64,000 bases of DNA from Microbacterium sp. AZCO (GTDB taxonomy: Bacteria; Actinomycetota; Actinomycetes; Actinomycetales; Microbacteriaceae). A program made the translations under genes and the position numbers. The notes under the pieces are model-generated. The model searched no databases and was not told the origin of the DNA. It was given only the letters and a program-made list of their open reading frames with translations. The stretch is taken from NCBI RefSeq assembly GCF_039614715.1, contig NZ_CP154857.1, positions 124,001 to 188,000 of the forward strand, written 5' to 3'. Below are positions 1 through 64,000 of the stretch, piece after piece; the first letter of the stretch is position 1; the number at the start of each line of letters is the position of its first letter.

Positions 1-1
1 C

Positions 2-3000
2 GCGATCGGCTATCCCGTCATGGTCAAGGCCACCGGGGGCGGTGGCGGGATCGGCATGCAGGCGTGCTTCAGTGCAACCGAGGTGCGCGACGCCTTCGCG
101 CGCGTCGCTGCTCTCGCCGCGGCGAACTTCGGGTCGACCGGCATCTTCCTCGAGCGGTTCGTGCGTCCCGCCCGGCATGTCGAGGTGCAGTTGTTCGGCG
201 ACGGCGAAGGACGCGTCGCCGTCTTCGGCGACCGCGACTGCTCACTGCAGCGCCGCAATCAGAAAGTAGTCGAGGAGGCCCCCGCGCCGGCGCTTCCCGA
301 CCACGTGCGCGAGCTGCTGCACCGGTCGGCGCGCGAGCTCGCGGCATCCGTCTCCTACCGCAGCGCCGGCACCGTCGAGTTCGTCTACGACCCCGCTCGG
401 GAGGAGGCCTCGTTCCTCGAGGTCAACACGCGCCTGCAGGTCGAGCACCCCGTCACGGAGGAGGTGTTCGGAGTCGACCTCGTCGCGATGATGCTCACGC
501 TCGCGCGCGACGGCGCCGCGGGGCTCGCCGACGACGTCTTCACGTGCGAGTGGAAGCCCCAGGGCGCGGCGGTGGAGGCCCGCGTCTACGCCGAGGACCC
601 CGGCAAGAACTCCCTGCCCTCAACGGGTCTCGTCACGCGTGCTGTGTTCCCAGGCCAGGGGACCGAGGCGATGGAGAGCGTGCGCGTCGATGGCTGGATC
701 GAGGACGGCACGGAGGTCACGGCGTCGTACGACCCCATGCTCGCGAAGGTCATCGCGCACGGCCACGACCGTGTCGCCGCGCTCGAACTGCTCGGAGATG
801 CGCTGGGGGCGAGCCGAGTCGACGGCATCGTCACGAACCTCGGTCTGCTGCGCTCCCTCGCGGAGCACCCCGCCCTCGTGGCGACGAGCCACAGCACCTC
901 GACGCTCGACGTGACGGAAGACCCCGAGCCGCGGATCGACGTCATCGCTCCGAGTGCCATGACGACGGTGCAGGACCTTCCGGGCCGCATCGGCTACTGG
1001 CAGATCGGCGTCCCCCCGAGCGGGCCGTTCGACCGCGTCTCGTTCGCCGAGGCGAACCTCGCCGTCGGCAACGCCGAGGGGGCGCCGGGACTCGAGATCA
1101 CGCTCACGGGTCCGACCCTGCGCTTCTCGCACCCCGCCGTGATCGCGGTGACGGGCGCACCGGCGGCGGTCACGGTGGACGGAGAGCGGATGCCGCTGTG
1201 GGAGCCGGTCCGCGTCCCGGCGGGTGCCACCCTCGCGATCGGTCCCGCGACGGGCCCCGGCCTGCGCACCTACGTCGCGGTGCGCGGCGGGATCGACGTC
1301 CCGACGTACCTGGGGAGCGCCTCGACGTTCACCCTGGGCGGGTTCGGCGGGCACGGCGGTCGTGCGCTGCTCGCCGGCGACGTGCTGCGTCTTGGGCCCG
1401 CGGCATCCCATCCCGACGACGCGCTCGGCGACGGCACCCCCGACGATCGTCGCCCCGCGCTGACGCACTCGTGGACGATCGGCGTGACGGAAGGCCCGCA
1501 CGCGGCTCCCGAGTTCTTCACGCGCGGCGACCTCCACGCGTTCTACGCCACCGATTACGAAGTGCACCTCAACTCAGCCCGCACAGGTGTACGACTCATC
1601 GGCCCCAAGCCGCAGTGGGCGCGCCCGGACGGGGGCGAAGCCGGTCTGCACCCGTCGAACATCCACGACACGCCCTACGCCGTCGGCGCGATCGACTTCA
1701 CGGGCGACACGCCCATCATCCTGGGGCCCGACGGGCCCTCGCTCGGCGGCTTCGTCTGCCCCGCGGTGGTTGCGAGCGGCGAGCTGTGGAAGGTCGGTCA
1801 GCTGCGTCCGGGCGACCGCGTGCGGTTCGCACCGGTGGCCGAGGCCGACGCCCCGTCGCTCGTGACGCGTCGCGCCACCCCCGCGCTGATCACGGCGGGC
1901 GGCGACGGGGACGACGGCGTGTACGCGCGTCGGGAGGCGACCGAGGCGGGTCCGTCGGTGACGTATCGCCGGGACGGCGACTCCAACGTCCTCGTCGAGT
2001 ACGGCGACATGCAGCTCGACCTCGCGCTGCGCATGCGCGTGCACGCCCTCCAGGAGACGCTCGCCGAGCATGCGCCGAAGGGCGTCGTCGACGTCACCCC
2101 GGGCATCCGCTCCCTGCAGGTGCACACCGACCCCGACATCCTGCCGGCCTCGACGATGGCCGCACTGCTGCAGGAGCTCGAGGCCGAGGTGCCGCCCACG
2201 AGCGAGCTCGTCGTGCCGTCGCGCACTGTCCGGCTGCCGCTGAGCTGGGACGACCCGGCGACCCGCCTCGCGATCGAGCGGTACATCAACGGCGTCCGCA
2301 GCGACGCCCCATGGACGCCCTGGAACATCGAGTTCATCCGCCGCATCAACGGCCTCGACTCCGTCGACGACGTGTACCGCACGGTCTTCGACGCGAGCTA
2401 CCTCGTCCTCGGCCTCGGCGACGTGTACCTGGGCGCACCGGTCGCGACGCCCCTCGACCCTCGGCACCGCCTCGTCACGACGAAGTACAACCCCGCCCGC
2501 ACGTGGACGGCCGAGAACTCGGTCGGCATCGGCGGCGCGTACATGTGCATCTACGGCATGGAGGGGCCGGGCGGGTACCAGTTCGTCGGCCGCACGGTGC
2601 AGATCTGGAATCGCTTCCGCCGCGGCGGGCTGTTCCAGGAGCACCCATGGGCGCTGCGGTTCTTCGACCGCATCGAGTGGTACCCGGTCTCGGCCGAGGA
2701 GCTTCTCGAGCTTCGCGCCGAGACGGACGCGGGCCGTGGTCGCTTCGAGACGGTCGAGGGCACCTTCTCGATCGCCGAGTACTCGAGATTCCTCGACGAC
2801 AACGCCGGCTCGATCGCCGAGTTCCGTGAGCGCCAGGGCGCTGCGTTCGCCGAGGAGCGCGAGCGCTGGCGCCTCGCGGGCGAGTTCGAGCGGTCCGACG
2901 AGCCTCCCGCACCGGCCGCCGCCGCCGAGGTGACGATCCCGGAGGGCGCCGAGCCGGTCTATGCGCCGTTCGCGTCGACGGTCTGGCAGGTCTCGGTCGA

Positions 3001-3169
3001 CGTGGGCGCGACGGTCGCCGCTGGCGACGCGATCCTCTCGGTCGAGGCCATGAAGATGGAGTCGAAGGTCATCGCCCCGCGCGACGGACGCGTGCTCGAG
3101 CTGTACGCATCACCCGGGGAGCAGGTCGCCCCCGGTCAGATCCTCGCCGCGATCGGAGCCCACGCATGA
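2..3169 (+). CDS. Urea carboxylase, C-terminal ~1055 residues (5' end outside window)
   Basis: Biotin- and ATP-dependent carboxylation of urea to allophanate, cytoplasmic. The reading frame is open from base 2, so the N-terminal part of the biotin carboxylase domain (roughly 150 residues) lies upstream. Seen: the ATP-grasp glycine loop in the first 20 residues, the rest of the biotin carboxylase to about residue 300, an AHS2/KipA-type domain (about 310-620), an AHS1/KipI-type domain (about 650-880), and a C-terminal biotinyl domain with the AMKM lysine (codon 3053-3055). This order is diagnostic of urea carboxylase rather than acetyl- or propionyl-CoA carboxylase. Its stop overlaps the allophanate hydrolase start by 4 bases, so the two halves of urea amidolyase are translationally coupled. 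Confidence 0.95.
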   Translation, partial: AIGYPVMVKATGGGGGIGMQACFSATEVRDAFARVAALAAANFGSTGIFLERFVRPARHVEVQLFGDGEGRVAVFGDRDCSLQRRNQKVVEEAPAPALPDHVRELLHRSARELAASVSYRSAGTVEFVYDPAREEASFLEVNTRLQVEHPVTEEVFGVDLVAMMLTLARDGAAGLADDVFTCEWKPQGAAVEARVYAEDPGKNSLPSTGLVTRAVFPGQGTEAMESVRVDGWIEDGTEVTASYDPMLAKVIAHGHDRVAALELLGDALGASRVDGIVTNLGLLRSLAEHPALVATSHSTSTLDVTEDPEPRIDVIAPSAMTTVQDLPGRIGYWQIGVPPSGPFDRVSFAEANLAVGNAEGAPGLEITLTGPTLRFSHPAVIAVTGAPAAVTVDGERMPLWEPVRVPAGATLAIGPATGPGLRTYVAVRGGIDVPTYLGSASTFTLGGFGGHGGRALLAGDVLRLGPAASHPDDALGDGTPDDRRPALTHSWTIGVTEGPHAAPEFFTRGDLHAFYATDYEVHLNSARTGVRLIGPKPQWARPDGGEAGLHPSNIHDTPYAVGAIDFTGDTPIILGPDGPSLGGFVCPAVVASGELWKVGQLRPGDRVRFAPVAEADAPSLVTRRATPALITAGGDGDDGVYARREATEAGPSVTYRRDGDSNVLVEYGDMQLDLALRMRVHALQETLAEHAPKGVVDVTPGIRSLQVHTDPDILPASTMAALLQELEAEVPPTSELVVPSRTVRLPLSWDDPATRLAIERYINGVRSDAPWTPWNIEFIRRINGLDSVDDVYRTVFDASYLVLGLGDVYLGAPVATPLDPRHRLVTTKYNPARTWTAENSVGIGGAYMCIYGMEGPGGYQFVGRTVQIWNRFRRGGLFQEHPWALRFFDRIEWYPVSAEELLELRAETDAGRGRFETVEGTFSIAEYSRFLDDNAGSIAEFRERQGAAFAEERERWRLAGEFERSDEPPAPAAAAEVTIPEGAEPVYAPFASTVWQVSVDVGATVAAGDAILSVEAMKMESKVIAPRDGRVLELYASPGEQVAPGQILAAIGAHA

Positions 3170-4848
3170 TCCGCCGTCCCACTACTGCCCGCGCCGCCGT
3201 CGACCGCACCCTGGCCCGGATCGCCGAGGTAGATCGACCCGAGATCTGGATCTCGCTGCGGTCCGCCGAAGACCTCCTCGCCGAGGCTGGCAGGGTCGAC
3301 GCGCGGGTCGCGGCGGGGGAGGACCTTCCGCTGGCGGGGCTCACGGTCGCCGTCAAGGACAACATCGACGTCGCAGGGCTCGTGACCACGGCGGGCTCAG
3401 CATCCTTCGCCTATGAGCCGATCGTCGACGCGACCGCGGTCGCACGCCTCCGAACAGCCGGCGCGATCGTCGTCGGCAAGACCAACCTCGACCAGTTCGC
3501 GACAGGACTCGTGGGCACGCGCTCGCCCTTCGGCGCCGTGCGCAATGCCTGGGATCCCGCGCGCATCTCAGGGGGCTCGTCGTCGGGATCGGGGGTGTCC
3601 GTCGCCCTCGGCATCGTCGACGTCGCGCTCGGCACGGACACCGCCGGCTCCGGCCGCGTCCCGGCCGCCCTGAACGGCATCGTCGGCGTCAAGCCGACGA
3701 AGGGACTCGTCCCGACGACGGGTGTCGTTCCCGCATGCCGCACGCAGGACGTCGTGACCGCGTTCGCGCGCGACCTGGCCACGGCCAGGCTGGCGATCGA
3801 GACCATGACCGGGCCCGACGGCAAGGATCCCCTGGCGCGCACGAACGCTGCGTTTGCGGTACTGCCTGCACGCGCCCGGATAGCCGTGCCGCTGCCCGCC
3901 CAGCTCGACGGCCTCGCCGCCGGATGGAGCGAGGCGTTCGAGTCCGCGGTGGACATGGCCCGAGCAGCGGGCTTCGACGTCGTCGAGCGCGACGTCACGG
4001 CGCTCCTGGACGCCGCACGCCTGCTCTACGACGGAGCCTTCGTGGCGGAGCGGTACGCCGCCGTGGGGGCGCACATCGCGTCTCACCGCGAGCTCATCGG
4101 GGGCGACCTCGACGAGACGGTCGCCGGCATCATCCTCGCCGGCGCGGCGCCCTCCGCCCATGAGCTGTTCGCCGACCTCGAGCGGCTCGACGCCCTGCGC
4201 CTGCGAGGTGCCGAGGCGCTCGACGGCTGCGTCGCACTGCTCACGCCGACGACCACGTGGCATCCGACGCTCGCCGAGGTCGCCGCAGACCCCATCGGCG
4301 CGAACTCCCGCATGGGCCGGTTCACCAACTTCGCCAACCTCCTCGACATGGCCTCGCTCGCGGTTCCGGCGGCCTTCGTCGACGGGCTGCCGTTCGGCGT
4401 CATGCTGACCGGACCCGCGTTCACCGACCGCGTGCTCGCCCAGATCGCCCAGCGATTCCACGCCGCCCCGCGGCAGCTGTTCGTCGTCGGGGCGCACCTG
4501 ACGGGGGAGCCGCTCAACCGGCAGCTCGTCGCCGCCGGCGGACGGCTGGCGCGCGTCGCCGCGACCGCGGGCGAATACGCGTTCCACGCGCTCGCGGTGA
4601 CTCCCCCCAAGCCGGGTCTCGTGCACACCGGGCCGGGCGGAGCGTCCATCGAGGGTGAGGTGTGGGAGCTGCCGGCGTCCGGGTTCGCCGCCGTCGTCGA
4701 CTCCGTCCCGCCGCCCCTGTCGATCGGCTCGGTGCTGCTCGACGACGGCAGCCGCGTCGCGGGGTTCCTCGCCACGCCCGGAGCGCTCGACGGCTCCGTC
4801 GACATTTCGTCGCTCGGCGGCTGGCGCGCTCACCTGGCAACGGTCTGA
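3166..4848 (+). CDS. atzF: Allophanate hydrolase (copy 1)
   Basis: Hydrolyses allophanate, the product of the preceding urea carboxylase, to ammonia and CO2. 560 residues: N-terminal amidase-signature domain with catalytic Lys in VAVKDNIDVAG, cis-Ser in GGSSSGSG and Ser nucleophile in TDTAGSGR, then a C-terminal ~120-residue domain (VVGAHLTGEPLN onward) typical of AtzF-type enzymes. ATG at 3166 overlaps the urea carboxylase stop. A clear paralogue lies at 40476-42161 (for example the shared ARIAEVDRPE and VGTRSPFGAVRNAWDP stretches), but that one is not beside a carboxylase. Confidence 0.95.
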   Translation: MIRRPTTARAAVDRTLARIAEVDRPEIWISLRSAEDLLAEAGRVDARVAAGEDLPLAGLTVAVKDNIDVAGLVTTAGSASFAYEPIVDATAVARLRTAGAIVVGKTNLDQFATGLVGTRSPFGAVRNAWDPARISGGSSSGSGVSVALGIVDVALGTDTAGSGRVPAALNGIVGVKPTKGLVPTTGVVPACRTQDVVTAFARDLATARLAIETMTGPDGKDPLARTNAAFAVLPARARIAVPLPAQLDGLAAGWSEAFESAVDMARAAGFDVVERDVTALLDAARLLYDGAFVAERYAAVGAHIASHRELIGGDLDETVAGIILAGAAPSAHELFADLERLDALRLRGAEALDGCVALLTPTTTWHPTLAEVAADPIGANSRMGRFTNFANLLDMASLAVPAAFVDGLPFGVMLTGPAFTDRVLAQIAQRFHAAPRQLFVVGAHLTGEPLNRQLVAAGGRLARVAATAGEYAFHALAVTPPKPGLVHTGPGGASIEGEVWELPASGFAAVVDSVPPPLSIGSVLLDDGSRVAGFLATPGALDGSVDISSLGGWRAHLATV

Positions 4849-4854
4849 CGCCTG

Positions 4855-4917
4855 ACCGGCATCCTCGCACGCCGGCCCGGAGCGGCTGCGCCGGTGCGGC
4901 CGTGCGAGGATGCCGGT
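4855..4917. promoter_or_regulatory. 16-bp perfect inverted repeat ending at the TetR start codon
   Basis: Left arm 4855-4870 (accggcatcctcgcac) and right arm 4902-4917 are perfect reverse complements, separated by 31 bases with further GC-rich self-complementarity. The right arm contains the GAGGA that would be the Shine-Dalgarno of the TetR gene and ends one base before its ATG. It could be a TetR autoregulatory operator, an RNA hairpin hiding the ribosome site, or a terminator for the urea operon. Sequence alone does not decide. Confidence 0.6.
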
Positions 4918-5574
4918 ATGAGCACGTCGTCTCGAGCCCGCGCAGGTCGGCCCCGGGCGACAGCCGGGACGACACAGCTCGCGCCGCGCGACGAGATCCT
5001 CGACGCCGCCGCGGCGCTGTTCGTCGAGAAGGGGTTCGCCGCTACGACGACACGCGAGATCGCCGAGCGGATCGGCATCCGTCAGGCCTCCCTGTACTAC
5101 CACTTCGCCGGCAAGGACGACATCCTCGTCGAGCTCCTCGAGCGCACCGTCCGCTCGAGCGTCGAGCTCGCCGACGAACTGCGCGACACCGCCGAGCTGG
5201 ACCCCGCCGCCGCCCTGCACCTCCTCGCGGTCCGAGACGCCCGCTCGCTCGCCGCAGCGCCGCACAACATCGGAACCCTCTACCTCCTGCCCGAGGCCAA
5301 TCGCGAGCGGTTCGACGGCTTCCGAGCGTCGCGACGGCAGCTGCGCGACGCCTACGGCGCATTCGCGATGGATGCCGCGACCGATGCGCTGCGCGACGCC
5401 TGGACCGCGCGTGAGCTGGGCGACGCCGTCATCCACCTCGTCGAGATCGTGATCCCGCTGCGACGCGACGGGGAGGCGATCGACGCCGTGCGCATCGCCG
5501 ACGGATGCCTCCGCCTGTGCGGTCTCGGCGACGAGGCGATCGCTCGCGCTCGGGCTGTCACCGCCGCTCGCTGA
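4918..5574 (+). CDS. TetR/AcrR family transcriptional regulator
   Basis: DNA-binding repressor-type protein of 218 residues. The helix-turn-helix lies near residues 20-65 of the product, with the canonical TTTREIAERIGIRQASLYYHFAGKD-type recognition helix; the rest is an all-helical ligand domain without recognisable specificity. ATG 4918 is chosen because GAGGA precedes it at good spacing; a GTG at 4894 is possible. It lies between the urea amidolyase genes and a permease, so control of one or both is likely but not shown. The inverted repeat directly upstream is a candidate operator. Confidence 0.88.
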   Translation: MSTSSRARAGRPRATAGTTQLAPRDEILDAAAALFVEKGFAATTTREIAERIGIRQASLYYHFAGKDDILVELLERTVRSSVELADELRDTAELDPAAALHLLAVRDARSLAAAPHNIGTLYLLPEANRERFDGFRASRRQLRDAYGAFAMDAATDALRDAWTARELGDAVIHLVEIVIPLRRDGEAIDAVRIADGCLRLCGLGDEAIARARAVTAAR

Positions 5575-5668
5575 GCCCTCTGCGCACGACACTTCCCAGC
5601 GCTCGATGAGCCGCGCGCGGCCCGCTCGCTGAGCTTCCGGCCGGCGACCCTGCCGTTCCCCGGACACT

Positions 5669-5706
5669 GTTACACACCAGAAACGGAGCGGCAATCGGTG
5701 TGGAAT
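5669..5706 (+). promoter_or_regulatory. GlnR-like nitrogen-control box upstream of the APC permease
   Basis: GTTAC (5669-5673), six bases, GAAAC (5680-5684) matches the actinobacterial GlnR half-site pattern GTnAC-N6-GAAAC exactly. At the same 6-base spacing follow weaker elements GCAAT (5691-5695) and GGAAT (5702-5706), giving the usual four-element layout with a degenerate second half. It lies about 105-140 bases before the permease ATG. The family knowledge is that GlnR activates nitrogen-uptake genes; binding here is inferred. Confidence 0.6.
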
Positions 5707-5730
5707 CGCGGGCCTTCACACTCGATCCAA

Positions 5731-5742
5731 CGATAACTATCG
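5731..5742. promoter_or_regulatory. 12-bp palindrome CGATAACTATCG in the permease leader
   Basis: CGATA-AC-TATCG is an inverted repeat with a two-base centre, 68 bases upstream of the permease start and 25 bases downstream of the GlnR-like box. It is a candidate operator for the neighbouring TetR protein or another regulator. No second copy was seen in the window. Confidence 0.35.
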
Positions 5743-5809
5743 GCCGACAGGTATAGGGCTCCATCGCCTGGCCGGCCGTCCTTCCTCGGACGTTTCGAAA
5801 GGGCCCGTC

Positions 5810-7402
5810 ATGGCATTGACCGCTCGGCAATCCTCATCCCACCCCGCCGGTGCCGACACCGACCACGGCTACACCCAGGAGCTGCACCGCGGCGTCGGCT
5901 CGTTCTCCTCCTTCGCCGCCGGATTCTCCTTCGTGTCGATCCTCACCACCGTGTTCCAGCTCTTCGCGCTGGGATTCGGCCTCGGCGGCGCCGCCTTCTT
6001 CTGGACGTGGCCCGCCGTCTTCGCCGGCCAGCTCCTCGTCGCGCTCAACTTCGCGCAGCTCTCCGCCCGCTGGCCGATCTCAGGCGCGATCTTCCACTGG
6101 TCGAGCCGGCTCGCCGGCACAGTCTTCGGCTGGATGACGGGCTGGACGATGATCGTCGGCCAGGTCATCACGGTCGCGGTCGCCGCCATCGCCGTGCAGG
6201 CCGTGCTCCCCGCCATCTGGGACGGCTTCCAGATCGTCGGTGGCCCGGGCGCAGACCCCTCGATCGCCTCGCCCACCGGTGCGGCGAACGCGATCGTGCT
6301 CGGCCTCATCATGCTCGCGATCACCACGACGGTGAACATCCTGAGCGTGCGCCTCATGGCGCGCATCACGTCGTTCGGGGTGCTCGTCGAGATCTTCGGC
6401 GCCATCGTGCTCATCGTGATCCTCTTCCTGCTGCCGCAGCGCGACGCGTCGGTGCTGTTCACCACGACGGGTCGCGTCGGAACGGACCCGTACCTGTTCG
6501 CCTGGCTCGCCTCGTCGCTCATGGCGGCCTACGTCCTGGTCGGCTTCGACTCGGCCAGTGAGCTGGCGGAGGAGACGCACAGCCCGCGCCGCACCACGCC
6601 GCGCACGATCCTGCGCGCGGTGACGTTCTCCGGCCTGGGGGGCGCCCTCCTCATCGTGGGCGCGATCCTGGCCGCGCCCAGCCTGACCGACGGCCAGCTG
6701 TCGACCTACGGACTCTCGTACGTCATCACTGCTGTCCTCGGCGACGCCGGCGGCCGGCTCATGCTCTGCACCGTCGCGGTTGCCGTCTTCGCCTGCACGC
6801 TCGCCGTGCAGACGGCGGGTGCGCGCATGATGTACTCGATGTCGCGCGAACGCGCCTTCCCGTTCCACCGGTCCATCGGCCGGGTGTCGCCCCGTACCGG
6901 CACGCCGATCACGGCCTCACTCGTCGTGGGCCTCGGCGCCGCGATCGCCCTCGTGATCAACCTGGGCCAGCCGGCCCTCTTCACGGCGCTCTCGAGCATC
7001 GGCATCGCGCTGATCTACATCGCGTACCTCGGTGTCACGGCGCCGCTGCTGATCGCCCGCATGCGCCACCGCCGCACGGGAGGACTCCCCACGGGCGTCG
7101 ACGAGGACGGCAAGCCCCTCTTCACGCTCGGCCGCTGGGGGCTGCTCGTGAACGGCGTGGCGGTCACTTTCCAAATCGCGATGATCATCAACCTCGTGTG
7201 GCCCCGACCCGAGATCTACGACCTCGAGGGCAACTCGCCGCTCCTCCAGTGGAGCGCCCTCATCACGATCGGGGTGACCTTCGCCGCCGGCGCGGCCTAT
7301 CTCCTCTGGAACCGTCGCGTGCGAGGCGCGATCGTCCTCGCTCCCATCCCGATCACCGCCGAGACGCCCGTCCAGGCGCCGGCTCGGCCCGAGGTCGGCT
7401 GA
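5810..7402 (+). CDS. APC-superfamily amino acid/amine permease
   Basis: Integral membrane secondary transporter of 530 residues, about 12 hydrophobic segments, with the APC N-terminal glycine-rich region (FSFVSILTTVFQLFALGFGLGG) and the conserved ASELAEET stretch after TM6. Substrate may be an amino acid, GABA or a related amine. ATG 5810 is preceded by GAAAGGG. The position after the urea amidolyase and TetR genes and the GlnR-like box upstream suggest nitrogen-source uptake. Confidence 0.9.
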   Translation: MALTARQSSSHPAGADTDHGYTQELHRGVGSFSSFAAGFSFVSILTTVFQLFALGFGLGGAAFFWTWPAVFAGQLLVALNFAQLSARWPISGAIFHWSSRLAGTVFGWMTGWTMIVGQVITVAVAAIAVQAVLPAIWDGFQIVGGPGADPSIASPTGAANAIVLGLIMLAITTTVNILSVRLMARITSFGVLVEIFGAIVLIVILFLLPQRDASVLFTTTGRVGTDPYLFAWLASSLMAAYVLVGFDSASELAEETHSPRRTTPRTILRAVTFSGLGGALLIVGAILAAPSLTDGQLSTYGLSYVITAVLGDAGGRLMLCTVAVAVFACTLAVQTAGARMMYSMSRERAFPFHRSIGRVSPRTGTPITASLVVGLGAAIALVINLGQPALFTALSSIGIALIYIAYLGVTAPLLIARMRHRRTGGLPTGVDEDGKPLFTLGRWGLLVNGVAVTFQIAMIINLVWPRPEIYDLEGNSPLLQWSALITIGVTFAAGAAYLLWNRRVRGAIVLAPIPITAETPVQAPARPEVG

Positions 7403-7602
7403 CACGGTCTCCCGCGAGTCGCGGCGGGGGTGCATGGCGCCTCCGCCGCTTCTCGCGCTCGGAGCCTCAGACGGTCCGCACGGCGAGCTTGCGACTCGAC
7501 AAGCGTGCGCGCGGTGCGGTGCGGTGCGCCAGCGCGGGGACGAAGGAGATCGACACGGTTCGGTTGGCGAGGCCGCGTCATTGAACACGGTCCCGCCGAT
7601 TG
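7403..7602. other. Intergenic stretch without recognisable content
   Basis: 200 bases between the permease and a convergent small gene. No convincing ORF, operator or strong terminator stem was seen. Confidence 0.5.
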
Positions 7603-7815
7603 TCAGGAGTGCCCCGCGGTGCTCGAGTCGTCCTCCGGCAGGAGTGACCAAGTGGACGGCTCTGAATCAGTCGTTCGCTGCAAGATGACGTACTCGGTCT
7701 CGGGATGCTCCGCAATGAAGCGCTGCGCGTCCTTGAGCGGCATCGTCTCTTCGGGCACCACGTCGCCGTTCTTCTCAGACCAGTCGTTCCTGAACTGCAC
7801 GCGGTACTCGATCAC
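7603..7815 (-). CDS. Small hypothetical protein, 70 aa
   Basis: The product begins IEYRVQFRNDWSEKNG after a GTG start at 7815 and has a mixed, soluble, globular-looking composition with a Trp near the C terminus. The frame stays open further upstream, but that extension is low-complexity Arg/Ser sequence typical of non-coding frames, so the short form is preferred. No good Shine-Dalgarno is visible. Function unknown. Confidence 0.5.
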   Translation of the reverse strand: MIEYRVQFRNDWSEKNGDVVPEETMPLKDAQRFIAEHPETEYVILQRTTDSEPSTWSLLPEDDSSTAGHS

Positions 7816-7998
7816 ACGAGGAGGGTACCCGGTCACGTCTGTCGTGCGGCGACGGCACTTTCTGCGCCTGCTCGCTCGCCGAACAGCGGTCGTCGATCGG
7901 GCGACCCTGGGGTGCTGAATGGATCGTTGTGGCTTCGCCGGGGCGTCAGTCTGAATCGGCGCATATCGCCGGCGATGAACAGTCTTTAGTCTGCAGAT

Positions 7999-8268
7999 AT
8001 GGATGAGACGCCGATCCCTCGGCCCACCCGTTGGTACCTGCTCGTCGTCTGGACGGCTGCTGTTGCAGTGGGCGTCCTCGTCGGCATCGGCGTGGTGTTC
8101 CTGACGCAAGCAGTCTGGGTCGGCCTCGCACTGGGCGGGGCTTCAGCAGCGGTCGTAGGCATCTCGTCCGTTCTGGCCGCTCGTCGGTCTGCTCACGGGA
8201 CATTCGAGTCCGCCCCACCCTGGACGGGTGACGCCGGCATCCGCAATCACAGCGGCGGACCCATCTGA
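7999..8268 (+). CDS. Small membrane protein, 89 aa
   Basis: Two hydrophobic helices (about residues 12-35 and 40-62) separated by a short turn, a charged N terminus and a polar C-terminal tail. Function unknown. ATG at 7999 follows a weak purine stretch. Divergent from the 70-aa gene. It could be a real small membrane protein; no family recognised. Confidence 0.5.
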   Translation: MDETPIPRPTRWYLLVVWTAAVAVGVLVGIGVVFLTQAVWVGLALGGASAAVVGISSVLAARRSAHGTFESAPPWTGDAGIRNHSGGPI

Positions 8269-8395
8269 GGGGTCGTCTTCATGGTCGCGGCAGTCGTGAT
8301 GACGGTGGTGGGGGTGGCCACGGCCACGCTGCCGAGAACCTGCGGCGCGCCCCGTCAGGCAGTAGGCGGGCGCGCCCCATTCTGCGAATGCGCCG

Positions 8396-8473
8396 CGTGC
8401 AACGGAACGTGGGAGCTGCGTCGTGCTCCTCAGACCTGCCGGCAAAGGCGCATGAGGAGGGGCACTTTCAACG
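8396..8473 (+). repeat. ~79-bp dispersed direct repeat, copy 1
   Basis: 78 bases matching 45724-45803 on the same strand with a 2-base gap and only a few mismatches. Two perfect blocks stand out: 21 bases at 8404-8424 and 26 bases at 8438-8463 (containing GGCAAAGGCGCATGAGGAGG). Neither copy lies in a credible ORF. The two copies bracket the GntR regulon. Confidence 0.85.
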
Positions 8474-8498
8474 CGCGGCGAGCGTTCGGCCACCGCGC

Positions 8499-9287
8499 TC
8501 ACACCTCCGTCCCGATGACAGCGTCCGGCGTGACGCGGAGCACGGACTCGGTGTCGAGGACATCCCAGCCGGACTGGTCGACCCCCGTCGTCGCCACGAC
8601 CCGCGCCCCCGTCAGCGTGACGCTCGTGCGGAGGACGTTGTAGTCGTCGTCGTGGCCCGGCGGGAGGTTGCTCATGTCGGCGCCGCGGCGGGCGAATGCC
8701 GCGAGCGGAACGGGCGCCGAGCCTGCGGCGTGGACGACGAACAGACCGGCGGGCGTGAGCAGCATGGCGTTGAGACACGCCACGGGGAAGGCATCTCGCA
8801 CCAGGCGGACGCCGTGCGCGAGCTCGGTGGCCGTGGTGAGCGAGCCCCCTCCCGTCGCGCCGCGGACGACCGCGAAGTACGCCTCGCTATCGGTCGTGCC
8901 GGTGAGCCCGGACCTCGCCTCCTCGGTCAGGAGTGCGAGGGCATCCTCGCGCGGCGCGAGCAATCCGTTGTGCTGGAAGGCCGTCCCGTTGCGCAGGAAC
9001 GGCTGCGCGTTCTCGGGTGAGGCCGGCGCACCCCCGCTCGCGAACCGCAGGTAGACGATCCGCGCCGCCGACGGCCGGGACAGCGTGGTCTCCCATTCAT
9101 CGGAATGCCCGGCGGCGTCGCGCCCTCCCGCGGTCATGACGTCTCGCGACGCAGGGTCGAGCCATGCCGTGCCCCAGCCGTCGGCGTGCAGGCGTGACAG
9201 CGCACGGAACTGTGCCAGGACGTCGGCGCCCACGGCTGCGGCCGTGGGAAGGGGTGTGCGGGCGGCAAAGGCGAGCATTCGCGACAT
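8499..9287 (-). CDS. Class II glutamine amidotransferase-like (EgtC-type) protein with Ser at position 2
   Basis: 262 residues of Ntn-hydrolase amidotransferase fold, related to EgtC/GATase_4 proteins: residues FQHNGLLAPRED and TDSEAYF correspond to the HNG and DSE motifs of the family. Family members normally start MCR, with Cys2 the nucleophile; here the start reads MSRMLAF, so the candidate nucleophile is Ser. CAGGAG precedes the ATG. It is divergent from the PLP enzyme across operator pair A, so it belongs to the regulon. Hydrolysis of a gamma-glutamyl amide is one plausible role (inference). Confidence 0.75.
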   Translation of the reverse strand: MSRMLAFAARTPLPTAAAVGADVLAQFRALSRLHADGWGTAWLDPASRDVMTAGGRDAAGHSDEWETTLSRPSAARIVYLRFASGGAPASPENAQPFLRNGTAFQHNGLLAPREDALALLTEEARSGLTGTTDSEAYFAVVRGATGGGSLTTATELAHGVRLVRDAFPVACLNAMLLTPAGLFVVHAAGSAPVPLAAFARRGADMSNLPPGHDDDYNVLRTSVTLTGARVVATTGVDQSGWDVLDTESVLRVTPDAVIGTEV

Positions 9288-9318
9288 CGTATGAACTCCT
9301 GAGTACAGTCGCGGTCAA

Positions 9319-9351
9319 TATGGATCCACATATGATACTTTTGGATCCTGT
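9319..9351. promoter_or_regulatory. GntR operator pair A
   Basis: Boxes TATGGATCCACA (9319-9330) and TTTGGATCCTGT (9340-9351), GGATCC centres 21 bp apart, in the divergent region between the amidotransferase-like gene and the PLP enzyme gene. Same architecture as seven other pairs in the window. Confidence 0.85.
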
Positions 9352-9370
9352 TCGAGAGACGTGGAGTCCC

Positions 9371-10627
9371 ATGACATCGGTGCCCGCGGCAGACGCCGCA
9401 CGAGAAATCGCGGTCCTCCCGCAGGACGGCTCCGCGATCGATGTGGCGCGCGAGCGCGAGCTCACGCGCGGCGCCGGGTTGTCGCACCACTTCAATGCGG
9501 CAGGGTCCGCGCTTCCGACGACCGCGGTCGTCTCGGCGGTCGTCGCGCACCTGCGGCTCGAGGAGCGCGTGGGCGGCTACGAAGCCGCGGCGCAGATGAA
9601 GGAGGATGTGGAAGCGGTCTACCGGTCGGCCGGCACGCTCCTCGGCTGCGCCGCAGACGAGATCGCGCTGTTCGACAGCGCCTCGACCGGTCTCCGCGTC
9701 CTCCTCGACGCCCTCCGGCCCATGCCCGGGTCGCGCATCATCGCCTCCCGCAGCACCTATGTGAGCCACGCGCTCCACCTCATGACGCTGCAGAACGAGC
9801 ACGACGTCGACGTCGTGCTCGCCCCCGTGGACGATGGTCGGCGCGTCGACCTGGAGGCCCTCGAGTCGCTCCTCGCCGACGGGCGTCCCACGATCCTGAC
9901 CATCGCCCACGTACCCACATCGTCGGGGCTCGTCGAGCCGGTCGCCGCCATCGGACGCCTGGCGCGGAAGTACGACGCGGTGTACCTGCTCGACGCGACG
10001 CAGTCCGTCGGGCACCTCGACATCGACGTCGCCGCGATCGGGTGCCATGTGCTCGTGACGACCGGCCGCAAGTTCCTTCGTGCGCCCCGGGGCACGGCGC
10101 TCGCGTACGTCGAGCGACACTGCGCGGCGATGCTCGTCCCGACCGCGCCCGACGTCCGGGGCTCGCGGTGGCTCGGCGAGCGCGACTGGGACGTCACCGC
10201 CACGGCGCGGCGGTTCGAGACCTGGGAGGCGGGCATCGCCGGCCGGCTCGGCCTCGGCGTCGCCCTCGACGAAGCGCAGCGCCGCGGCATCCCCGAGACG
10301 GCCGCATGGCTGACGTCGACAGGAGCTCACGTCCGGGAGTCGCTGCGCGGCATCCCCGGCGTGACGATCGCCGATCCCGAAGGCGCCGATTCGGCGATCG
10401 TGACATTCCTCGTGGACGGGCTGACGGCCGCACAGACCGCCGCACGCCTCGCCGACCGTCGGATCCGGGTGGTCTCGGTGCCGGCGACCCACGGCCAGTG
10501 GGATCTGGGGGATCGTGCGATAACGTCCGTCGTGCGTGCCTCCCTGCACGTGTACAACGACGACGGCGACATTGCGAAGCTCCTCGAAGGCGTCGCGGAT
10601 GCCGCCCGAGAAGGAGCCCGCACATGA
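9371..10627 (+). CDS. Class V aminotransferase-fold PLP enzyme (EgtE/cysteine-desulfurase-like)
   Basis: 418 residues. PLP-binding lysine in TTGRKFLRAPRGTAL and the aspartate in LLDATQSVGHLD that contacts the cofactor. The GRKFLRAPRG motif is closest to EgtE-type C-S lyases and isopenicillin-N-epimerase-like members of the class V family. ATG 9371 is chosen (GGAG about 8 bases before; the frame runs open further upstream through the operator, which cannot be coding). The stop overlaps the next gene by 4 bases. A lyase, epimerase or transaminase role cannot be told apart from sequence. Confidence 0.82.
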   Translation: MTSVPAADAAREIAVLPQDGSAIDVARERELTRGAGLSHHFNAAGSALPTTAVVSAVVAHLRLEERVGGYEAAAQMKEDVEAVYRSAGTLLGCAADEIALFDSASTGLRVLLDALRPMPGSRIIASRSTYVSHALHLMTLQNEHDVDVVLAPVDDGRRVDLEALESLLADGRPTILTIAHVPTSSGLVEPVAAIGRLARKYDAVYLLDATQSVGHLDIDVAAIGCHVLVTTGRKFLRAPRGTALAYVERHCAAMLVPTAPDVRGSRWLGERDWDVTATARRFETWEAGIAGRLGLGVALDEAQRRGIPETAAWLTSTGAHVRESLRGIPGVTIADPEGADSAIVTFLVDGLTAAQTAARLADRRIRVVSVPATHGQWDLGDRAITSVVRASLHVYNDDGDIAKLLEGVADAAREGART

Positions 10628-11718
10628 GCTCCCTCGACGCGGACGTCCTCGTCCTCGGCCTGGGCGTCCACGGCAGCGCGACCGCCGCGAGTCTCGCGCG
10701 ACGCGGCGTCGACGTGCTCGCGGTCGACCGATTCACGCCGGGACATGCGCGGGGCTCCTCGCACGGTCGCACACGCATGATCCGCCGCGCCTACCCCAAC
10801 CCGGTGTGGAACGACTTCGTCGCGCGCGCCTTCGACGGGTGGGCCGAGCTCGAGCGCCAGACGGGCGAGACGCTCGTGCACCGCACGGGCGGTCTGTACG
10901 CGCACCACGGCCAGTCGCAGCTGCAGGGGCCGGACTGCGTCGTCGTCGACGACCGCGCGCGCATGGCCGAGCTCATGCCCGGCTTCGCGGTGCCCGAGGG
11001 CTACCGGGCCGTCCATGATCCGTCCGCCGGCGTCATCGAGGCATCCCGCGCGCTCACGGCGTTGCAGCGATCCGCGAGCGCGCACGGAGCTGAGCTGCGG
11101 TGGGGCGTGCGCGCCGAGGGGTGGGAGAGCATCCAGGGCGGCGTCCTCGTGCGCACCGACGCGGGCGACCTGCGCGCGCGAACGCTCGTGATCGCGGGCG
11201 GCAGCTGGATGGGAGCGCTGGTGCCCGAGCTCGCACCCCTGCTCGAGGTCTGGCGCATCCTGACCCTCACGGTCGCGGCCGGGCAGGCGGTGGGGCAGCC
11301 GCCGTCGCTCGGCGCGTTCTCGGTCGACCGCTCGGAGGGCCTCGTGTTCGGCATCCCGGATGCGGATGGCAACGGCGTCAAGCTCGGGGTGGACGCGGGC
11401 GCCGTGTGGGACCCCGAGACCCCCGTCGCCCCGCCGTCGGACGACGAGATCGCCACGCTGCAGGCCCTCCTCGCGGCATACGTGCCCGGCATCGACACGA
11501 CGCCCGTCGAGGCCGCGGCATGCCTGTACACGATGACGGCCGACAAGCGCTTCGTCCTGGGACCGCTCGGGCGCGCGCCGGAGGTGATCGTCGCCTCCGC
11601 GTGCTCGGGGCACGGCTTCAAGTTCGGGCCCGCGGTCGGCGAGGCGCTCGCAGATCTGGCGACGGGCGTCGCACGCGACGACCTCGCGTTCATCTCGACA
11701 TCCCGACGGGGGTTCTGA
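10624..11718 (+). CDS. FAD-dependent amine oxidase, monomeric sarcosine oxidase-like
   Basis: 364 residues of the DAO family. N-terminal Rossmann motif VLGLGVHGSATAASLARRG, then RGSSHGRTRMIR near residue 45. Near the C terminus CLYTMTADKRFVLG carries a Cys (residue 300) equivalent to the cysteine that binds FAD covalently in monomeric sarcosine oxidase, followed by SGHGFKF. Expected to oxidise a secondary or N-methyl amine to an imine or aldehyde with H2O2. ATG overlaps the preceding stop; part of the operon running to the copper oxidase. Confidence 0.9.
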   Translation: MSSLDADVLVLGLGVHGSATAASLARRGVDVLAVDRFTPGHARGSSHGRTRMIRRAYPNPVWNDFVARAFDGWAELERQTGETLVHRTGGLYAHHGQSQLQGPDCVVVDDRARMAELMPGFAVPEGYRAVHDPSAGVIEASRALTALQRSASAHGAELRWGVRAEGWESIQGGVLVRTDAGDLRARTLVIAGGSWMGALVPELAPLLEVWRILTLTVAAGQAVGQPPSLGAFSVDRSEGLVFGIPDADGNGVKLGVDAGAVWDPETPVAPPSDDEIATLQALLAAYVPGIDTTPVEAAACLYTMTADKRFVLGPLGRAPEVIVASACSGHGFKFGPAVGEALADLATGVARDDLAFISTSRRGF

Positions 11719-11720
11719 TC

Positions 11721-13256
11721 ATGACGATCGCGCTGGCCGCGCCGCATCCGGAAGCCGTCGCCGCGGGGGAGCGCGCCGTCGCCGCCGGCGGCAACGCCCT
11801 GGATGCCGCGCTCGCCGCGGCCGTGATGCTGACGGTCGTCTACCCGCACCAGTGCGCACTGGGCGGCGATCTCATCGCCCTCGTGCGGTCGCCGGAGGGC
11901 GCGACGACGGCCGTCGTCGCCGCCGGCACATCGCCTGCCGGCATCGCGGAGGCCGCCGCGGGCTGGACCGAGGTGCCCCGGCAGGGCGCGCACTCCGTCA
12001 CGGTGCCGGGCATGGTCGCGGGCTGGCGCGCGATCGCCGCGCTCGGCGCGCGGTCGGGCCTCGTGTCGGCCTTCGCGGATGCCGCGGCCGTCGCCGACGC
12101 AGGCACCGAGGTCAGCGCGGGGCTCGGCCGTGCGCTGGTGTCGCGCGCCGAGGCCGTGCTCGCCGATGCCGGCATGCGCGCCGTGTTCGCCGCCTCCGGC
12201 ACGCCTCTCCTCGAGGGGGAGATGCTGCGGCAGCCCGCCCTCGCGGACACCTTGCGCATGCTCGCCGACGATCCCGACGACTTCTACCGGGGCCGCATCG
12301 CGCGGTCGCTCGTGGCGACGCTGCGCGCCGCGGGCGGCACGCACACGGAGGACGACTTCGCGGGGTACGAGCCCGAGGTCGGGTCCTCCCTCACCCGCAC
12401 GATCGGCGCGCAGACGTGGCACGTCGCTCCGCCGCCGTCGGTCGGCGCCGTCCTCATAGGCGTCGTCCGCGCGGCGTCAGACCCGGCATCCCCTTCCCCC
12501 GCGGGTGCGCGGCTGGTGGACGCCGCGATCCGCGGCGTGCAGGCGCGCGCGGCCGCGCTCGGCGATCCCCGCACGAGCGAGGTGGATCTCGACGTGCTCC
12601 TCGACCTCGCCGCCGCCGTGCCCGCTCCGGCATTCGCCGAGCCCCGCCCGCTCGGCGACACGGCGGCCGTCACGGCCCTCGACGACGAGGGTTGGGGCGT
12701 CACGATCGTCCAGAGCGTCTACCAGACCTTCGGTGCGGGCCTGCTCGACCCGGCGACCGGGATCGTGCTGCACAACCGGGGGAGCGCCTTCAGCGTCGAC
12801 CCGGCCTCGCCCGCCGCGATCCGGCCGGGCGCCCGCCCGCCGCACACGCTGTGCCCCGCCATCGTCGACGCCCCCGACGCGACGGTCGTGGCGGGCTGCC
12901 AGGGCGGGCGCGCACAGGCGTGGATCCTCGCGCAGGTGCTCCCCGACGCGGTCGACGCGTCGTACGAGCTGCGGGGCATCCTGGCGCGTCCTCGCTGGGT
13001 GGTGGGCGACCGCGACCTCGGCCAGGACGTCCTGTCGCTCGTTGCCGAGCCCGGCGTCGCCGACGAGGTGCTCGCGCGCGCCGAGGAGCGGGGTCTCCCC
13101 GTCGTCCGGTTCACCGGCCCCGCCGATGAGGCCGGGCACGTGCAGCTCGTCCGGTGCGCGAGCGGCCTGCTGTCGAGCGCGAGCGACACCCGTGCGGACG
13201 GCGTCGGCACCCTCATCGGCACCGACAGAACCTCGACGGAAGAGAGCCGTGCATGA
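11721..13256 (+). CDS. Gamma-glutamyltransferase/hydrolase homologue 1 (cytosolic)
   Basis: 511 residues, Ntn-hydrolase GGT family. GNALDAALAAAV near the N terminus and PLGDTAAVTALDDEG, where Thr314 aligns with the catalytic Thr that follows autocleavage. No signal peptide, unlike the exported GGTs of the classical glutathione pathway, so it likely acts on cytosolic gamma-glutamyl intermediates. ATG 11721 is two bases after the previous stop; its own stop overlaps the copper oxidase start. Confidence 0.85.
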   Translation: MTIALAAPHPEAVAAGERAVAAGGNALDAALAAAVMLTVVYPHQCALGGDLIALVRSPEGATTAVVAAGTSPAGIAEAAAGWTEVPRQGAHSVTVPGMVAGWRAIAALGARSGLVSAFADAAAVADAGTEVSAGLGRALVSRAEAVLADAGMRAVFAASGTPLLEGEMLRQPALADTLRMLADDPDDFYRGRIARSLVATLRAAGGTHTEDDFAGYEPEVGSSLTRTIGAQTWHVAPPPSVGAVLIGVVRAASDPASPSPAGARLVDAAIRGVQARAAALGDPRTSEVDLDVLLDLAAAVPAPAFAEPRPLGDTAAVTALDDEGWGVTIVQSVYQTFGAGLLDPATGIVLHNRGSAFSVDPASPAAIRPGARPPHTLCPAIVDAPDATVVAGCQGGRAQAWILAQVLPDAVDASYELRGILARPRWVVGDRDLGQDVLSLVAEPGVADEVLARAEERGLPVVRFTGPADEAGHVQLVRCASGLLSSASDTRADGVGTLIGTDRTSTEESRA

Positions 13257-15421
13257 CCATCACGTCGACCGATCAGAATCGACACGAACACCTCACAGCC
13301 ACCACGGAGGGGGCAGCCATGCTCGCGCGCCACTGGTCCGATCCGCTCACCCCCGACGAGATCGCCGGGGTGGCCGCACTCGTGCGCACGGACCCCCGGA
13401 TCGGCGCCCACCCCCGGTTCTGGGGCATCGCGGTGGAGGAGTCGCTCGCGCGCACGCTCGCGCCCGGTCAGGGACGCCCCGTGCGCCTCGTCGTGATGAA
13501 CCCCGATGAGCACGCCGCGTGGGAGATCACGGCGTGGACCGCCGGCACCGACCGCGAGGCATCCCTCGGCTCCTGGTCGCCGGTCGACGCGAAGCGCCCC
13601 GGCGTCTCATCCGATGAGGCGCGCATGGTCGCGCAGGCCGCGCGGAACCACCCGCTCCTCAAAGAGGCGCTCGCCAAGCGCGGGATCACCGACACGTCGC
13701 TCGTCTGGGTCGACCCCGAGTCGATCACGGGCTTCGAGCCCGAGGGCTTCGAGGACCGCCGCCTCTCGTGGGGCTCGGTGTGGCACCGCGAGTCGGCGGA
13801 CGACAACGGCTACGCGCGCCCCGTTGCGGGTCTCGTGCCGATCCTCGACCTCGAGACGCTCGACATCATTCAGCTCGAAGACCACGGCGTCATCCCCATG
13901 ACGACGGAGGGCGGCAACTACCGCTCCGGCACGTGGGGGCCCGACCGCACCGTCGCGCCCCTCGAGATCACGCAGCCCGAGGGGCCCGGATTCGAGGTCG
14001 ACGGGCACCGCGTGACGTGGCAGAACTGGTCGTTTCGGATCGGCTTCACGCACCGCGAGGGCCTCGTGCTGCACGACATCGAGTACCGCGACGGTGACGT
14101 CGTGCGGCCCGTGCTGCGGCGTGCGTCGATCAACGAGATGTACGTGCCGTATCTCGACTCCGACCCGACGGCGTATCGCAAGAACTTCTTCGACTGGGGC
14201 GAGTACGGCGCGGGTCCGCTGACCTCCTCGCTCGAGTTCGGCTGCGACTGCCTCGGCGAGATCCACTACTTCGACGCGCACTACCTCAACGGCTATGGCG
14301 AAGCCAAGACGATCACGAACGGCGTGTGCCTGCACGAGGAGGACCACTCGATCCTCTGGAAGCACGTCAACACGCGCACCGGCGAGGCGGACGTTCGCCG
14401 CTCCCGCCGGCTCGTCATCTCGTTCTTCGCGACCGTCGCGAACTACGACTACGGCTTCTACTGGTCGCTGCACCAGGACGGCAACATCGAGCTCGAGGTC
14501 AAGCTCACCGGCATCCTGTCCGTCTCGGGCATCGCCGACGACACGTCGCCCGCGTTCGGGCGCATGGTGAGCCCCAACGTGCAGGCGCCCACGCATCAGC
14601 ACTACTTCGCCGTGCGCCTCGACACCGCCGTGGACGGCGCCAAGAACCGGCTCGTCGAGGTGCACGCCGAGATCGAGGACGACGACGAGCTCAACCCGTA
14701 CGGCAACGCCGTGAAGATGGTGTCAGAGACGATCGCGTCCGAGAAGGATGCCGCGCGCATGGCCGATGCGTCGCGTGCCGTGCACTGGCGAATCGAGAAC
14801 ACCGAGAAGAAGAACCGCTTCGGCGAGTCGACGGCGTACCGCCTCACGCTCCCGAATACGACGCGACTCTTCGCGAAGCCGGGCAGCGTCGTGGCCCGCA
14901 AGGCGCCGTTCGTCGCGAAGCACCTGTGGGCGACGGCCTACGACCCGGCCGAGCGGTTCATCGCCGGCGAGTACCCCAACCAGGCCGACCTCTCGGCCGA
15001 GGGGATCACGGCGTGGCAGGAGGCGGACCGTCCCCTCGACGGCGCCGAACTGGTCGTCTGGCCCGTCGTGGGCGTGCACCACTACCCGAAGCCCGAGGAG
15101 TGGCCGATCATGCCGACGCACCGCATCGGGCTTCGGCTCGAGCCGGACGGGTTCTTCGTGCGCAATCCCTCGCTCGACGTGCCGCCGTCGGAGAGCTGCC
15201 ACGTGCCGTCGCCCGGCGGCGTCGCGCCGGCCCGCCACGACCACGGCGCACACGCGGGGCACGACCACGGCGCACACGCGGGGCACGACCACGGCGTGCA
15301 CGGCGGCGCCGGTGCACACGCGGGTCATGACCACACCGGGCATGACCACACCGGGCACGACCACGACGGGCACGACCGCGGTCACGGGGGCCACGAGAAT
15401 CACGGGCACGCCCACCACTGA
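13253..15421 (+). CDS. Copper-containing primary amine oxidase with His-rich C-terminal tail
   Basis: 722 residues. Topaquinone precursor Tyr398 in VANYDYGFYW; copper ligands His448 and His450 (HQHYFAV) and His610 (GVHHYPKPEEWP), with spacing as in phenylethylamine/tyramine oxidases. Oxidises a primary amine to an aldehyde plus NH3 and H2O2. The last 62 residues contain 23 His in HDHGAHAG and HDHTG repeats, absent from typical bacterial homologues of about 640 residues; a copper-binding or storage role is inferred. ATGA overlap with the GGT gene and TGATG overlap with the membrane protein downstream show one operon. Confidence 0.93.
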   Translation: MTITSTDQNRHEHLTATTEGAAMLARHWSDPLTPDEIAGVAALVRTDPRIGAHPRFWGIAVEESLARTLAPGQGRPVRLVVMNPDEHAAWEITAWTAGTDREASLGSWSPVDAKRPGVSSDEARMVAQAARNHPLLKEALAKRGITDTSLVWVDPESITGFEPEGFEDRRLSWGSVWHRESADDNGYARPVAGLVPILDLETLDIIQLEDHGVIPMTTEGGNYRSGTWGPDRTVAPLEITQPEGPGFEVDGHRVTWQNWSFRIGFTHREGLVLHDIEYRDGDVVRPVLRRASINEMYVPYLDSDPTAYRKNFFDWGEYGAGPLTSSLEFGCDCLGEIHYFDAHYLNGYGEAKTITNGVCLHEEDHSILWKHVNTRTGEADVRRSRRLVISFFATVANYDYGFYWSLHQDGNIELEVKLTGILSVSGIADDTSPAFGRMVSPNVQAPTHQHYFAVRLDTAVDGAKNRLVEVHAEIEDDDELNPYGNAVKMVSETIASEKDAARMADASRAVHWRIENTEKKNRFGESTAYRLTLPNTTRLFAKPGSVVARKAPFVAKHLWATAYDPAERFIAGEYPNQADLSAEGITAWQEADRPLDGAELVVWPVVGVHHYPKPEEWPIMPTHRIGLRLEPDGFFVRNPSLDVPPSESCHVPSPGGVAPARHDHGAHAGHDHGAHAGHDHGVHGGAGAHAGHDHTGHDHTGHDHDGHDRGHGGHENHGHAHH
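15236..15370 (+). repeat. In-frame tandem repeats encoding the His-rich tail
   Basis: Two perfect 24-base units (15236-15259, 15260-15283) plus a partial third, then three 15-base units (15326-15340, 15341-15355, 15356-15370). Both periods are multiples of three, so copy-number change would lengthen or shorten the tail without a frameshift. Confidence 0.85.
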
Positions 15422-15966
15422 TGGCCGACGTCCTCCTGCATGCGGGCGCGCTCGGCGCAACGGCGCTGAGCATATGCTGTCTCGCGGCATCCCGCCCGCG
15501 CGTCCGCATGCAGGAGTTGGTGCTCGCTGTCGCGATGCTCCTCGCCATGACGGATGTCGTGCTGGGGCTCTCGCTGGTCGCGCCGGTCTGGTGGGCGGCG
15601 GTCATCCTCGCGACAGCCATGCTCTCGACTGCCGGGCTGCGCGACCGCGGCTCCTCACGTGCCGTGCGGTCAGCTCGTGCGATGGATGCGCTGGGAGCCA
15701 TCCTCATGGCGACACTGCTGCTGCTCATGGCCGGCCCGGGCGCCGCAGGCGACGACGCTCACGCGGGGCACGGCGTGTCGTCGACAGCCCTTGCCTGCGC
15801 CGTCGTCGGTGCGAGTGCGGTCTTCGCGGCGGCATCCGTCCACATGGCGGTGACCATGCGGATGCCGCGGGCCGCGGCATCCTTCCCGGTATACGTCCTC
15901 CGGCGCGCAGCGCCCCTCGCGATGGGTGCTTCCGTGCTGCTCATGGCCGCTGTCGCGGTCGTCTGA
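15421..15966 (+). CDS. Integral membrane protein, DUF5134-like
   Basis: 181 residues with about five hydrophobic helices and a short His-containing loop (DDAHAGHG) after the third or fourth. It resembles DUF5134-type actinobacterial membrane proteins. Translationally coupled to the copper oxidase (TGATG), so a role in copper supply or in anchoring the oxidase is an attractive but unproven idea. Confidence 0.65.
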   Translation: MADVLLHAGALGATALSICCLAASRPRVRMQELVLAVAMLLAMTDVVLGLSLVAPVWWAAVILATAMLSTAGLRDRGSSRAVRSARAMDALGAILMATLLLLMAGPGAAGDDAHAGHGVSSTALACAVVGASAVFAAASVHMAVTMRMPRAAASFPVYVLRRAAPLAMGASVLLMAAVAVV

Positions 15967-15989
15967 CGCGGGCGGAGCGACGCCGATGG

Positions 15990-16015
15990 GTGGCGCGCGG
16001 CGCCGGTCGCGCCAC
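15990..16015. terminator. Stem-loop between convergent genes
   Basis: GTGGCGCG (15990-15997) and CGCGCCAC (16008-16015) form an 8-bp stem around a 10-base self-complementary loop, in the 74-base space between the membrane protein and the convergent gntR gene. No T-run, as is common in high-GC genomes. Confidence 0.5.
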
Positions 16016-16040
16016 TCAGCCTTTGCGGACGCCGGCGGGC

Positions 16041-16760
16041 TCAGCCCTTGTAGACGATCGAGGAGCGCCGCTCGTACCAGCGGGCCAGCTGCTCTCCGGC
16101 CTTGAGGACGTGCTCCCGCATCTCGGCGCGCGCGGCCTCGGCGTCGCCGCGCTCGAGCGCGTCGAGGATGCGCTCGTGCTCGTGGAAGTTCTCCTCGCGG
16201 TGACGCGCGTCGTTCACGAGGAGCTGCGCGGACACGTTGCGCGGGAACGTCTCGTTGATCTCGTCGATCGCGCGGGCGAGCCGGGCATTCCCCGAGAGCT
16301 CGGCGATCGTGCTGTGGAAGATGTCGTTCTCGCGCCTGCTGTTCAGGGCCGCGCTGCGCGTCTCGTCGCTCTCGGCGACCGACCGGTCGTACATCGCGCG
16401 GTTGGCGTTGCGGAGCTTCTCGATGTCGGACTGCGAGGCCTGCGCGATGGAGAGCGATGCCGCGAGGGCCTCGAGCTCGGCGCGCACCTGATAGGCCTCA
16501 CGGACCTCCCACGGGGCGGGGACGCGCACGACGGCGCCGCGATTGGGCACGACGTCGATGAGACCGCCGGTCTGGAGCTGCCGCAGCGCCTCGCGCACCG
16601 GCGTGCGGCTCACGCCGAAGTCGTTGGCCAGCTCGGCCTGCCGCAGCTGCGAGCCGATGGCGATCTCGCCGGACATGATGCGCGCGCGGATCTTCGCGGC
16701 GATGTCGTCGACAAGAGCGTGGCCGGACATCTCCGACGGGAACTGCTCCTGGACAGTCAT
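16041..16760 (-). CDS. GntR-family regulator, FCD (VanR-like) subfamily; probable regulon controller
   Basis: 239 residues: winged helix-turn-helix at about 15-80 (ASN-DFGVSRTPVREALRQL region) and a C-terminal FCD ligand-binding domain with the metal-site pattern FHSTIAELSGN and HEHERILDAL. Start at 16760 is chosen because AAAGGGA precedes it; the longer frame crosses the promoter region. Divergent from the reductase/Rieske operon with operator pair B between them, so autoregulation is expected. FCD regulators of vanillate type bind ATTGGATCCAAT-like palindromes, which is the repeated sequence here. Confidence 0.92.
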   Translation of the reverse strand: MTVQEQFPSEMSGHALVDDIAAKIRARIMSGEIAIGSQLRQAELANDFGVSRTPVREALRQLQTGGLIDVVPNRGAVVRVPAPWEVREAYQVRAELEALAASLSIAQASQSDIEKLRNANRAMYDRSVAESDETRSAALNSRRENDIFHSTIAELSGNARLARAIDEINETFPRNVSAQLLVNDARHREENFHEHERILDALERGDAEAARAEMREHVLKAGEQLARWYERRSSIVYKG

Positions 16761-16868
16761 GCGATCCCTTTCCGCCCCTCCTCCGCATACGGCGAGGCGT
16801 TTCGCACCGTAGCAGACAGGCACCTCTATCCGAACGCAACGGCGGACGAATGTCTACAATCATGCCAT

Positions 16869-16901
16869 ATTGGATCCAGATTACATCTGTTAGGATCCAA
16901 A
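16869..16901. promoter_or_regulatory. GntR operator pair B
   Basis: ATTGGATCCAGA (16869-16880) and TTAGGATCCAAA (16890-16901), centres 21 bp apart, in the divergent gntR/reductase region. A TACAAT at 16855-16860 could be the -10 of the rightward promoter, which would place both boxes over and just after the transcription start. Confidence 0.88.
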
Positions 16902-16923
16902 CATGACGGCACCGGAGGACTCG

Positions 16924-17850
16924 ATGGAACAGGCGGCCCGAGTGCGCACGATGACGCTCGAGGCGGACGACGTCCTCGCCGTGGAGCTCGAGCCGCTCGA
17001 CGGCCCTTCGTCGGAGTGGACGGCGGGCGCCCACATCGATCTCGTTCTGCCTGACGCCCCCGTGCGCCAGTACTCGCTCACCGGCCGGCCCGGATCCGCG
17101 CGCTACCGCATCGCCGTGCTCCGCGAAGAGCGCAGCCGAGGGGGATCGAAGGCCGTCCACGAGCGCCTGCGCCCCGGAGACATCGTCAGGCTCCGCGGTC
17201 CCCGCAACCATTTCGCGCTCGAGCCCGCCGCCGAGTACCTCTTCGTCGCCGGGGGCATCGGGATCACCCCGATCGTTCCGATGCTCCACGCCGCCGAGCG
17301 AGCCGGTGCGCGCTGGCACCTGCTCTATCTCGGTTCGACGCGGCGCCGAATGGCGTTCCTCGAAGAGATCGAGTCGATCGGCGGGGGCGCCGTGACCGTC
17401 GTGGTCCGCGATGAGGGTGGGCGAGCCGACCTCGCGGAGGTCCTCGCGGCGCACCCCGAGGCATCCGTCTACGCGTGCGGACCCGAGCGCATGCTCGCGG
17501 CGCTGCAGGAGCTGCTTCCTGACGAGACGGGCCGGCTCCGGTTCGAGTACTTCGCCGCACCCGAGGTCGAGTACGAGCCGGGCGGCGCCTTCTCGATCCG
17601 TCTCGCCCGCACGGGGGTCGAGCTTCCCGTCGAGCCCCAGCAGTCCGTGCTCGAGGTCATGCGCGCGGCAGGCGTCGAGGTGCTCACCGATTGCGAGGAG
17701 GGCATCTGCGGCAGCTGCGAGACGCACGTCCTCGAGGGCGAGGTCGAGCACCGGGACTTCGTCCTGACGTCGAAGGAGCGGGAGGCCATGGACTGCATGA
17801 TGGTCTGCGTCTCGCGGGCCTCGTGCCCTCTTCTCGTCCTCGATGCGTAA
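16924..17850 (+). CDS. VanB-like oxygenase reductase (flavin/NAD plus 2Fe-2S)
   Basis: Electron transfer from NAD(P)H to the Rieske oxygenase encoded next. Flavin motif RQYSLTG, NAD motif AGGIGITPIVPML, and a C-terminal plant-type ferredoxin domain with CEEGICGSCETHVLEG and a distal Cys. About 308 residues, the size of phthalate/vanillate-type reductases. ATG 16924 is preferred because GGAGG (16914-16918) precedes it; ATG 16903 is in frame but only two bases from operator box B2. Confidence 0.92.
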   Translation: MEQAARVRTMTLEADDVLAVELEPLDGPSSEWTAGAHIDLVLPDAPVRQYSLTGRPGSARYRIAVLREERSRGGSKAVHERLRPGDIVRLRGPRNHFALEPAAEYLFVAGGIGITPIVPMLHAAERAGARWHLLYLGSTRRRMAFLEEIESIGGGAVTVVVRDEGGRADLAEVLAAHPEASVYACGPERMLAALQELLPDETGRLRFEYFAAPEVEYEPGGAFSIRLARTGVELPVEPQQSVLEVMRAAGVEVLTDCEEGICGSCETHVLEGEVEHRDFVLTSKEREAMDCMMVCVSRASCPLLVLDA

Positions 17851-17855
17851 ATCAA

Positions 17856-17888
17856 ACTGGATACAATAACTACAAGATCGGATACCGA
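17856..17888. promoter_or_regulatory. GntR operator pair C
   Basis: ACTGGATACAAT (17856-17867) and ATCGGATACCGA (17877-17888): weaker boxes, both with GGATAC cores, but again exactly 21 bp apart, in the 51-base gap between the reductase and Rieske genes. This suggests the oxygenase gene has its own regulated promoter. Confidence 0.7.
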
Positions 17889-17901
17889 GGGGTAGATCGC
17901 G

Positions 17902-19239
17902 ATGCTGAAGCAGGAAGACAACGAGAAGATCACGCGTTCCGGTCCCGGCACGCCGCTGGGCAACCTGCTGCGGTCGTACTGGCAGCCCGCGGCGCTCGTC
18001 TCGGAGATGCCTGGCGAGCGTCCCGTCAAGGCCGTGCGGATCATGAGCGAGGATCTCGTTCTGTTCAAGAAGCGCGAGGGCTGGGGTCTCATCAGCCGGT
18101 ACTGCGCGCACCGGGGCGTTGACCTCTCCTACGGGCGCCTGGAGGAAGACGGCATTCGCTGCCTGTATCACGGGTGGCTCTATGACGGTCAGGGACGATG
18201 CGTCGAGCAGCCCGCGGAGCCGGACCACAGCCAGTTCCTCGGCAAGATCCGCATCTCGAACTACCCGTGCGTCGAGAAGAACGGGATCATCTTCACCTAT
18301 ATGGGCGCGGGCGACCCGCCGCCCTTCCCGCACTACGACTGCTTCGTCGCTCCCGACGAATACACGTTCGCCTTCAAGGGCCTGTGGGAGTGCAACTGGC
18401 TGCAGGGCCTGGAGGGCGGGATCGACCCGAGCCACGTGTCGTTCCTGCACCGCTTCATCCAGGAAGACCCTCGCGAGATGTACGGCCAGCAGTTCGCGGA
18501 AGAGGTCGAGGGCACGGGCAAGAAGCTCTCGATGCTCGTCGGCGAGAGCTACCGCCCCGACATCGAGGTCGAGAGCGCCGACCACGGCCTGCGCGTCTAC
18601 GCGCTGCGCCAGCTCACGGAGGACATCAAGCACGTCCGCGTGACGAACCTGCTGTTCCCGAACGCATTCGTCGTCCCCTTCGGGAACACGAAGGTCTTCA
18701 CGCAGTGGCACGTGCCGATCGACGACGAGAATCACTACTGGTTCATGATCTGGTACGACTTCGCCGAGCCGACCGACAAGGAGACGCTGCTCCAGCAGCG
18801 GCTCGACGGCGTCTCGCTGCCCGACTACCGACCTCTGCGCAACCGGAGCAACAACTGGGGCTTCGACCCGCAGGAGCAGAAGGAGCTCACCTACACGGGC
18901 ATGGGGCTCGACATCAACGTCCACGACCAGTGGGCCGTCGAGAGCATGGGACCCATCCAGGACCGCACGGTCGAGCGTCTCGGCATCTCCGACCGCGCTG
19001 TCACGGCGAACCGGCGGATGCTGCTGCGCGCCATCGACTCGTTCGCGGCGGGCGGCCAGACGCCGTCGCACCCCGTCAGCGAGGCGGAGGCCGCGGCGCT
19101 CACCGGTCCCCTCGCGATGGACACGATCGCGGCGAACGACGCGTGGCAGTCGCGGTGGGTGCAGCGCGAGCAGGAGCGGCGGGATGCCTCGCCCTGGGCC
19201 GCGCCGCTCGAGACGGCCGAGGAGACCGTCGATGCGTGA
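17902..19239 (+). CDS. Rieske non-haem iron oxygenase, alpha subunit
   Basis: 445 residues of the phthalate/vanillate-type aromatic-ring or demethylating oxygenases. Rieske cluster ligands Cys68, His70, Cys87 and His90 (CAHRG ... CLYHGW); mononuclear iron residues in GIDPSHVSFLH (Asp175, His178, His183). The preceding VanB-like reductase supplies electrons. Likely hydroxylation or O-/N-demethylation; the substrate is unknown. GAGGGG precedes ATG 17902. The end overlaps the GS-like gene by 8 bases. Confidence 0.93.
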   Translation: MLKQEDNEKITRSGPGTPLGNLLRSYWQPAALVSEMPGERPVKAVRIMSEDLVLFKKREGWGLISRYCAHRGVDLSYGRLEEDGIRCLYHGWLYDGQGRCVEQPAEPDHSQFLGKIRISNYPCVEKNGIIFTYMGAGDPPPFPHYDCFVAPDEYTFAFKGLWECNWLQGLEGGIDPSHVSFLHRFIQEDPREMYGQQFAEEVEGTGKKLSMLVGESYRPDIEVESADHGLRVYALRQLTEDIKHVRVTNLLFPNAFVVPFGNTKVFTQWHVPIDDENHYWFMIWYDFAEPTDKETLLQQRLDGVSLPDYRPLRNRSNNWGFDPQEQKELTYTGMGLDINVHDQWAVESMGPIQDRTVERLGISDRAVTANRRMLLRAIDSFAAGGQTPSHPVSEAEAAALTGPLAMDTIAANDAWQSRWVQREQERRDASPWAAPLETAEETVDA

Positions 19240-20758
19240 GCGCAACGTGGACGAGCGTCCTGTCGCCTCGAGCGGGGGCGGCGTCTCGGCGCGGCCGATG
19301 CTCGCGCACGACCGCGACGGGTTCATCGGCCGCCACGGGCTGTGGAGCGAGGAGCGGTACGCCGCCGCCGGCCAGATGCGCCGCGTGGTCGACGAGATCG
19401 GCGTCGAGATGGTGCGGTTCTCGTTCGTCGACCAGCACGGCGTGCTGCGCGGCAAGACGATCGCCCGCGGCGGGATCGCCGCCGCGATGCGCTCCGGGGT
19501 CACGGCGCCGAGCTCTCTGCTGCTGAAGGACACGTCGGGCCAGTCGGTCTTCCCGGTGTTCTCGCCCGAGACGGGCGTCGGCGTCGCGGGCTTCAGCGGT
19601 GCGGGCGATATCGTCCTCGTGCCGGACCCCACGACCTTCCGCGTGCTGCCGTGGGCCGCGCAGACCGGCTGGATCCTGTGCGACGTGCGCTTCCCGGACG
19701 GCTCGCCCGTGCCGCTGTGCACTCGCACGGTCCTGCGCAACGAGCTCACGGCGCTCGCCGCCCGCGGGTACGGGATGACGGTGGGAGCCGAGCTCGAGTT
19801 CCACGTTTACCGGGCCGATCAGGCCCCCCTGACGGACGAGAACATCGGGTCGCCCGGACGCCCCGGCGCGGCGCGGCCGACGGGTCCGACGACGCGCGGA
19901 TCGCAGCTGCTGCACGAGGAGGGCCTCGATCGCATGCAGCCGCTCGTGGACGCGCTCTACCGCGGGCTGACGCTCCTCGACCTCCCCCTGCGCTCGATCG
20001 AGCTCGAGTTCGGCCCCAGCCAGTTCGAGCTGACGATGGAGGCCGGGTCGGCGGCCGAGACCGCCGACGCGATCGTGCTGTGCCGCAGCGCCGTGCGGCG
20101 GATCGCCGCGAGCCTCGGCTACCACGCGACGTTCATGTCGCGCCCGCAGGGGGCGGACGGCGCATCGACGGGCTGGCACCTGCACCAGTCCCTCACGGAC
20201 GCGTCGGGCGCGAACGTCTTCCAGCCCGAGACGGCGGACGGCTCGATGTCGCTCCTCGGTGAGTCGTACCTCGCGGGACTGCTCGCGCACGCGCCTGCCG
20301 CGGCGGCGTTCACGACCCCCACGGTGAACGGCTACAAGCGCTACCAGCCGAACTCGCTCGCGCCCGATCGGATCGCGTGGGGTATCGACAACAAGGGCGC
20401 GATGGTGCGGGCGGTCGGCGGATTCGGCGATTCCGCGACGCGGCTGGAGAACCGTTCCGGCGAGCCCGCCGCGAACCCGTACCTCTATATCGCGTCGCAG
20501 CTCATCAGCGGCATGGACGGGGTCGACCGAGGGCTCATCCCGCCCGCGCCGACGGACGATCCGTACAACACCGCCGCTCCGTCGCTCCCCGCCTCGCTCG
20601 GCGAGGCCGTCGCCGCCCTCGCGGTCGACTCAGCCTTCCGGTCCGCCCTCGGCGGCGTCGTGGTGGACTGGTTCGCGACGATCAAGCGCGCCGAGTTCGC
20701 CCGGTATCTGCGCCATGTCTCGGACTGGGAGCAGCGCGAGTACTTCGACATCTTCTGA
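19232..20758 (+). CDS. Glutamine-synthetase-family ligase, probable gamma-glutamyl-amine synthetase
   Basis: 508 residues with the GS beta-grasp start (MVRFSFVDQHGVLRGKT) and catalytic-domain motifs GAELEFHVY, GWHLHQSL and RLENRSGEPAANPYLY. Such divergent GlnA-like enzymes in catabolic clusters (PuuA, IpuC, aniline GS-like) attach glutamate to an amine using ATP. ATG 19232 follows GAGGAG and overlaps the Rieske stop. Placement between oxygenase and aldehyde dehydrogenase supports a catabolic ligase rather than nitrogen assimilation. Confidence 0.88.
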   Translation: MRERNVDERPVASSGGGVSARPMLAHDRDGFIGRHGLWSEERYAAAGQMRRVVDEIGVEMVRFSFVDQHGVLRGKTIARGGIAAAMRSGVTAPSSLLLKDTSGQSVFPVFSPETGVGVAGFSGAGDIVLVPDPTTFRVLPWAAQTGWILCDVRFPDGSPVPLCTRTVLRNELTALAARGYGMTVGAELEFHVYRADQAPLTDENIGSPGRPGAARPTGPTTRGSQLLHEEGLDRMQPLVDALYRGLTLLDLPLRSIELEFGPSQFELTMEAGSAAETADAIVLCRSAVRRIAASLGYHATFMSRPQGADGASTGWHLHQSLTDASGANVFQPETADGSMSLLGESYLAGLLAHAPAAAAFTTPTVNGYKRYQPNSLAPDRIAWGIDNKGAMVRAVGGFGDSATRLENRSGEPAANPYLYIASQLISGMDGVDRGLIPPAPTDDPYNTAAPSLPASLGEAVAALAVDSAFRSALGGVVVDWFATIKRAEFARYLRHVSDWEQREYFDIF

Positions 20759-20785
20759 ACCGCACGACATCGACAGCGAGGAAAC

Positions 20786-22252
20786 ATGAGCATCAGAGCC
20801 GCCGTCCAGGCGCTGCCCGCCTACGAGCCGTTCTTCTGCGCAGGCGAGTGGGTGCCCGCGGCCGATCGCGAGCTGCACACCGTCACCGACCCCGCGACGG
20901 GCGAGGCCCTCACGGCGGTGGCGCAGTCCACGCCCGCCGACATCGACGCGGCGGTCGGCGCGGCGGCCGCCTCGCACGCCGACAAGCGCTGGCGCGGGCT
21001 CGCGCCCCTCGAGCGCGCCCGCATCCTCAACCGGGTCGCCGACCTCATCGAGGAGGAGCTCGAGGACATCGCGATCCTCGAGACGCGCGACAACGGCAAG
21101 CCCATCGAGCGCTCGCGCGCCGACGTCGCCAATGCGGCGCGCACGTTCCGCCACTTCGCGGGCGCGCCCTCGCGCATCGATGGGCGCGTCGTGCCGATCG
21201 ACGGCGGCACCCACCACGTGTACACGACGCTCGAGCCCGTGGGGCCGGTCGCGATCATCCTGCCGTGGAACTTCCCGTTCATGACGGCGTCGTTCAAGAT
21301 CGCGCCCGCGCTCGCGGCAGGGTGTCCCGTCGTCGCGAAGCCTGCCTCGTACACGCCGCTGTCGATCCTGCGCCTGGCCGGCATCCTGCAGCGCGCGGGG
21401 GTGCCCGACGGCGTCGTGAGCGTCCTCACGGGCGATCGTCGCGTGGGCGCCGCGCTCACGGAGCACCCCGGTATCGCCAAGATCACATTCACGGGCTCGA
21501 CCGAGGTCGGCCGCACCGTCGCGCACGCCGCAGCTGAGGACTTCAAGCGCGTGACGCTTGAACTCGGCGGCAAGAACCCCAACATCGTGTTCGAGGATGC
21601 CGACCTCGACGCCGCCGTGCTGACCGCGATGCGGGCGTCGTTCGGCCACTCTGGACAGATGTGCACCGCTGCCAGCCGCCTGCTCGTGCAGCGGTCGATC
21701 CTCGCCGAGATGAACGAGCGGATGGCCGCAGCGGTGGCCAAGGTGACGATGGGCGACGGGCTGGAGGGCGGCATCACGGTGGGGCCGGTGGTCTCGGCGC
21801 AGCAGCGTGACAGCGTCCTGGACTACATCCGGCAGGGCGTCGACGAGGGTGCGACCCTCGTCGTGGGCGGGGGCACACGCGAGACGGGCTACTACGTCGA
21901 GCCGACCCTGTTCACCGACGTCTCGAACGACATGGTCATCGCGCGCGAGGAGATCTTCGGGCCGGTCGTCGGCATCATCCCCTTCGACGACGAGGCCGAC
22001 GCCGTGCGGATCGCGAACGACACGCAGTACGGGCTCGCCGCCGGCGTGTGGACGAACGACCTCGCACGCGCCCACCGCATGGCGCAGGCGCTCGAGGTCG
22101 GCACTGTGTGGGTCAACACCTACAACGTGTTCGATCCGGCGCTTTCGTTCGGCGGCGTCGGCGTCTCGGGGGTCGGCCGCGATCTCGGCGACGAAGGGCT
22201 GCGGGGCTTCCTCGAGCCGAAGAGCGTCGTCATCGCGATCCCCGAGGCCTGA
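20786..22252 (+). CDS. NAD(P)-dependent aldehyde dehydrogenase
   Basis: 488 residues. Catalytic Cys293 in GHSGQMCTAAS and Glu259 in LELGGKNPNIV; PWNFPF motif near residue 160. Expected to oxidise an aldehyde from one of the oxidases in the regulon to the acid. Good ribosome site (GAGGAAAC). Same operon as the Rieske and GS-like genes; 27 bases downstream of the latter. Confidence 0.93.
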   Translation: MSIRAAVQALPAYEPFFCAGEWVPAADRELHTVTDPATGEALTAVAQSTPADIDAAVGAAAASHADKRWRGLAPLERARILNRVADLIEEELEDIAILETRDNGKPIERSRADVANAARTFRHFAGAPSRIDGRVVPIDGGTHHVYTTLEPVGPVAIILPWNFPFMTASFKIAPALAAGCPVVAKPASYTPLSILRLAGILQRAGVPDGVVSVLTGDRRVGAALTEHPGIAKITFTGSTEVGRTVAHAAAEDFKRVTLELGGKNPNIVFEDADLDAAVLTAMRASFGHSGQMCTAASRLLVQRSILAEMNERMAAAVAKVTMGDGLEGGITVGPVVSAQQRDSVLDYIRQGVDEGATLVVGGGTRETGYYVEPTLFTDVSNDMVIAREEIFGPVVGIIPFDDEADAVRIANDTQYGLAAGVWTNDLARAHRMAQALEVGTVWVNTYNVFDPALSFGGVGVSGVGRDLGDEGLRGFLEPKSVVIAIPEA

Positions 22253-22295
22253 CGCCTGCTACAGCGAGCACCCTTCGACGGAACCGAGAGCTGAC

Positions 22296-22943
22296 ATGAC
22301 CGAAATCCCCACCGCGGACCCCGCCCACATCGTGGGCAACCCGGTCCTGATCATCGTCGACATCCAGGGCTTCACGGGGGAGACCCCGCCCGAGGAGGGC
22401 GGCATCCCGATTCTCATGGGAGGGCGCGAGGAGCGGCGTCCGAGGGTCTCGCGCCTGATCGACCGCGCCCGGGAGGCCGGCATCCCCGTCGTCTGGATCC
22501 AGGAGGTGCACAAGCCCTCGCTCGTCGACATCGGCCGCGAGCTCGACGGCGCCGAGGGCCCGCACTGCATCGAGGGACATCCCGACACCGAGATCGCGGC
22601 ATGGCTCGACCCGCAGCCCGAGGAGTTCGTCATCCGCAAGCGGCGATATTCCGCCTTCTTCGGCACTGAGCTCGAGATCGTCCTGAAGGCGTACAAGGCC
22701 GACACCGTGCTGCTCGTCGGGGGGCTCACCGACGTGTGCGTGCACTACACGGCCGTCGACGCGCACCAGCACGACTACCGGGTGCGCGTCATCGCCGACT
22801 GCGTCGCCGGCTCGACGCAGCGGGCGCACGACAGCGCCCTCGCGGCGATCGAGTACCTGCAGCGTGACGCGATCGTGACCGCCGACGACGTGCACGCCTA
22901 CATCGACACCCGGCTCGACGCCTCGACGCCGGTCGGCGCATGA
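22296..22943 (+). CDS. Isochorismatase-family cysteine hydrolase (amidase type)
   Basis: 215 residues. Catalytic triad visible: Asp22 (IIVDIQ), Lys115 (IRKRRYSAF) and Cys148 (TDVCVHYTA). This family includes N-carbamoylsarcosine amidase, nicotinamidase and RutB/biuret hydrolases, all releasing ammonia or carbamate from C-N bonds. ATG 22296 follows the ALDH gene by 43 bases; the stop overlaps the GMC gene (ATGA). Exact amide substrate unknown. Confidence 0.88.
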   Translation: MTEIPTADPAHIVGNPVLIIVDIQGFTGETPPEEGGIPILMGGREERRPRVSRLIDRAREAGIPVVWIQEVHKPSLVDIGRELDGAEGPHCIEGHPDTEIAAWLDPQPEEFVIRKRRYSAFFGTELEIVLKAYKADTVLLVGGLTDVCVHYTAVDAHQHDYRVRVIADCVAGSTQRAHDSALAAIEYLQRDAIVTADDVHAYIDTRLDASTPVGA

Positions 22944-24469
22944 GCGCCGCCCTGCCGCGGGAGGCCGCCTATGTCGTCGTCGGCGGCGGCACCGGCGGGA
23001 ACGTCGTCGCCGCGCGGCTGGCGGAGGCGGGGCACGACGTGCTCGTGCTCGAGGCCGGCCCCGACTTCGGGCCGCAGGGCAGCGCCGCGTGGCCGGCCGA
23101 CCTCGTCGATGCGGCCCGCCTGGGGCGCTCGCACGACTGGGGCTACGACTCGGGCTCGACGTATCCGTGGCGGATGGGCTTCGAGCGCGGCTGTGCGATC
23201 GGCGGCTCTTCCGACATGAACGGCTGCACGCAGACCTGGGGCCACCGCCGCGACTACGACGCGTGGGCCGAGGCGGGGCTCGAGGGCTGGGCGACCGACG
23301 ACCTTGTGCCGTTGTTCGAGGAGGGCATGCGGCGCATGCGCGTCCGCCTGTACCAGGCCGACGAACTGACGCCCTGGCAGCACGCATGGTACGACGCGGC
23401 GCCCGCCGTGGGGATGCCGCGCCTGGCCGACCTCAATGGCCTTGACGAGTCCGCGGGCTTCGCGCCCGAGGCCGTCAACATCGAGGACGGCGTGCGCGTC
23501 AACACGGCGTTCGCCTATCTCGACCCGGTGCGGCACCTCGCGAACCTCACGATCGTCGGCGACGCCCTCGTCGACCGCGTCATGGTCGAGAGCGGCCGCG
23601 CCACCGGTGTCGTCGTGCGCCACCACGGCGACACGGCGACGGTGCGCGCGGGCACGGTCGTGCTCGCGGGCGGCACGTACAACTCGCCGACGGTGCTGCT
23701 TCGCTCGGGCATCGGACCGGCCGCCCAGCTCGCGCCCCTCGGCATCCCGCTCGTGCAGCACCTGCCGGGCGTGGGGGAGAACCTGCACGACCAGCCCTTC
23801 CTGCTGATGAGCTGGAGCGGGTCCGACGAGATGGCGCGCGACATGGATGCGGCCCGCGCCGCGGGATGGGCGCCCGACGAGCAGGCGATGGGAAAGGCCG
23901 CGTCGAGCTTCGAGGCCGAGGCCTTCGATCTGCACTTCCTGCCGTACAGCCCGACGCACCTGGCGGGCCGCGAGCGCTGGAGCGTGGGCCTGTCGGCGCT
24001 GCAGCCGCGTTCCCGCGGCTCCGTGCGGCTTCGGGATGCCGATCCCGACAGCGCCCCGCTCATCGACCACCGATTCCTCACCGATCCCGAGGGTGTCGAC
24101 GTGTCGATCCTCGCCGAGGGAGCCGGCATCCTGCGCGAGCTCGCCGCGTCGCCCGGCCTTGCGCGGCGGGTGGGCGGCGAGATCCACCCCGGCCCCGAGA
24201 CGATCGACGCGGCGGCGCTCCGCGCCCACCTGTACGCGAACCCCGACAACTACTGGCACCCCGTCGGGACGTGCCGTCTCGGCCTCGCCGACGACCCGCT
24301 CGCCGTCGTCGACGCCCGTGCACGCGTGCACGGAGTCGAGGGCCTGCGGATCGCGGACTGCTCCATCATGCCCACCGTGCCGCGGGCGACGACGGCGATG
24401 CCCGCCGTCGTCATGGGTGAGAAGGTCGCGCGGATCCTGCTGGAGGACGCGCGAGAGGGGACATCATGA
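22940..24469 (+). CDS. GMC-family FAD oxidoreductase 1 (choline-dehydrogenase-like)
   Basis: 509 residues. FAD-binding VVVGGGTGGNVVAARLAEAG at the N terminus and the GMC C-terminal motif YWHPVGTCRLG with the catalytic His. The second catalytic position, normally Asn or His in a TGNTN-like loop, reads PRATTAMP here, so chemistry may differ from choline or methanol oxidation. Overlaps neighbours by 4 bases on both sides. Confidence 0.9.
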   Translation: MSAALPREAAYVVVGGGTGGNVVAARLAEAGHDVLVLEAGPDFGPQGSAAWPADLVDAARLGRSHDWGYDSGSTYPWRMGFERGCAIGGSSDMNGCTQTWGHRRDYDAWAEAGLEGWATDDLVPLFEEGMRRMRVRLYQADELTPWQHAWYDAAPAVGMPRLADLNGLDESAGFAPEAVNIEDGVRVNTAFAYLDPVRHLANLTIVGDALVDRVMVESGRATGVVVRHHGDTATVRAGTVVLAGGTYNSPTVLLRSGIGPAAQLAPLGIPLVQHLPGVGENLHDQPFLLMSWSGSDEMARDMDAARAAGWAPDEQAMGKAASSFEAEAFDLHFLPYSPTHLAGRERWSVGLSALQPRSRGSVRLRDADPDSAPLIDHRFLTDPEGVDVSILAEGAGILRELAASPGLARRVGGEIHPGPETIDAAALRAHLYANPDNYWHPVGTCRLGLADDPLAVVDARARVHGVEGLRIADCSIMPTVPRATTAMPAVVMGEKVARILLEDAREGTS

Positions 24470-26199
24470 CAGCGACACCCGCGGTGTGGCCGGCGCCGAA
24501 CCCGACGCTCTACGGCACGAAGCACTCCGCGTCGTCGGGGCACTATCTCGCCTCGTCGGCGGCGTTCGCGCTGCTGGAGGCGGGCGCCAACGCCGTCGAC
24601 GCGGGCTGTGCGGCCGGCATCGCCCTCGCCGTGCTTCACGCCGACGAGGTCAACTTCGCCGGTGTCGCCCCGATCATGATCCGGATGGCCGGCGGGGACA
24701 CGATCAGCATCGACGGTCTGGGCGTGTGGCCGCGTCGCATCCCCGCAGACCTGTTCCTGCGCGAGCACGACGGGCAGATCCCGTCGGGCCTGCTGCGCAC
24801 CGTGACGCCGGCGGCGCCGGACGCCTGGATCACCGCGGTCCGCGATTTCGGGACCGTCGGGTTCGCCGAGATCGCAAGGCCTGCGCTGCGTCTCGCGCGG
24901 GACGGCTTCGCGGTGCACCCGCTGCTCGCCGACGGCATCGACAAGCGCCAGGCCGGCTACCGCAACTGGGCCGCGAACGAGGCGATCTACCTGCCCGGCG
25001 GTCGCCCTCCCCGGGTGGGGGAGCGCTTCGTGCAGACCGACCTCGCGCACACGATCCAGCTCATGATCGACGCCGAGGCCGCCGAGCTCGCGGCGGGCGG
25101 CGACCGCATCGCCGGCCTCGAGGCGGCGCGTGCGGTGTTCTACGAGGGCGAGATCGCCGCGCGCATCGTGGAGTACCACGAGGAGAACGGCGGCTACCTT
25201 CGCGCCGACGACCTCGCCGGGTTCCGCTCCCGCTACGAGGACGTCGTCGCGCCGCGGTGGCGCGACTTCACGATCTACACGTGCGGAGCGTGGTGCCAGG
25301 GACCGATCCTCGCCGAGGCCCTCCTCATCCTCGAAAAGGTCGGCATCGGTGGCCTTGAGCACAACAGCCCCGAATACGTGCACACCGTCATCGAGGCGCT
25401 CAAGGCCGTCTTCGCCGACCGGGAGCACCACTACGGCGACCCCGCTTCCGTCGACGTGCCCCTCGAGCGCCTGCTGGGCGCGGAGCACATCGCGCAGCGC
25501 GCCGCCGCGATCGATCCCGACCGTGCCGCCGACGGGCTCCCCCCGGCCCTGTTCGGCGACAGTCAGGAGCTGCCGCGTGCGATCTCGGCCGAGGAGGTGC
25601 GCCACATCGGCGAGGGTGGCACAAGCTACGTGTGCGTCGTCGACCAGTGGGGCAACGCCTTCTCGGCGACCCCGTCGGACGGTGCGTCGACGTCGCCCGT
25701 CATCCCCGGGACGGGCTTCGTGCCGTCGCTCCGCGGACTGCAGTCGCGGCCCGATCCCGCGCATCCGTCCGGCGTCGCGCCGGGCAAGCGCCCGCGTCTC
25801 ACACCCAACCCCGCCATCGCCGTGCGCGACGACGGCAGCGTCCTGCCGTTCGGCTGCCCCGGCGGCGACATGCAGGTGCAGGCGATGCTGCAGGTGTTCC
25901 TCAACGCCTTCCACTTCGACATGGACCTGCAGGAGGCCGTCAACGCGCCGCGCTTCTCGACGTGGAGCTTCCCGAACTCGTTCGCGCCGTTCGACTATCT
26001 CGCGGCGCACGTCTTCCTCGAGGACCGCTTCGACGAGGACGTCTACGCCGAGCTCGAGCGGCGCGGCCACGACGTGCGTCGCTGGCCCGCCTTCACGAGG
26101 GACGCCGCGGCCGTCGAGGCGATCTACCGCAATGCGCGGACGGGCTTCCTCGAGTCGGCGGCCGATCCGCGCCAGCCCGCGCAGGCGGTCGTCGCATGA
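24466..26199 (+). CDS. Gamma-glutamyltransferase homologue 2 (cytosolic)
   Basis: 577 residues of the GGT Ntn-hydrolase family. GANAVDAGCAAGIAL near the N terminus, candidate catalytic Thr386 in GEGGTSYVCVVDQWGNAFS, and PRLTPNPAIAV followed by the FGCPGGDMQ glycine motif. No signal peptide. Together with the GS-like ligase upstream it could close a gamma-glutamylation cycle by removing glutamate. It is only distantly like the first GGT homologue (11721-13256), so this is not a recent duplication. Confidence 0.86.
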   Translation: MTATPAVWPAPNPTLYGTKHSASSGHYLASSAAFALLEAGANAVDAGCAAGIALAVLHADEVNFAGVAPIMIRMAGGDTISIDGLGVWPRRIPADLFLREHDGQIPSGLLRTVTPAAPDAWITAVRDFGTVGFAEIARPALRLARDGFAVHPLLADGIDKRQAGYRNWAANEAIYLPGGRPPRVGERFVQTDLAHTIQLMIDAEAAELAAGGDRIAGLEAARAVFYEGEIAARIVEYHEENGGYLRADDLAGFRSRYEDVVAPRWRDFTIYTCGAWCQGPILAEALLILEKVGIGGLEHNSPEYVHTVIEALKAVFADREHHYGDPASVDVPLERLLGAEHIAQRAAAIDPDRAADGLPPALFGDSQELPRAISAEEVRHIGEGGTSYVCVVDQWGNAFSATPSDGASTSPVIPGTGFVPSLRGLQSRPDPAHPSGVAPGKRPRLTPNPAIAVRDDGSVLPFGCPGGDMQVQAMLQVFLNAFHFDMDLQEAVNAPRFSTWSFPNSFAPFDYLAAHVFLEDRFDEDVYAELERRGHDVRRWPAFTRDAAAVEAIYRNARTGFLESAADPRQPAQAVVA

Positions 26200-27533
26200 G
26201 CGCCCTGCCCGAGACCGCCGTCTTCGTCGCGAAGATCGTGACGATGGATGCCGCGACCCCCGACGCCGACGCGTTCGCGGTGCATGACGGCCGCATCGTC
26301 GCGGTCGGATCGGTCGACGACGTCCGCGCCGCCGTCCCCGGGGCGCGGGTCGAGGAGCTCGACGGCGTCGTGCTCCCCGGACTCATCGACGCGCACCTGC
26401 ACATGCAGCGCGCGGGGCTCAAGGCCCTCGACCACGTCTCGGACGACGACGACGTCGAGACCTACATCCAGCGCATGCGCGACAGCTTCGAGGACGACGG
26501 GCCGGAGCATCCGCCGTTCGAGGACCGCGTGCGCGGCCTCGTGCGCGTGCAGCCGCTCCTTCATTCGCTGGGCATCACGGGGATCGTCGACCCGGCCGTG
26601 AAGATCGACGAGATGCGCGGCTACCAAGAGGCGCACCGCCGGGGCTTGCTCACGATGCGGACGGTCGCGATGCCGTTCCTCGACATCGGAACGCCCGAGA
26701 TTCCCGACGTCGACGCCGTCATCGAGCATCTCGACGGCACGGGCGTCTCGACGGGGTTCGGCGACGACCTCCTGCGCATCGGACCCATCAAGGTCTACGC
26801 CGACGGCGAGGCGCTGAAGGGTCAGGCGCTCCTCGAGCAGCCGTGGGACGACACCGGCTACACGGGGCTGCAGCGCATCTCGGACGAGGAGTTCACGCGG
26901 CTCGTCGAGTGGTGCGGTGCCCATGGCTGGGGCGTCGGCACGCACGCCGTCGGCGGAGGAGCTGTCGCGCTGCTCGCCCGAGCCTACGAGAAAGCGGGGG
27001 ATGCCGTCCGCGCGCGCCGCTTCCAGGCGATCCACGCCTATCTCGAGCCGAGCGAGGAGGCCATCCGGGCTCTCGCGGCGACCGGCACGATCGCGTCGCT
27101 GCAGCCCTCGATCATCTGGCACAACGGATCGGGCCTGCGCGCCAAGCTCGGCGAGCGCGCCGAGCGGGCGAATCCCGTGCGAACGTGGCTCGACGCGGGG
27201 GCGGTCGTCGCGTTCGGGTCGGACGGCCCCTTCTTCGCCTTCGACCCGCGGCACCTCATGTGGCAGACGGTCACGCGACGGGTCGCGGGTGAGGAGCGTG
27301 CGCTCGGCCCGTCCGAGGCGATCACGATCGACGAGGCGCTCGCCGCCTACACGACGGGCGCCGCCTACGCGAGCCTCGCAGAGCACGATCGGGGCGCCAT
27401 CCGCGCCGGCCTGCGCGCGGACTGGGCGCTGTGGTCGGCCGATCCGAGAAGCGTCGCGACCGACGACCTGCGCACTCTCGCGGTGCGTCGGACGGATGTC
27501 GGGGGACGGACCGTCCATGGAGGCGCGTCGTGA
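26196..27533 (+). CDS. Amidohydrolase, YtcJ/N-substituted-formamide-deformylase type
   Basis: 445 residues. Metal motifs complete: DAHLHMQR, THAVGGGAV, AIHAYLEP and SDGPFFAF. The N- and C-terminal strands form the small beta-sandwich of amidohydrolase_3 proteins. Hydrolysis of an amide, formamide or cyclic C-N bond in the pathway is likely. ATG overlaps the GGT stop by 4 bases and the stop overlaps the next gene by 3 bases. Confidence 0.88.
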   Translation: MSALPETAVFVAKIVTMDAATPDADAFAVHDGRIVAVGSVDDVRAAVPGARVEELDGVVLPGLIDAHLHMQRAGLKALDHVSDDDDVETYIQRMRDSFEDDGPEHPPFEDRVRGLVRVQPLLHSLGITGIVDPAVKIDEMRGYQEAHRRGLLTMRTVAMPFLDIGTPEIPDVDAVIEHLDGTGVSTGFGDDLLRIGPIKVYADGEALKGQALLEQPWDDTGYTGLQRISDEEFTRLVEWCGAHGWGVGTHAVGGGAVALLARAYEKAGDAVRARRFQAIHAYLEPSEEAIRALAATGTIASLQPSIIWHNGSGLRAKLGERAERANPVRTWLDAGAVVAFGSDGPFFAFDPRHLMWQTVTRRVAGEERALGPSEAITIDEALAAYTTGAAYASLAEHDRGAIRAGLRADWALWSADPRSVATDDLRTLAVRRTDVGGRTVHGGAS

Positions 27534-28549
27534 TCGAGACCGTCCTGGGACCCGTCGCGCCGGAGGAGCTCGGCATCGTCTCGACGAACGAGCACGTGCT
27601 CACCGACTCGCGCCGCCTCCTGCGCCCGACGCGGGAGGGCGGCTCGCTCGAGGGGCCGATCCGGCCAGAGATCCTCGGCGACCTGCGGTGGAGCTGGATG
27701 TCGCTCGCCGACAACCTCACGCTCGACGACGAGGCCGCCGCCGGCGAGGAGCTCGCTGCCGCGCGCGCCGCGGGCCTGGGCACGATCGTCGAGGCGACCT
27801 CGTGGGGCATGGGTCCCTCGCACGCGCGCCTCGCCGACGTCTCGCGGGCGAGCGGCGTTCGCATCGTCGCGGCCTACGGCACGTATATCGACAAGACCCT
27901 CCCCGACGAGTGGCGCTCGCGCAGTGAGGCTCAGCTGGAGCAGGCCTTCACGACGGCGCTCACCGAGGCCATCCCGGGGGCGGACTTCCGCGCGGGCCTG
28001 CTCGGCCTCCTCGGCACGAGCGCCGAGATCACCCCGGCCGAGCACCGCGCCCTCCGCGCCGCCGCGCGGGCCGCCGCCGCGGCCGGCGCCGCCGTCAGCA
28101 TCCGGCTCGACGGAGCGGCCCGGCGCGGTCCCGAGGTCGCCGCGCTCCTGACGGACGCAGGGCTGCCGGCATCCCGGATCCTGTTCTGCAACATGGACAA
28201 GGTGCTCGACGCGACGTACGTGCGGGACGTGAGCGACACGGGGGCCGTCGTCGAGTTCGCGTTCGGCAGCGAGCACCACTTCGGCGACGGTGCGCGCGAC
28301 GCGACCGACACCGAGCGCCTCGCCTTCCTCACGCAATTCCTCGTCGACCGCCCCGACGCGGAGGTCTCCCTCTCGTGCTCGGTGTGGACGAAGGGGCAGC
28401 TCACGCGGCACGGCGGCATGGGCTACGGCCACGTCGTGAAGCGGGTCGCCCCAGCCCTGCGGCGCCTCGGCGTCGACGAGGAGCGCTTGCACCGGATGCT
28501 CGTGACCACCCCCGCGACCCTTCTGAACAGACCGGAGAACTCCTCGTGA
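27530..28549 (+). CDS. Phosphotriesterase-like TIM-barrel protein with metal ligands lost
   Basis: 339 residues, GTG start inside the preceding stop. Overall pattern matches PTE/PHP-family hydrolases (the WTKGQLTRHGGMGYGHV segment is very like the family's CTK-QL-YGGHGY-H). Expected metal residues are replaced: the HxH motif reads Asn20-Glu-His22, the bridging Glu/Lys position is Leu160, the two barrel His positions are Arg192 and Asn221, and the Asp of SHD is Ser284. Only His22 remains. It is therefore probably not a binuclear-metal hydrolase; a pseudoenzyme, lyase or binding protein is possible. Confidence 0.8.
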   Translation: MIETVLGPVAPEELGIVSTNEHVLTDSRRLLRPTREGGSLEGPIRPEILGDLRWSWMSLADNLTLDDEAAAGEELAAARAAGLGTIVEATSWGMGPSHARLADVSRASGVRIVAAYGTYIDKTLPDEWRSRSEAQLEQAFTTALTEAIPGADFRAGLLGLLGTSAEITPAEHRALRAAARAAAAAGAAVSIRLDGAARRGPEVAALLTDAGLPASRILFCNMDKVLDATYVRDVSDTGAVVEFAFGSEHHFGDGARDATDTERLAFLTQFLVDRPDAEVSLSCSVWTKGQLTRHGGMGYGHVVKRVAPALRRLGVDEERLHRMLVTTPATLLNRPENSS

Positions 28550-29988
28550 CCGACACCGCCCTCCACGCGACCGAGACTGCCCTGCACTGGTGGAGCGCTC
28601 GAGCGCTCGCCGCCGGCATCCGCGCACGCGAGATCTCGGCGGAGGAGGTCATGAAGGCGCACCTCGCGCGCATCGAGCAGGTGAACCCCGACGTCAATGC
28701 GATCGTGGCCCTCGTCCCCGAGTCCGAAGCCCTCGCGGCCGCTCGCGAGGCCGACCGTGCCGTCGCCCGCGGAGACGAGCTCGGAGTCCTGCACGGCCTG
28801 CCGACGGCGGTCAAGGACCTGTTGGATGTCGCCGGCCTGCCCACGACGCACGGCTCGGCGGCCTACGCGGACGCCCCGCCCGCCACCGCCGATGCCATGG
28901 TCGTGGGGCGCATGCGGCGCAACGGCGCGATCGTCATCGGCAAGACGAACACGCCGGAGGGCGGGCTCGGCACGCTGACCTTCAGCCCCGTGCTCGGCGT
29001 CTGCCGCAATCCGTGGGACCTCTCGCGACACGCCGGCGGGTCGAGCGGTGGCGCCGGCGCGGCCCTCGCGGCCGGCATGCTGCCGATCGCCGACGGGTCG
29101 GACAGCGGCGGGAGCCTGCGCTACCCCGCGTCGTTCTGCAACGTCGTCGGGATGCGGCCGACCCCCGGCCGCGTCGCGAGCGGCCGCCTCGGCAACGGGT
29201 GGACGGCCCACGGCGTGCTCGGCCCCATGGCGCGCACCAGCGACGACCTCGCCCTGCTCCTCGCGGGCATGGCCGGCCCCGACCCGATGGCGCCCATGTC
29301 GATCGCCGAGGATCCGGCGGTGTTCGTCGACGTCACGACCGCCGGTCCCGCGGGCGTGCGCATCGGCTGGAGCGCGGATGCCGGGGGAGTGCCGATCTCG
29401 GAGGAGGTCGCAGCCGTCATGCGCGATGCGCGCTCGGCGCTCTCGGCCGCCGGCTACGAGATCGTCGAGCTCGATCTGTCGGACGCCCTCGGCGACGCCG
29501 AGCGCGCGTGGGAGACCATCGAGATGTTCAACTTCTACGCCTCGTACCGCGGCGAGGCGCAGACGCACCCCGAGCGGCTCCGCCCCGACCTCCTGCGCAA
29601 CATCCGGCAGGGCGAGCAGGTCACGGCGTCAGACCTCGCCGACGCCCTCGCGATCCGGACCGAGGTGTACCGGCGCACCGAGCGCTTGTTCGCCGATGTC
29701 GACGCGATCGTGACGCCCGCGACGCCCGTTGTCGCGCCGCCCGCCGAGGACGAGTGGGTGCACCGCGTCGGCGAGGTCGAGTACGACCGCTACTTCCGCT
29801 GGCAGATGCTCGCCAACCGGATCACAGTCACGGCGCACCCCGTCGTCGTCACGCCCGCGGGTTTCAGCGGCGGGCTCCCCGTCGGCATGCAGGTCGTGGG
29901 CCGCAACCGCGGCGAATTCGACCTGCTCGCCCACACCACGGGCTTCGAGCGGATCCTCGGCCACGTGGCGCGGCGCCCGTCGATCTGA
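28546..29988 (+). CDS. Amidase-signature family amidase
   Basis: 480 residues with the Ser-cisSer-Lys triad: Lys90 (TAVKDLLD), cis-Ser166 (GGSSGGAG) and nucleophile Ser190 (SDSGGSLRYP), the 24-residue spacing typical of the family. Likely releases ammonia or an amine from an amide intermediate. GTG start with GGAG upstream and 4-base overlap with the PTE-like gene. Last gene of the long rightward operon that begins at the reductase. Confidence 0.92.
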   Translation: MTDTALHATETALHWWSARALAAGIRAREISAEEVMKAHLARIEQVNPDVNAIVALVPESEALAAAREADRAVARGDELGVLHGLPTAVKDLLDVAGLPTTHGSAAYADAPPATADAMVVGRMRRNGAIVIGKTNTPEGGLGTLTFSPVLGVCRNPWDLSRHAGGSSGGAGAALAAGMLPIADGSDSGGSLRYPASFCNVVGMRPTPGRVASGRLGNGWTAHGVLGPMARTSDDLALLLAGMAGPDPMAPMSIAEDPAVFVDVTTAGPAGVRIGWSADAGGVPISEEVAAVMRDARSALSAAGYEIVELDLSDALGDAERAWETIEMFNFYASYRGEAQTHPERLRPDLLRNIRQGEQVTASDLADALAIRTEVYRRTERLFADVDAIVTPATPVVAPPAEDEWVHRVGEVEYDRYFRWQMLANRITVTAHPVVVTPAGFSGGLPVGMQVVGRNRGEFDLLAHTTGFERILGHVARRPSI

Positions 29989-30000
29989 GGCTGACGCCCG

Positions 30001-30498
30001 TCAGTCCCCGACCGCGGCTGCTTCGAAGCTCAGCCAGAGCTCGAAGCAGTTGCGGCGCGACAGGCTCGTGACCCCCACGGAGGCGCGTCCCACGGCTCCC
30101 GCGACCGGTCCGAACACCTCGGTGAAGACCTCGGTCGCACCGCGCGAGATCTCGTGGAGCTGGTCGAAGTCCGCCGTCGTGCGGATGAAGCACAGGGCGC
30201 GCGAAAGGCCGACGACGTTGTCGAGCGAGCCGACGGCCAGTCGCATCATCCCCAGGGCGTTGAGCGCTGTGACCCGCGCCGCCTCCCGCCCCTGCTCGAC
30301 GCTGACATCGGCGCCGACGACGCCCGGATGGACTCGTTCGCCGGCGCGATTCTCAGGCGTGATCCCGCTGAGTTCGACGAAATCGCCGACCCGATGGAAC
30401 GCCTTCAGCCCGATCCCGTAGCGACCGCCATACGGCGGATCGCTGTAGTCCGGAATCGTGAGGCCGAGTCGGTGTGCGCGCAGTTCGGGCGATGTCAT
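30001..30498 (-). CDS. RidA-family enamine/imine deaminase
   Basis: 165 residues, somewhat longer than the ~130-residue classical RidA (YjgF/TdcF group). Contains VGDFVELSGITPEN and the family's Arg-containing strand (LSRALCFIRTTADF). Members hydrolyse reactive enamines or imines released by PLP enzymes and amine oxidases, which this cluster has in number. ATG 30498 with GGAGG upstream. Divergent from the ABC transporter operon across operator pairs D and E. Confidence 0.85.
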   Translation of the reverse strand: MTSPELRAHRLGLTIPDYSDPPYGGRYGIGLKAFHRVGDFVELSGITPENRAGERVHPGVVGADVSVEQGREAARVTALNALGMMRLAVGSLDNVVGLSRALCFIRTTADFDQLHEISRGATEVFTEVFGPVAGAVGRASVGVTSLSRRNCFELWLSFEAAAVGD

Positions 30499-30532
30499 TG
30501 CGGACCTCCGAGGTGGTGAGGAGACGATATAT

Positions 30533-30565
30533 GCAGGATCCCTTGTGGCTCGGATTGGATGCAAT
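30533..30565. promoter_or_regulatory. GntR operator pair D (RidA side), with a third weak box
   Basis: GCAGGATCCCTT (30533-30544) and ATTGGATGCAAT (30554-30565, one mismatch to the ideal palindrome), centres 21 bp apart. A further TTGTATCCAC at 30575-30584 lies 20 bp beyond the second box. Confidence 0.82.
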
Positions 30566-30603
30566 TATCGTGCCTTGTATCCACTAGAGATCTCCAGCGT
30601 GAT

Positions 30604-30630
30604 GTTACACCTCGGAAACACTCACGACAC
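30604..30630 (+). promoter_or_regulatory. GlnR-like box in the ABC importer promoter
   Basis: GTTAC (30604-30608), six bases, GAAAC (30615-30619): an exact actinobacterial GlnR half-site, followed at six bases by GACAC (30626-30630), a weak third element. It lies directly upstream of operator pair E, about 135 bases before the binding-protein start. Expected to add nitrogen-limitation activation to the GntR-controlled importer. Confidence 0.6.
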
Positions 30631-30633
30631 CGC

Positions 30634-30666
30634 TACGGATCCACAAGCTCGTAGATTGGATCCACA
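30634..30666. promoter_or_regulatory. GntR operator pair E (ABC importer side)
   Basis: TACGGATCCACA (30634-30645) and ATTGGATCCACA (30655-30666), centres 21 bp apart, 87 bases upstream of the binding-protein ATG. Possible -10 elements (TAGATT at 30652-30657) overlap the second box. Confidence 0.88.
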
Positions 30667-30753
30667 GCAAGCAACCCCGACCATGCACCACCCACGCGGC
30701 GGGACGCCGCCCGACGCTCCCACCACGTTGACGAAGCCCCGAGAGGAAATCGT

Positions 30754-32322
30754 ATGTTCAGGAAGTATCCGTTAGCCGGAGTTGCGATCGTCGCAGCCGT
30801 GGGCGTCGCGCTCGCCGGCTGTGCCGCCGGCGGCGCCTCTGCACCCTCCGCGAGCAGCACCGACACCATGAATCTGGAGCTGTGGTACGCGCCGGCCACC
30901 TTCAATCCGGCTCTCGCCACGGCGACGTCGGACCTGCAGGATGCCCGCCTCGGCTTCGACACGCTGCTGCGCTCCGGCGAGGATGGCCTCATCGGCGGGT
31001 TGGCGACGAAGTGGGAGGCCACGACGTCGTCCGACTACACCTTCACGCTGCGAGACGATGCGACCTGTGCCGACGGCACCGCGATCACGCCCAGCGTCGT
31101 CGCCGCCTCGTTCGACTATCTCGTCGGGCTCCAGGATGCCGCGGCAGTGAACTGGAAGAACCAGGCGTTCGGTGCCGGAACGCCGACCTTCACCGCCGAC
31201 GACGAGGCCGGCACGCTCGAGATCACGCTCAGCGAACCGTACTCGCAGCTGTTCGGCGGCATCTCGCAGCCAGGTCTCGGGGTGATCTGCCCCGCGGGTC
31301 TGGCGGACCCCGAGGGATTGGCCGCGGGAAGCGTCGAAGGCGCCTACTCGGGGCCCTACACGCTCACCGACCAGAAGGTCGGCGTGAGCGTCACGTACAC
31401 CCTGCGCGACGATTACGACGCGTGGCCCGCGTGGACGGACGTCGAGGGCAAGCCCGCCAAGACGCTGAACTTCTCGGTGCAGCCCGACGGCACGACGAGC
31501 GCGAACCTCCTCGAATCGGGGGGCATCGACGGTGCCCGCTTCTACGACTCGAACGCCCTGCGCTTCGCCGATGAAGACGGCTACAGCACGGTCACCTTCG
31601 CCAGCTCGGCCTACAACCTCGTGTTCAACCAGGCGCCCGGTTCGGGCTCGGTCTTCGAAGGAGACCAGGAGCTGCGCGCGGCAGTCGCCCAGGCGATCGA
31701 CCCGCAGGGATTCAACGACGCGGGGCTCGACGGACTGGGAAAGACGCAGTACACCGTCAACTCATCGGGGTACAGCTGCGCGCTGAAGGATGAGTCACTG
31801 CTCCAGAGCTTCGACCCTGCCGCAGCGACCGAGAAGCTCACCGGCAAGACGATCCGGCTGCTCCTCATGAGCAACTGGGACCCCGCGGCCGACTTCCTGG
31901 CGGAATCCCTCCGCGCCGCCGGAGCGACCGTCGAGGTCTCGGCTCCCGACCCCGCAGAGTGGACCAAGCAGATGCGCACCGAGCCGCAGAAGTGGGACCT
32001 CGCGGTGGCTGCGGAGAACGCCGGAACCGGTCTGATCCACCTGTCGATCGCCCGCTACCTCGGCCCGACCTACGCTCAGGGTGGCACCAACGTCGTCGGC
32101 GCGGACAACCCCGAGGGCACCGCGGCCTACGACGAGGCGATGGCCACGGCGGATCCGGACGCGCAGTGCGCGGCCTTCGAGGAGGCTCAGAAGACGATCC
32201 TCGAGCGCGTCGACATGATGCCGCTCATCACGGACACGCACCGCTACGTCACCCGCCCCGGCTTCGCGGCCCATGTGTTCAACGGATACTGGGACCCGAC
32301 CGCGATGCGGATCACGGGCTGA
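30754..32322 (+). CDS. ABC-importer substrate-binding lipoprotein (SBP family 5)
   Basis: 522 residues. Signal peptide with lipobox LAGC near residue 23, then a Ser/Ala-rich linker and the peptide/nickel/opine-binding (SBP_bac_5) fold, e.g. LELWYAPATFNPALA and the C-terminal MMPLITDTHRYVTRPG. Displays on the outer face of the membrane and hands substrate to the permeases encoded next. Ribosome site GAGGAAA. Family members bind oligopeptides, modified amino acids and glycosides; the ligand here is probably the pathway substrate. Confidence 0.9.
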   Translation: MFRKYPLAGVAIVAAVGVALAGCAAGGASAPSASSTDTMNLELWYAPATFNPALATATSDLQDARLGFDTLLRSGEDGLIGGLATKWEATTSSDYTFTLRDDATCADGTAITPSVVAASFDYLVGLQDAAAVNWKNQAFGAGTPTFTADDEAGTLEITLSEPYSQLFGGISQPGLGVICPAGLADPEGLAAGSVEGAYSGPYTLTDQKVGVSVTYTLRDDYDAWPAWTDVEGKPAKTLNFSVQPDGTTSANLLESGGIDGARFYDSNALRFADEDGYSTVTFASSAYNLVFNQAPGSGSVFEGDQELRAAVAQAIDPQGFNDAGLDGLGKTQYTVNSSGYSCALKDESLLQSFDPAAATEKLTGKTIRLLLMSNWDPAADFLAESLRAAGATVEVSAPDPAEWTKQMRTEPQKWDLAVAAENAGTGLIHLSIARYLGPTYAQGGTNVVGADNPEGTAAYDEAMATADPDAQCAAFEEAQKTILERVDMMPLITDTHRYVTRPGFAAHVFNGYWDPTAMRITG

Positions 32323-32364
32323 CCGCGTCCACCGCCCGGGCCGGAATCGAGAGGAGACTCGAAC

Positions 32365-33432
32365 ATGAGCATCATCCCCGTCGTCACCTCCATGCCTACC
32401 GGCCCGGGTGGACCCCCCATCGAGGGGGGCGGCCCTGAGCTCCCCGACGCCGCCGGCGGCGCCAAGGCCGCGTCTCTCGGCGGCGCCTGGCGGAGATTCG
32501 CACTCCGTCGGGCCGTCGGCCTCATCGTCAACGTCGCCCTCCTCGTGATCGTCACCTTCCTGATCGTCCAGCTGATCCCTGGCGATCCGGCGGTGGCGAT
32601 CGCGGGGGAGAACGCGACACTGGCCCAGGTCGAGATGGTCCGCACGCAGCTGGGCCTCGATCAGCCCCTTCTCACGCAGTTCACGCACTACATCGCGGGA
32701 GTCGTCCAGGGCGACTTCGGCGACTCGTATCGGTACCGGGTCCCGGCCCTCGACGTCGTGATGGCCGCCGTCCCCTATACCCTCGCGATCACGATCCCCG
32801 CCGTGCTGCTGCTCCTCGTGGTAGGCATCATCGCCGGCATGTGGGTGGGAGTGGCCACGCGTGGCGACCGTCGCCGGCTTCTCGGGTCGACATTCAACGT
32901 CATCACGGGGTTCGTCTCCTCCGTGCCCGTCTACGTGCAGGCGACGGCTCTCGTCGTCGTCTTCGCGGTGTGGCTGCGGGCGTTGCCGCCGGCCTACTCC
33001 GCGGCATACGACCTGAGCAACGCCGCTATCCTCCCGGTCCTCTCCCTCACCCTCGGCGGCGCCTGCGCGGTCGCGCGGGTCGTCCGGCGGGAGGCCGCGG
33101 TGATCCTCGAGCAGGACTACATGCGCACGGCGCGGGGCTGGCGCCTCCCCGCGCTCGCTCTGTACGCGAAGCACATGCTTCCGAACCTGCTGACCACGGC
33201 TCTGACGCTGTCCGGCATCATCCTGACCGCGCTCCTGGGATCGGCCCTCATCACCGAAGCGGTCTTCGCGTGGCCCGGCCTTGGAGGCGTCATCGTGCAA
33301 GCGATCTCGATCGACAAGGATTACCCCGTCATTCGTGCGGCCGTCTTCGTCATCGGGCTCATCTCGCTCGTCATCACTCTCGCCATCGACGTGATCCTCG
33401 GGCTCATCGACCCGCGAACCCTGGGAGACTGA
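32365..33432 (+). CDS. ABC-importer permease, DppB type
   Basis: 355 residues: six membrane segments after a ~45-residue cytosolic Pro/Gly-rich N-terminal extension. Contains the OppB/DppB-type PGDPAVAIAGENAT loop and the EAA-like motif around DYMRTARGWRLPALALYAKHMLPN that contacts the ATPase. Ribosome site GAGGAGA. Second gene of the importer operon. Confidence 0.9.
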   Translation: MSIIPVVTSMPTGPGGPPIEGGGPELPDAAGGAKAASLGGAWRRFALRRAVGLIVNVALLVIVTFLIVQLIPGDPAVAIAGENATLAQVEMVRTQLGLDQPLLTQFTHYIAGVVQGDFGDSYRYRVPALDVVMAAVPYTLAITIPAVLLLLVVGIIAGMWVGVATRGDRRRLLGSTFNVITGFVSSVPVYVQATALVVVFAVWLRALPPAYSAAYDLSNAAILPVLSLTLGGACAVARVVRREAAVILEQDYMRTARGWRLPALALYAKHMLPNLLTTALTLSGIILTALLGSALITEAVFAWPGLGGVIVQAISIDKDYPVIRAAVFVIGLISLVITLAIDVILGLIDPRTLGD

Positions 33433-33434
33433 GC

Positions 33435-35165
33435 GTGGCAGACACCACTTCGCCCATCGAGACCGCGACCTCGGAGAAGCCTCGCGCGTTCGCCTGGAAC
33501 GGCGGACTCATCGCAGGCCTCGTCATGCTGGCGATCATCGCCCTCGTCGCGATCTTCGCGCCGATCCTCCTGGGAGACCAGGCCAGCGGTCTCGGAAGCG
33601 GTCCGCCGAACTCGGGCTCGACCCCGGAGCACCCCCTCGGCACCGACACCCTCGGCCGCGACATGCTCGCTCGCACGCTCGTCGCCACGCGCCCCACGGT
33701 CCTGATGGCGACGGTGTCGACGGCGCTCGCCTCGATCGCCGGCATCGCGGTCGGCGTCGCGATCTGGCTGGCGCCGCGCCGCGTGCGCCAGTTCGGGCTT
33801 CGGTCGATCGAGTTCGCCGTGAGCTACCCGACCATGCTGGTGGCGATCATCGTCGCGGCGATCCTGGGCCAGGGCATGGTGCAGGTCGTCGTCGCGATCG
33901 CCGTCGCCAACACTGCCGGCTTCGCCCGGCTGACCGCGAACCTGGCTGCACGCATCGCCTCCAGCGAGTACGTGACGACCTCCCGGCTCATGGGCGTCCC
34001 CACTTCGCGGATCGCGCTGCGGCACGTGCTGCCGAACATGGCCGAACCGACGCTGATCCTGGTCGCCGGGGCGTTCGCGGGCACCCTCGTGGAGATCTCG
34101 GGCCTCTCCTTCCTCGGACTCGGCGCCCAGTCGCCCGCGTACGACTGGGGGACCCTGCTCAACGACGGTCTCAGCAAGATCATGGTCAACCCGATCGTCA
34201 TCGTCGGTCCGGCCTTCGCGCTGACCTTCGCGTCGCTGGCAGCCCTCCTCGTGGGCGACGGCCTCGCCGCGGCGGCGAACCCCCGCTCCCATAATCGGCA
34301 GGCCCGACTCGTGCGGTCGACGCAGGCCGCGTCCGCGTCTCCCGTCGCCGATGACGTCGTGCTGGTGGCCGAGGGCATCACCGTCACACACCAATCCAGC
34401 GGCCGGGAGCTCGTCTCCGACGTGTCGTTCACCATCCGGCGCGGCGAGGTGCTGGGAATCGTGGGCGAGTCCGGCTCGGGCAAATCGCTCACCGCCTCGG
34501 TCGTGGCGCGACTCCTCGGCGAGGGGCTCACCGCATCCGCCAGGCGGCTCGAGCTGGCGGGCACGGATCTCCTCGGGCGCGTGTCCGACCGCAGGCTCGC
34601 CTCGAGCATCGGGCTCGTGTACCAGGACCCCGGGACGGCACTCAATCCCGCGCTGGTGCTCGGCAGCCAACTCACCGACGTGCTACGGCTGCGTCTCGGG
34701 AAGAGCCGCCGCGCCGCGACCGAGACTCTGCTTGCGGGGTTCCGCGATGTGCGTCTCTCCGATCCGAAAGGCCGCCTGCGCCAGTACCCCCATCAGCTCT
34801 CGGGCGGCATGAAGCAGCGCGCGATGATCGCCTCGGCGATGAGTCCTCAGCCGGACCTCCTCATCGCGGACGAGCCGACCACGGCGCTCGACGTGACGGT
34901 GCAGCGCGAGGTTCTCACAGTCCTGAAGCGCATGAACCGGGAGTCCGGGACCGCCGTGCTGTTCATCTCGCACGATCTCGGTGTCGTGCGGGCGCTGTGC
35001 GACCGGGTGCTCGTCCTCAAGGACGGCGCGATCGTCGAGCGGATCGACGACGCGCAGGACCTCGCCGACGGGAAGGTCGAGCATCCGTACACGAAGCGGC
35101 TCCTGGCCGCGACGCCCGTCGTGTCGTTGCCGGATCGACTGGTCCAGAAGGAGGTCGGGGTATGA
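33435..35165 (+). CDS. ABC-importer fused permease (DppC type) and ATPase (DppD type)
   Basis: 576 residues, GTG start three bases after the previous stop. Residues about 25-285 are a DppC-like permease (HPLGTDTLGRDMLART motif, EAA region SSEYVTTSRLMGVPTSRIALRHVLPN); about 310-570 are an ABC ATPase with Walker A GESGSGKS, signature LSGGMKQR and Walker B LLIADEPTTALD. Such fusions occur in actinobacterial Dpp/Opp systems. No frameshift or internal start is needed, so it is read as one polypeptide. Confidence 0.9.
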   Translation: MADTTSPIETATSEKPRAFAWNGGLIAGLVMLAIIALVAIFAPILLGDQASGLGSGPPNSGSTPEHPLGTDTLGRDMLARTLVATRPTVLMATVSTALASIAGIAVGVAIWLAPRRVRQFGLRSIEFAVSYPTMLVAIIVAAILGQGMVQVVVAIAVANTAGFARLTANLAARIASSEYVTTSRLMGVPTSRIALRHVLPNMAEPTLILVAGAFAGTLVEISGLSFLGLGAQSPAYDWGTLLNDGLSKIMVNPIVIVGPAFALTFASLAALLVGDGLAAAANPRSHNRQARLVRSTQAASASPVADDVVLVAEGITVTHQSSGRELVSDVSFTIRRGEVLGIVGESGSGKSLTASVVARLLGEGLTASARRLELAGTDLLGRVSDRRLASSIGLVYQDPGTALNPALVLGSQLTDVLRLRLGKSRRAATETLLAGFRDVRLSDPKGRLRQYPHQLSGGMKQRAMIASAMSPQPDLLIADEPTTALDVTVQREVLTVLKRMNRESGTAVLFISHDLGVVRALCDRVLVLKDGAIVERIDDAQDLADGKVEHPYTKRLLAATPVVSLPDRLVQKEVGV

Positions 35166-35935
35166 GCGGTCCGATGGTCGATGTGCAGGGCCTCGACGTC
35201 TCGTTCGGCTCGGCGCACGTGCTGCGCGGGGTCGACCTCGCCGTTGAACGCGGGCGGACAGTCGGCATCGTCGGAGAATCGGGATCGGGCAAATCCACGC
35301 TGGCGAAGGTGCTCGTGGGGGAGGTGCGCCCCTCGGCCGGGCGCGTCGTCGTAGACGGAGACGATCTCACCCGGCGCCACCGCGCCACCCTCCGGCGGCA
35401 CCGGCGGCGCACGCAGATGATCCCGCAGGACCCCTACTCTTCGTTGTCCCCCCGCCGGACGATCGCGCAGACGCTCGCGGAGGCCATCGATCCGGTGCGC
35501 GCCCGCGTCTCCGCGCACGAGGATCAGATCGCATCGTGGCTCCGGCTCGTCGGTCTCAAGCCCGAGATGATGCACCGCTATCCCCATGAGTTCTCAGGCG
35601 GACAGCGACAGCGCATCGCGATCGCACGCGGGCTCGTGATCCGTCCGGACATCGTGATCGCAGACGAGATCACCTCCGCGCTGGATGTGTCCGTGCAGGC
35701 GCAGATCCTCGATCTGCTGGCGGAGATCAAGGAGTCCCTCGGGATCACGGTGCTGTTCATCTCCCACAACCTCGCGGTCGTTCAGCGGGTGAGCGATGAG
35801 GTGGTGGTTCTCTACCGCGGCGAAGTCGTGGAGTCGGGTCCGGTCGAACGCATCTACGCCGACCCCCGGCATCCGTACACCCGGCGGCTTCTGGACGCGG
35901 ACCCGGGCTCGCCCGGCTTCCGGCTCGAGAACTGA
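35162..35935 (+). CDS. ABC-importer ATPase, DppF type
   Basis: 257 residues. Walker A GESGSGKST, Q-loop near QMIPQDPYSSLSPR, signature FSGGQRQR, Walker B IVIADEITSALD and the C-terminal HPYTRRLL of oligopeptide-transporter ATPases. ATG overlaps the fusion-gene stop by 4 bases. Pairs with the ATPase half of the fused protein to energise import. Confidence 0.93.
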   Translation: MSGPMVDVQGLDVSFGSAHVLRGVDLAVERGRTVGIVGESGSGKSTLAKVLVGEVRPSAGRVVVDGDDLTRRHRATLRRHRRRTQMIPQDPYSSLSPRRTIAQTLAEAIDPVRARVSAHEDQIASWLRLVGLKPEMMHRYPHEFSGGQRQRIAIARGLVIRPDIVIADEITSALDVSVQAQILDLLAEIKESLGITVLFISHNLAVVQRVSDEVVVLYRGEVVESGPVERIYADPRHPYTRRLLDADPGSPGFRLEN

Positions 35936-35937
35936 CC

Positions 35938-37218
35938 GTGGTGCGCGCTCCCGTGCGTCTGCCCGCTACCCCGATCGCCGAGGGCGCGACGACGTTCCGC
36001 GGCGCCACCCTGATCGACGGGGAGGGCGGCGCGCCGGTGCCGGATGCCGAGATCGAGGTGCGCGACGGCGTCATCGCCTACGCGGGCCCCGGCCGGCAGG
36101 GGAGAGACGCGCCCGGCAGCCGCGTCGTCGATCTGACGGGGACGTGGGTGCTGCCCGGCTTCGTGGACGTGCACGTGCACCTCGCGATGGTCCCGGACGC
36201 CGCCGAGCAGCAGCGGGCATGGTTCCCGGAGGAGGCCGTGCTGGCCGTCGCAGCGCAGCTGCGCACCACGCTCGAAGCGGGGATCACGACGGCCCGCGAC
36301 CTCGACGGTCTCACCCCGGGCTACCGCCTCGCAGTCGAGCGCGGCACCGCGATCGGACCACGGCTGCATCTGGCCGTCGCGATGCTGTCGCCGACGGGCG
36401 GGCACGCCGATCCGGTGCTCGCCAACGGAACACTGCCCGCGTGGGCGCTGCGCGCCGGGATGCCGGAGTCCGGGGTCGTCGACACCGATGACGACGTCGT
36501 GCGGGCGGTGCGCCGGCTCCTGCGCATGGGAGCCGACGCGATCAAGGTCTCGACCTCCGGCGGCTCCGGCTCGCCGACGGACGAGCCGGAGGACGCAGGC
36601 ATCCCCGCGGAGCAGGTGCGCCTGATCCGGCGCCTCGTCGAGGAGCGCGGCGGCCGTCCTATCACGGCGCACGCCCTGACCGATGCCGCGGCGCGGGCCG
36701 CGGTGGTCGGGGGTGCCGACAGCATCGAGCACGGCTACGACCTGTCGGACACCACGATCGATCTCATGCTCGAGCACGGCACGGTGCTCGTTCCGACCCT
36801 GAGCACCCTCATGCGCGACATCGGCCCGCGTGTGGGCGAGGAGCGGCGGCGCGCGCGTGAGAGCATGCGCCGACGCGGGATGGACTCGGTCCGTCGCGCG
36901 ATCGCCGCGGGAGTGCCGGTGGCGCTCGGCACCGACGCAGGCGTGGTCCCGCACGGCCGCAACCTGGTCGAACTGGCGTGGCTGGTGGAGGCCGGGCTGA
37001 CCCCGAGCGCAGCGATCCACGCCGGAACGATGGCGGGCGCTCGCGTCCTCGGCCTCGCGGACCGGATCGGATCCGTGACGGCGGGCAAGGTCGCCGACCT
37101 GGCCATCACCGCTGGCGATCCGCTCGAGTCGATCGGCGCACTGGGTGAGCCGGGCGCAGTGCGGATGGTCGTGCAGTCGGGTCGGGTCGTCACCGATCTC
37201 GACCGGCGAGTCGCGTAG
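35938..37218 (+). CDS. Metal-dependent amidohydrolase (imidazolonepropionase/prolidase-like)
   Basis: 426 residues with a full binuclear site: VDVHVHLAM, probable carboxylated Lys in ADAIKVSTSGG, ITAHAL, IEHGYD and LGTDAG. GTG start two bases after the ABC ATPase stop, so the hydrolase is co-transcribed with the importer and probably acts on the imported compound, for example opening a peptide or cyclic amide. Its 3' end lies in a 48-bp tandem duplication. Confidence 0.9.
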   Translation: MVRAPVRLPATPIAEGATTFRGATLIDGEGGAPVPDAEIEVRDGVIAYAGPGRQGRDAPGSRVVDLTGTWVLPGFVDVHVHLAMVPDAAEQQRAWFPEEAVLAVAAQLRTTLEAGITTARDLDGLTPGYRLAVERGTAIGPRLHLAVAMLSPTGGHADPVLANGTLPAWALRAGMPESGVVDTDDDVVRAVRRLLRMGADAIKVSTSGGSGSPTDEPEDAGIPAEQVRLIRRLVEERGGRPITAHALTDAAARAAVVGGADSIEHGYDLSDTTIDLMLEHGTVLVPTLSTLMRDIGPRVGEERRRARESMRRRGMDSVRRAIAAGVPVALGTDAGVVPHGRNLVELAWLVEAGLTPSAAIHAGTMAGARVLGLADRIGSVTAGKVADLAITAGDPLESIGALGEPGAVRMVVQSGRVVTDLDRRVA

Positions 37219-37274
37219 CCGCAGTCGGGTCGGGTCGTCACCGATCTCGACCGGTGAGTCGCGTAGCCGCAGTC
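37173..37274 (+). repeat. 48-bp tandem duplication across the amidohydrolase stop codon
   Basis: Unit 37173-37220 is repeated at 37221-37268 with a single C-to-T change, followed by six bases of a third copy. The unit includes the last 15 codons and the TAG stop, so the second copy is downstream and untranslated. It fills the gap to the convergent alpha/beta hydrolase gene. Confidence 0.93.
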
Positions 37275-37275
37275 C

Positions 37276-37965
37276 TCACCCGTCGGCGCTCAGCGAGGCG
37301 GCCGCGTGCGAGACGAACGCCGCGACCTGCTCGGGGGCGGCGAGCGGGATCGAATGGCTCGTGGCGATCTCCTCGACGGTGGCTCCGGCACGCGCCGCCA
37401 TGTCGCGCTGCGCGGCGGGCTGCAGGTGCTTGTCGAGCGTCGCGACGAGATACCACGCGGGCTTGCTCGCCCACGCGGGCTCACCGGTCGGGTGGGTGAA
37501 GATCGCGTCGGCACTCGCGCGCCTGCGCTGGCGACGCGTCACCATCGCCTCTTCCGGCACATCCCAGGACAGTGCAAGACGCGCCTCCTCGCTCTCCACT
37601 CCGATCCACGCGCCGTCGTCCGCGCGCGTCATGTAGTGCGACACCTCCGCGGGTTCGTAGCGCTCGACGATGTCCCGCACGGCCTCCCCGGCGGCGGGGG
37701 CGAACGCGGCGACGTACACGACTCCCCGGACGCGGTCGTGCGTGCCGGCGTTCGTGATCACGGCACCGCCGTACGAGTGGCCGACGAGCAGCGCGTCGTC
37801 GTCGACGGCGTCGACGAGTGCCTGCACGGCCGCGACGTCGTCCGTCAGGGACTGGGACATGTTGTCGGCGACGGACACCCGTTGCCCTGAGGCGCGAAGG
37901 AGGGGAGCCACCGAGCTCCAGTCGTAGTCGGAGCCACCCATTCCGTGGACCAGGACGATATGCAT
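37276..37965 (-). CDS. Alpha/beta hydrolase
   Basis: 229 residues. Oxyanion-hole segment VLVHGMGGSDYDW, nucleophile Ser in LLVGHSYGGAV and catalytic His in TSHSIPLAAPEQV, like the salicylate-esterase/EstC subgroup. GGAGG-type ribosome site before ATG 37965. Same strand as the cyclase-family gene 65 bases upstream, so the two are probably one operon driven from operator pair F. Confidence 0.9.
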   Translation of the reverse strand: MHIVLVHGMGGSDYDWSSVAPLLRASGQRVSVADNMSQSLTDDVAAVQALVDAVDDDALLVGHSYGGAVITNAGTHDRVRGVVYVAAFAPAAGEAVRDIVERYEPAEVSHYMTRADDGAWIGVESEEARLALSWDVPEEAMVTRRQRRRASADAIFTHPTGEPAWASKPAWYLVATLDKHLQPAAQRDMAARAGATVEEIATSHSIPLAAPEQVAAFVSHAAASLSADG

Positions 37966-38030
37966 TGAACCTCCAGAATCAGGTGCGAGTCAGCGGTCGG
38001 GTGTCTCCGCCTCTCCGCTGCGGGGCCTCG

Positions 38031-38669
38031 CTAGGCGGGAAGGGGCAGGAGGACGGTCGGTGCGGGAGCGGCTTCTCGCCCCTCGAAGGGCACGGGCTGG
38101 CAGACCATCAGGTAATCGCCGGGCGCGACCTGCGAGAGGTCGGCGTTCTCCAGGATCACGACGCTCGCCCCGCACAGGATCTTGTGGGTCGGCCACTCCT
38201 CGGTGTTCGCGGGTGCTTCTATCGTCATGTAGTCGTTGCCGGCGAACCTCACGCCATGATCGACGAGCCACCGCGCCCCACTGGGACCGAGCCCCACCCA
38301 GGTGTCCGACCTCTCCGCGCGGGTGAGGGCGTCGGTGGAGTTCTTGGTGAGGAACAGCACCCGCTCCGCCCCGGCTGCACCGGCTGCTTCGAGATCCTCC
38401 GCCGTGATCTCCTCGTCGACACCCCGGAGATCGAGGACGCGCGCCGGCCCGACGACGCTCTCCAGCGCGATCTCGTCGACCGTCGCGCCGCCAGGCACGA
38501 AGTGCGACGGTGCGTCGACATGGGTGCCGGTGTGGGCGCCGATCAGCCAGCGGGACACGTCCGACGGGTATCCGTCGACGATCCGCTCGACCATCTCGAA
38601 CGTCGGTCGGCGTCCCCAGTGCAGCATCTCTCCATGGATTGGGATGTTGATGTCGATGGCGCCGGTCAT
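38031..38669 (-). CDS. Cyclase-family (kynurenine formamidase/isatin hydrolase-like) metal hydrolase
   Basis: 212 residues with the signature HTGTHVDAPSHF, which supplies metal ligands in kynurenine formamidase, isatin hydrolase and related enzymes. Opens N-formyl, lactam or carbamoyl bonds. GGAGG ribosome site before ATG 38669. First gene of a leftward operon with the alpha/beta hydrolase; divergent from an amidohydrolase-2-like gene. Confidence 0.9.
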   Translation of the reverse strand: MTGAIDINIPIHGEMLHWGRRPTFEMVERIVDGYPSDVSRWLIGAHTGTHVDAPSHFVPGGATVDEIALESVVGPARVLDLRGVDEEITAEDLEAAGAAGAERVLFLTKNSTDALTRAERSDTWVGLGPSGARWLVDHGVRFAGNDYMTIEAPANTEEWPTHKILCGASVVILENADLSQVAPGDYLMVCQPVPFEGREAAPAPTVLLPLPA

Positions 38670-38706
38670 GCGACCTCCGGGCTCGTGTGGGATGACGGTT
38701 GTTATG

Positions 38707-38739
38707 AATGTATCCTATCCAGTAGATAATGGATCCACT
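38707..38739. promoter_or_regulatory. GntR operator pair F
   Basis: AATGTATCCTAT (38707-38718) and AATGGATCCACT (38728-38739), centres 21 bp apart, between the divergent cyclase-family and amidohydrolase-2-like genes. An extra partial ATCCA half lies between them. Confidence 0.82.
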
Positions 38740-38763
38740 AGCCGCGGATCGGAAAGGTTCGGC

Positions 38764-39528
38764 ATGATCATCGACGCGTACAACACGACCCAGGACGTGC
38801 GGGGGCGCTCCGACTACCTGACCGGTGCGCGTCCGGGTGAGGAGCCACCCGCGCACACCCCATTCGAACCCGATCGCATCCTCACCCGCATGGACGCCGC
38901 GGGTGTCGACATGGCGATGGTGTGCTCGCTCGCACAGCGCATCGAGAACGACTTCATCATCGGGCTGCAGGATGCCTACCCCGAGCGCTTCATCGGCTTC
39001 GGGCAGGTGATGCCGCAGGCCGACGACGCGCTCGACGAGATCCGCCGCATGAACAAGGCCGGCATCCGCGGACTCAAGCTGCACCCGAGCATGCACGGCT
39101 ACCATGTCGCCGACCACGGTCTGCTCGACCCCGTGTTCCGACTGTGCGCCGAGCTCGGGATGACGATCATCATCAATGCGCTCGACGACGCGTTCTGCGC
39201 GCCCTTCGCGATCGAGGAGATCGCGAAGGACCACCCCGACGTGCCGACGATCATCGCCCACATGGGTGCCGTGTGGAACGTGCCCGAGGCGATCATCGTC
39301 GCCGAGCGCCGCGAGAACGTGTACCTCGAGACGTCCGCGACCCTCATGGCGGACGTCAAGCGCGCCTACGCGCGGCTCGGGGGCGAGAAGATCCTCATGG
39401 GCACGGAGTGGCCCGGCTCGGACTTCGACCTCGAGCGCCTGAAGATCAAGAAGGCGATCCTCGACGACGGCGATCGCGCGCTCGTCGAGGGCGGCAACTA
39501 CGCCCGCATCCTGCGCATCCAGGGATAG
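38764..39528 (+). CDS. Amidohydrolase-2-like TIM-barrel protein lacking the HxH metal motif
   Basis: 254 residues. Fold hallmarks of amidohydrolase_2 decarboxylases/hydrolases are present (GIRGLKLHPS, IIAHMGAVW, NVYLETSAT, ILMGTEWPGSD). The N-terminal motif that is normally IIDxHxH reads IIDAYNT (Tyr6, Thr8), and the final Asp position appears as Glu. A metal-free or altered role is likely. Start at 38764 with GGAAAGG upstream; the reading frame upstream runs through the operator. Confidence 0.78.
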   Translation: MIIDAYNTTQDVRGRSDYLTGARPGEEPPAHTPFEPDRILTRMDAAGVDMAMVCSLAQRIENDFIIGLQDAYPERFIGFGQVMPQADDALDEIRRMNKAGIRGLKLHPSMHGYHVADHGLLDPVFRLCAELGMTIIINALDDAFCAPFAIEEIAKDHPDVPTIIAHMGAVWNVPEAIIVAERRENVYLETSATLMADVKRAYARLGGEKILMGTEWPGSDFDLERLKIKKAILDDGDRALVEGGNYARILRIQG

Positions 39529-39537
39529 GGTGCCGTC

Positions 39538-39981
39538 GTGACCGCGCGACCCCTGGCTCACCGTCCCGACGACATGGACGACGCGGATGCCGAGCTCCTC
39601 GCCGCCGCGACGGCGCTGCTCGACGACGTCTACGCCCACGGCCGCCATGAGGTGGTCGCCGCGCTGCGCACCGCCGACGGCGCCATCCACCTCGGGGTCC
39701 ACGTCGACGGCTCGGCCCGGCGCAGCAGCGTCTGTGCCGAGGGGGTCGCGGCGGGCCTCGTCATCGCGCACGGCGTGACGGGCAGTGCCGATGTGACCTC
39801 GATGGTGAGCGTGCTCCGCCGTGTCGAGGGGACGACCCACGTCATCGAGCCCTGCGGGGTGTGCGCCGAGCTCCTGACTGACTACTGGCCCGAGGCATCC
39901 GTCTGGGTGACGAAGGGCGACGACATCGTCCGCGTCCAGGCGGCCGACCTGCTGCCCGCGAAGCGCCTGCGCCGCTGGTGA
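39538..39981 (+). CDS. Cytidine-deaminase-fold protein
   Basis: 147 residues. Zinc-site motifs CAEG (catalytic Glu) and PCGVCAELL, the Cys-type CDA pattern shared by cytidine and blasticidin-S deaminases. The sequence is too divergent to name a nucleoside; a deaminase on an N-heterocycle or guanidine-like pathway intermediate is possible. GTG start nine bases after the preceding stop; no other start fits better. Ends just before a strong stem-loop. Confidence 0.75.
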   Translation: MTARPLAHRPDDMDDADAELLAAATALLDDVYAHGRHEVVAALRTADGAIHLGVHVDGSARRSSVCAEGVAAGLVIAHGVTGSADVTSMVSVLRRVEGTTHVIEPCGVCAELLTDYWPEASVWVTKGDDIVRVQAADLLPAKRLRRW

Positions 39982-39987
39982 GCGACG

Positions 39988-40018
39988 AGGGGCGCCGCGC
40001 GGCTCGCGCGGCGCCCCT
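39988..40018. terminator. Strong bidirectional stem-loop terminator
   Basis: Perfect 14-bp stem (39988-40001 with 40005-40018) and a 3-base loop GCT, located in the 48-base space between the convergent CDA-like and cupin genes. Very GC-rich (GGGGCGCCGCGCG arm). Confidence 0.85.
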
Positions 40019-40029
40019 GTCGTCCGTCG

Positions 40030-40389
40030 TCACTTGTAGACGACGTAGAACTTCCGGACGGGCTCGGTCACGGTCCAGACGCCTGTCCAGCCGAGCGGGA
40101 AGTACGCGACGCTGCCGGGCGTGAGCTCGACCGGCTCCTCGCCGTCGCGCTGCACCGTCATCGCTCCCGACAGGAGGTGGATGATCTCGGCGCGGGTCAG
40201 GAACTCCCAGCGCGACGTGCCGGGGTCGGACTCCCACGTGCCCGAGATGATCGTCCGCTCGTCGTTCGCGAACTCGACCCTGGATCGTGTGATGATCTCG
40301 CCCGAGAGGGGGTGGGCGGAGGGCGGTGTAAGGGGCTTCGCCTCGAGGTGGGCGACATCGATCTCGGCAGGGTTGTACGCGTGCGTCAT
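40030..40389 (-). CDS. Cupin-domain protein (DUF861/ureidoglycine-aminohydrolase-like)
   Basis: 119 residues forming a single cupin barrel, with TSRWEFLTRAEIIHLLSGAMTV and the glycine-rich LTPGSVAYFPLGWTGVW typical of Cupin_3. Small cupins of this type bind a metal and act as isomerases, lyases or ligand sensors. ATG 40389 is separated from operator box G1 by one base, so the transcript is probably leaderless or nearly so. Confidence 0.85.
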   Translation of the reverse strand: MTHAYNPAEIDVAHLEAKPLTPPSAHPLSGEIITRSRVEFANDERTIISGTWESDPGTSRWEFLTRAEIIHLLSGAMTVQRDGEEPVELTPGSVAYFPLGWTGVWTVTEPVRKFYVVYK

Positions 40390-40390
40390 G

Positions 40391-40423
40391 ATTGGATCCT
40401 ATTATGTGAGTAATGGATCCCCT
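40391..40423. promoter_or_regulatory. GntR operator pair G
   Basis: ATTGGATCCTAT (40391-40402) and AATGGATCCCCT (40412-40423), centres 21 bp apart, between the cupin and the second allophanate hydrolase. An in-frame ATG at 40413 falls inside the second box and is unlikely to be the start of the rightward gene. Confidence 0.88.
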
Positions 40424-40475
40424 CAAGGATCTCGTCAGAACGGCCACGACGCTCCAGCGACCGGAAGGTGACCCG

Positions 40476-42161
40476 ATGCCAGGCAGAACACGGAGCGCCG
40501 TCGAGCGCGTGCGGAGCGCGTACGCGCGCATCGCCGAGGTGGACCGCCCCGAAGTGTGGATCTCGCTGCGCGAGGAGAGGGATGCCGCGACGGAGGCCGC
40601 CGTCGTCGAGAGTCGGGTCGCAGCGGGCGAACCGCTTGCGCTCGCGGGGCTGGTCGTCGCCGTCAAGGACAACATCGACGTCGCGGGGCTTCCCACGACC
40701 GCGGGGAGCCGCGCGTTCGCGTACGAGCCCCAGGCCGACGCGCCCGCCGTCGCGCGCCTGCGCGCGGCGGGCGCCATCGTCATCGGCAAGACCAACCTCG
40801 ACCAGTTCGCGACGGGCCTCGTCGGCACCCGGAGCCCGTTCGGCGCCGTCCGCAACGCGTGGGATCCCGAGCGCATCTCCGGCGGCTCGAGCTCGGGCTC
40901 GGCCGTCGCGGTCGCCCTGGGAGTCGTCGACCTGGCGCTCGGCACGGACACGGCGGGCTCCGGGCGCGTGCCGGCGGCGCTCAACGGGATCGTCGGCGTC
41001 AAGCCCACGATCGGGCTCATCCCGACGACGGGCGTCGTGCCCGCGTGCCGCACCCTCGACTGCGTCACGGTCTTCGCGCGCGACCTCGTCACCGCCCGCA
41101 GTGCCGCCGAGATCATGGCGGGGCCCGACGGCGTCGACCCCCTCTCCCGCGCCGACGCCCCTGCGCCGCCGCTGGATGCGCGGCCAGTTGTCGCCGTGCC
41201 GACGCCCGAGCACCTCGAGGGTCTCGCCGAGGGGTGGGCGGATGCCTTCCGGGGCGTCGTCGCACGGCTCGCGGATGAGGGCGTCGACATCGTCGAGGTC
41301 GACATCGCGCCGCTCCTCGAGGCGGCGTCGCTCCTCTACGGCGGCGCGTTCGTCGCCGAGCGCACAGCTGCCGTGGGCGACTTCATCGGCGCGCACCGCG
41401 ACCTCATCGGCACCGACCTCGATGAGACGGTTGCGGGCATCGTGCTCGCGGGTTCCGACGCGCGCGCCACGGACTACTTCCGCGATCGCGAGCGGCTCGA
41501 ACGGCTGGGTCTTGAGGGGCGCGACCGGCTCGGCGGTGCCGTCGCACTCCTCACCCCGACGACGACGTGGCATCCGACGATCGCCGAGGTCGCGGCCGAC
41601 CCCGTCGGCGCCAACAGCCGCATGGGGCGCTACACGAACTTCGCGAACCTGCTCGACCTCTCAGCCCTCGCGGTGCCCGCGGGCTTCGTCGGCGGGCTGC
41701 CGTTCGGCGTGATGCTCACGGGTGCGACCTTCGCCGACCGCACGCTGGCGCAGCTCGCCGAGCGCATCGTCGCCCCCGCGATCGACGTGCTCGTGGTCGG
41801 TGCCCACCTGCGCGGCCAGCCTCTCAACGTCCAGCTCGTCGAGGCGGGCGGCACGTTCGTCGACGACGTGCGCACCTCCGCCGACTATCGCCTGTATGCT
41901 CTCGCGACGACGCCGCCCAAGCCCGGGCTCGCGCGCTCCTCGGCCGGTGGAGCGCCCATCGCCGGCGAAGTGTGGCGCCTTCCGGCGGCGGGGTTCGCTC
42001 GCTTCGTCGCGGCCCTGCCCCAGCCCATGGGCATCGGCGCCGTCGTGCTCGAGGACGGACGGACGGTCGCCGGCTTCCTGTGCGAGGCGCTGGCCCTCGA
42101 GGGTGCCGACGACATCACGGCACACGGCGGATGGCGCGCCTTTCGCGAGTCGCTGGCATGA
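40476..42161 (+). CDS. atzF: Allophanate hydrolase (copy 2, regulon member)
   Basis: 561 residues, colinear with the first copy: amidase domain with VAVKDNIDVAG, GGSSSGSA and TDTAGSGR catalytic motifs, then the C-terminal AtzF domain. ATG 40476 is preferred because GGAAGG precedes it and the N terminus then aligns with copy 1 (ARIAEVDRPE). No urea carboxylase lies beside it, so allophanate must come from the pathway itself or from the urea operon. Overlaps the MBL gene by 4 bases. Confidence 0.92.
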   Translation: MPGRTRSAVERVRSAYARIAEVDRPEVWISLREERDAATEAAVVESRVAAGEPLALAGLVVAVKDNIDVAGLPTTAGSRAFAYEPQADAPAVARLRAAGAIVIGKTNLDQFATGLVGTRSPFGAVRNAWDPERISGGSSSGSAVAVALGVVDLALGTDTAGSGRVPAALNGIVGVKPTIGLIPTTGVVPACRTLDCVTVFARDLVTARSAAEIMAGPDGVDPLSRADAPAPPLDARPVVAVPTPEHLEGLAEGWADAFRGVVARLADEGVDIVEVDIAPLLEAASLLYGGAFVAERTAAVGDFIGAHRDLIGTDLDETVAGIVLAGSDARATDYFRDRERLERLGLEGRDRLGGAVALLTPTTTWHPTIAEVAADPVGANSRMGRYTNFANLLDLSALAVPAGFVGGLPFGVMLTGATFADRTLAQLAERIVAPAIDVLVVGAHLRGQPLNVQLVEAGGTFVDDVRTSADYRLYALATTPPKPGLARSSAGGAPIAGEVWRLPAAGFARFVAALPQPMGIGAVVLEDGRTVAGFLCEALALEGADDITAHGGWRAFRESLA

Positions 42162-42985
42162 CGACCGTCGTCTCGTGGGCGGATGCCGCGCCCCTCGCGC
42201 TCGCGGGACGGCCTGTGCGGCTCGTGCCGCTCGTTCTCGGATTCGAGCCGATCAGCGAAGCGATCTCGCTGCGCGGCGGCAGTCGCTTCCGCCACCTGCT
42301 CGAGCCGGTGACCGCCGCGGCGGTCGAGTTCGAACGCGGCTGGGTGCTCATCGACGGCGGGTTCGACCCGGCACGCCTCCGCGACCCCGTGCGGCGGGCG
42401 GCGGCCTTCACGTACGAGAACTACCTTCCGATCGTGCCCCCGGGCGACCCGCTCGTCGACCAGATCGCCGACGCGGGGCTGGAATGGGACGCCCTGGCCG
42501 GCGCCCTGCTCTCGCACGCGCACTTCGACCACACGGGCGCCGCGCGGCTGCTGCGCCCTCACCAGCCCCTCCTGATGCAGCGCCGCGAATGGGACCACGT
42601 CCGCACGGCGCCGTCCGAGCGCGACGCGTTCCTCTTCCGCGACGACTTCGAGCACCCCGACCTCACGATCGCGCTCCTCGACGGCGATGTGGAGCTCGCG
42701 GCGGGGCTGCGGGCCCTCGACACGGCGGGCCACACTCCCGGCCACCAGTCATTCGCGGTCGGCCTCCCGGGGCGCACCGTCGTGCTCGCCGGAGACGCCG
42801 CCGACCTGCGGAAGAACATCGAGCGGCGGGTCCCCACGGGCTCGACGGCCGATCCCGGTCACGAGGAACTCGCCGTGCGCGCGATCGAGCGTCTCGCCGA
42901 CCTCGACGCGCAGGCGCTGACCGACGTGTGGCCGTCGCACGACCCCGAGTGGGCGCCGTGGCGCGAGATCGTCGAGGGTCGCTGA
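42158..42985 (+). CDS. Metallo-beta-lactamase-fold hydrolase
   Basis: 275 residues. Zinc motifs LSHAHFDHTG (HxHxDH), GHTPGHQ, AGDAADL and a final SHDPEW. This is the N-acyl-homoserine-lactonase-like branch, so ester, lactone or lactam hydrolysis is plausible. Translationally coupled to the second allophanate hydrolase. Confidence 0.88.
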   Translation: MTTVVSWADAAPLALAGRPVRLVPLVLGFEPISEAISLRGGSRFRHLLEPVTAAAVEFERGWVLIDGGFDPARLRDPVRRAAAFTYENYLPIVPPGDPLVDQIADAGLEWDALAGALLSHAHFDHTGAARLLRPHQPLLMQRREWDHVRTAPSERDAFLFRDDFEHPDLTIALLDGDVELAAGLRALDTAGHTPGHQSFAVGLPGRTVVLAGDAADLRKNIERRVPTGSTADPGHEELAVRAIERLADLDAQALTDVWPSHDPEWAPWREIVEGR

Positions 42986-42993
42986 CCCCAGAC

Positions 42994-44415
42994 TCAGCGC
43001 AGGGCGTCGGCCAGGTGCGACGCCGCGCGCCACGACAGCGCCTCGATCGTCTCGACGGGCCCGCGGCCGCCCGTCGTCGGGAACGTCGACGACCCCACGA
43101 CGACGAGGCCGGGCACACCGTGGAAGCGCCCGAAGCCGTCCACGACCGACGTCGCCGGGTCGCGGCCCATGCGCGCGCCGCCGTACAGATGCGTTCCCAG
43201 GGGCTGTGGGCGCAACGGCGGGCGCCACGTTCCCCGCGCGCCTGCGGCGAGCAACCACTCCGCGGCATGCCCGGCCAGTACGTCGGCGCGCCGCACGTCG
43301 TCGTCGGCGAGGGCGAAGGTGAGGCGCGCGACGGGGCGGCCCGTCGCGTCGCGATGCGAGAGGTCGAGGTCGATCGCGTTGCCTGCGCGCGGGAGCTGGT
43401 CGGGCTGGGCCCAGACGGTGCCGATCGACGAGTGGTGCGTGCGGACCCAGGCCGCGGCATCCCGTCCGCGCGTGATCTCGGGACGAAGGCCCTCGGCGAC
43501 GTCGCGCAGCCGGTCGTCGCTCCATGGTCCCGTCATCGCCGCCTGCAGGATCGATCCGCCCACCACACCGTGGCGCGCGCCCATCCCTTCGCCCTCGAAC
43601 TCGGCGACCGCCACGGCGGACGCCGGTCCTGCGCTGCGGCGCCCCAGGTCGATCCCGGGGAAGTCGCCGTGAACGACGAAGGCGTTGTGCGCCATGAACC
43701 ACCGTCCGACGCGGCCCCCGGCCGTGAGCCCCGACAGCAGCAGCAGCCGGACGGTCGGGATGACGGATGCCGCGACCACGGCGGCGCCGCAGGCGATCGT
43801 GCGCGCGGACCCGTCGGCGTCGACGATTTCGACGCCGGCGATCGCCCCCGTGGATCCCTGCACGAGCGCCGTCGCCGTGGCATCCACGACCTCGATGTCG
43901 CGCCCGCGCAGGAGGAACGACGAATCCTTCGCGGCGGCCGCCGGAGCCGCCCGGGGGCGCCAGCCCAGCGCGCCGGCGGCGATCGTCATGCGGTCCGTCC
44001 ATGACGTGGGCGGACGCGGTGCGACGCCTGTCGCCGACTCGATGAGGTCGTACCAGGGCGCGAGGTCGTCGGGCCCGATGGGCCAGTCGACGAGGTCGAC
44101 GCCCTGCGGGATCACGCCGCCGCGGGCGAGCGTCGCCGTCCGCGCCCGGAACGACCAGTCGTCGAGCCGATACGCCTGCGGGGCGGCGAGGAGCTTCGAG
44201 CCGCCGACGCCGTCGCGTCCAGCCGGAGGAGTGCGCTGCGGCACGGCGCGCTGGTCGGCGTGGGTGCGCAGGGTCGGCGCGGGCGCCGCCATCGGCGCGC
44301 GCTCGCCGGGAGCGGGCTTCGGCTGCACCGCCGTGACGGTGTAGCCCGCATCCGCCAGCACCCGGGCGGCGACGATCCCGGCCGGGCCGAGACCGACGAT
44401 CACGACATCCGCCAT
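42994..44415 (-). CDS. GMC-type FAD oxidoreductase 2
   Basis: 473 residues. N-terminal VVIVGLGPAGIVAARVLADAG binds FAD; C-terminal GTHLYGGARMG and FPTTGGRGPVETIEAL are the GMC_oxred_C pattern of gluconate-dehydrogenase/pyranose-oxidase relatives, with His in THLYG. Start at 44415 with GGGAGGA upstream. Only distantly related to the first GMC protein. Divergent from TauE across operator pair H and convergent with the MBL gene, with 8 bases between stops. Confidence 0.87.
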   Translation of the reverse strand: MADVVIVGLGPAGIVAARVLADAGYTVTAVQPKPAPGERAPMAAPAPTLRTHADQRAVPQRTPPAGRDGVGGSKLLAAPQAYRLDDWSFRARTATLARGGVIPQGVDLVDWPIGPDDLAPWYDLIESATGVAPRPPTSWTDRMTIAAGALGWRPRAAPAAAAKDSSFLLRGRDIEVVDATATALVQGSTGAIAGVEIVDADGSARTIACGAAVVAASVIPTVRLLLLSGLTAGGRVGRWFMAHNAFVVHGDFPGIDLGRRSAGPASAVAVAEFEGEGMGARHGVVGGSILQAAMTGPWSDDRLRDVAEGLRPEITRGRDAAAWVRTHHSSIGTVWAQPDQLPRAGNAIDLDLSHRDATGRPVARLTFALADDDVRRADVLAGHAAEWLLAAGARGTWRPPLRPQPLGTHLYGGARMGRDPATSVVDGFGRFHGVPGLVVVGSSTFPTTGGRGPVETIEALSWRAASHLADALR

Positions 44416-44442
44416 GAGATCCTCCCGGTTCGTGTTTCCAGG

Positions 44443-44475
44443 TTCGTATCCTAGATTAGTGGAATTGGATCCACA
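44443..44475. promoter_or_regulatory. GntR operator pair H
   Basis: TTCGTATCCTAG (44443-44454) and ATTGGATCCACA (44464-44475), centres 21 bp apart, between the divergent GMC and TauE genes. Last operator pair seen in the window. Confidence 0.85.
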
Positions 44476-44492
44476 TCGAGATCGGACCACCC

Positions 44493-45293
44493 ATGACCTC
44501 TGCGCGCACCGGCATCGTTCGCACGCCCCGCTCCGTCCTGCTCTGCGTCGGGATCGGGCTGCTCGCGGGACTCCTGTCGGGCCTCTTCGGGGTCGGCGGC
44601 GGCACTGTCGTCGTGCCGCTCCTCGTGCTGCTGCTCCGCTTCGACCAGCGCCTCGCGGCCAGCACGTCGCTCGCCGCGATCATCCCGACCGCGGCCGTCG
44701 GCGTCGTGTCCTACGCGCTGCACGGGTCGGTCGCGTGGATCCCGGCTCTGCTGCTTGCCGCGGGCGCCGTCGTCGGGGCCCAGGTCGGCACCTGGCTGCT
44801 GCCGCGGGTCTCCCAGACGGTGCTGCGCTGGGCGTTCGTCGCCTTCCTCGTGGCCGTCATCGTGTCGCTGTTCCTCGTCATCCCGTCGCGCGACGCCCAA
44901 CTCGAGCTCACATGGCTCACGGGGGCGGCGCTCGTGCTGCTCGGCGTCGGCACCGGGGTCGTCTCGGGGCTCATCGGCGTCGGCGGAGGCATCATCGTCG
45001 TGCCGGTGCTCATGCTCGGCTTCGGCACGAGCGACCTCGTCGCCAAGGGCACCTCACTGCTCATGATGATCCCCGCCGCCATCTCGGGCACGGTCGGAAA
45101 CGCGCGACGCGGCAACGTCGACCTCGGGACCGCAGCGATCATCGGCATCGCGGCGTGCACGACGACAGCCCTCGGGGCGTGGATTGCGACGATGGTCGAT
45201 CCGTTCGTCGGCAACGTCCTGTTCGCCGTGTTCCTCGCCTTCATCGCCGTGCAGATGGCGCTCAAGGCGATCCGCGGGCGCCGCGCCGGCTGA
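44493..45293 (+). CDS. TauE/SafE-family membrane exporter
   Basis: 266 residues, about eight membrane helices in two repeated halves, each with the family glycine motif (SGLFGVGGGTVVVPL and SGLIGVGGGIIVVPV). Family members move sulfite, sulfoacetate or other small anions. Under operator pair H, so it probably exports a by-product or anion of the pathway. Weak ribosome site. Confidence 0.9.
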   Translation: MTSARTGIVRTPRSVLLCVGIGLLAGLLSGLFGVGGGTVVVPLLVLLLRFDQRLAASTSLAAIIPTAAVGVVSYALHGSVAWIPALLLAAGAVVGAQVGTWLLPRVSQTVLRWAFVAFLVAVIVSLFLVIPSRDAQLELTWLTGAALVLLGVGTGVVSGLIGVGGGIIVVPVLMLGFGTSDLVAKGTSLLMMIPAAISGTVGNARRGNVDLGTAAIIGIAACTTTALGAWIATMVDPFVGNVLFAVFLAFIAVQMALKAIRGRRAG

Positions 45294-45856
45294 CCCCAGC
45301 CGCGGGCGCCTCGCCGGTTAGCGCGATCCCAGGCATCCCGGCGCGGCGGTCCGCCGTCGGTGGGTGCGCACGGGTGACGACACGACCCCTCGCACCAGGC
45401 CGCCGCCGCGCTCGATCGGTCTCGTCTCGACACCCCGCTGGGGCCGGCCGCGACGCGCAGCGACACGCCTTCCGTGAGCCGCCTGCCGCCGAACAGCGCC
45501 AGCGCATTCCTCTTCGCCCGAGACGGGATGACCCTGCAGTGTTTCCGTAAGAAGGGACAACGCGGTCCAGCGCCTTCACCACGTCAGCACCTCGGTTGCG
45601 GCTCACTCCCACCCTCGGCGCCGGTACCGAGCACGGTTGCCTTTTGACACCGGCGGTAGCCGTGAATCGCTTCGCGCCAGACCAGGTCGGCACGGTGCGT
45701 CTGATCGCTGTGGCGATGAACATCGTGCAATGGAACGTGGGAGCTGCGTCGTTGTCGACTCGGACCCGCCGGCAAAGGCGCATGAGGAGGGGCGATTTCA
45801 ACGATATGAGCGGGTTCGCCACCGCGCGGCGGCCGACCCCAGGTCGACCGCGGGTC
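45294..45856. other. Long non-coding stretch at the right edge of the regulon
   Basis: 563 bases with no ORF showing plausible protein composition; open frames are Arg/Ser/Pro-rich shadows. Contains the second copy of the ~79-bp repeat. Probably a recombination scar or decayed DNA. Confidence 0.6.
45724..45803 (+). repeat. ~79-bp dispersed direct repeat, copy 2
   Basis: 80 bases matching 8396-8473, same orientation. Perfect blocks: 45732-45752 (21 bases) and 45768-45793 (26 bases). The two copies are 37.3 kb apart and enclose all eight operator pairs. Confidence 0.85.
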
Positions 45857-46672
45857 TCACCTGTGCTGCTGGGCGGCGCGTTCGATATTGCCCTCGTGGA
45901 TATCCGCGACCCATTCCAAGCCCGGCTTGGGTGCCGTGACGCGGGAATCGGAGATCAGGCGCCCGTCACGCAGGGCCTCGATGTACGCGCGATCCGCGGC
46001 GATCCGGGCTCGGAGTTCGCGGGCGTCGCCGACGGTGCCGTGCCCGGGCACCACGAAGTCGACGTCAGGTGCGGTCTGCTCTAGCAGCTCCAGCCCGTCG
46101 AGGTAGTCCTGCAGCGGGTCGGGTCGGTCGCCGTGGAAGTCCGGCATGGGCACGAGGACATCGGACAGCATGTCTCCCGCGATCAGCACGCGACGCTCCT
46201 GGATGAGCAGCGCGGCATGACCCTGCGCGTGGGCGCGGTGCTCCAGGACGTGAGCGACCGGACCTGGCCACGGCACTGTGCGCGCGTCTGGCGGAAGGCC
46301 GATCAATACGCCGAACAGGTCCAGCGGCACATCGTCCGCGATCTCAGGCGGCAGCCCCTCTGCGAGGTGTGCCTGCCAGTCGGAGTCGTCTCGCAGGCGG
46401 TCAACGAACGCAGCGGCGCGCGCGGTGCTGTAGCGCGGTACGTCGCCGAGGCTCGGATGCCAGAGTGCATGGTCCCAATCCGGATGCGTCGCGAACCCGG
46501 CAACAACCGCCATGCCCCGCGCGCGCACACTCACCCCAAGATCGATCAGTTCCGCATTGGTCAAGCCCGGGTCGATGACCAGGGCAGCCGCCCCGTCATC
46601 CACGACGACCGAGTTGGTGTCGAGGCATCGACTGGTCCGAACATGAACCCCCTCGACGATCCGAGTCAGCAT
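45857..46672 (-). CDS. Metallo-beta-lactamase-fold hydrolase
   Basis: 271 residues. Variant zinc motif THPDWDHALWH in place of HxHxDH, then HAQGHAALL, AGDMLSD and PGHG, so most ligands are present. Function unknown (thioesterase, lactonase or glyoxalase-II-like are possible). It lies outside the repeat-bounded regulon and has no GGATCC operator. Confidence 0.8.
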   Translation of the reverse strand: MLTRIVEGVHVRTSRCLDTNSVVVDDGAAALVIDPGLTNAELIDLGVSVRARGMAVVAGFATHPDWDHALWHPSLGDVPRYSTARAAAFVDRLRDDSDWQAHLAEGLPPEIADDVPLDLFGVLIGLPPDARTVPWPGPVAHVLEHRAHAQGHAALLIQERRVLIAGDMLSDVLVPMPDFHGDRPDPLQDYLDGLELLEQTAPDVDFVVPGHGTVGDARELRARIAADRAYIEALRDGRLISDSRVTAPKPGLEWVADIHEGNIERAAQQHR

Positions 46673-46838
46673 CCGGGCGCCTGCTTCAGAACAGCGGCCA
46701 CGCCCGCGTCACCCGCCGTTCCCTCGCACCGATCCACATGCGGCATCCAAGGAGCATGTCGGAGCTGCCGTTCCGGGCGCAAGCAGGTCGCGCTGCGGAA
46801 GTTCGCGTCATCGACGGCGGCGGTGAAGCGAAGATCTG

Positions 46839-47591
46839 TCAGGCGGAGGAATCCACCCGCTTCATCAGGATCAACCAGCTGAGGTAGTGCTCGGTCACGT
46901 GTCCGCCGAGCTCGTCCACCGCCTGTGCGGCGGCCTCGGCCTCGGCGGCGGACCATTCGCTGAAGGTGAGGAAGAGATCCCTGATCTGATCGGAGGAGAG
47001 GGTCACCGACCAGCGGTACAGCTCGGTGAATTCTTCGGCGAAGAGGTCCCCGTCGCTGAGGCGGCGAGCCCAGGCGGCCGTGTCGAGCTCGTTCGGTCCG
47101 GTGCGTCGAGGCGGATCTCGGCGACGCGCGACGATGCGTTCGACCTTATCGCGGAACGCCGTCCGAACTGTCGGATCACCGAACACGGTCCGCCACACGG
47201 CGAATCTTCCGCCGGGAACCAGCGTGCGATGCAGCTTGGGCAAGACGACGTCAAGATCCAGCCAATGCACGGCGGTCGCGGCCACTGCTCCGTCGAACGT
47301 CGCCTCGGGGAGGGCTACCGCTTCAGCGGTTTCACCCAGCACCCGCACGTGCGGGAGACGAGCACGAAGTCGCGCTGCCAGGGCGGGACCGGGCTCGACC
47401 GCGGTGACCTCGGCGCCGGCTTCCACCATCGATACTGTCGCTTGTCCGCTGCCGGCGCCCAATTCGACGATCCGGACACCGGGGCCAAGCAGGCCGAGGG
47501 CGCGCAGTCGCCACCACAGCGCCTCCGGGTACGGTGGCCTGGCCCGCTCGTAGATCTCCGCCCGCGCATCGAAGTGCATCGGGTCCACCAT
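46839..47591 (-). CDS. Class I SAM-dependent methyltransferase
   Basis: 250 residues. SAM motif I VELGAGSGQAT, acidic TAVEPGP, motif LPEATFDGAVAATAVHWLD and motif III LVPGGRFAV. Substrate unknown (UbiE/trans-aconitate-methyltransferase-like). GTG/ATG choice is between 47591 and 47579 (FDARAEIYERARPPYP). Confidence 0.87.
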   Translation of the reverse strand: MVDPMHFDARAEIYERARPPYPEALWWRLRALGLLGPGVRIVELGAGSGQATVSMVEAGAEVTAVEPGPALAARLRARLPHVRVLGETAEAVALPEATFDGAVAATAVHWLDLDVVLPKLHRTLVPGGRFAVWRTVFGDPTVRTAFRDKVERIVARRRDPPRRTGPNELDTAAWARRLSDGDLFAEEFTELYRWSVTLSSDQIRDLFLTFSEWSAAEAEAAAQAVDELGGHVTEHYLSWLILMKRVDSSA

Positions 47592-47678
47592 CTGGCGACT
47601 GTACTGCAGCGCCGCCCCGCGACCGCCGCCGCATGAGACGCGATTGCCAGTCTCGCAGCGTGCGGTTACGGGCCTCAG

Positions 47679-47918
47679 CTAGGGCAAGAGGTCGAGCATC
47701 TGTGGTCGCGCCCTCATTGCGTGGATCACGAGCTCGTTGCCGCTGTCGAAGACCAGCACGACTGTCTCAGGCAGTCGACCCTGCTGGTCGAAGCCGAGTC
47801 GAAGCTGACGTGCAGGTGAGGCGTCGTCCAAATCCTCGATCCAGAGCGGCCAGGAAGCAGCCTGGATGACGTCCTCGGGGAGAATGCCGTGCTTGAGGGC
47901 TGATTCATGGACCTTCAC
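47679..47918 (-). CDS. Small BrnT-like toxin candidate
   Basis: 79 residues. Features reminiscent of BrnT-type RNase toxins: ALKHGILPEDV near the N terminus, RQLRLGFDQQGRLPETVVLVF in the middle and VIHAMRARPQ at the end. Overlaps the stop of the ribbon-helix-helix gene by 4 bases, so the order is antitoxin first, unlike classical brnT-brnA. Assignment rests on pattern and context. Confidence 0.6.
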   Translation of the reverse strand: MKVHESALKHGILPEDVIQAASWPLWIEDLDDASPARQLRLGFDQQGRLPETVVLVFDSGNELVIHAMRARPQMLDLLP

Positions 47919-48178
47919 GCGGCGTAGGCCGCGATCGCTTCGCGGATGAGTTCCGATCGGGATTTGTGCTCACGCGCGGCGCGAGCATCGAGCGCGGCCA
48001 ATTCCTCGGACGTCAGCCTGAGTGCGACAACTTGAGCGGGTTCCGCGCCGCGACCAGGTCTACCCCGTCCGCGACGCTTGAGGACGTCAATGTCGTACCC
48101 GACTTCAGCCTCGGCAGCCCATGCTGCGAGCTGTTGCTCGGTGACCGGTACTCCGCCGATCGTTTCCCCATCGCTCAT
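47915..48178 (-). CDS. Ribbon-helix-helix antitoxin-like protein
   Basis: 87 residues. C-terminal RHH/CopG domain (VVALRLTSEELAALDARAAREHKSRSELIREAI); the basic RRGRGRPGRG segment precedes it. Such proteins repress their own promoter and bind the co-encoded toxin. Start at 48178 is chosen because the longer frame enters the promoter palindrome region. Confidence 0.8.
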   Translation of the reverse strand: MSDGETIGGVPVTEQQLAAWAAEAEVGYDIDVLKRRGRGRPGRGAEPAQVVALRLTSEELAALDARAAREHKSRSELIREAIAAYAA

Positions 48179-48186
48179 GGCGTGAT

Positions 48187-48195
48187 CGTAATACG
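48187..48195. promoter_or_regulatory. Palindrome upstream of the toxin-antitoxin pair
   Basis: CGTA-A-TACG, nine bases upstream of the antitoxin start, in an AT-richer stretch. Candidate autoregulatory RHH operator. Confidence 0.4.
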
Positions 48196-48298
48196 AAATT
48201 CTGGAATCCTCTGCGTCCCCGGTGTTCGAGCCCGGTCCGCGGCGGAGCACTCGGACAACGGCCCCTGGGTGGCTCACATCGTTGGGGACGATGAACGA

Positions 48299-48520
48299 AT
48301 GAATGGAACACAGATTGGCTGTGCCAGAGTCTCAACCACTGATCAAGACCTCACCGCCCAGCGAGACGCTCCTTTGCGTTTGGGTGTCAAAGACGCGCAC
48401 CAAGGCGCAACGCAAGCTTCTCTTCGAGATCCACGACCGAGGCGAATACAGCCAGACCGAGATCGCCGAACTGTTCGGAGTGTCGCGCGCCACGGTCTAC
48501 CGCGTTGCTCCTGCACCGCC
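48299..48520 (+). pseudogene. Serine recombinase (resolvase) remnant
   Basis: The N-terminal piece reads MNGTQIGCARVSTTDQDLTA, the resolvase start including the catalytic-Ser motif RVST. After about 30 codons the match jumps to another frame with RTKAQRKLLFEIHDRGEYSQ and the C-terminal HTH (TEIAELFGVSRATVYR). The ~100 residues normally between them are missing, so this is an internally deleted, frameshifted relic of a Tn3/IS607-type element. Confidence 0.85.
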
Positions 48521-48660
48521 GCGAGATGTACCTCGCGTCCATGCGAGGCCCACGTCCTCCAGCGGCTAACGCCCCGGCCAGGATTCCCAACCCGCCATCC
48601 GGATACGCCACAGCGCGCACAGACGGGCGCGCTCATCACGGAGCAAGGTGACTCTCCTTG

Positions 48661-49116
48661 CTAGGGGTGCTGCTTGACCCGCAGGAGGTGAGAGGCCCGC
48701 TCGGCATCACGGGAGACGAGAACCGACCGTCCGACGAGTTCGTGCAGGGTGGGCAGATCAACGTCGGCCAACTTCTTGATGTACAGCTTGCTCACGCCCG
48801 TTCTGTAGACACCGAGCTTGGCGAGAAGATCGCCGTCGCGCACCTCGAACCCGTTCATGAGGTTGACGACGAGATTGGCTGCCCGGGGCGCGAAACCAGC
48901 GAGCGGAAGCATCCCCTCACGACCACTCTCGTAGCGGTAGTGCAGCGTGCCGAATCCGACGATGCTTGGACCCCACATCACCGGCACCTCGCCGGTGAGC
49001 TGCCCGAACATCTCGCACAGCGTCTTGGCATCGGAGCGCCGCGTCGCATCCGGAATGGAATCGAGAAAGGCATCCACATCAGCGGACGTCGGCCGCATGA
49101 CCGAGGGCTTCGCCAT
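48661..49116 (-). CDS. DUF1801-domain protein
   Basis: 151 residues matching the YdhG-like DUF1801 pattern: R-S-DAKTLCEMFGQLTGE, MWGPSIVGFGTLHYRYESGREG, and a C-terminal SKLYIKKLADVD. Function unknown; often a small stand-alone soluble protein. A 7-bp stem-loop (48642-48662) overlaps its stop codon and may terminate it. Confidence 0.85.
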   Translation of the reverse strand: MAKPSVMRPTSADVDAFLDSIPDATRRSDAKTLCEMFGQLTGEVPVMWGPSIVGFGTLHYRYESGREGMLPLAGFAPRAANLVVNLMNGFEVRDGDLLAKLGVYRTGVSKLYIKKLADVDLPTLHELVGRSVLVSRDAERASHLLRVKQHP

Positions 49117-49320
49117 CGGCCGAGAGTACCAACACTGCGCGGTGTTCCGTCCCGGTTGGGTTTAGATCAAGCGGCGCTCCCTCGGGTACGGGCGTCGGCG
49201 CTCCGTCGAGCGGACGGTCCCCGCCCGACGGTCGGTCCGTACCCGAGCGGCGCTCGAAGGGTCGCTCTCCCGACCCTGCTGGTTTGCGCCGCGGTTGTTT
49301 TCGTCGCGGTGTAGCGGGGC
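49117..49320. other. Intergenic region with 11-bp inverted repeat
   Basis: CTCGGGTACGG (49181-49191) and CCGTACCCGAG (49237-49247) are perfect inverted repeats, and GCGGCGCTC occurs just outside each arm (49171-49179, 49247-49255). Possibly a folded terminator or an insertion scar; no ORF. Confidence 0.45.
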
Positions 49321-49788
49321 CTATCTGGGCTGCCACCACAGGAGGTCGGTGGATTGCTCGAAGCCGGCACGCTTGTACATGGGTACGGCGCGCGCGCGTG
49401 AATGCACGGTGACGTGCTCCACCCCCTCGGCGGCGGCGACCCTCATCACGTACTCCACCAGCTTTCGTCCGATCCCCTGACCCCGGAACTCAGGATCGAC
49501 GTAGACGCTTTGGATGTCCGCGGACGTTCGAACGCCATCCACGCCGGGTGTGGGCACGCGCTCCTGCACGGCGAGCCACGTCATGCCGATCGCATTCCCG
49601 TCCGCTTCAGACACCGCGATGAAGGCTCGATGGGTTCGACGGTTCTCCGCGAGCCAATCTCCGAGCCGACGCTCATAGTCTGCCTGCCCAACCAAGAGTG
49701 GACTCCCGCCCTCCGAGGTAGAGGCGCTCCGCATTCGGGCGAGCACCGGGATGTCGCTGAGATCCGCTTCGCGAAAGGTCGCACTCAT
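49321..49788 (-). CDS. GNAT-family N-acetyltransferase
   Basis: 155 residues. Acetyl-CoA-binding loop VYVDPEFRGQGIGRKLVEYV and C-terminal AVPMYKRAGFEQS are the GNAT motifs A and B. Substrate unknown. Start at 49788 is chosen over an Arg-rich upstream extension. Confidence 0.88.
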   Translation of the reverse strand: MSATFREADLSDIPVLARMRSASTSEGGSPLLVGQADYERRLGDWLAENRRTHRAFIAVSEADGNAIGMTWLAVQERVPTPGVDGVRTSADIQSVYVDPEFRGQGIGRKLVEYVMRVAAAEGVEHVTVHSRARAVPMYKRAGFEQSTDLLWWQPR

Positions 49789-49898
49789 CCCACGACGGTA
49801 GCGCCGACGAACGCTGCGGGAGCAGGAGTCGCGACACCCGAAGGAGAGCGCGCGCATTGCAATCCTGGTCTGACATCGGCGAAACATAGGCTGGCCGA

Positions 49899-50663
49899 AT
49901 GGTGCACTCGACCGGATCCCGACCCGTCACGATCGTCACTGGCGGCAGCCGCGGTATCGGGGCAGCCATCGCAGAACGACTCGCCGCTGACGGCCATGAT
50001 CTCGCGCTGACCTACAGGGTCGCCGCCGACGAGGCCGCGGCCGTCGCCGCAGCGTGCCGCGCCCTGGGGGCCCGGGTCCTGCTCATCCAGGCAGATCTCG
50101 CGGACCTCGACGACGCCGCTGGCGTGGTCCCGGCAACACTCGCCGAGTACGACCGACTGACCGGCCTCGTCAACAATGCCGGCGTCACCATGCGGATCGG
50201 CGACTACATCGACATCGACCTCGCCGAAGTGGAGCGGATGCTGCGCATCAACGTCCTCGCTCCCATCGCCATCACCCGCGCCGCGCTCGAGGTGATGTCG
50301 TGGGACAGGGGCGGCGAGGGCGGCACGATCGTCAACATCTCCTCGGGTGCTGCGACCAGCGGCGCTCCGAATACCTACGTGCCGTATGCGATGAGTAAGG
50401 CGGCGATCAACGCGATGACCATCGGCTTGTCCAAAGAGTTCGGCCCGCAGGGCGTGCGCGTGAACACGGTCTCACCCGGGACCACCTATACGACCATCCA
50501 CGCCGATGGTGGGCGCCCGAACGCTCCCGAAGAGCGTGCCCCGGGCATCCCGTTGCGCCGCGCTGCGCATCCCCACGAGATCGCCGACGCCGTCGCCTAC
50601 TTCTTCGGCCCGGGCGCCGCCTTCACCTCCGGCGCCGACCTCCGAGTCGCCGGAGGCAGCTGA
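49899..50663 (+). CDS. Short-chain dehydrogenase/reductase
   Basis: 254 residues, classical SDR: TGGSRGIGAAIA (cofactor loop), NNAGV, catalytic Ser in NISSG and YxxxK in YAMSK, and the SPGTTYT segment. The Arg in TYRVAADE after the second strand suggests NADP(H) preference. Substrate unknown. Confidence 0.9.
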   Translation: MVHSTGSRPVTIVTGGSRGIGAAIAERLAADGHDLALTYRVAADEAAAVAAACRALGARVLLIQADLADLDDAAGVVPATLAEYDRLTGLVNNAGVTMRIGDYIDIDLAEVERMLRINVLAPIAITRAALEVMSWDRGGEGGTIVNISSGAATSGAPNTYVPYAMSKAAINAMTIGLSKEFGPQGVRVNTVSPGTTYTTIHADGGRPNAPEERAPGIPLRRAAHPHEIADAVAYFFGPGAAFTSGADLRVAGGS

Positions 50664-51002
50664 GCCCGCAGGCTCGGACTCCACAACGCCTACCTCCAAG
50701 CGAGACCACCGACGCGGAACGTGCGCCCGTGACGGCCCCAGGCGCGTGCGATACACGTATGCGAATCCGAAGCGATAGCGTCCGAACGCGGACGCGACGT
50801 GCCTCTTCCGCGGCGCACCGCGCGCAAAGGGGTCGTCGCTCAGCGGGCGTCCTGGCGTGACTGCTGGATGGAAACGCTCGCGAGGCTAGCGCTGGGGCTA
50901 TGAGCTCACTAGTCGTGCCGGCCATCCCCGGTCACGAACGCGATCTGGACAGTCCCCGCCAGCGCGTGAATCCGTCCCTCACGGTCATGAACCATGCGTG
51001 CT
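50664..51002. other. 339-base stretch without recognisable content
   Basis: Open frames here are short and Arg/Ser-rich, with no credible start context. No repeat or stem-loop stood out. Confidence 0.5.
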
Positions 51003-51365
51003 TCAGAACTCGGAGGTGGCCCGCGCGGCCGCACCACCAACACGCGCCGCAAACAAGACGAGTCCGAGCATGCCGACAGCGGCGACAAGCACACCGATGA
51101 TCACCGCTGGCATCGGAACGGGAACCAGGGCGAACGACCCACCAAGCACGCTGACGACCCCTGCGTAGACGGTCGCGCGGCGCGCACGCACATGCGCGGC
51201 CAACCAGGCTTCGTCACTGGCCATGGTGCTCGGGATCCTTATGCCGGCGACCTGATTTCGCCGGAGACGCCCGGACGCTGCCGCATTCGCGATCCAGATC
51301 AGCAGACTGCCAGCACCCACCATCACGACGAACAAGGCGATCCTGGCGATCCACTCGTTCTCCAT
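51003..51365 (-). CDS. SdpI-family membrane protein
   Basis: 120 residues with three hydrophobic segments and the SdpI signature RRNQVAGIRIPSTMASDEAWLAAH between the first and second. Family members confer immunity to the SdpC toxin in Bacillus; in actinobacteria the role is unknown. Confidence 0.8.
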   Translation of the reverse strand: MENEWIARIALFVVMVGAGSLLIWIANAAASGRLRRNQVAGIRIPSTMASDEAWLAAHVRARRATVYAGVVSVLGGSFALVPVPMPAVIIGVLVAAVGMLGLVLFAARVGGAAARATSEF

Positions 51366-51445
51366 AGCTTCGAAGCTAACCCGCCGTCGATGAACTGAGC
51401 CGAGGGACCGTCACTTCGTGGCCAACAGGCCGCTTCACGGGTCCC

Positions 51446-51916
51446 TCAGTTCGCTGCGAAGCTCGCGCCGCGCTCGCGGGTCGGGGCAGCCGACTGGTGA
51501 GTCATGTAGACATCGACGTCGTCCTCCGAGCCGGTGACGAAGCCATGACGCTCGTAGAGCCGGCGGGCAGCGCTTCCCTGCAGGACATTGAGGCGTGTGT
51601 CGCCACTAAAGGCTTCACCGATCACCTTGCCGAGCACCGCACCGCCGACGCCTCGACCCTGCAGCTCGGGTTCGATATAGAAGTGCTCGATCCAGCGAAC
51701 GGGCCCGTCCGGGCGCGTCGTGATGCAACCCACGTCAGCGCCGGACACTGAGATGACCCGCGTCCATTCGGGACGGAAGCTCTGCCGCATCCGCTCGCGC
51801 ACGCGGATTTCGTCATATCGCCCGAGACGTTCCAGATCTGCACGAAGCACCCGAGAGCGCAGCTCGACGAGCCAATCGATGTCCTCGGGAGTGCTCGGCC
51901 GCAAGGAGATATCCAC
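51446..51916 (-). CDS. GNAT-family N-acetyltransferase
   Basis: 156 residues, GTG start. FYIEPELQGRGVGGAVLGKV is the acetyl-CoA loop; SAARRLYERHGFVTGSEDDVDVYM is the C-terminal motif. Substrate unknown. Confidence 0.87.
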   Translation of the reverse strand: MDISLRPSTPEDIDWLVELRSRVLRADLERLGRYDEIRVRERMRQSFRPEWTRVISVSGADVGCITTRPDGPVRWIEHFYIEPELQGRGVGGAVLGKVIGEAFSGDTRLNVLQGSAARRLYERHGFVTGSEDDVDVYMTHQSAAPTRERGASFAAN

Positions 51917-52008
51917 CCGACTCAGATTACGACCGCTCGGATGTCGGACGATGGTCCCCCAGTGGGCGGTGACGAGCTGTTCTCAGTTGGAGACCGACCG
52001 TTGTGGGG

Positions 52009-52833
52009 TCAGTGCGGCGATTGCAGTTGCTCGAGAGGCCGCAGCGCGGTGTCGGGCGAGCAGCCGAGTTCGCCAGGCTGGAGCAGGACGCGGGGGACGG
52101 ACAACATCTGAACGCCGTCGTCGCTTCGCTTGACGAGCAAGCAGTCGTGCGCGTCACCCATCGCGAAGCCGATGTCGCCGCCGGCCATCACCGCGTGGGG
52201 TTCGAACGCCACCTCCCGCTCTCCAGTCGGTTGCGGCATCCGCGCGGCCACCTGGGCGACGATGTCGTCAGCGGATGCGGTGGGAGACGCGTTCGTGAGT
52301 ACCTCGACGACGAGCGCTTCGGCACCATCGGGCACGACGTACACCGGGCGGGTGTCGAGCGGGGGCGGGATGCGCGCCGCGTCAGGCGGGCACTGGACGT
52401 CGTGTGCGACTGCAGCGTCGTTGTCCCAGTCGCCGAACTTCTCCGTTGCGACGCCCCAGTAATCGAATTGCGACTCGAAGCACGCGACGTATCGATCGCC
52501 GGAGGACATCGCCGGTACTGTCGCGCGGAACTGCAGTGCCCCGAAGGGCTCACCGTGGACGGTATCGGGGTACGACTCGAAGCCGATGAGTTCCACCACG
52601 CTCGAGGTCTTCGTATCGGTGTCGGCCCAGCGGGCGTAGTCCTCGATGGTGTCCGTAGCGCCCCGGTACAGGCCGCGGGAGATGTCGGCCACCGCTCCGC
52701 GGGCCCTCGCATGCGCATCCGCATCCGTGGGGGCCACCGGCGGCTCAGAACATGCCGCCAGAGGGAGCAAGGCCACAAGAGAGACGACGGCGGCCAGGGC
52801 CAGCCGATCGCTCAGCGAGTAGCGCTCAGTCAT
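52009..52833 (-). CDS. Secreted lipoprotein, unknown function
   Basis: 274 residues. Signal peptide with lipobox LAAC around residue 28, then a soluble domain of no recognised family with two or three pairs of Cys (e.g. YVACFESQ, VQCPPD, DCLLV, GCSPD) that could form disulfides outside the membrane. Confidence 0.75.
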   Translation of the reverse strand: MTERYSLSDRLALAAVVSLVALLPLAACSEPPVAPTDADAHARARGAVADISRGLYRGATDTIEDYARWADTDTKTSSVVELIGFESYPDTVHGEPFGALQFRATVPAMSSGDRYVACFESQFDYWGVATEKFGDWDNDAAVAHDVQCPPDAARIPPPLDTRPVYVVPDGAEALVVEVLTNASPTASADDIVAQVAARMPQPTGEREVAFEPHAVMAGGDIGFAMGDAHDCLLVKRSDDGVQMLSVPRVLLQPGELGCSPDTALRPLEQLQSPH

Positions 52834-53037
52834 GAGCGAACACTAATCGAGAGGTGGACAAGAAGACGGCGTAGTTCGGCCGAAGACCTGCCGCGCCGGA
52901 AGTCGTCCGATCAGCGCTCAGCTGACGGTCCGCGAGCGGGCAACCTGGGACGGTCTCCTGAGCGCTCAACACCAGTAGCGCTCGTTCGATCGCGTCTTCG
53001 CGTCCGCGGGCGCCATCGCCTGGCTCGCCGACTGACG

Positions 53038-53454
53038 CTAGCCCTCGAGCAGTGCTGCGAGCGCGGCCAGGTCGCGCTCCAGGCTGTGCTGAACCTCGGC
53101 AGACATTCCCCGTGCCAGTTGCGCTTCGCCTGGCCCGTCGAGCCATGCAGACAGTGTGACCTCGGTGCCGTCGAGCACTTCGACGGCTTCGTGGTGCACG
53201 GTCAACTTCGCCCCATCGAGTTCGGTGGTGTCGGCGTAGACAAAGCCCGGCCCGACCGTTGTGATGCGGAACGGCGCCTCTTGACCCCCGACCGCTTTCA
53301 GGACTCCGCGGGCGCCCACGCCGAAGGGCTCTGACAGCCTGAAGTACTCCATACTCGGCGCCCACTCGGGGTGTGTCTCGATCGCGCACCAGCGCTCGAA
53401 GAACAATGAGGCCGAGGCGCTCGACGTGCGGCGGGTTCGGGCAATCTCGATCAC
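53038..53454 (-). CDS. SRPBCC (START-like) domain protein
   Basis: 138 residues, GTG start. Shows the helix-grip pattern of polyketide-cyclase/START proteins (FERWCAIETHPEWAPSMEYF, ending with a long helix SAEVQHSLERDLAALAALL). Binds a hydrophobic ligand; role unknown. Confidence 0.8.
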   Translation of the reverse strand: MIEIARTRRTSSASASLFFERWCAIETHPEWAPSMEYFRLSEPFGVGARGVLKAVGGQEAPFRITTVGPGFVYADTTELDGAKLTVHHEAVEVLDGTEVTLSAWLDGPGEAQLARGMSAEVQHSLERDLAALAALLEG

Positions 53455-53534
53455 GAATCGACGCTAGCGCCAATCCCCGACAGTGAAGCGGCCGAGCTCG
53501 TTGGCCGCTCTCATCGGTCGTTGGTGTCGGTTGA

Positions 53535-53556
53535 GGGTGGTTGATCGCGCTCGCGG
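53535..53556 (+). repeat. 22-bp dispersed repeat, copy 1
   Basis: GGGTGGTTGATCGCGCTCGCGG-type 22-mer, identical at 58213-58234 in the same orientation, both intergenic. Likely a short dispersed element of this genome. Confidence 0.75.
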
Positions 53557-53565
53557 TGGCGCGCG

Positions 53566-53892
53566 TTGCGATCAACGCGTTCGGAGTCCTGGGCGGCCCG
53601 GCAGGCGCTGCGCGCAGCTCAACCGCACGCCGAAAGCCGATCGACCGCGTGGTACCTGATCGCCCGCAGCGCTGCACTGTCGATCGCCTCATTGGTCGGC
53701 GGCCTCGGTCTGTCCTGGGGGGGCGTTCCAGATGGCGGGCTGGATCTATGGGTCTCGGCGGAGAACGTGCTGGTCCACGTTCTCGACGTGCCGGTCTGGC
53801 TTTCACGCGGCAGACAGTCCTGGGCCGTCGTCGCCGTCGTCTGCCCTGTTCTCGTGCTCACCTTGGTCGGCGCACCACTGTTCCAGGCCTGA
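53566..53892 (+). CDS. Possible small membrane protein, 108 aa
   Basis: Two hydrophobic stretches (about residues 30-52 and 85-107) with a polar loop. The N-terminal ~25 residues are Arg/Ser-rich and may not be translated; no clear ribosome site. Could equally be a gene remnant beside the 22-bp repeat. Confidence 0.3.
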   Translation: MRSTRSESWAARQALRAAQPHAESRSTAWYLIARSAALSIASLVGGLGLSWGGVPDGGLDLWVSAENVLVHVLDVPVWLSRGRQSWAVVAVVCPVLVLTLVGAPLFQA

Positions 53893-54137
53893 CTGCGGAC
53901 TCCGGTCGGCCACTTGTCAAGCCCGGCTTCGGCGGGGCGTGCTCACGTACGCTCCGGTGAGACATTCCTGCGACGAGAAGAGAGCACGACCGTGAGTTCG
54001 ACCGAGCGGCGCCCGCGCGCCCGAATCTCTGCGAGTCGCTGATCCGCGCCCGCGACGAGGCGGAGCGGCGGTCGCTCATCGCTCCCGACACCGCGATCAG
54101 CGAAGCGAATGCTCTCGCGCTCTCCGACGCGTACGGC

Positions 54138-55130
54138 ATGAACGAGTTCGGCCGGGACCTTCCCTCCACCATCGAGTGGTGTGTGACGGTCGGCGGAACC
54201 GCCCCGCCGCTCGGACGTGGCAGGACGCGCGAACTGTGGGATCTGCTCGCCGCGACCGCGCTCCGCGACGTCGCCGCTGCGCGCATCCTCGAACCGCACC
54301 TGGACGCACTGAGCATCCTGCAACAGGCAGGCACCGACCTTCACGCAGCGGTCGATCCGTGGCAGCTGTCGACGATCGGCGCCGACCGCACGTCGTCGTG
54401 GGGCGTTTTCGCCGCGGAGGGACCGGGTCTGCGTGTCGACGCTCGCGAGACCGCGTCCGGGTGGACTCTCAGCGGGACGAAGCCGTGGTGCTCGCTGGCG
54501 TCGCATCTTTCGCATGCTCTCGTGACGGCATTCGTCGGCGCGGAGCGGCGACTGTTCGCGGTGGCTCTGCGCACACCGGCTGTCCGCCCGCATGATGGGC
54601 CCTGGCTGGCGCGCGGTCTGCCCGACATCGTCAGCGCTCCCGTCGACTTCGACGGCGCTGTCGCGGTCCCGATCGGCGAGATCGGCTGGTATCTGACGCG
54701 ACCGGGGTTCGCGTGGGGAAGTATGTCGGTCGCCGCATGCTGGTGGGGCGGTGCGCTCGGGTTGCGCGATGCGCTCCAGGTCGCGGCCTCCTCCGAGCGT
54801 GCCGACCAAGTCGCTCTCGTGCATCTGGGAACGGTGGATGCCGCGCTCTGGGCGGCGCGGGCGGTGCTGCGCGAGGCAGCCGACCTCGTGGACGCGGGTA
54901 CCCGAACGGATCCCAAGCTGCTGGCTGAACGGGTGCGCGCAGCGGTCGTGCATGCGGCCACCACGGCTCTGGCCGAGTCCGACGCTGCTCTCGGGCCGGG
55001 ACCGCTGGTGTCGAACCCGGAGCACGCCCGCCGCGTGGCCGACCTGCACCTCTATCTGCGGCAGCATCATGGCCTACGCGACGCCGCGCGTCTCGGCCGG
55101 CTCGCGGTCCAGGGCGGGGTCGGCGGCTGA
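54138..55130 (+). CDS. Acyl-CoA-dehydrogenase-like flavoprotein, N terminus uncertain
   Basis: 330 residues from the first ATG. ACAD-like beta-domain (ASGWTLSGTKPWCSLASHLSHALV) and C-terminal helical bundle (WGSMSVAACWWGGALGLRDAL, LRQHHGLRDAARLG). The frame upstream from about 54027 also has coding character (LIRARDEAERRSLIAPDTAI) but contains no usual start, while a GTG with a ribosome site at 53992 is in a different frame that stops at once. A small frameshift near 54000-54027 is likely, so the gene may be damaged. TGATG overlap with the next gene. Confidence 0.75.
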   Translation: MNEFGRDLPSTIEWCVTVGGTAPPLGRGRTRELWDLLAATALRDVAAARILEPHLDALSILQQAGTDLHAAVDPWQLSTIGADRTSSWGVFAAEGPGLRVDARETASGWTLSGTKPWCSLASHLSHALVTAFVGAERRLFAVALRTPAVRPHDGPWLARGLPDIVSAPVDFDGAVAVPIGEIGWYLTRPGFAWGSMSVAACWWGGALGLRDALQVAASSERADQVALVHLGTVDAALWAARAVLREAADLVDAGTRTDPKLLAERVRAAVVHAATTALAESDAALGPGPLVSNPEHARRVADLHLYLRQHHGLRDAARLGRLAVQGGVGG

Positions 55131-56509
55131 TGGCGGGGTTCAGTCACCTCGACTCGGGGACGCCGGAGGCCCTCTGGCGTGATGAGCTCGGGCGACGCCG
55201 CCTGCCGTCGTTCGACCTCGACTTCGACCTGCTCGTCGTGGTCGCCGCACACCCCGACGACGAGACCCTCGGCGCGGGCGGTCTGCTGAACCGCGCGTCC
55301 CGAATGGGTGCGAGAGTCGTGGTGGTGATTGCGACGGATGGCGAGGCATCCCATCCCGACTCACCCTCCCACGACCGGACGACGCTCGCCCGTCGACGCC
55401 GCGAAGAGGTGCGTCAGGCGGTCGCGATGCTCGCGCCTGAGGCAGAAGTGGCCTTCCTCGGCCTCCCCGACGGTGGCCTCGATCGGGCTGCCGCGAGCCT
55501 CCGTGAGAGCCTCGTGGCACTGTTCGATCGCCACGGCGAGATCGATCCGCGGAGAGTGCTCGTCGCTGTGCCGTGGGCGGGGGATCGGCACCGCGATCAT
55601 CGCATCGCCGCCGAGGTCGCGAGGGGCGTCGCCGCTGAGCGGCGCCTGAAGTTGCTGGAATATCCGATATGGGGCTGGCACTGGGCCACGCCGGTTGATC
55701 TGCCGTGGGACCGGATGGTCGCACTCGCGCTCACGACGGAAGAGCGCCAGTCGAAACGCGAGGCTCTCGCCTGTCACATCACCCAGATCGCCCCCCTGTC
55801 CGAGCAGCCGGGCGACGAGCTGCTGCTGCACGCCGGCATGCAGGAGCACTTCGATCGCGATCGGGAGATCTTCGTCACCGCACCCGCCGACAGGCCTTCC
55901 CGCCAGAGCCTCGATGCGCAGTGGTTCGACGAGTTCTATCGCCGCAACGGCGACGATCCCTGGGGCTTCGAGACACGCTGGTACGAGCAGCGCAAGCGCG
56001 CCGTGCTGATGGCAGCGTTACCCACCGCGCAGCTCGGTCGCGTGTTCGAGATCGGCTGCGCGACGGGTCTGCTCACCGCGGAGCTCGCCGATCGTGCGCA
56101 CGAAGTGATCGCGATGGATGCCGCCACCCCGGCCGTGGTTGCGGCGCGACGCCGCCTCGCCCATCGCCGAAACGTGTCGGTCCGCCAGGGCAGCGTCCCC
56201 GGCGACTGGCCCGACGGGCGCTTCGACACGATCGTGCTCTCCGAGGTCGGCTACTACCTCTCCCCATCCGACCTCGAGCGGACGATCACGCTGATCGAGG
56301 CATCCCTTGCCGACGACGGATGCCTCGTGGCCTGTCACTGGCGGCATCCGGTCGCCGACTATCCCCAGACGGGCGACGCCGTGCACGAAGCCCTTCAAGG
56401 GGTGCCGACGTGGGAGGCGGTCAGCCGGCACGTGGAGCACGACTTCCTCCTGGACGTGTTCGCTCGTGGCCCTGTCCGCTCCGTGGCCGAGAGAGAGGGG
56501 CTCGTATGA
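55130..56509 (+). CDS. Bifunctional PIG-L deacetylase / SAM methyltransferase
   Basis: 459 residues. Residues about 20-240 are a PIG-L/LmbE zinc deacetylase (AHPDDETLGAGG and GDRHRDHRIA); about 255-459 are a class I methyltransferase (VFEIGCATGLLTAELA, AMDAATPAVV). This fusion is known in actinobacteria beside ACAD-like and glycosyltransferase genes; the product of the pathway is undescribed as far as I know. Translationally coupled on both sides. Confidence 0.9.
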   Translation: MAGFSHLDSGTPEALWRDELGRRRLPSFDLDFDLLVVVAAHPDDETLGAGGLLNRASRMGARVVVVIATDGEASHPDSPSHDRTTLARRRREEVRQAVAMLAPEAEVAFLGLPDGGLDRAAASLRESLVALFDRHGEIDPRRVLVAVPWAGDRHRDHRIAAEVARGVAAERRLKLLEYPIWGWHWATPVDLPWDRMVALALTTEERQSKREALACHITQIAPLSEQPGDELLLHAGMQEHFDRDREIFVTAPADRPSRQSLDAQWFDEFYRRNGDDPWGFETRWYEQRKRAVLMAALPTAQLGRVFEIGCATGLLTAELADRAHEVIAMDAATPAVVAARRRLAHRRNVSVRQGSVPGDWPDGRFDTIVLSEVGYYLSPSDLERTITLIEASLADDGCLVACHWRHPVADYPQTGDAVHEALQGVPTWEAVSRHVEHDFLLDVFARGPVRSVAEREGLV

Positions 56510-57228
56510 AACGACGACCCGCCGATGTCATGGTCATCGTCGTACCTGTCCGCAACGAGGAACTGCTGCTCGAGGCATCCCTGTCCGCCCTCGCCATCGC
56601 GGTCGAGGTGGCCTCGGATGCCGGCATCCGCAGCGAGGTTCGCATCGTCCTCGACCGGTGCACGGATTCGTCGGCGGATATCGCAGGGCGCTTCGCGTTC
56701 CCGACGCTCACCTCCGACGCGGGGCGCGTCGGGGCGGCGCGGGCTTCGGGTGTCTCCCACGCCCTGGACGCGCTCGCCGACACACCTGTCGATCGCATTT
56801 GGATCGCGAACACGGATGCCGACTCCCGCGTGCCGGCCGGCTGGCTCACGCTCTTCCAGCGGATCTCGAGGACCGCCGACGTCTGCGTAGGCACCGTGCG
56901 ACCCGACTTCGACGACCTGTCAACGGCGCAGCGCGCGCTTTGGCTGCGGACTCACTTCCGTGGCCGGCCCAACGGCCACGTCCACGGTGCCAACCTCGCA
57001 CTGAGCGCACGCGCCTATCTCGCCGCAGGCGGGTTCGCGCCCCTTGGAGAGCACGAAGACGTCGACCTCGTCGCACGCTGCCGGAACCACGGCGCCGTCA
57101 TCGTCGCAAGCGATCACGCCGAGGTGCTGACCTCCGGCCGGCACGCCGGGCGCACCCCCGGCGGCTATGCCGGCTACCTGAAGCTGCAGGCCGCCGATCT
57201 GTCGCACGGCGCAGCCCACATCGACTGA
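56506..57228 (+). CDS. Family 2 glycosyltransferase
   Basis: 240 residues, GT-A fold: VIVVPVRNEELLLEASLSAL at the N terminus, DRCTDSSADIA, and a DxD-like WIANTDADSRVPAGW for sugar-nucleotide binding; GEHEDVDLVARC matches the ED catalytic region. No membrane helices. ATGA overlap with the PIG-L/methyltransferase gene. Likely acts on the same glycolipid or glycoside. Confidence 0.9.
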   Translation: MKRRPADVMVIVVPVRNEELLLEASLSALAIAVEVASDAGIRSEVRIVLDRCTDSSADIAGRFAFPTLTSDAGRVGAARASGVSHALDALADTPVDRIWIANTDADSRVPAGWLTLFQRISRTADVCVGTVRPDFDDLSTAQRALWLRTHFRGRPNGHVHGANLALSARAYLAAGGFAPLGEHEDVDLVARCRNHGAVIVASDHAEVLTSGRHAGRTPGGYAGYLKLQAADLSHGAAHID

Positions 57229-57334
57229 CGACGAGCGGGCTGTCTGCGACTCCTCACGGCCCATGCCGAGACGGCGGACCGAAGGCGTCTGAGCGAGCAA
57301 TGCGATCGCAGGCCCACTACCGCTGCTGCACCGG

Positions 57335-57640
57335 TTCTCGGCTGACGGAAGCGATCGCCGCGTCGACAACGCGACCGACCCGCTCACGACGCGCCCCTCT
57401 CGGGATCCCGCGATCGTCGTAGTCGGCCTTCTGCGCGTGAACCCCGAGCGGCAGGTGGAGCGCGCCGAAGAAGGCGAACAGCGGCCGCGGCTCGTGGTCG
57501 ATCACGGCGAGTGGACCTCGTTTCCGCCGCGGCCGCGAGCAGCACCGGCGTGCCGGCGAGCGCGTTCCGACTGACCAGGTCGAAGAACTGCGTGAACAGT
57601 CCGGTGTACGACCCCCGGTGGCGGAGCGTTCACGGCGAAG
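57335..57640 (-). pseudogene. NAD(P)H-dependent FMN reductase remnant
   Basis: Minus-strand frames read SYTGLFTQFFDLVSRNALAG and TPVLLAAAAET, then a frameshift, then VIDHEPRPLFAFFGALHLPL and GVHAQKADYDD. These are consecutive parts of the SsuE/MsuE-like FMN reductase family, without a proper start and with a stop just upstream. Degraded copy. Confidence 0.7.
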
Positions 57641-57661
57641 CACGCGAGCCGGTCTGGGTGA

Positions 57662-58174
57662 TTACATCACGTTCATTTGGGAACTGTGCTTCTCCATACA
57701 AACAAGGCGCGGACGATCGTCCCACGTGGGCACAGCGACGAATCCTCGGCTGAGGTAAAGCCCGATGGCATCGTCTCGCCAATCCCAGACAGTCAGTCGT
57801 ATAGGGCGATTACTCTGTCCACGGCATGCCGCATCGAGTAGCGCGGACCCCACGTGATGCCCGCGAACGCGTGGATCGACCCACAGCCGTTTGACCTCGA
57901 GGCCGTTTCCCGTTTGCTGCACCACCACTACTCCGACGCTCGTGCCGTCGAGCTCGGCGAGAAGCACTTGCGCATTCGCGTATGCGCGCTCGGGATCCTC
58001 TACTTCCTCGGCATACCGCCGAGGCAAGTCTGAGTCGGGAATGCCAGTGGCGAGCCGTTGCGACTTCTCGAGCTCGGTCTGCACGAGGTACGCCTTCACG
58101 AGACGACCGACCGTGATCGCGTCGACGCCGGTCAGGTCCGCCCGACGAACATCCACCCTCGGTCCGGTCTCCAC
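57662..58174 (-). CDS. GNAT-family N-acetyltransferase
   Basis: 170 residues, GTG start. Acetyl-CoA loop VKRLWVDPRVRGHHVGSALLDAAC (the usual RGxGxG reads RGHHVG) and C-terminal WRDDAIGLYLSRGFVAV. Substrate unknown. Confidence 0.85.
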   Translation of the reverse strand: METGPRVDVRRADLTGVDAITVGRLVKAYLVQTELEKSQRLATGIPDSDLPRRYAEEVEDPERAYANAQVLLAELDGTSVGVVVVQQTGNGLEVKRLWVDPRVRGHHVGSALLDAACRGQSNRPIRLTVWDWRDDAIGLYLSRGFVAVPTWDDRPRLVCMEKHSSQMNVM

Positions 58175-58212
58175 AGCCCCATCCTTTCACCGCGCTGAAG
58201 GCGCCCTGAGAC

Positions 58213-58234
58213 GGGTGGTTGATCGCGCTCGCGG
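58213..58234 (+). repeat. 22-bp dispersed repeat, copy 2
   Basis: Identical to 53535-53556, same orientation, in the 121-base gap between the GNAT and sigma-factor genes. Confidence 0.75.
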
Positions 58235-58295
58235 CTGAGCCCACTGACCACGTCGGTAACGTCTGATCGGATGCCTGTCGTTCCTGGATCTGCGC

Positions 58296-58829
58296 TTAGG
58301 TCAGGGATGACGCGTGCTCATCGCAGATGGATTCGCTGTAGCTCAGTGCGCTCTTGAGCTTCTGCTTGGCACGAGCGAGTCGTGTGCGCGCGGTGGACGG
58401 GTTGATGTGGAGCACGGCGGCCGCCTCGTGAGAGGCCAGTCCGTCCCAATAGATCAGCCTGACCAACTCGGCATCGTCATCAGCCAGCGACGCGATCGCC
58501 TCGCGAACGGATAGCGCGACGTCGTCGACAGACTCCGGGGCGGCCGATCGCAGATCGTCCGCTAGGCGCTGCACTGCCGCGGATCGGCGGGCGAGAGTGC
58601 GACGTGAGTTCCGCAACACGTTGTGCGCCACACCGTAGAGCCACATCCGGGCTTCCGTCGGTTCCGAAGGCATCCGCCGGTGAAGTCTCCACGCCGTGAG
58701 CAGCAGCTCACCGAAGGCCTCGGCCGCGTCGTCGGGGTTGAGGAGGCGCCGTTGGAAGTAGGCCAGCAGTGCTGCCCTGTTGTCCTCCACGGCGTTCTTG
58801 AACCCGGTGTCAGCCTGCTCCTGCCTCAC
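58296..58829 (-). CDS. ECF-type RNA polymerase sigma factor
   Basis: 177 residues, GTG start overlapping the upstream stop (GTGA). Region 2 (NRAALLAYFQRRLLNPDDAAEAFGELLLTAWR and MWLYGVAHNVLRNSRR) and region 4 with HTH (LIYWDGLASHEAAAVLHINPSTARTRLARAKQKL). Encoded downstream of, and coupled to, a one-helix membrane protein that could be its partner. Confidence 0.9.
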   Translation of the reverse strand: MRQEQADTGFKNAVEDNRAALLAYFQRRLLNPDDAAEAFGELLLTAWRLHRRMPSEPTEARMWLYGVAHNVLRNSRRTLARRSAAVQRLADDLRSAAPESVDDVALSVREAIASLADDDAELVRLIYWDGLASHEAAAVLHINPSTARTRLARAKQKLKSALSYSESICDEHASSLT

Positions 58830-59437
58830 AGCGCGCACGGCCGCATCTGCCCGGCGAGGCTGATGGGGCTGCCGTCCTCCATCGAGTAGCCGTGGTTCTC
58901 CAGTTCGGCGTAGAGCCGCTTGCTGACGATGTCGAAGACGGCGTTCAGCCGCCAGTCGGCCTCGCTCCACCCCTCCGTGACGAGCTGGTCTGTGTCGATC
59001 GTCCGCATGCCGTCGAGCTGCACCCGAAGGTCGGCCACGGCCGCGTCGACTTCGGCCGGGTCAAGATCGTTGACATCGATGGAATGCAGGATCTCCTGCG
59101 CGTCGAGCACCTCCGGGGCATCGTCGGGCACGGTCCCGTCTGTCTCGATTCGCAGACCCTGGTAGCAGAGGGACCCGTCCTCACGCTCGGTGTACGAGAG
59201 CGTGTCCGCCAACCAGCCCCAGGGTGTCTGGACGCCGTACCCGGCCATGGCTGCCGAACCACCGCCCAGCAGAAGCGCCGTCACGGTGATCGCGGCCGAC
59301 CACCTCACCGCGCGCCGACGTCGACGCAGGGGAGCCGCTTCGGCAAGGATCCGGTCGACGTGCACACCCAGTCTGTGCGGCGCTCCGGCCGGCGGCGCCG
59401 ACCGCCGCAGCATGCTCTCGAGTTCGCTCTCGTTCAT
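58826..59437 (-). CDS. Membrane protein coupled to the sigma factor, possible anti-sigma
   Basis: 203 residues: ~45-residue cytosolic N terminus (LESMLRRSAPPAGAP), one transmembrane helix (about 47-68), then an extracytoplasmic domain of no recognised family with two Cys. Topology suits an anti-sigma factor or sensor, but no zinc-binding ASD motif is seen, and it precedes rather than follows the sigma gene. Confidence 0.7.
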   Translation of the reverse strand: MNESELESMLRRSAPPAGAPHRLGVHVDRILAEAAPLRRRRRAVRWSAAITVTALLLGGGSAAMAGYGVQTPWGWLADTLSYTEREDGSLCYQGLRIETDGTVPDDAPEVLDAQEILHSIDVNDLDPAEVDAAVADLRVQLDGMRTIDTDQLVTEGWSEADWRLNAVFDIVSKRLYAELENHGYSMEDGSPISLAGQMRPCAL

Positions 59438-59585
59438 CTCAGGCCCTTCGCTCGGACACGTTCATCCAGTTCATGTCCGAACCGCCGGAGATTGTCCCAA
59501 AGGCCGACTTCCAGTCGCGCTCAAGAAGGACGCAGGTGGGTCGTTCACCGCACGGGGACGGTGCAGTGATCGCATCTCGGTAGCG

Positions 59586-59726
59586 TCACGTTGGGCGACT
59601 GGACTGGGGTGGGTCGTCGCTTTCGTCGTCATCGTCGGCGGCGAGCACGGCGATTGGCGGGACGCTGAGGAAGAGGGCAACCAACTTGCCCCAGGGGCCA
59701 ACGGGCCCTGCGGACTCCTCTGGCAT
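59586..59726 (-). CDS. 46-aa single-helix membrane peptide
   Basis: MPEESAGPVGPWGKLVALFL starts a 46-residue product with one hydrophobic helix (about 14-30) followed by an acidic tail (ADDDDESDDPP). A perfect AAGGAG lies 6 bases before the ATG, which is the main reason to call it. Function unknown. Confidence 0.6.
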   Translation of the reverse strand: MPEESAGPVGPWGKLVALFLSVPPIAVLAADDDDESDDPPQSSRPT

Positions 59727-59802
59727 CGTCAACTCCTTCGTCGAGTAGCCATCTTCAAGCTACCGACGTACACCAACAGTTGCACGACTCGGTGCGGGGT
59801 CG

Positions 59803-60147
59803 TTATGCGTTCAGTCGAGCGGTGAAGTCTGCAACCGTCGAGTCGAAGCCGGTCGCCCGGTCGCCCGCCCAGTTGAGCCCGATCAGCAAGCCGTCGGCCG
59901 ACAGGCCAGGAAGCCAGCGGAACTCGAACTCCGCGCGAGGAATCTCACGGGTGCGAAATCCGGCGTACGCCGGCACGTTCTCGATCACCCGACGTGCGCG
60001 GGACTCGCGCGACCAGAAGGGCATGGCGCGCGCACCATCCGTCCCGCGCGGCGCCGGGACGCCCTCATCGTCCTCGATTGTCCAGACCGAGCCGTCGAGG
60101 CCAAGTTCGCGGAAGAACGCATCGGCGTGCGCCGAACTTGTGCTCAT
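59803..60147 (-). CDS. DUF2750-domain protein
   Basis: 114 residues matching DUF2750: VWTIEDDEGVPAP, ARAMPFWSRESRARRVI, VPAYAGF and WLPGLSADGLLIGLNWAG. Function unknown; the family often lies near immunity-type genes. Confidence 0.85.
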   Translation of the reverse strand: MSTSSAHADAFFRELGLDGSVWTIEDDEGVPAPRGTDGARAMPFWSRESRARRVIENVPAYAGFRTREIPRAEFEFRWLPGLSADGLLIGLNWAGDRATGFDSTVADFTARLNA

Positions 60148-60256
60148 GGATCGACGCTAGCGCCTGCGTTCGGGTCCAGCGTGGGCAAAGCCATGTCACA
60201 ACCAGCCACTGCCGCCCGCGACCCCTGAAAACACGAGGATCGCGGCCCGTCAGGAT

Positions 60257-60332
60257 TGGACGCGACGGCGGGAGTCGAACCCGCAGCTCGACCGGTTATG
60301 AGCCGGTGACCGGGACCGCCCGGATCGCCGCG
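60257..60332 (-). tRNA. tRNA-like gene, anticodon CAU (Met or Ile2), atypical D arm
   Basis: On the minus strand: acceptor CGCGGCG pairs with CGTCGCG (one G-U), anticodon stem ACCGG/CCGGT with loop CTCATAA, T arm GCGGG-TTCGACT-CCCGC, and an encoded CCA. The D arm is odd: stem CCGG/CCGG with only a six-base loop, and positions 8-9 read AT rather than TA. It could be a divergent functional tRNA or a tRNA pseudogene. Confidence 0.6.
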
Positions 60333-60497
60333 ATGCCCCCACGCTAGCGCCGACTCGGGCTCCGGCGAACGACCGTTAACCGAGGTTTCGCTGTGAGTCT
60401 CACTGTGTCGCAACGCGTCCGAGCGCAATCGCGGGGATTCCGTCCCACGCGCCGATGCTCGCCAGCGCGTCACGACATCCTCCTGCGCACGCGCGGC

Positions 60498-60980
60498 TCA
60501 GCCCAGCGACGCCCGGAACGCCCGTAGGTGCTCGACGACGAGCGCGTGGTCGTCGGCCTGCGGCAGGCCCGACACGCCGACGGTGCCCACCATGCCGACA
60601 CCGGCGATCGTGATCGGGAAGACGCCGCCGTGCGCGGCGTAGACGGAGGTGTCGAGGCGGCCGTCCCGGTCGAAGTCCCCGCCGCGGGCCTTGAACGACA
60701 GTCCGACGCCGTACGACGAGCGGCCGTACCGGCGGGCGACGCGCGACTTCCGCTCGAGCCAGCCGTCGTTGTCGGCGCTCGAGCCCGGCAGCGCCGTGTG
60801 GAAGACGCGGGCCTCGCCGAGGAAGATGCCGATGACGATCGGCAGCTCCCGCTCGACGGCGCTCGCGCGAAGCGCCGAGCCCAAGGTCCACGCGTCGTCG
60901 AGATCGAAGCGGGGGAGGACGAGCTCGCGCTCCTCGGCCTCGACGCGGGCGAGGGTCTCGGCGGCGCTTCGCTCTGTCAT
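60498..60980 (-). CDS. UPF0303/HbpS-like heme-degrading-domain protein
   Basis: 160 residues matching the UPF0303 (YBR137W-like) family: LRASAVERELPIVIGIFLG, RKSRVARRYGRSSYGVGL and a C-terminal VFPITIAGVGMVGTVGVSGL that is shared with HbpS/GlcG proteins. Biochemical role uncertain. Confidence 0.85.
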   Translation of the reverse strand: MTERSAAETLARVEAEERELVLPRFDLDDAWTLGSALRASAVERELPIVIGIFLGEARVFHTALPGSSADNDGWLERKSRVARRYGRSSYGVGLSFKARGGDFDRDGRLDTSVYAAHGGVFPITIAGVGMVGTVGVSGLPQADDHALVVEHLRAFRASLG

Positions 60981-61203
60981 GGCCACGAGCGTAGCGTCGA
61001 GACACGGGCTCTCGCCGAGACAGGGTGGCGTCATCCCCGGCCTCGACGAGATCCCAGGTCTCGACGAGGGAGGCGGGGCCGAGCCGCCGGGCGGCCGCGA
61101 GCACGGGCGCTCGGCATCGGATGCGTAACGATTGCGGGGCGGGCAGGCGAACCCCTGTGGAGCCGGGCGGATGCCCAGGGTGCCGACACTTATCCTGTTC
61201 CGC

Positions 61204-64000
61204 ATGTCAACGGCGCGACGACGGGGAATCCTCGCTGCCGTCACCGGCATCGTCCTGCTCGCCCTGGGGCTCGGAGTAGGCGTCGTCGTCGGTGACGCGC
61301 TCGGCATCCGAACCGAACCCTCCACCCAGATGACGCCGGCCGACCCTGTCGTGCCGGCCATTTCCGGACCCGTCTTCCCGCCCGAGTTCACGACGATCGA
61401 CGCTCCCGATTCACCGCGCGTCGCGGCGGCGCTCGATGAGCTGAAGGATGCCTCGGCCGACGCACCCGACAAGAGCGGGGAGGCCTCCCTCACCGTCACG
61501 GCGAGCGACGGCGACGCCGCCGACGACTCGTACACGATGAGCGGCAACCCGACGGCCCTGCGCATCGAGGCGGCGAGCGAGGCGGGCGCGGCCCGCGGCG
61601 TCTACGACATCGCCAACTCCGTCCGCGTGGGGTCGCCGGTCGAAGCGCTCATCGGCGAGCATCCGGCATCGGCGCTGCCCTTCCGGATGGTCGACCTCGG
61701 CGCGGTCGGCGTCGACCCCGATCCGTCCCAGTGGGAATCGGGCACCGACTACTCCCACGTCTCGCGAGCCTTCGAAGACGTCTACCTCGCCGATCCTCCG
61801 TACATCGACCAGGATGCCCTGGCGACGGCGTACGACGACTGGGATGCGTTCCTCCGGCACTCGGTGGCGAACGGCTACAACGCCGTCTCCTGGCCAGGGT
61901 TCATCGAATTCGCGACGTTCGAGGATGTGCCCGGTGTTTATCCCGACGGCGATCCGCACGTCGCCCGCGCGCTCGCGCTGCGCGAGGCGTTCGGCCCATT
62001 CTGGGATCGCGCCGCCGAGCTCGGCGTCAAGGTCTTCCTGCGCACGGACATGCCGACGCTCACGCCGCAGCTCGCCGACTACTTCGACCGCGAGTTCGGC
62101 GGCCTCGACACCGAGAACCCCGAGCTGTGGCAGGTGTACACGAAGGCGCTCGACGAGCTGTACGCGGCGGAGCCGGCGCTCTCCGGCATCCTGATCCGCA
62201 TCGGCGAGGGCGGCAACGTCTACCAGGAGCCGGGCTGGGACTACTACTCCGAGATCGCCGTGCGCTCCGTCAAGGCCGTGCGCACGATGCTCGAGACGTA
62301 CTCGTCGCAGGCGGAGGCGACGGACCGCGAAGTGGTGTTCCGCACCTGGAGCGTGGGGATCGGCGACGTCGGCGACATGCACACCGACCCCGAGGCGTAT
62401 CACGCCATCCTCGACGGCCTCGATTCGCCCGCGCTCATCGTCTCGACGAAGTACACGCTCGGCGACTTCTATTCGTGGCTGCCCCTCAACGACACCCTCG
62501 AGACGGGCGACCAGCGCCGCATCGTCGAGTTCCAGAGCCGCCGCGAGTTCGAGGCGTTCGGCTCGTTCCCCAACGATCTCGGCCCGCAGTACCAGTGGGC
62601 GCTGCAGACGCTGCTCGAGAAGAACCCGCACATCGAGGGCATCTGGACGTGGACGCAGGACGGCGGCCCCTGGCGCGCCGGCCCCATGTCGCTGTACTTG
62701 AAGAGCGGCTTCTGGCAGCTCTACGAGCTGAACACTCAGACCGCGGCCGCCCTCGCGCGCGACCCGAACACCGACATCGGCCAGGTGACCGTCGACTGGG
62801 CCAAGGAGTGGTTCTCCGAGGACCCGAGAACCGTCACGGCGATCGCCGACGCCATGGCGCTCTCGCGGGATGCCATCACGCAGGGCCTCTACATCCAGCC
62901 GTTCGCCGAGAAGCGCACCTTCGCGCTCGGCCTCGAGCCGCCGCCCCAGATGTGGATCTTCGAGTGGGACATCCTCACGGGCGATTCGGCGAGCCTCGGC
63001 GTCATCTACGAGATCTCGAAGGACCGCATCGACGAGACCATCGCCGCAGGGCACGACGCCGTCGCCAAGGCGGAGAAGATGCGCGATGACGTGGCGGGGA
63101 CGGATGCCTCGACCTGGCGCGATCCCGCGCTCCGCGACGCCTTCGTCGGCACCCTGGACTACCAGGCCGACGTGCTGCGCATGCTCGCGGCGTACCGCGA
63201 GATGTTCCTCGAGCAGATGCGCTGGCACGACACGCTGGACCCGGCCGCGCACGCCGCGTGGGAGAAGGCGCGTGACGAATACGTGGCGCTGGCCGACGAG
63301 CACGTCCAGAAGTACACGGGCGACGTCGACCACCCCGCGTGGAACCTCGCCGCGGCCGACCTCTCGGTGCAGCGCGCCGACCGCGACGTCGCCATGTCGT
63401 GGATCGCGCGCATCATGCTCGCCCTCGCCCTCGCCTGGCTCATCATCGGCATGGTGGCCGCCCGGACGCGGCTGGTCCGTCGCCCCGGCGCGGCCGCGGC
63501 CCGCGTGACCTGGCTCGCCGCGACGCGGCCGTGGCGTGCTCGCGAGGGGACGCTCGGCCTCCTCACGGTCGACCGCTGGCTCCTGCTCATCGTGCCGGGC
63601 GCCCTGCTCGTCGGCACGCGCGCCGTGCAGACGTCGTTCCTCTCCTGGACGCACCTCGCGATCGTGCTCGGCGCGTGGATCGTCTTCCTCGTGGGGATCG
63701 ATCTGCTCCTCGGTCGCAAGCGCTCGCCGTGGCCCGTCATCGCAGCCGTCGGCGGCGTCGTCGTGCTGCGCTGCATCGCGACGCTCGTCGCCCTGTCGTT
63801 CAGCGGCCCCGGCGGCTACTGGTTCGCGTTCTGGACCGACCCGGTGCGCCGCACGGTCTACATCGGCGTCGCGTTCGCCCTGTTCCTGTGGGTGTTCGTC
63901 GCCGCCGGGTGGGCGCTGTCGACGCAGCTCGGCCGTCGCCGCGCGACGGGCGTCGTGCTCGCCGCAGCCGGTGCGGGCCTCGCCATCCCGGCGACGGTCG
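61204..64000 (+). CDS. Glycoside-hydrolase-like protein with C-terminal membrane domain (3' end outside window)
   Basis: At least 932 residues, open to the window end. One N-terminal membrane helix (about 9-31), then an extracytoplasmic region: a GH20b/GH67-type alpha/beta domain (PRVAAALDELKDA ... AARGVYDIANSV) and a TIM-barrel-like part (SGILIRIGEGGNVY, HIEGIWTWTQDGG). From about residue 736 several membrane helices follow. Glu in IRIGEGG is a candidate catalytic residue. Related to alpha-glucuronidase/hexosaminidase-like enzymes, but substrate and class are uncertain. Confidence 0.75.
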   Translation, partial: MSTARRRGILAAVTGIVLLALGLGVGVVVGDALGIRTEPSTQMTPADPVVPAISGPVFPPEFTTIDAPDSPRVAAALDELKDASADAPDKSGEASLTVTASDGDAADDSYTMSGNPTALRIEAASEAGAARGVYDIANSVRVGSPVEALIGEHPASALPFRMVDLGAVGVDPDPSQWESGTDYSHVSRAFEDVYLADPPYIDQDALATAYDDWDAFLRHSVANGYNAVSWPGFIEFATFEDVPGVYPDGDPHVARALALREAFGPFWDRAAELGVKVFLRTDMPTLTPQLADYFDREFGGLDTENPELWQVYTKALDELYAAEPALSGILIRIGEGGNVYQEPGWDYYSEIAVRSVKAVRTMLETYSSQAEATDREVVFRTWSVGIGDVGDMHTDPEAYHAILDGLDSPALIVSTKYTLGDFYSWLPLNDTLETGDQRRIVEFQSRREFEAFGSFPNDLGPQYQWALQTLLEKNPHIEGIWTWTQDGGPWRAGPMSLYLKSGFWQLYELNTQTAAALARDPNTDIGQVTVDWAKEWFSEDPRTVTAIADAMALSRDAITQGLYIQPFAEKRTFALGLEPPPQMWIFEWDILTGDSASLGVIYEISKDRIDETIAAGHDAVAKAEKMRDDVAGTDASTWRDPALRDAFVGTLDYQADVLRMLAAYREMFLEQMRWHDTLDPAAHAAWEKARDEYVALADEHVQKYTGDVDHPAWNLAAADLSVQRADRDVAMSWIARIMLALALAWLIIGMVAARTRLVRRPGAAAARVTWLAATRPWRAREGTLGLLTVDRWLLLIVPGALLVGTRAVQTSFLSWTHLAIVLGAWIVFLVGIDLLLGRKRSPWPVIAAVGGVVVLRCIATLVALSFSGPGGYWFAFWTDPVRRTVYIGVAFALFLWVFVAAGWALSTQLGRRRATGVVLAAAGAGLAIPATV

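Follow-up and report, generated by a model that had tools for sequence, protein, structure and literature searches.

The window analysed here, a stretch of 64,000 nucleotides, carries eight pairs of a 12-bp palindrome (consensus ATTGGATCCAAT; core GKATMC), and the two 12-mers of a pair start 21 bp apart in eight of eight pairs (Table 1), at the positions and with the spacing claimed in a preliminary description of this DNA. We consider it highly likely that the pairs are operators of the GntR/FCD regulator encoded at 16041-16760, with two dimers side by side covering core promoters, and the twin site is very probably a real, hitherto undescribed mode in which such a regulator grips DNA. The preliminary description took it as established that VanR-type FCD regulators bind ATTGGATCCAAT; the accessible papers containing this string, two in number, are unrelated to judge by their titles. 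Three boxes are weak (7.6 bits at 30533; 9.5 bits at 17877 and 44443) and the remaining 13 score 13.0-19.8 bits; the inner base of the box is G in 27, T in 4 and C in 1 of the 32 symmetrised rows.

Table 1. Operator pairs, regulator gene and associated genes (window positions; box scores given as left/right)
Feature	Position	Strand	Box scores (bits)	Context or products
Pair 1	9319..9351		16.7/16.6	between divergent amidotransferase-like gene (-, ATG 9287) and PLP-enzyme gene (+, ATG 9371)
Pair 2	16869..16901		18.3/18.7	reductase ATG (16903) 1 bp on; gntR ATG (16760, -) 108 bp off; right box within TGTTAGGAT
Pair 3	17856..17888		17.4/9.5	Rieske oxygenase ATG (17902) 13 bp downstream
Pair 4	30533..30565		7.6/17.5	34 bp from ATG (30498) of a - strand gene with a weak YjgF match
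Extra box	30574..30585		13.0	20 bp from the 30554 box
Pair 5	30634..30666		13.0/18.5	ABC substrate-binding protein ATG (30754) 87 bp downstream
Pair 6	38707..38739		17.1/17.8	Amidohydro_2 gene ATG (38764) 24 bp downstream
Pair 7	40391..40423		19.8/14.2	1 bp from cupin ATG (40389, -); 52 bp before allophanate hydrolase ATG (40476); cupin-side box, - strand reading, is ATAGGATCCAATcATG
Pair 8	44443..44475		9.5/18.5	between GMC-type oxidoreductase (-, ATG 44415) and TauE-like gene (+, ATG 44493)
gntR	16041..16760	-		239 aa; GntR winged helix and FCD
Class-II amidotransferase-like gene	8499..9287	-		ATG 9287
Gene run behind pair 1	9371..15966	+		PLP enzyme, FAD amine oxidase-like, gamma-glutamyltransferase-like, copper amine oxidase, matchless small protein
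Ferredoxin-type reductase	16903..17850	+		downstream of pair 2
Gene run behind pair 3	17902..29988	+		Rieske oxygenase, GS-like glutamyl-amine synthetase, aldehyde dehydrogenase, isochorismatase-like, GMC oxidoreductase, gamma-glutamyltransferase-like, amidohydrolase, phosphotriesterase-like, amidase
Gene run behind pair 5	30754..37218	+		peptide/nickel-type ABC transporter (binding protein, two permeases, two ATPases), amidohydrolase

The strict pattern GKATMC-N15-GKATMC has eight matches in the 4.23-Mb genome, seven of them within window positions 9322-44472 (0.05 expected in the window); the eighth, at contig position 3439788, has G/C flanking both boxes. Genome-wide, the pattern has no match when read backwards and none in its 20-bp form (one base shorter), and its 22-bp form (one base longer) has two, both outside the window. 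Dinucleotide-shuffled windows yielded 21-bp pairs in 0 of 40 cases, at thresholds that give eight in the real window. The preliminary description had named equally good pairs elsewhere in the genome as grounds for abandoning its reading; the scan at 20-22 bp, with seven of eight strict 21-bp matches in the cluster, leaves that reading intact. An origin by chance, or as an artefact of a common palindrome, would draw on the 33 copies of GGATCC alone in the window and on the wide matching of loose pair patterns: GGATCC-N15-GGATCC with up to two mismatches has 376 matches genome-wide against 108 for the backwards control, so that this pattern is not specific and was dropped (at 0-1 mismatch there are 15 matches genome-wide, 7 of the 15 inside the cluster). 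The shuffles and the genome-wide counts rule out chance, the pairs are moreover kept in other genera, and an explanation by chance or artefact is thus vanishingly improbable.

Because the scoring matrix was derived from the window's own boxes, the spacing test was run on sequences of other genomes, with distinct boxes of at least 15 bits counted as strong and boxes of at least 5 bits accepted as partners (background chance 0.0012 per position; both boxes of one pair may count). Of the 135 strong boxes, 124 are accompanied by a partner exactly 21 bp away, compared with 4 at 20 bp, 1 at 22 bp, and 0-6 (mean 1.0) at each remaining offset from 12 to 60. Since 11 of the 135 have no 21-bp partner, and 7 have none at 20-22 bp, a lone box may suffice at some sites. 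Pairs are present in ten of ten other-genus regions around 60-65% orthologues (regions selected by gntR and spanning 20 kb each side, save G176 with 11.3 kb in all), and each of the 13 named loci has a pair next to gntR, at 21 bp in 12 and at 20 bp in L039. Two genomes of another family carry pairs too, as does Patulibacter. One pair at L078 has 20-bp spacing, and six of the ten other-genus relatives have a weaker 22-bp pair directly upstream of gntR. We conclude that the 21-bp spacing, which had been described as fixed, is a strong preference but is not absolute, pairs at 20 and 22 bp being found. The pair architecture may also be exceeded at one site: the box at 30574 outscores the 21-bp partner of the 30554 box, so that 30533, 30554 and 30574 may form a triple site. 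Two further arrangements were considered and rejected: a helix-phased array across 30533-30666, where the two box groups are out of phase at 10.5 bp per turn, and a third box in mid-spacer, where the logo of 92 distinct pairs has a mild A/T preference and nothing more.

The regulator combines, by Pfam, an N-terminal GntR winged helix (PF00392, 69.0 bits against a cut-off of 27) with a C-terminal FCD domain (PF07729, 78.1 bits against 24.3; residues 88-218), and the FCD region is helical in the predicted model (mean pLDDT 84.7). A predicted C-terminal helix (207-236) reaches past the FCD match, and the orthologues have in common a C-terminal helical tail, LA[RH]WYERRSSTVF, which is a candidate for the dimer-dimer contact. 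Residues D146, H149, H195 and H217 are invariant across 26 sequences and are candidates for the FCD metal ligands (Asp and three His). Across 366 genomes of the genus, the strict pair is present in 22 of 22 with a gntR orthologue, the window's own included, versus 3 of 344 without one (Fisher p ~2e-32, computed as if genomes were unrelated; related genomes not being independent, p-values are indicative at most). The three pair-bearing exceptions have no regulator relative at E 1e-20. A variable-spacing pattern matched 287 of the 366 genomes, with 32 matches in the regulator-less G485, and was replaced by the strict pattern. The GntR protein at 16041-16760, to which the pairs had been assigned from the outset, very probably regulates the promoter-linked pair set, and may control the roughly 30 genes that the preliminary description suggested.

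We propose that each 12-bp palindrome would take up one regulator dimer, and that the 21-bp spacing would place two dimers as neighbours on one DNA face, where they would probably be in contact and bind cooperatively. Sitting over a core promoter, the bound dimers would deny RNA polymerase access; in the case of the reductase gene, the extended -10 would be covered by the gene-side box and the -35 region by the other. Release of the proteins, and with it expression of the cluster, would be triggered by a small molecule that binds the FCD domain and is probably an amine-pathway intermediate. A broader version is possible, though we stop short of calling it probable: that an FCD-type GntR lineage, found across several actinobacterial groups, treats a strict operator of two palindromes as a single unit, that the C-terminal tail locks two dimers side by side at two helical turns, making a cooperative in-line switch that needs no looping and controls a large amine-breakdown cluster, and that a pair lengthened by 1 bp at its own promoter tunes autoregulation in some genera. 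If true, the FCD regulators, one of the large families of metabolite sensors in bacteria, would gain a compact in-line cooperative operator, and a ready-made two-box switch would be at hand for high-GC actinobacteria. The operator is so regular that a one-line pattern finds regulon members, which makes the amine pathway and the inducer directly testable.

In the reductase promoter, TAGGAT of the right box spans -12 to -7 relative to the ATG, TTGGAT of the left box falls near -33, and one box overlies the extended -10; the gene is probably leaderless. A search in which the core of the right box and an ATG close by were preset, and a left-box score of at least 0 was demanded, gave 32 matches in the window and 35 loci, or 22 distinct sequences; within this set, in which pattern-fitting promoters alone are counted, the left-box core GGATCC and the TG ahead of the right box are invariant, and spacer conservation averages 0.60. 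Repression by occlusion, as the preliminary description had it, is a case that can be made from sequence alone at the reductase promoter, where a box would block the extended -10, whereas pairs 4, 5 and 7 (the last as to allophanate hydrolase) sit 34-87 bp from the gene. TAxxxT in a box goes together with an ATG 0-9 nt behind it (29 of 71 box orientations versus 7 of 168), which counts in favour of the proposed reading; one orthologous promoter contributes much of this -10/ATG association. The same promoter lends itself to a different account, in which two independent GntR sites are held 21 bp apart by promoter geometry (one box at -10, one at -35) and not by dimer contact; the cupin gene, with TAGGAT in the identical place, is a second example. 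However, with hexamer starts 21 bp apart the spacer is 15 bp, which is short by the standard of housekeeping promoters, and pair 5 keeps its 21 bp at 87 bp from the start. TAxxxT is found in just 36 of 239 box orientations, yet a 21-bp partner accompanies 124 of 135 strong boxes; we judge the geometric account unlikely.

The fixed spacing would also be expected if a single regulator tetramer bridged both boxes after the manner of the BusR ruler, and precedents exist in the available text on BusR (GntR with RCK_C), which has a bipartite motif with 22 bp separation (PMC8517857), and on the FCD relative Atu1419, which is tetrameric (PMC7797058). The predicted model, however, has a winged helix and an FCD-type helical domain without a long coiled-coil between DNA-binding heads, and in Atu1419, as far as its accessible description goes, the DNA-binding sites lie ~10 nm apart and a 190-bp loop is formed (PMC7797058), as compared with ~7 nm for 21 bp; a bridging tetramer appears to us rather improbable. 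The assignment to GntR itself can be challenged, co-occurrence by itself being unable to single it out among the cluster genes: gntR might be a mere passenger, and the GGATCC pairs might serve another regulator or an alternative sigma factor. ECF-type promoters have GGA-type -35 elements. But the boxes are palindromic, stand at varied distances from starts and in several cases lie between divergent genes, a poor fit by which, through box orientation and distance, we ruled out the sigma-factor reading. In the ten regions chosen by gntR the remaining genes vary and the pairs persist. The TetR encoded at 4894-5574, rejected as the regulator, lies outside the paired stretch, the window having no pair in its vicinity, and has a relative in just two of the ten regions (searched to at most 20 kb each side). 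In addition, the outer TTG/CAA of the box is compatible with a GntR/FCD site as given in the accessible part of the family survey by Suvorova et al. 2015 (PMC4494728). The FadR-subfamily operator core is GT..AC in that survey, and the inner base of the present boxes, mostly G where a TKGT/ACMA core has T, speaks against the preferred reading. Another regulator or sigma factor is very improbable, and control of the pairs by adjacent GntR dimers remains the preferred reading.

Multi-site FCD/GntR systems found described, NanR arrays and Atu1419 loops, work otherwise. By sequence and fold, the best solved relative is PmiR of Pseudomonas aeruginosa (7xp0/7xp1), and Foldseek matches of the regulator model include PmiR and Atu1419. 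Atu1419 (VanR group; Agrobacterium fabrum) belongs to the same Pfam FCD class and uses a short palindrome, which lies over a -10 and, at one promoter, between -10 and -35; but its palindrome is ATGTATACAT, its sites are 190 bp or 109 bp apart, its tetramer is able to loop DNA, and the available description contains no fixed tandem 21-bp pair (PMC7797058). Escherichia coli NanR, according to the accessible text, likewise places several dimers cooperatively on adjacent repeats at a set spacing and represses a catabolic regulon, but its target is a set of three GGTATA repeats, not a pair of palindromes, and its cooperativity is driven by a 32-residue N-terminal extension (PMC8012715); the GntR protein here has none, its first helix beginning at residue 13 in the model, and its conserved extra part is C-terminal, so that it falls outside the NanR type. 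BusR of Streptococcus agalactiae shares a bipartite operator with a fixed distance on the same DNA face, but in the part of its description available it is a tetramer with a coiled-coil ruler and an RCK_C effector domain, and it binds DNA on c-di-AMP (PMC8517857); by Pfam, the regulator here has FCD in the place of RCK_C. The double sites of Suvorova et al. 2015 resemble the present pairs in the near-constant distance of a FadR-subfamily divergon class, read as cooperative; in the accessible text, however, extra boxes are found 7-12 nt away from the centre of the site, those at -20/-21 nt serve as random controls, and a 21-bp palindrome pair is not found (PMC4494728). The '21 bp' in the available accounts of HypR and GdhR is, respectively, a footprint and a deleted inverted repeat, neither being a pair spacing, and PxpR has one 17-bp site. 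Among the openly accessible papers listed for operator or family, none was found to describe a 21-bp operator pair, although absence in print is uncertain.

The cluster behind the pairs is a putative one for breakdown of amine-type compounds in a soil bacterium. Arylamine glutamylation-dioxygenase modules (Atd/Npa) comprise, besides a glutamyl-organic-amine synthetase, a two-component Rieske dioxygenase and the amidotransferase-like AtdA2. Here the class-II amidotransferase-like gene has no match among solved structures at E 0.001. The Rieske subunit has a LigXa_C match (Pfam), and no second Rieske subunit was noticed among the genes scanned. The GS-like enzyme has NpaA1 (8wwu) as its best PDB match (E 5.8e-121) and is predicted to be a glutamyl-organic-amine synthetase. 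With a Rieske oxygenase and a reductase nearby, the arrangement resembles the arylamine glutamylation modules NpaA/Atd as far as the available text describes them (PMC11335346), but the present cluster is far larger, with two gamma-glutamyltransferase-like genes, a copper amine oxidase, amidohydrolases and a peptide-type ABC transporter.

All eight pairs of GGATCC-centred boxes claimed in a preliminary description are present in the window, with the starts of the 12-bp boxes 21 bp apart in 8 of 8. Scored with a matrix derived from the window's 16 boxes, 13 of the 16 reach 13.0-19.8 bits, and the weak boxes are those at 30533 (7.6 bits) and at 17877 and 44443 (9.5 bits each). The thresholds that yield eight 21-bp pairs in the real window (70% G+C) yield none in 40 shuffled windows, and the pattern GKATMC-N15-GKATMC has 7 matches in the window vs. 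0.05 expected. In the whole genome, a single contig of 4.23 Mb (window, G000:C1:124001-188000), this pattern has 8 matches, of which a single one, with G/C neighbours, falls outside the window. At 20-bp spacing the pattern has no match genome-wide, and at 22-bp spacing it has two, both outside the window; a looser pattern, allowing up to two mismatches, has 376 matches genome-wide and hence is unspecific. We conclude that the pairs in the window are more than chance. The box at 30554 has a neighbour at 30574, 20 bp off, that outscores its 21-bp partner, making three boxes in 21- and 20-bp steps, possibly a triple site in front of a gene that weakly matches YjgF.

Positions of paired boxes and associated features in the window; gaps run from pair to start codon, start codons being our own choice
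Feature	Position	Gap(s) (bp)
Pair 1	9319-9351	19/31
Pair 2 (reductase promoter)	16869-16901	1/108
Pair 3	17856-17888	13
Pair 4	30533-30565	34
Pair 5	30634-30666	87
Pair 6	38707-38739	24
Pair 7	40391-40423	1/52
Pair 8	44443-44475	17/27
Possible triple site	30533-30585	
gntR (- strand)	16041-16760	
gntR, C-terminal tail	16041-16106	
GTCC-like element	16855-16858	
Predicted amine-glutamylation pathway	16903-20758	
Genes next to cluster	20-7402	

The 21-bp spacing also prevails outside the window. With all genome sets pooled, the window subtracted and identical contexts removed, we found 135 strong boxes (at least 15 bits; both members of one pair may count), 124 of which have a partner of at least 5 bits at exactly 21 bp, as compared with 4 at 20 bp, 1 at 22 bp, and 0 to 6 at each other offset from 12 to 60 (mean 1.0; top 6, at offset 16). 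Eleven of the 135 have no 21-bp partner, and 7 of those have none at 20-22 bp either. A weaker, 22-bp variant lies directly upstream of gntR in 6 of 10 other-genus regions (genomes G045, G168, G171, G143, G195 and G072; fetched loci L022-L023, L025-L028 and L031-L036); its inner halves appear by eye to be better conserved, and it possibly serves tuned autoregulation.

The pairs recur where the regulator recurs. Among 299 genomes of the family, searched at E 1e-40, 12 besides the own genome have a match to the regulator (60-65% identity in ten of them, 42% in the other two); its closest named relatives are from Microbacterium. Within 1.5 kb of gntR a strict pair was found for nine of the ten close orthologues and for neither distant one, and the wider regions around the close orthologues (20 kb to either side; 11.3 kb in genome G176) contain pairs in 10 of 10. 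At 13 named loci the pair adjoining gntR is spaced at 21 bp in 12 cases and at 20 bp in one (L039); among these loci are those of Herbiconiux and of Patulibacter medicamentivorans, which belongs to another class. Of 394 genomes drawn across the class, four have the gene at E 1e-60 (the own genome, one of the same genus and two of another family), and both other-family genomes have several 21-bp pairs. The original observation is confirmed, and is stronger than could be known from the sequence alone.

Within the genus (366 genomes, own included), an orthologue at E 1e-60 is present in 22 genomes and the strict pattern WGGATCCW-N13-WGGATCCW in 25, namely in 22 of 22 orthologue holders vs. 3 of 344 others, the latter with one match each and no relative of the regulator at E 1e-20. 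The spacer of one of these three matches is rich in G/C, and that match looks fortuitous; two genus genomes lacking the regulator have one strict pair each, at G509:C43:24115 and G531:C1:193322, which may be relics or chance matches. The co-occurrence ties the pair to the regulon, and alone would be compatible with control by another gene of the cluster; in the fetched regions, however, gene content around gntR varies and the pairs persist. Comparative evidence supports well the earlier proposal that this GntR protein is the regulator to which the pairs would be assigned. Genome G442 carries the regulator twice, on separate contigs (76% and 71% identity), together with six strict pairs.

A set of 22 distinct reductase-promoter sequences, for which the right-box core, a nearby ATG and a left-box score of at least 0 were required and the left core and TG left free, shows an invariant left-box core, GGATCC, an invariant TG preceding the right box, and a variable spacer (mean 0.60). 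The right box is TTAGGATCC in 21 of 22 and ATAGGATCC in 1 of 22. TG-T-TAGGAT is what we take to be an extended -10 form. The window's TAGGAT occupies -12 to -7 relative to the reductase ATG, which suggests that the reductase transcript is probably leaderless. Across all pairs, TAxxxT in a box is associated with an ATG 0-9 nt downstream (29/71 vs. 7/168), largely owing to the reductase promoter. A protein on the right box should block this promoter, and the second box, two turns upstream, would cover the -35 region; with boxes so placed, repression by occlusion, by two dimers on one DNA face, is the best reading. From the strict spacing, cooperativity is predicted. A GTCC-like element, partly conserved in genus orthologues (0.77-0.82 per column) and possibly a second regulator's site, ends some 10 bp before the left box on its upstream side.

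The regulator comprises a GntR winged helix and an FCD domain; its best solved relative by sequence is PmiR (7xp0), and Foldseek also matches Atu1419. In the predicted structure (mean pLDDT 84.7) the last helix, 207-236, runs past the FCD domain as matched by Pfam (88-218); the block mean is 87 over 221-230 and falls to 52 at the end. This tail, LA[RH]WYERRSSTVF, is near-invariant in 24 sequences, that of the window among them, in alignment A1, and is missing in both 42% relatives, which also are without pairs. A tail pattern matches 113 of 121 proteins (the window's own two plus the best 119 of 2038 homologues), and the remaining 8 have one-residue variants of it. At most, the helical tail is a candidate contact surface.

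In the literature searched we found no description of a 21-bp palindrome pair as an operator; NanR, BusR and Atu1419, the nearest systems found, each differ from it in the accounts available. The available text of Suvorova et al. (PMC4494728) describes, for the GntR family, double sites as well as half-sites at a distance of 7-12 nt (centre- or edge-based) and uses boxes at -20/-21 nt as random controls, implying that a box at such a distance was not there seen as a general family trait. We conclude that the arrangement is a new form of multi-site GntR operators, not a new kind of system.

Genes were called from codon-position G+C and family matches, not with a full gene finder, and assigned by best NCBIfam and Pfam match, often below the curated cut-off. 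So assigned, the cluster encodes a PLP enzyme, an FAD amine oxidase-like protein, two gamma-glutamyltransferase-like proteins, a copper amine oxidase, a Rieske oxygenase, a reductase, a GS-like synthetase, an aldehyde dehydrogenase, an isochorismatase-like protein, two GMC-type oxidoreductases, amidohydrolases, an amidase, a peptide-type ABC transporter, an allophanate hydrolase and others. Counting by eye gives about 30 genes from 8499 to 45293 that could be under control. Next to the cluster lie genes for a urea carboxylase, another allophanate hydrolase, a TetR-type regulator and a permease, where the matrix scan of the window gave no paired boxes. The best structure match of the GS-like protein is 8wwu, which PMC11335346, in the part available, describes as NpaA1, a 1-naphthylamine glutamylating enzyme. 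A likely substrate class is an amine activated by glutamylation. Reductase, Rieske oxygenase and the NpaA1-closest GS-like enzyme lie at 16903-20758 and form a predicted amine-glutamylation pathway.
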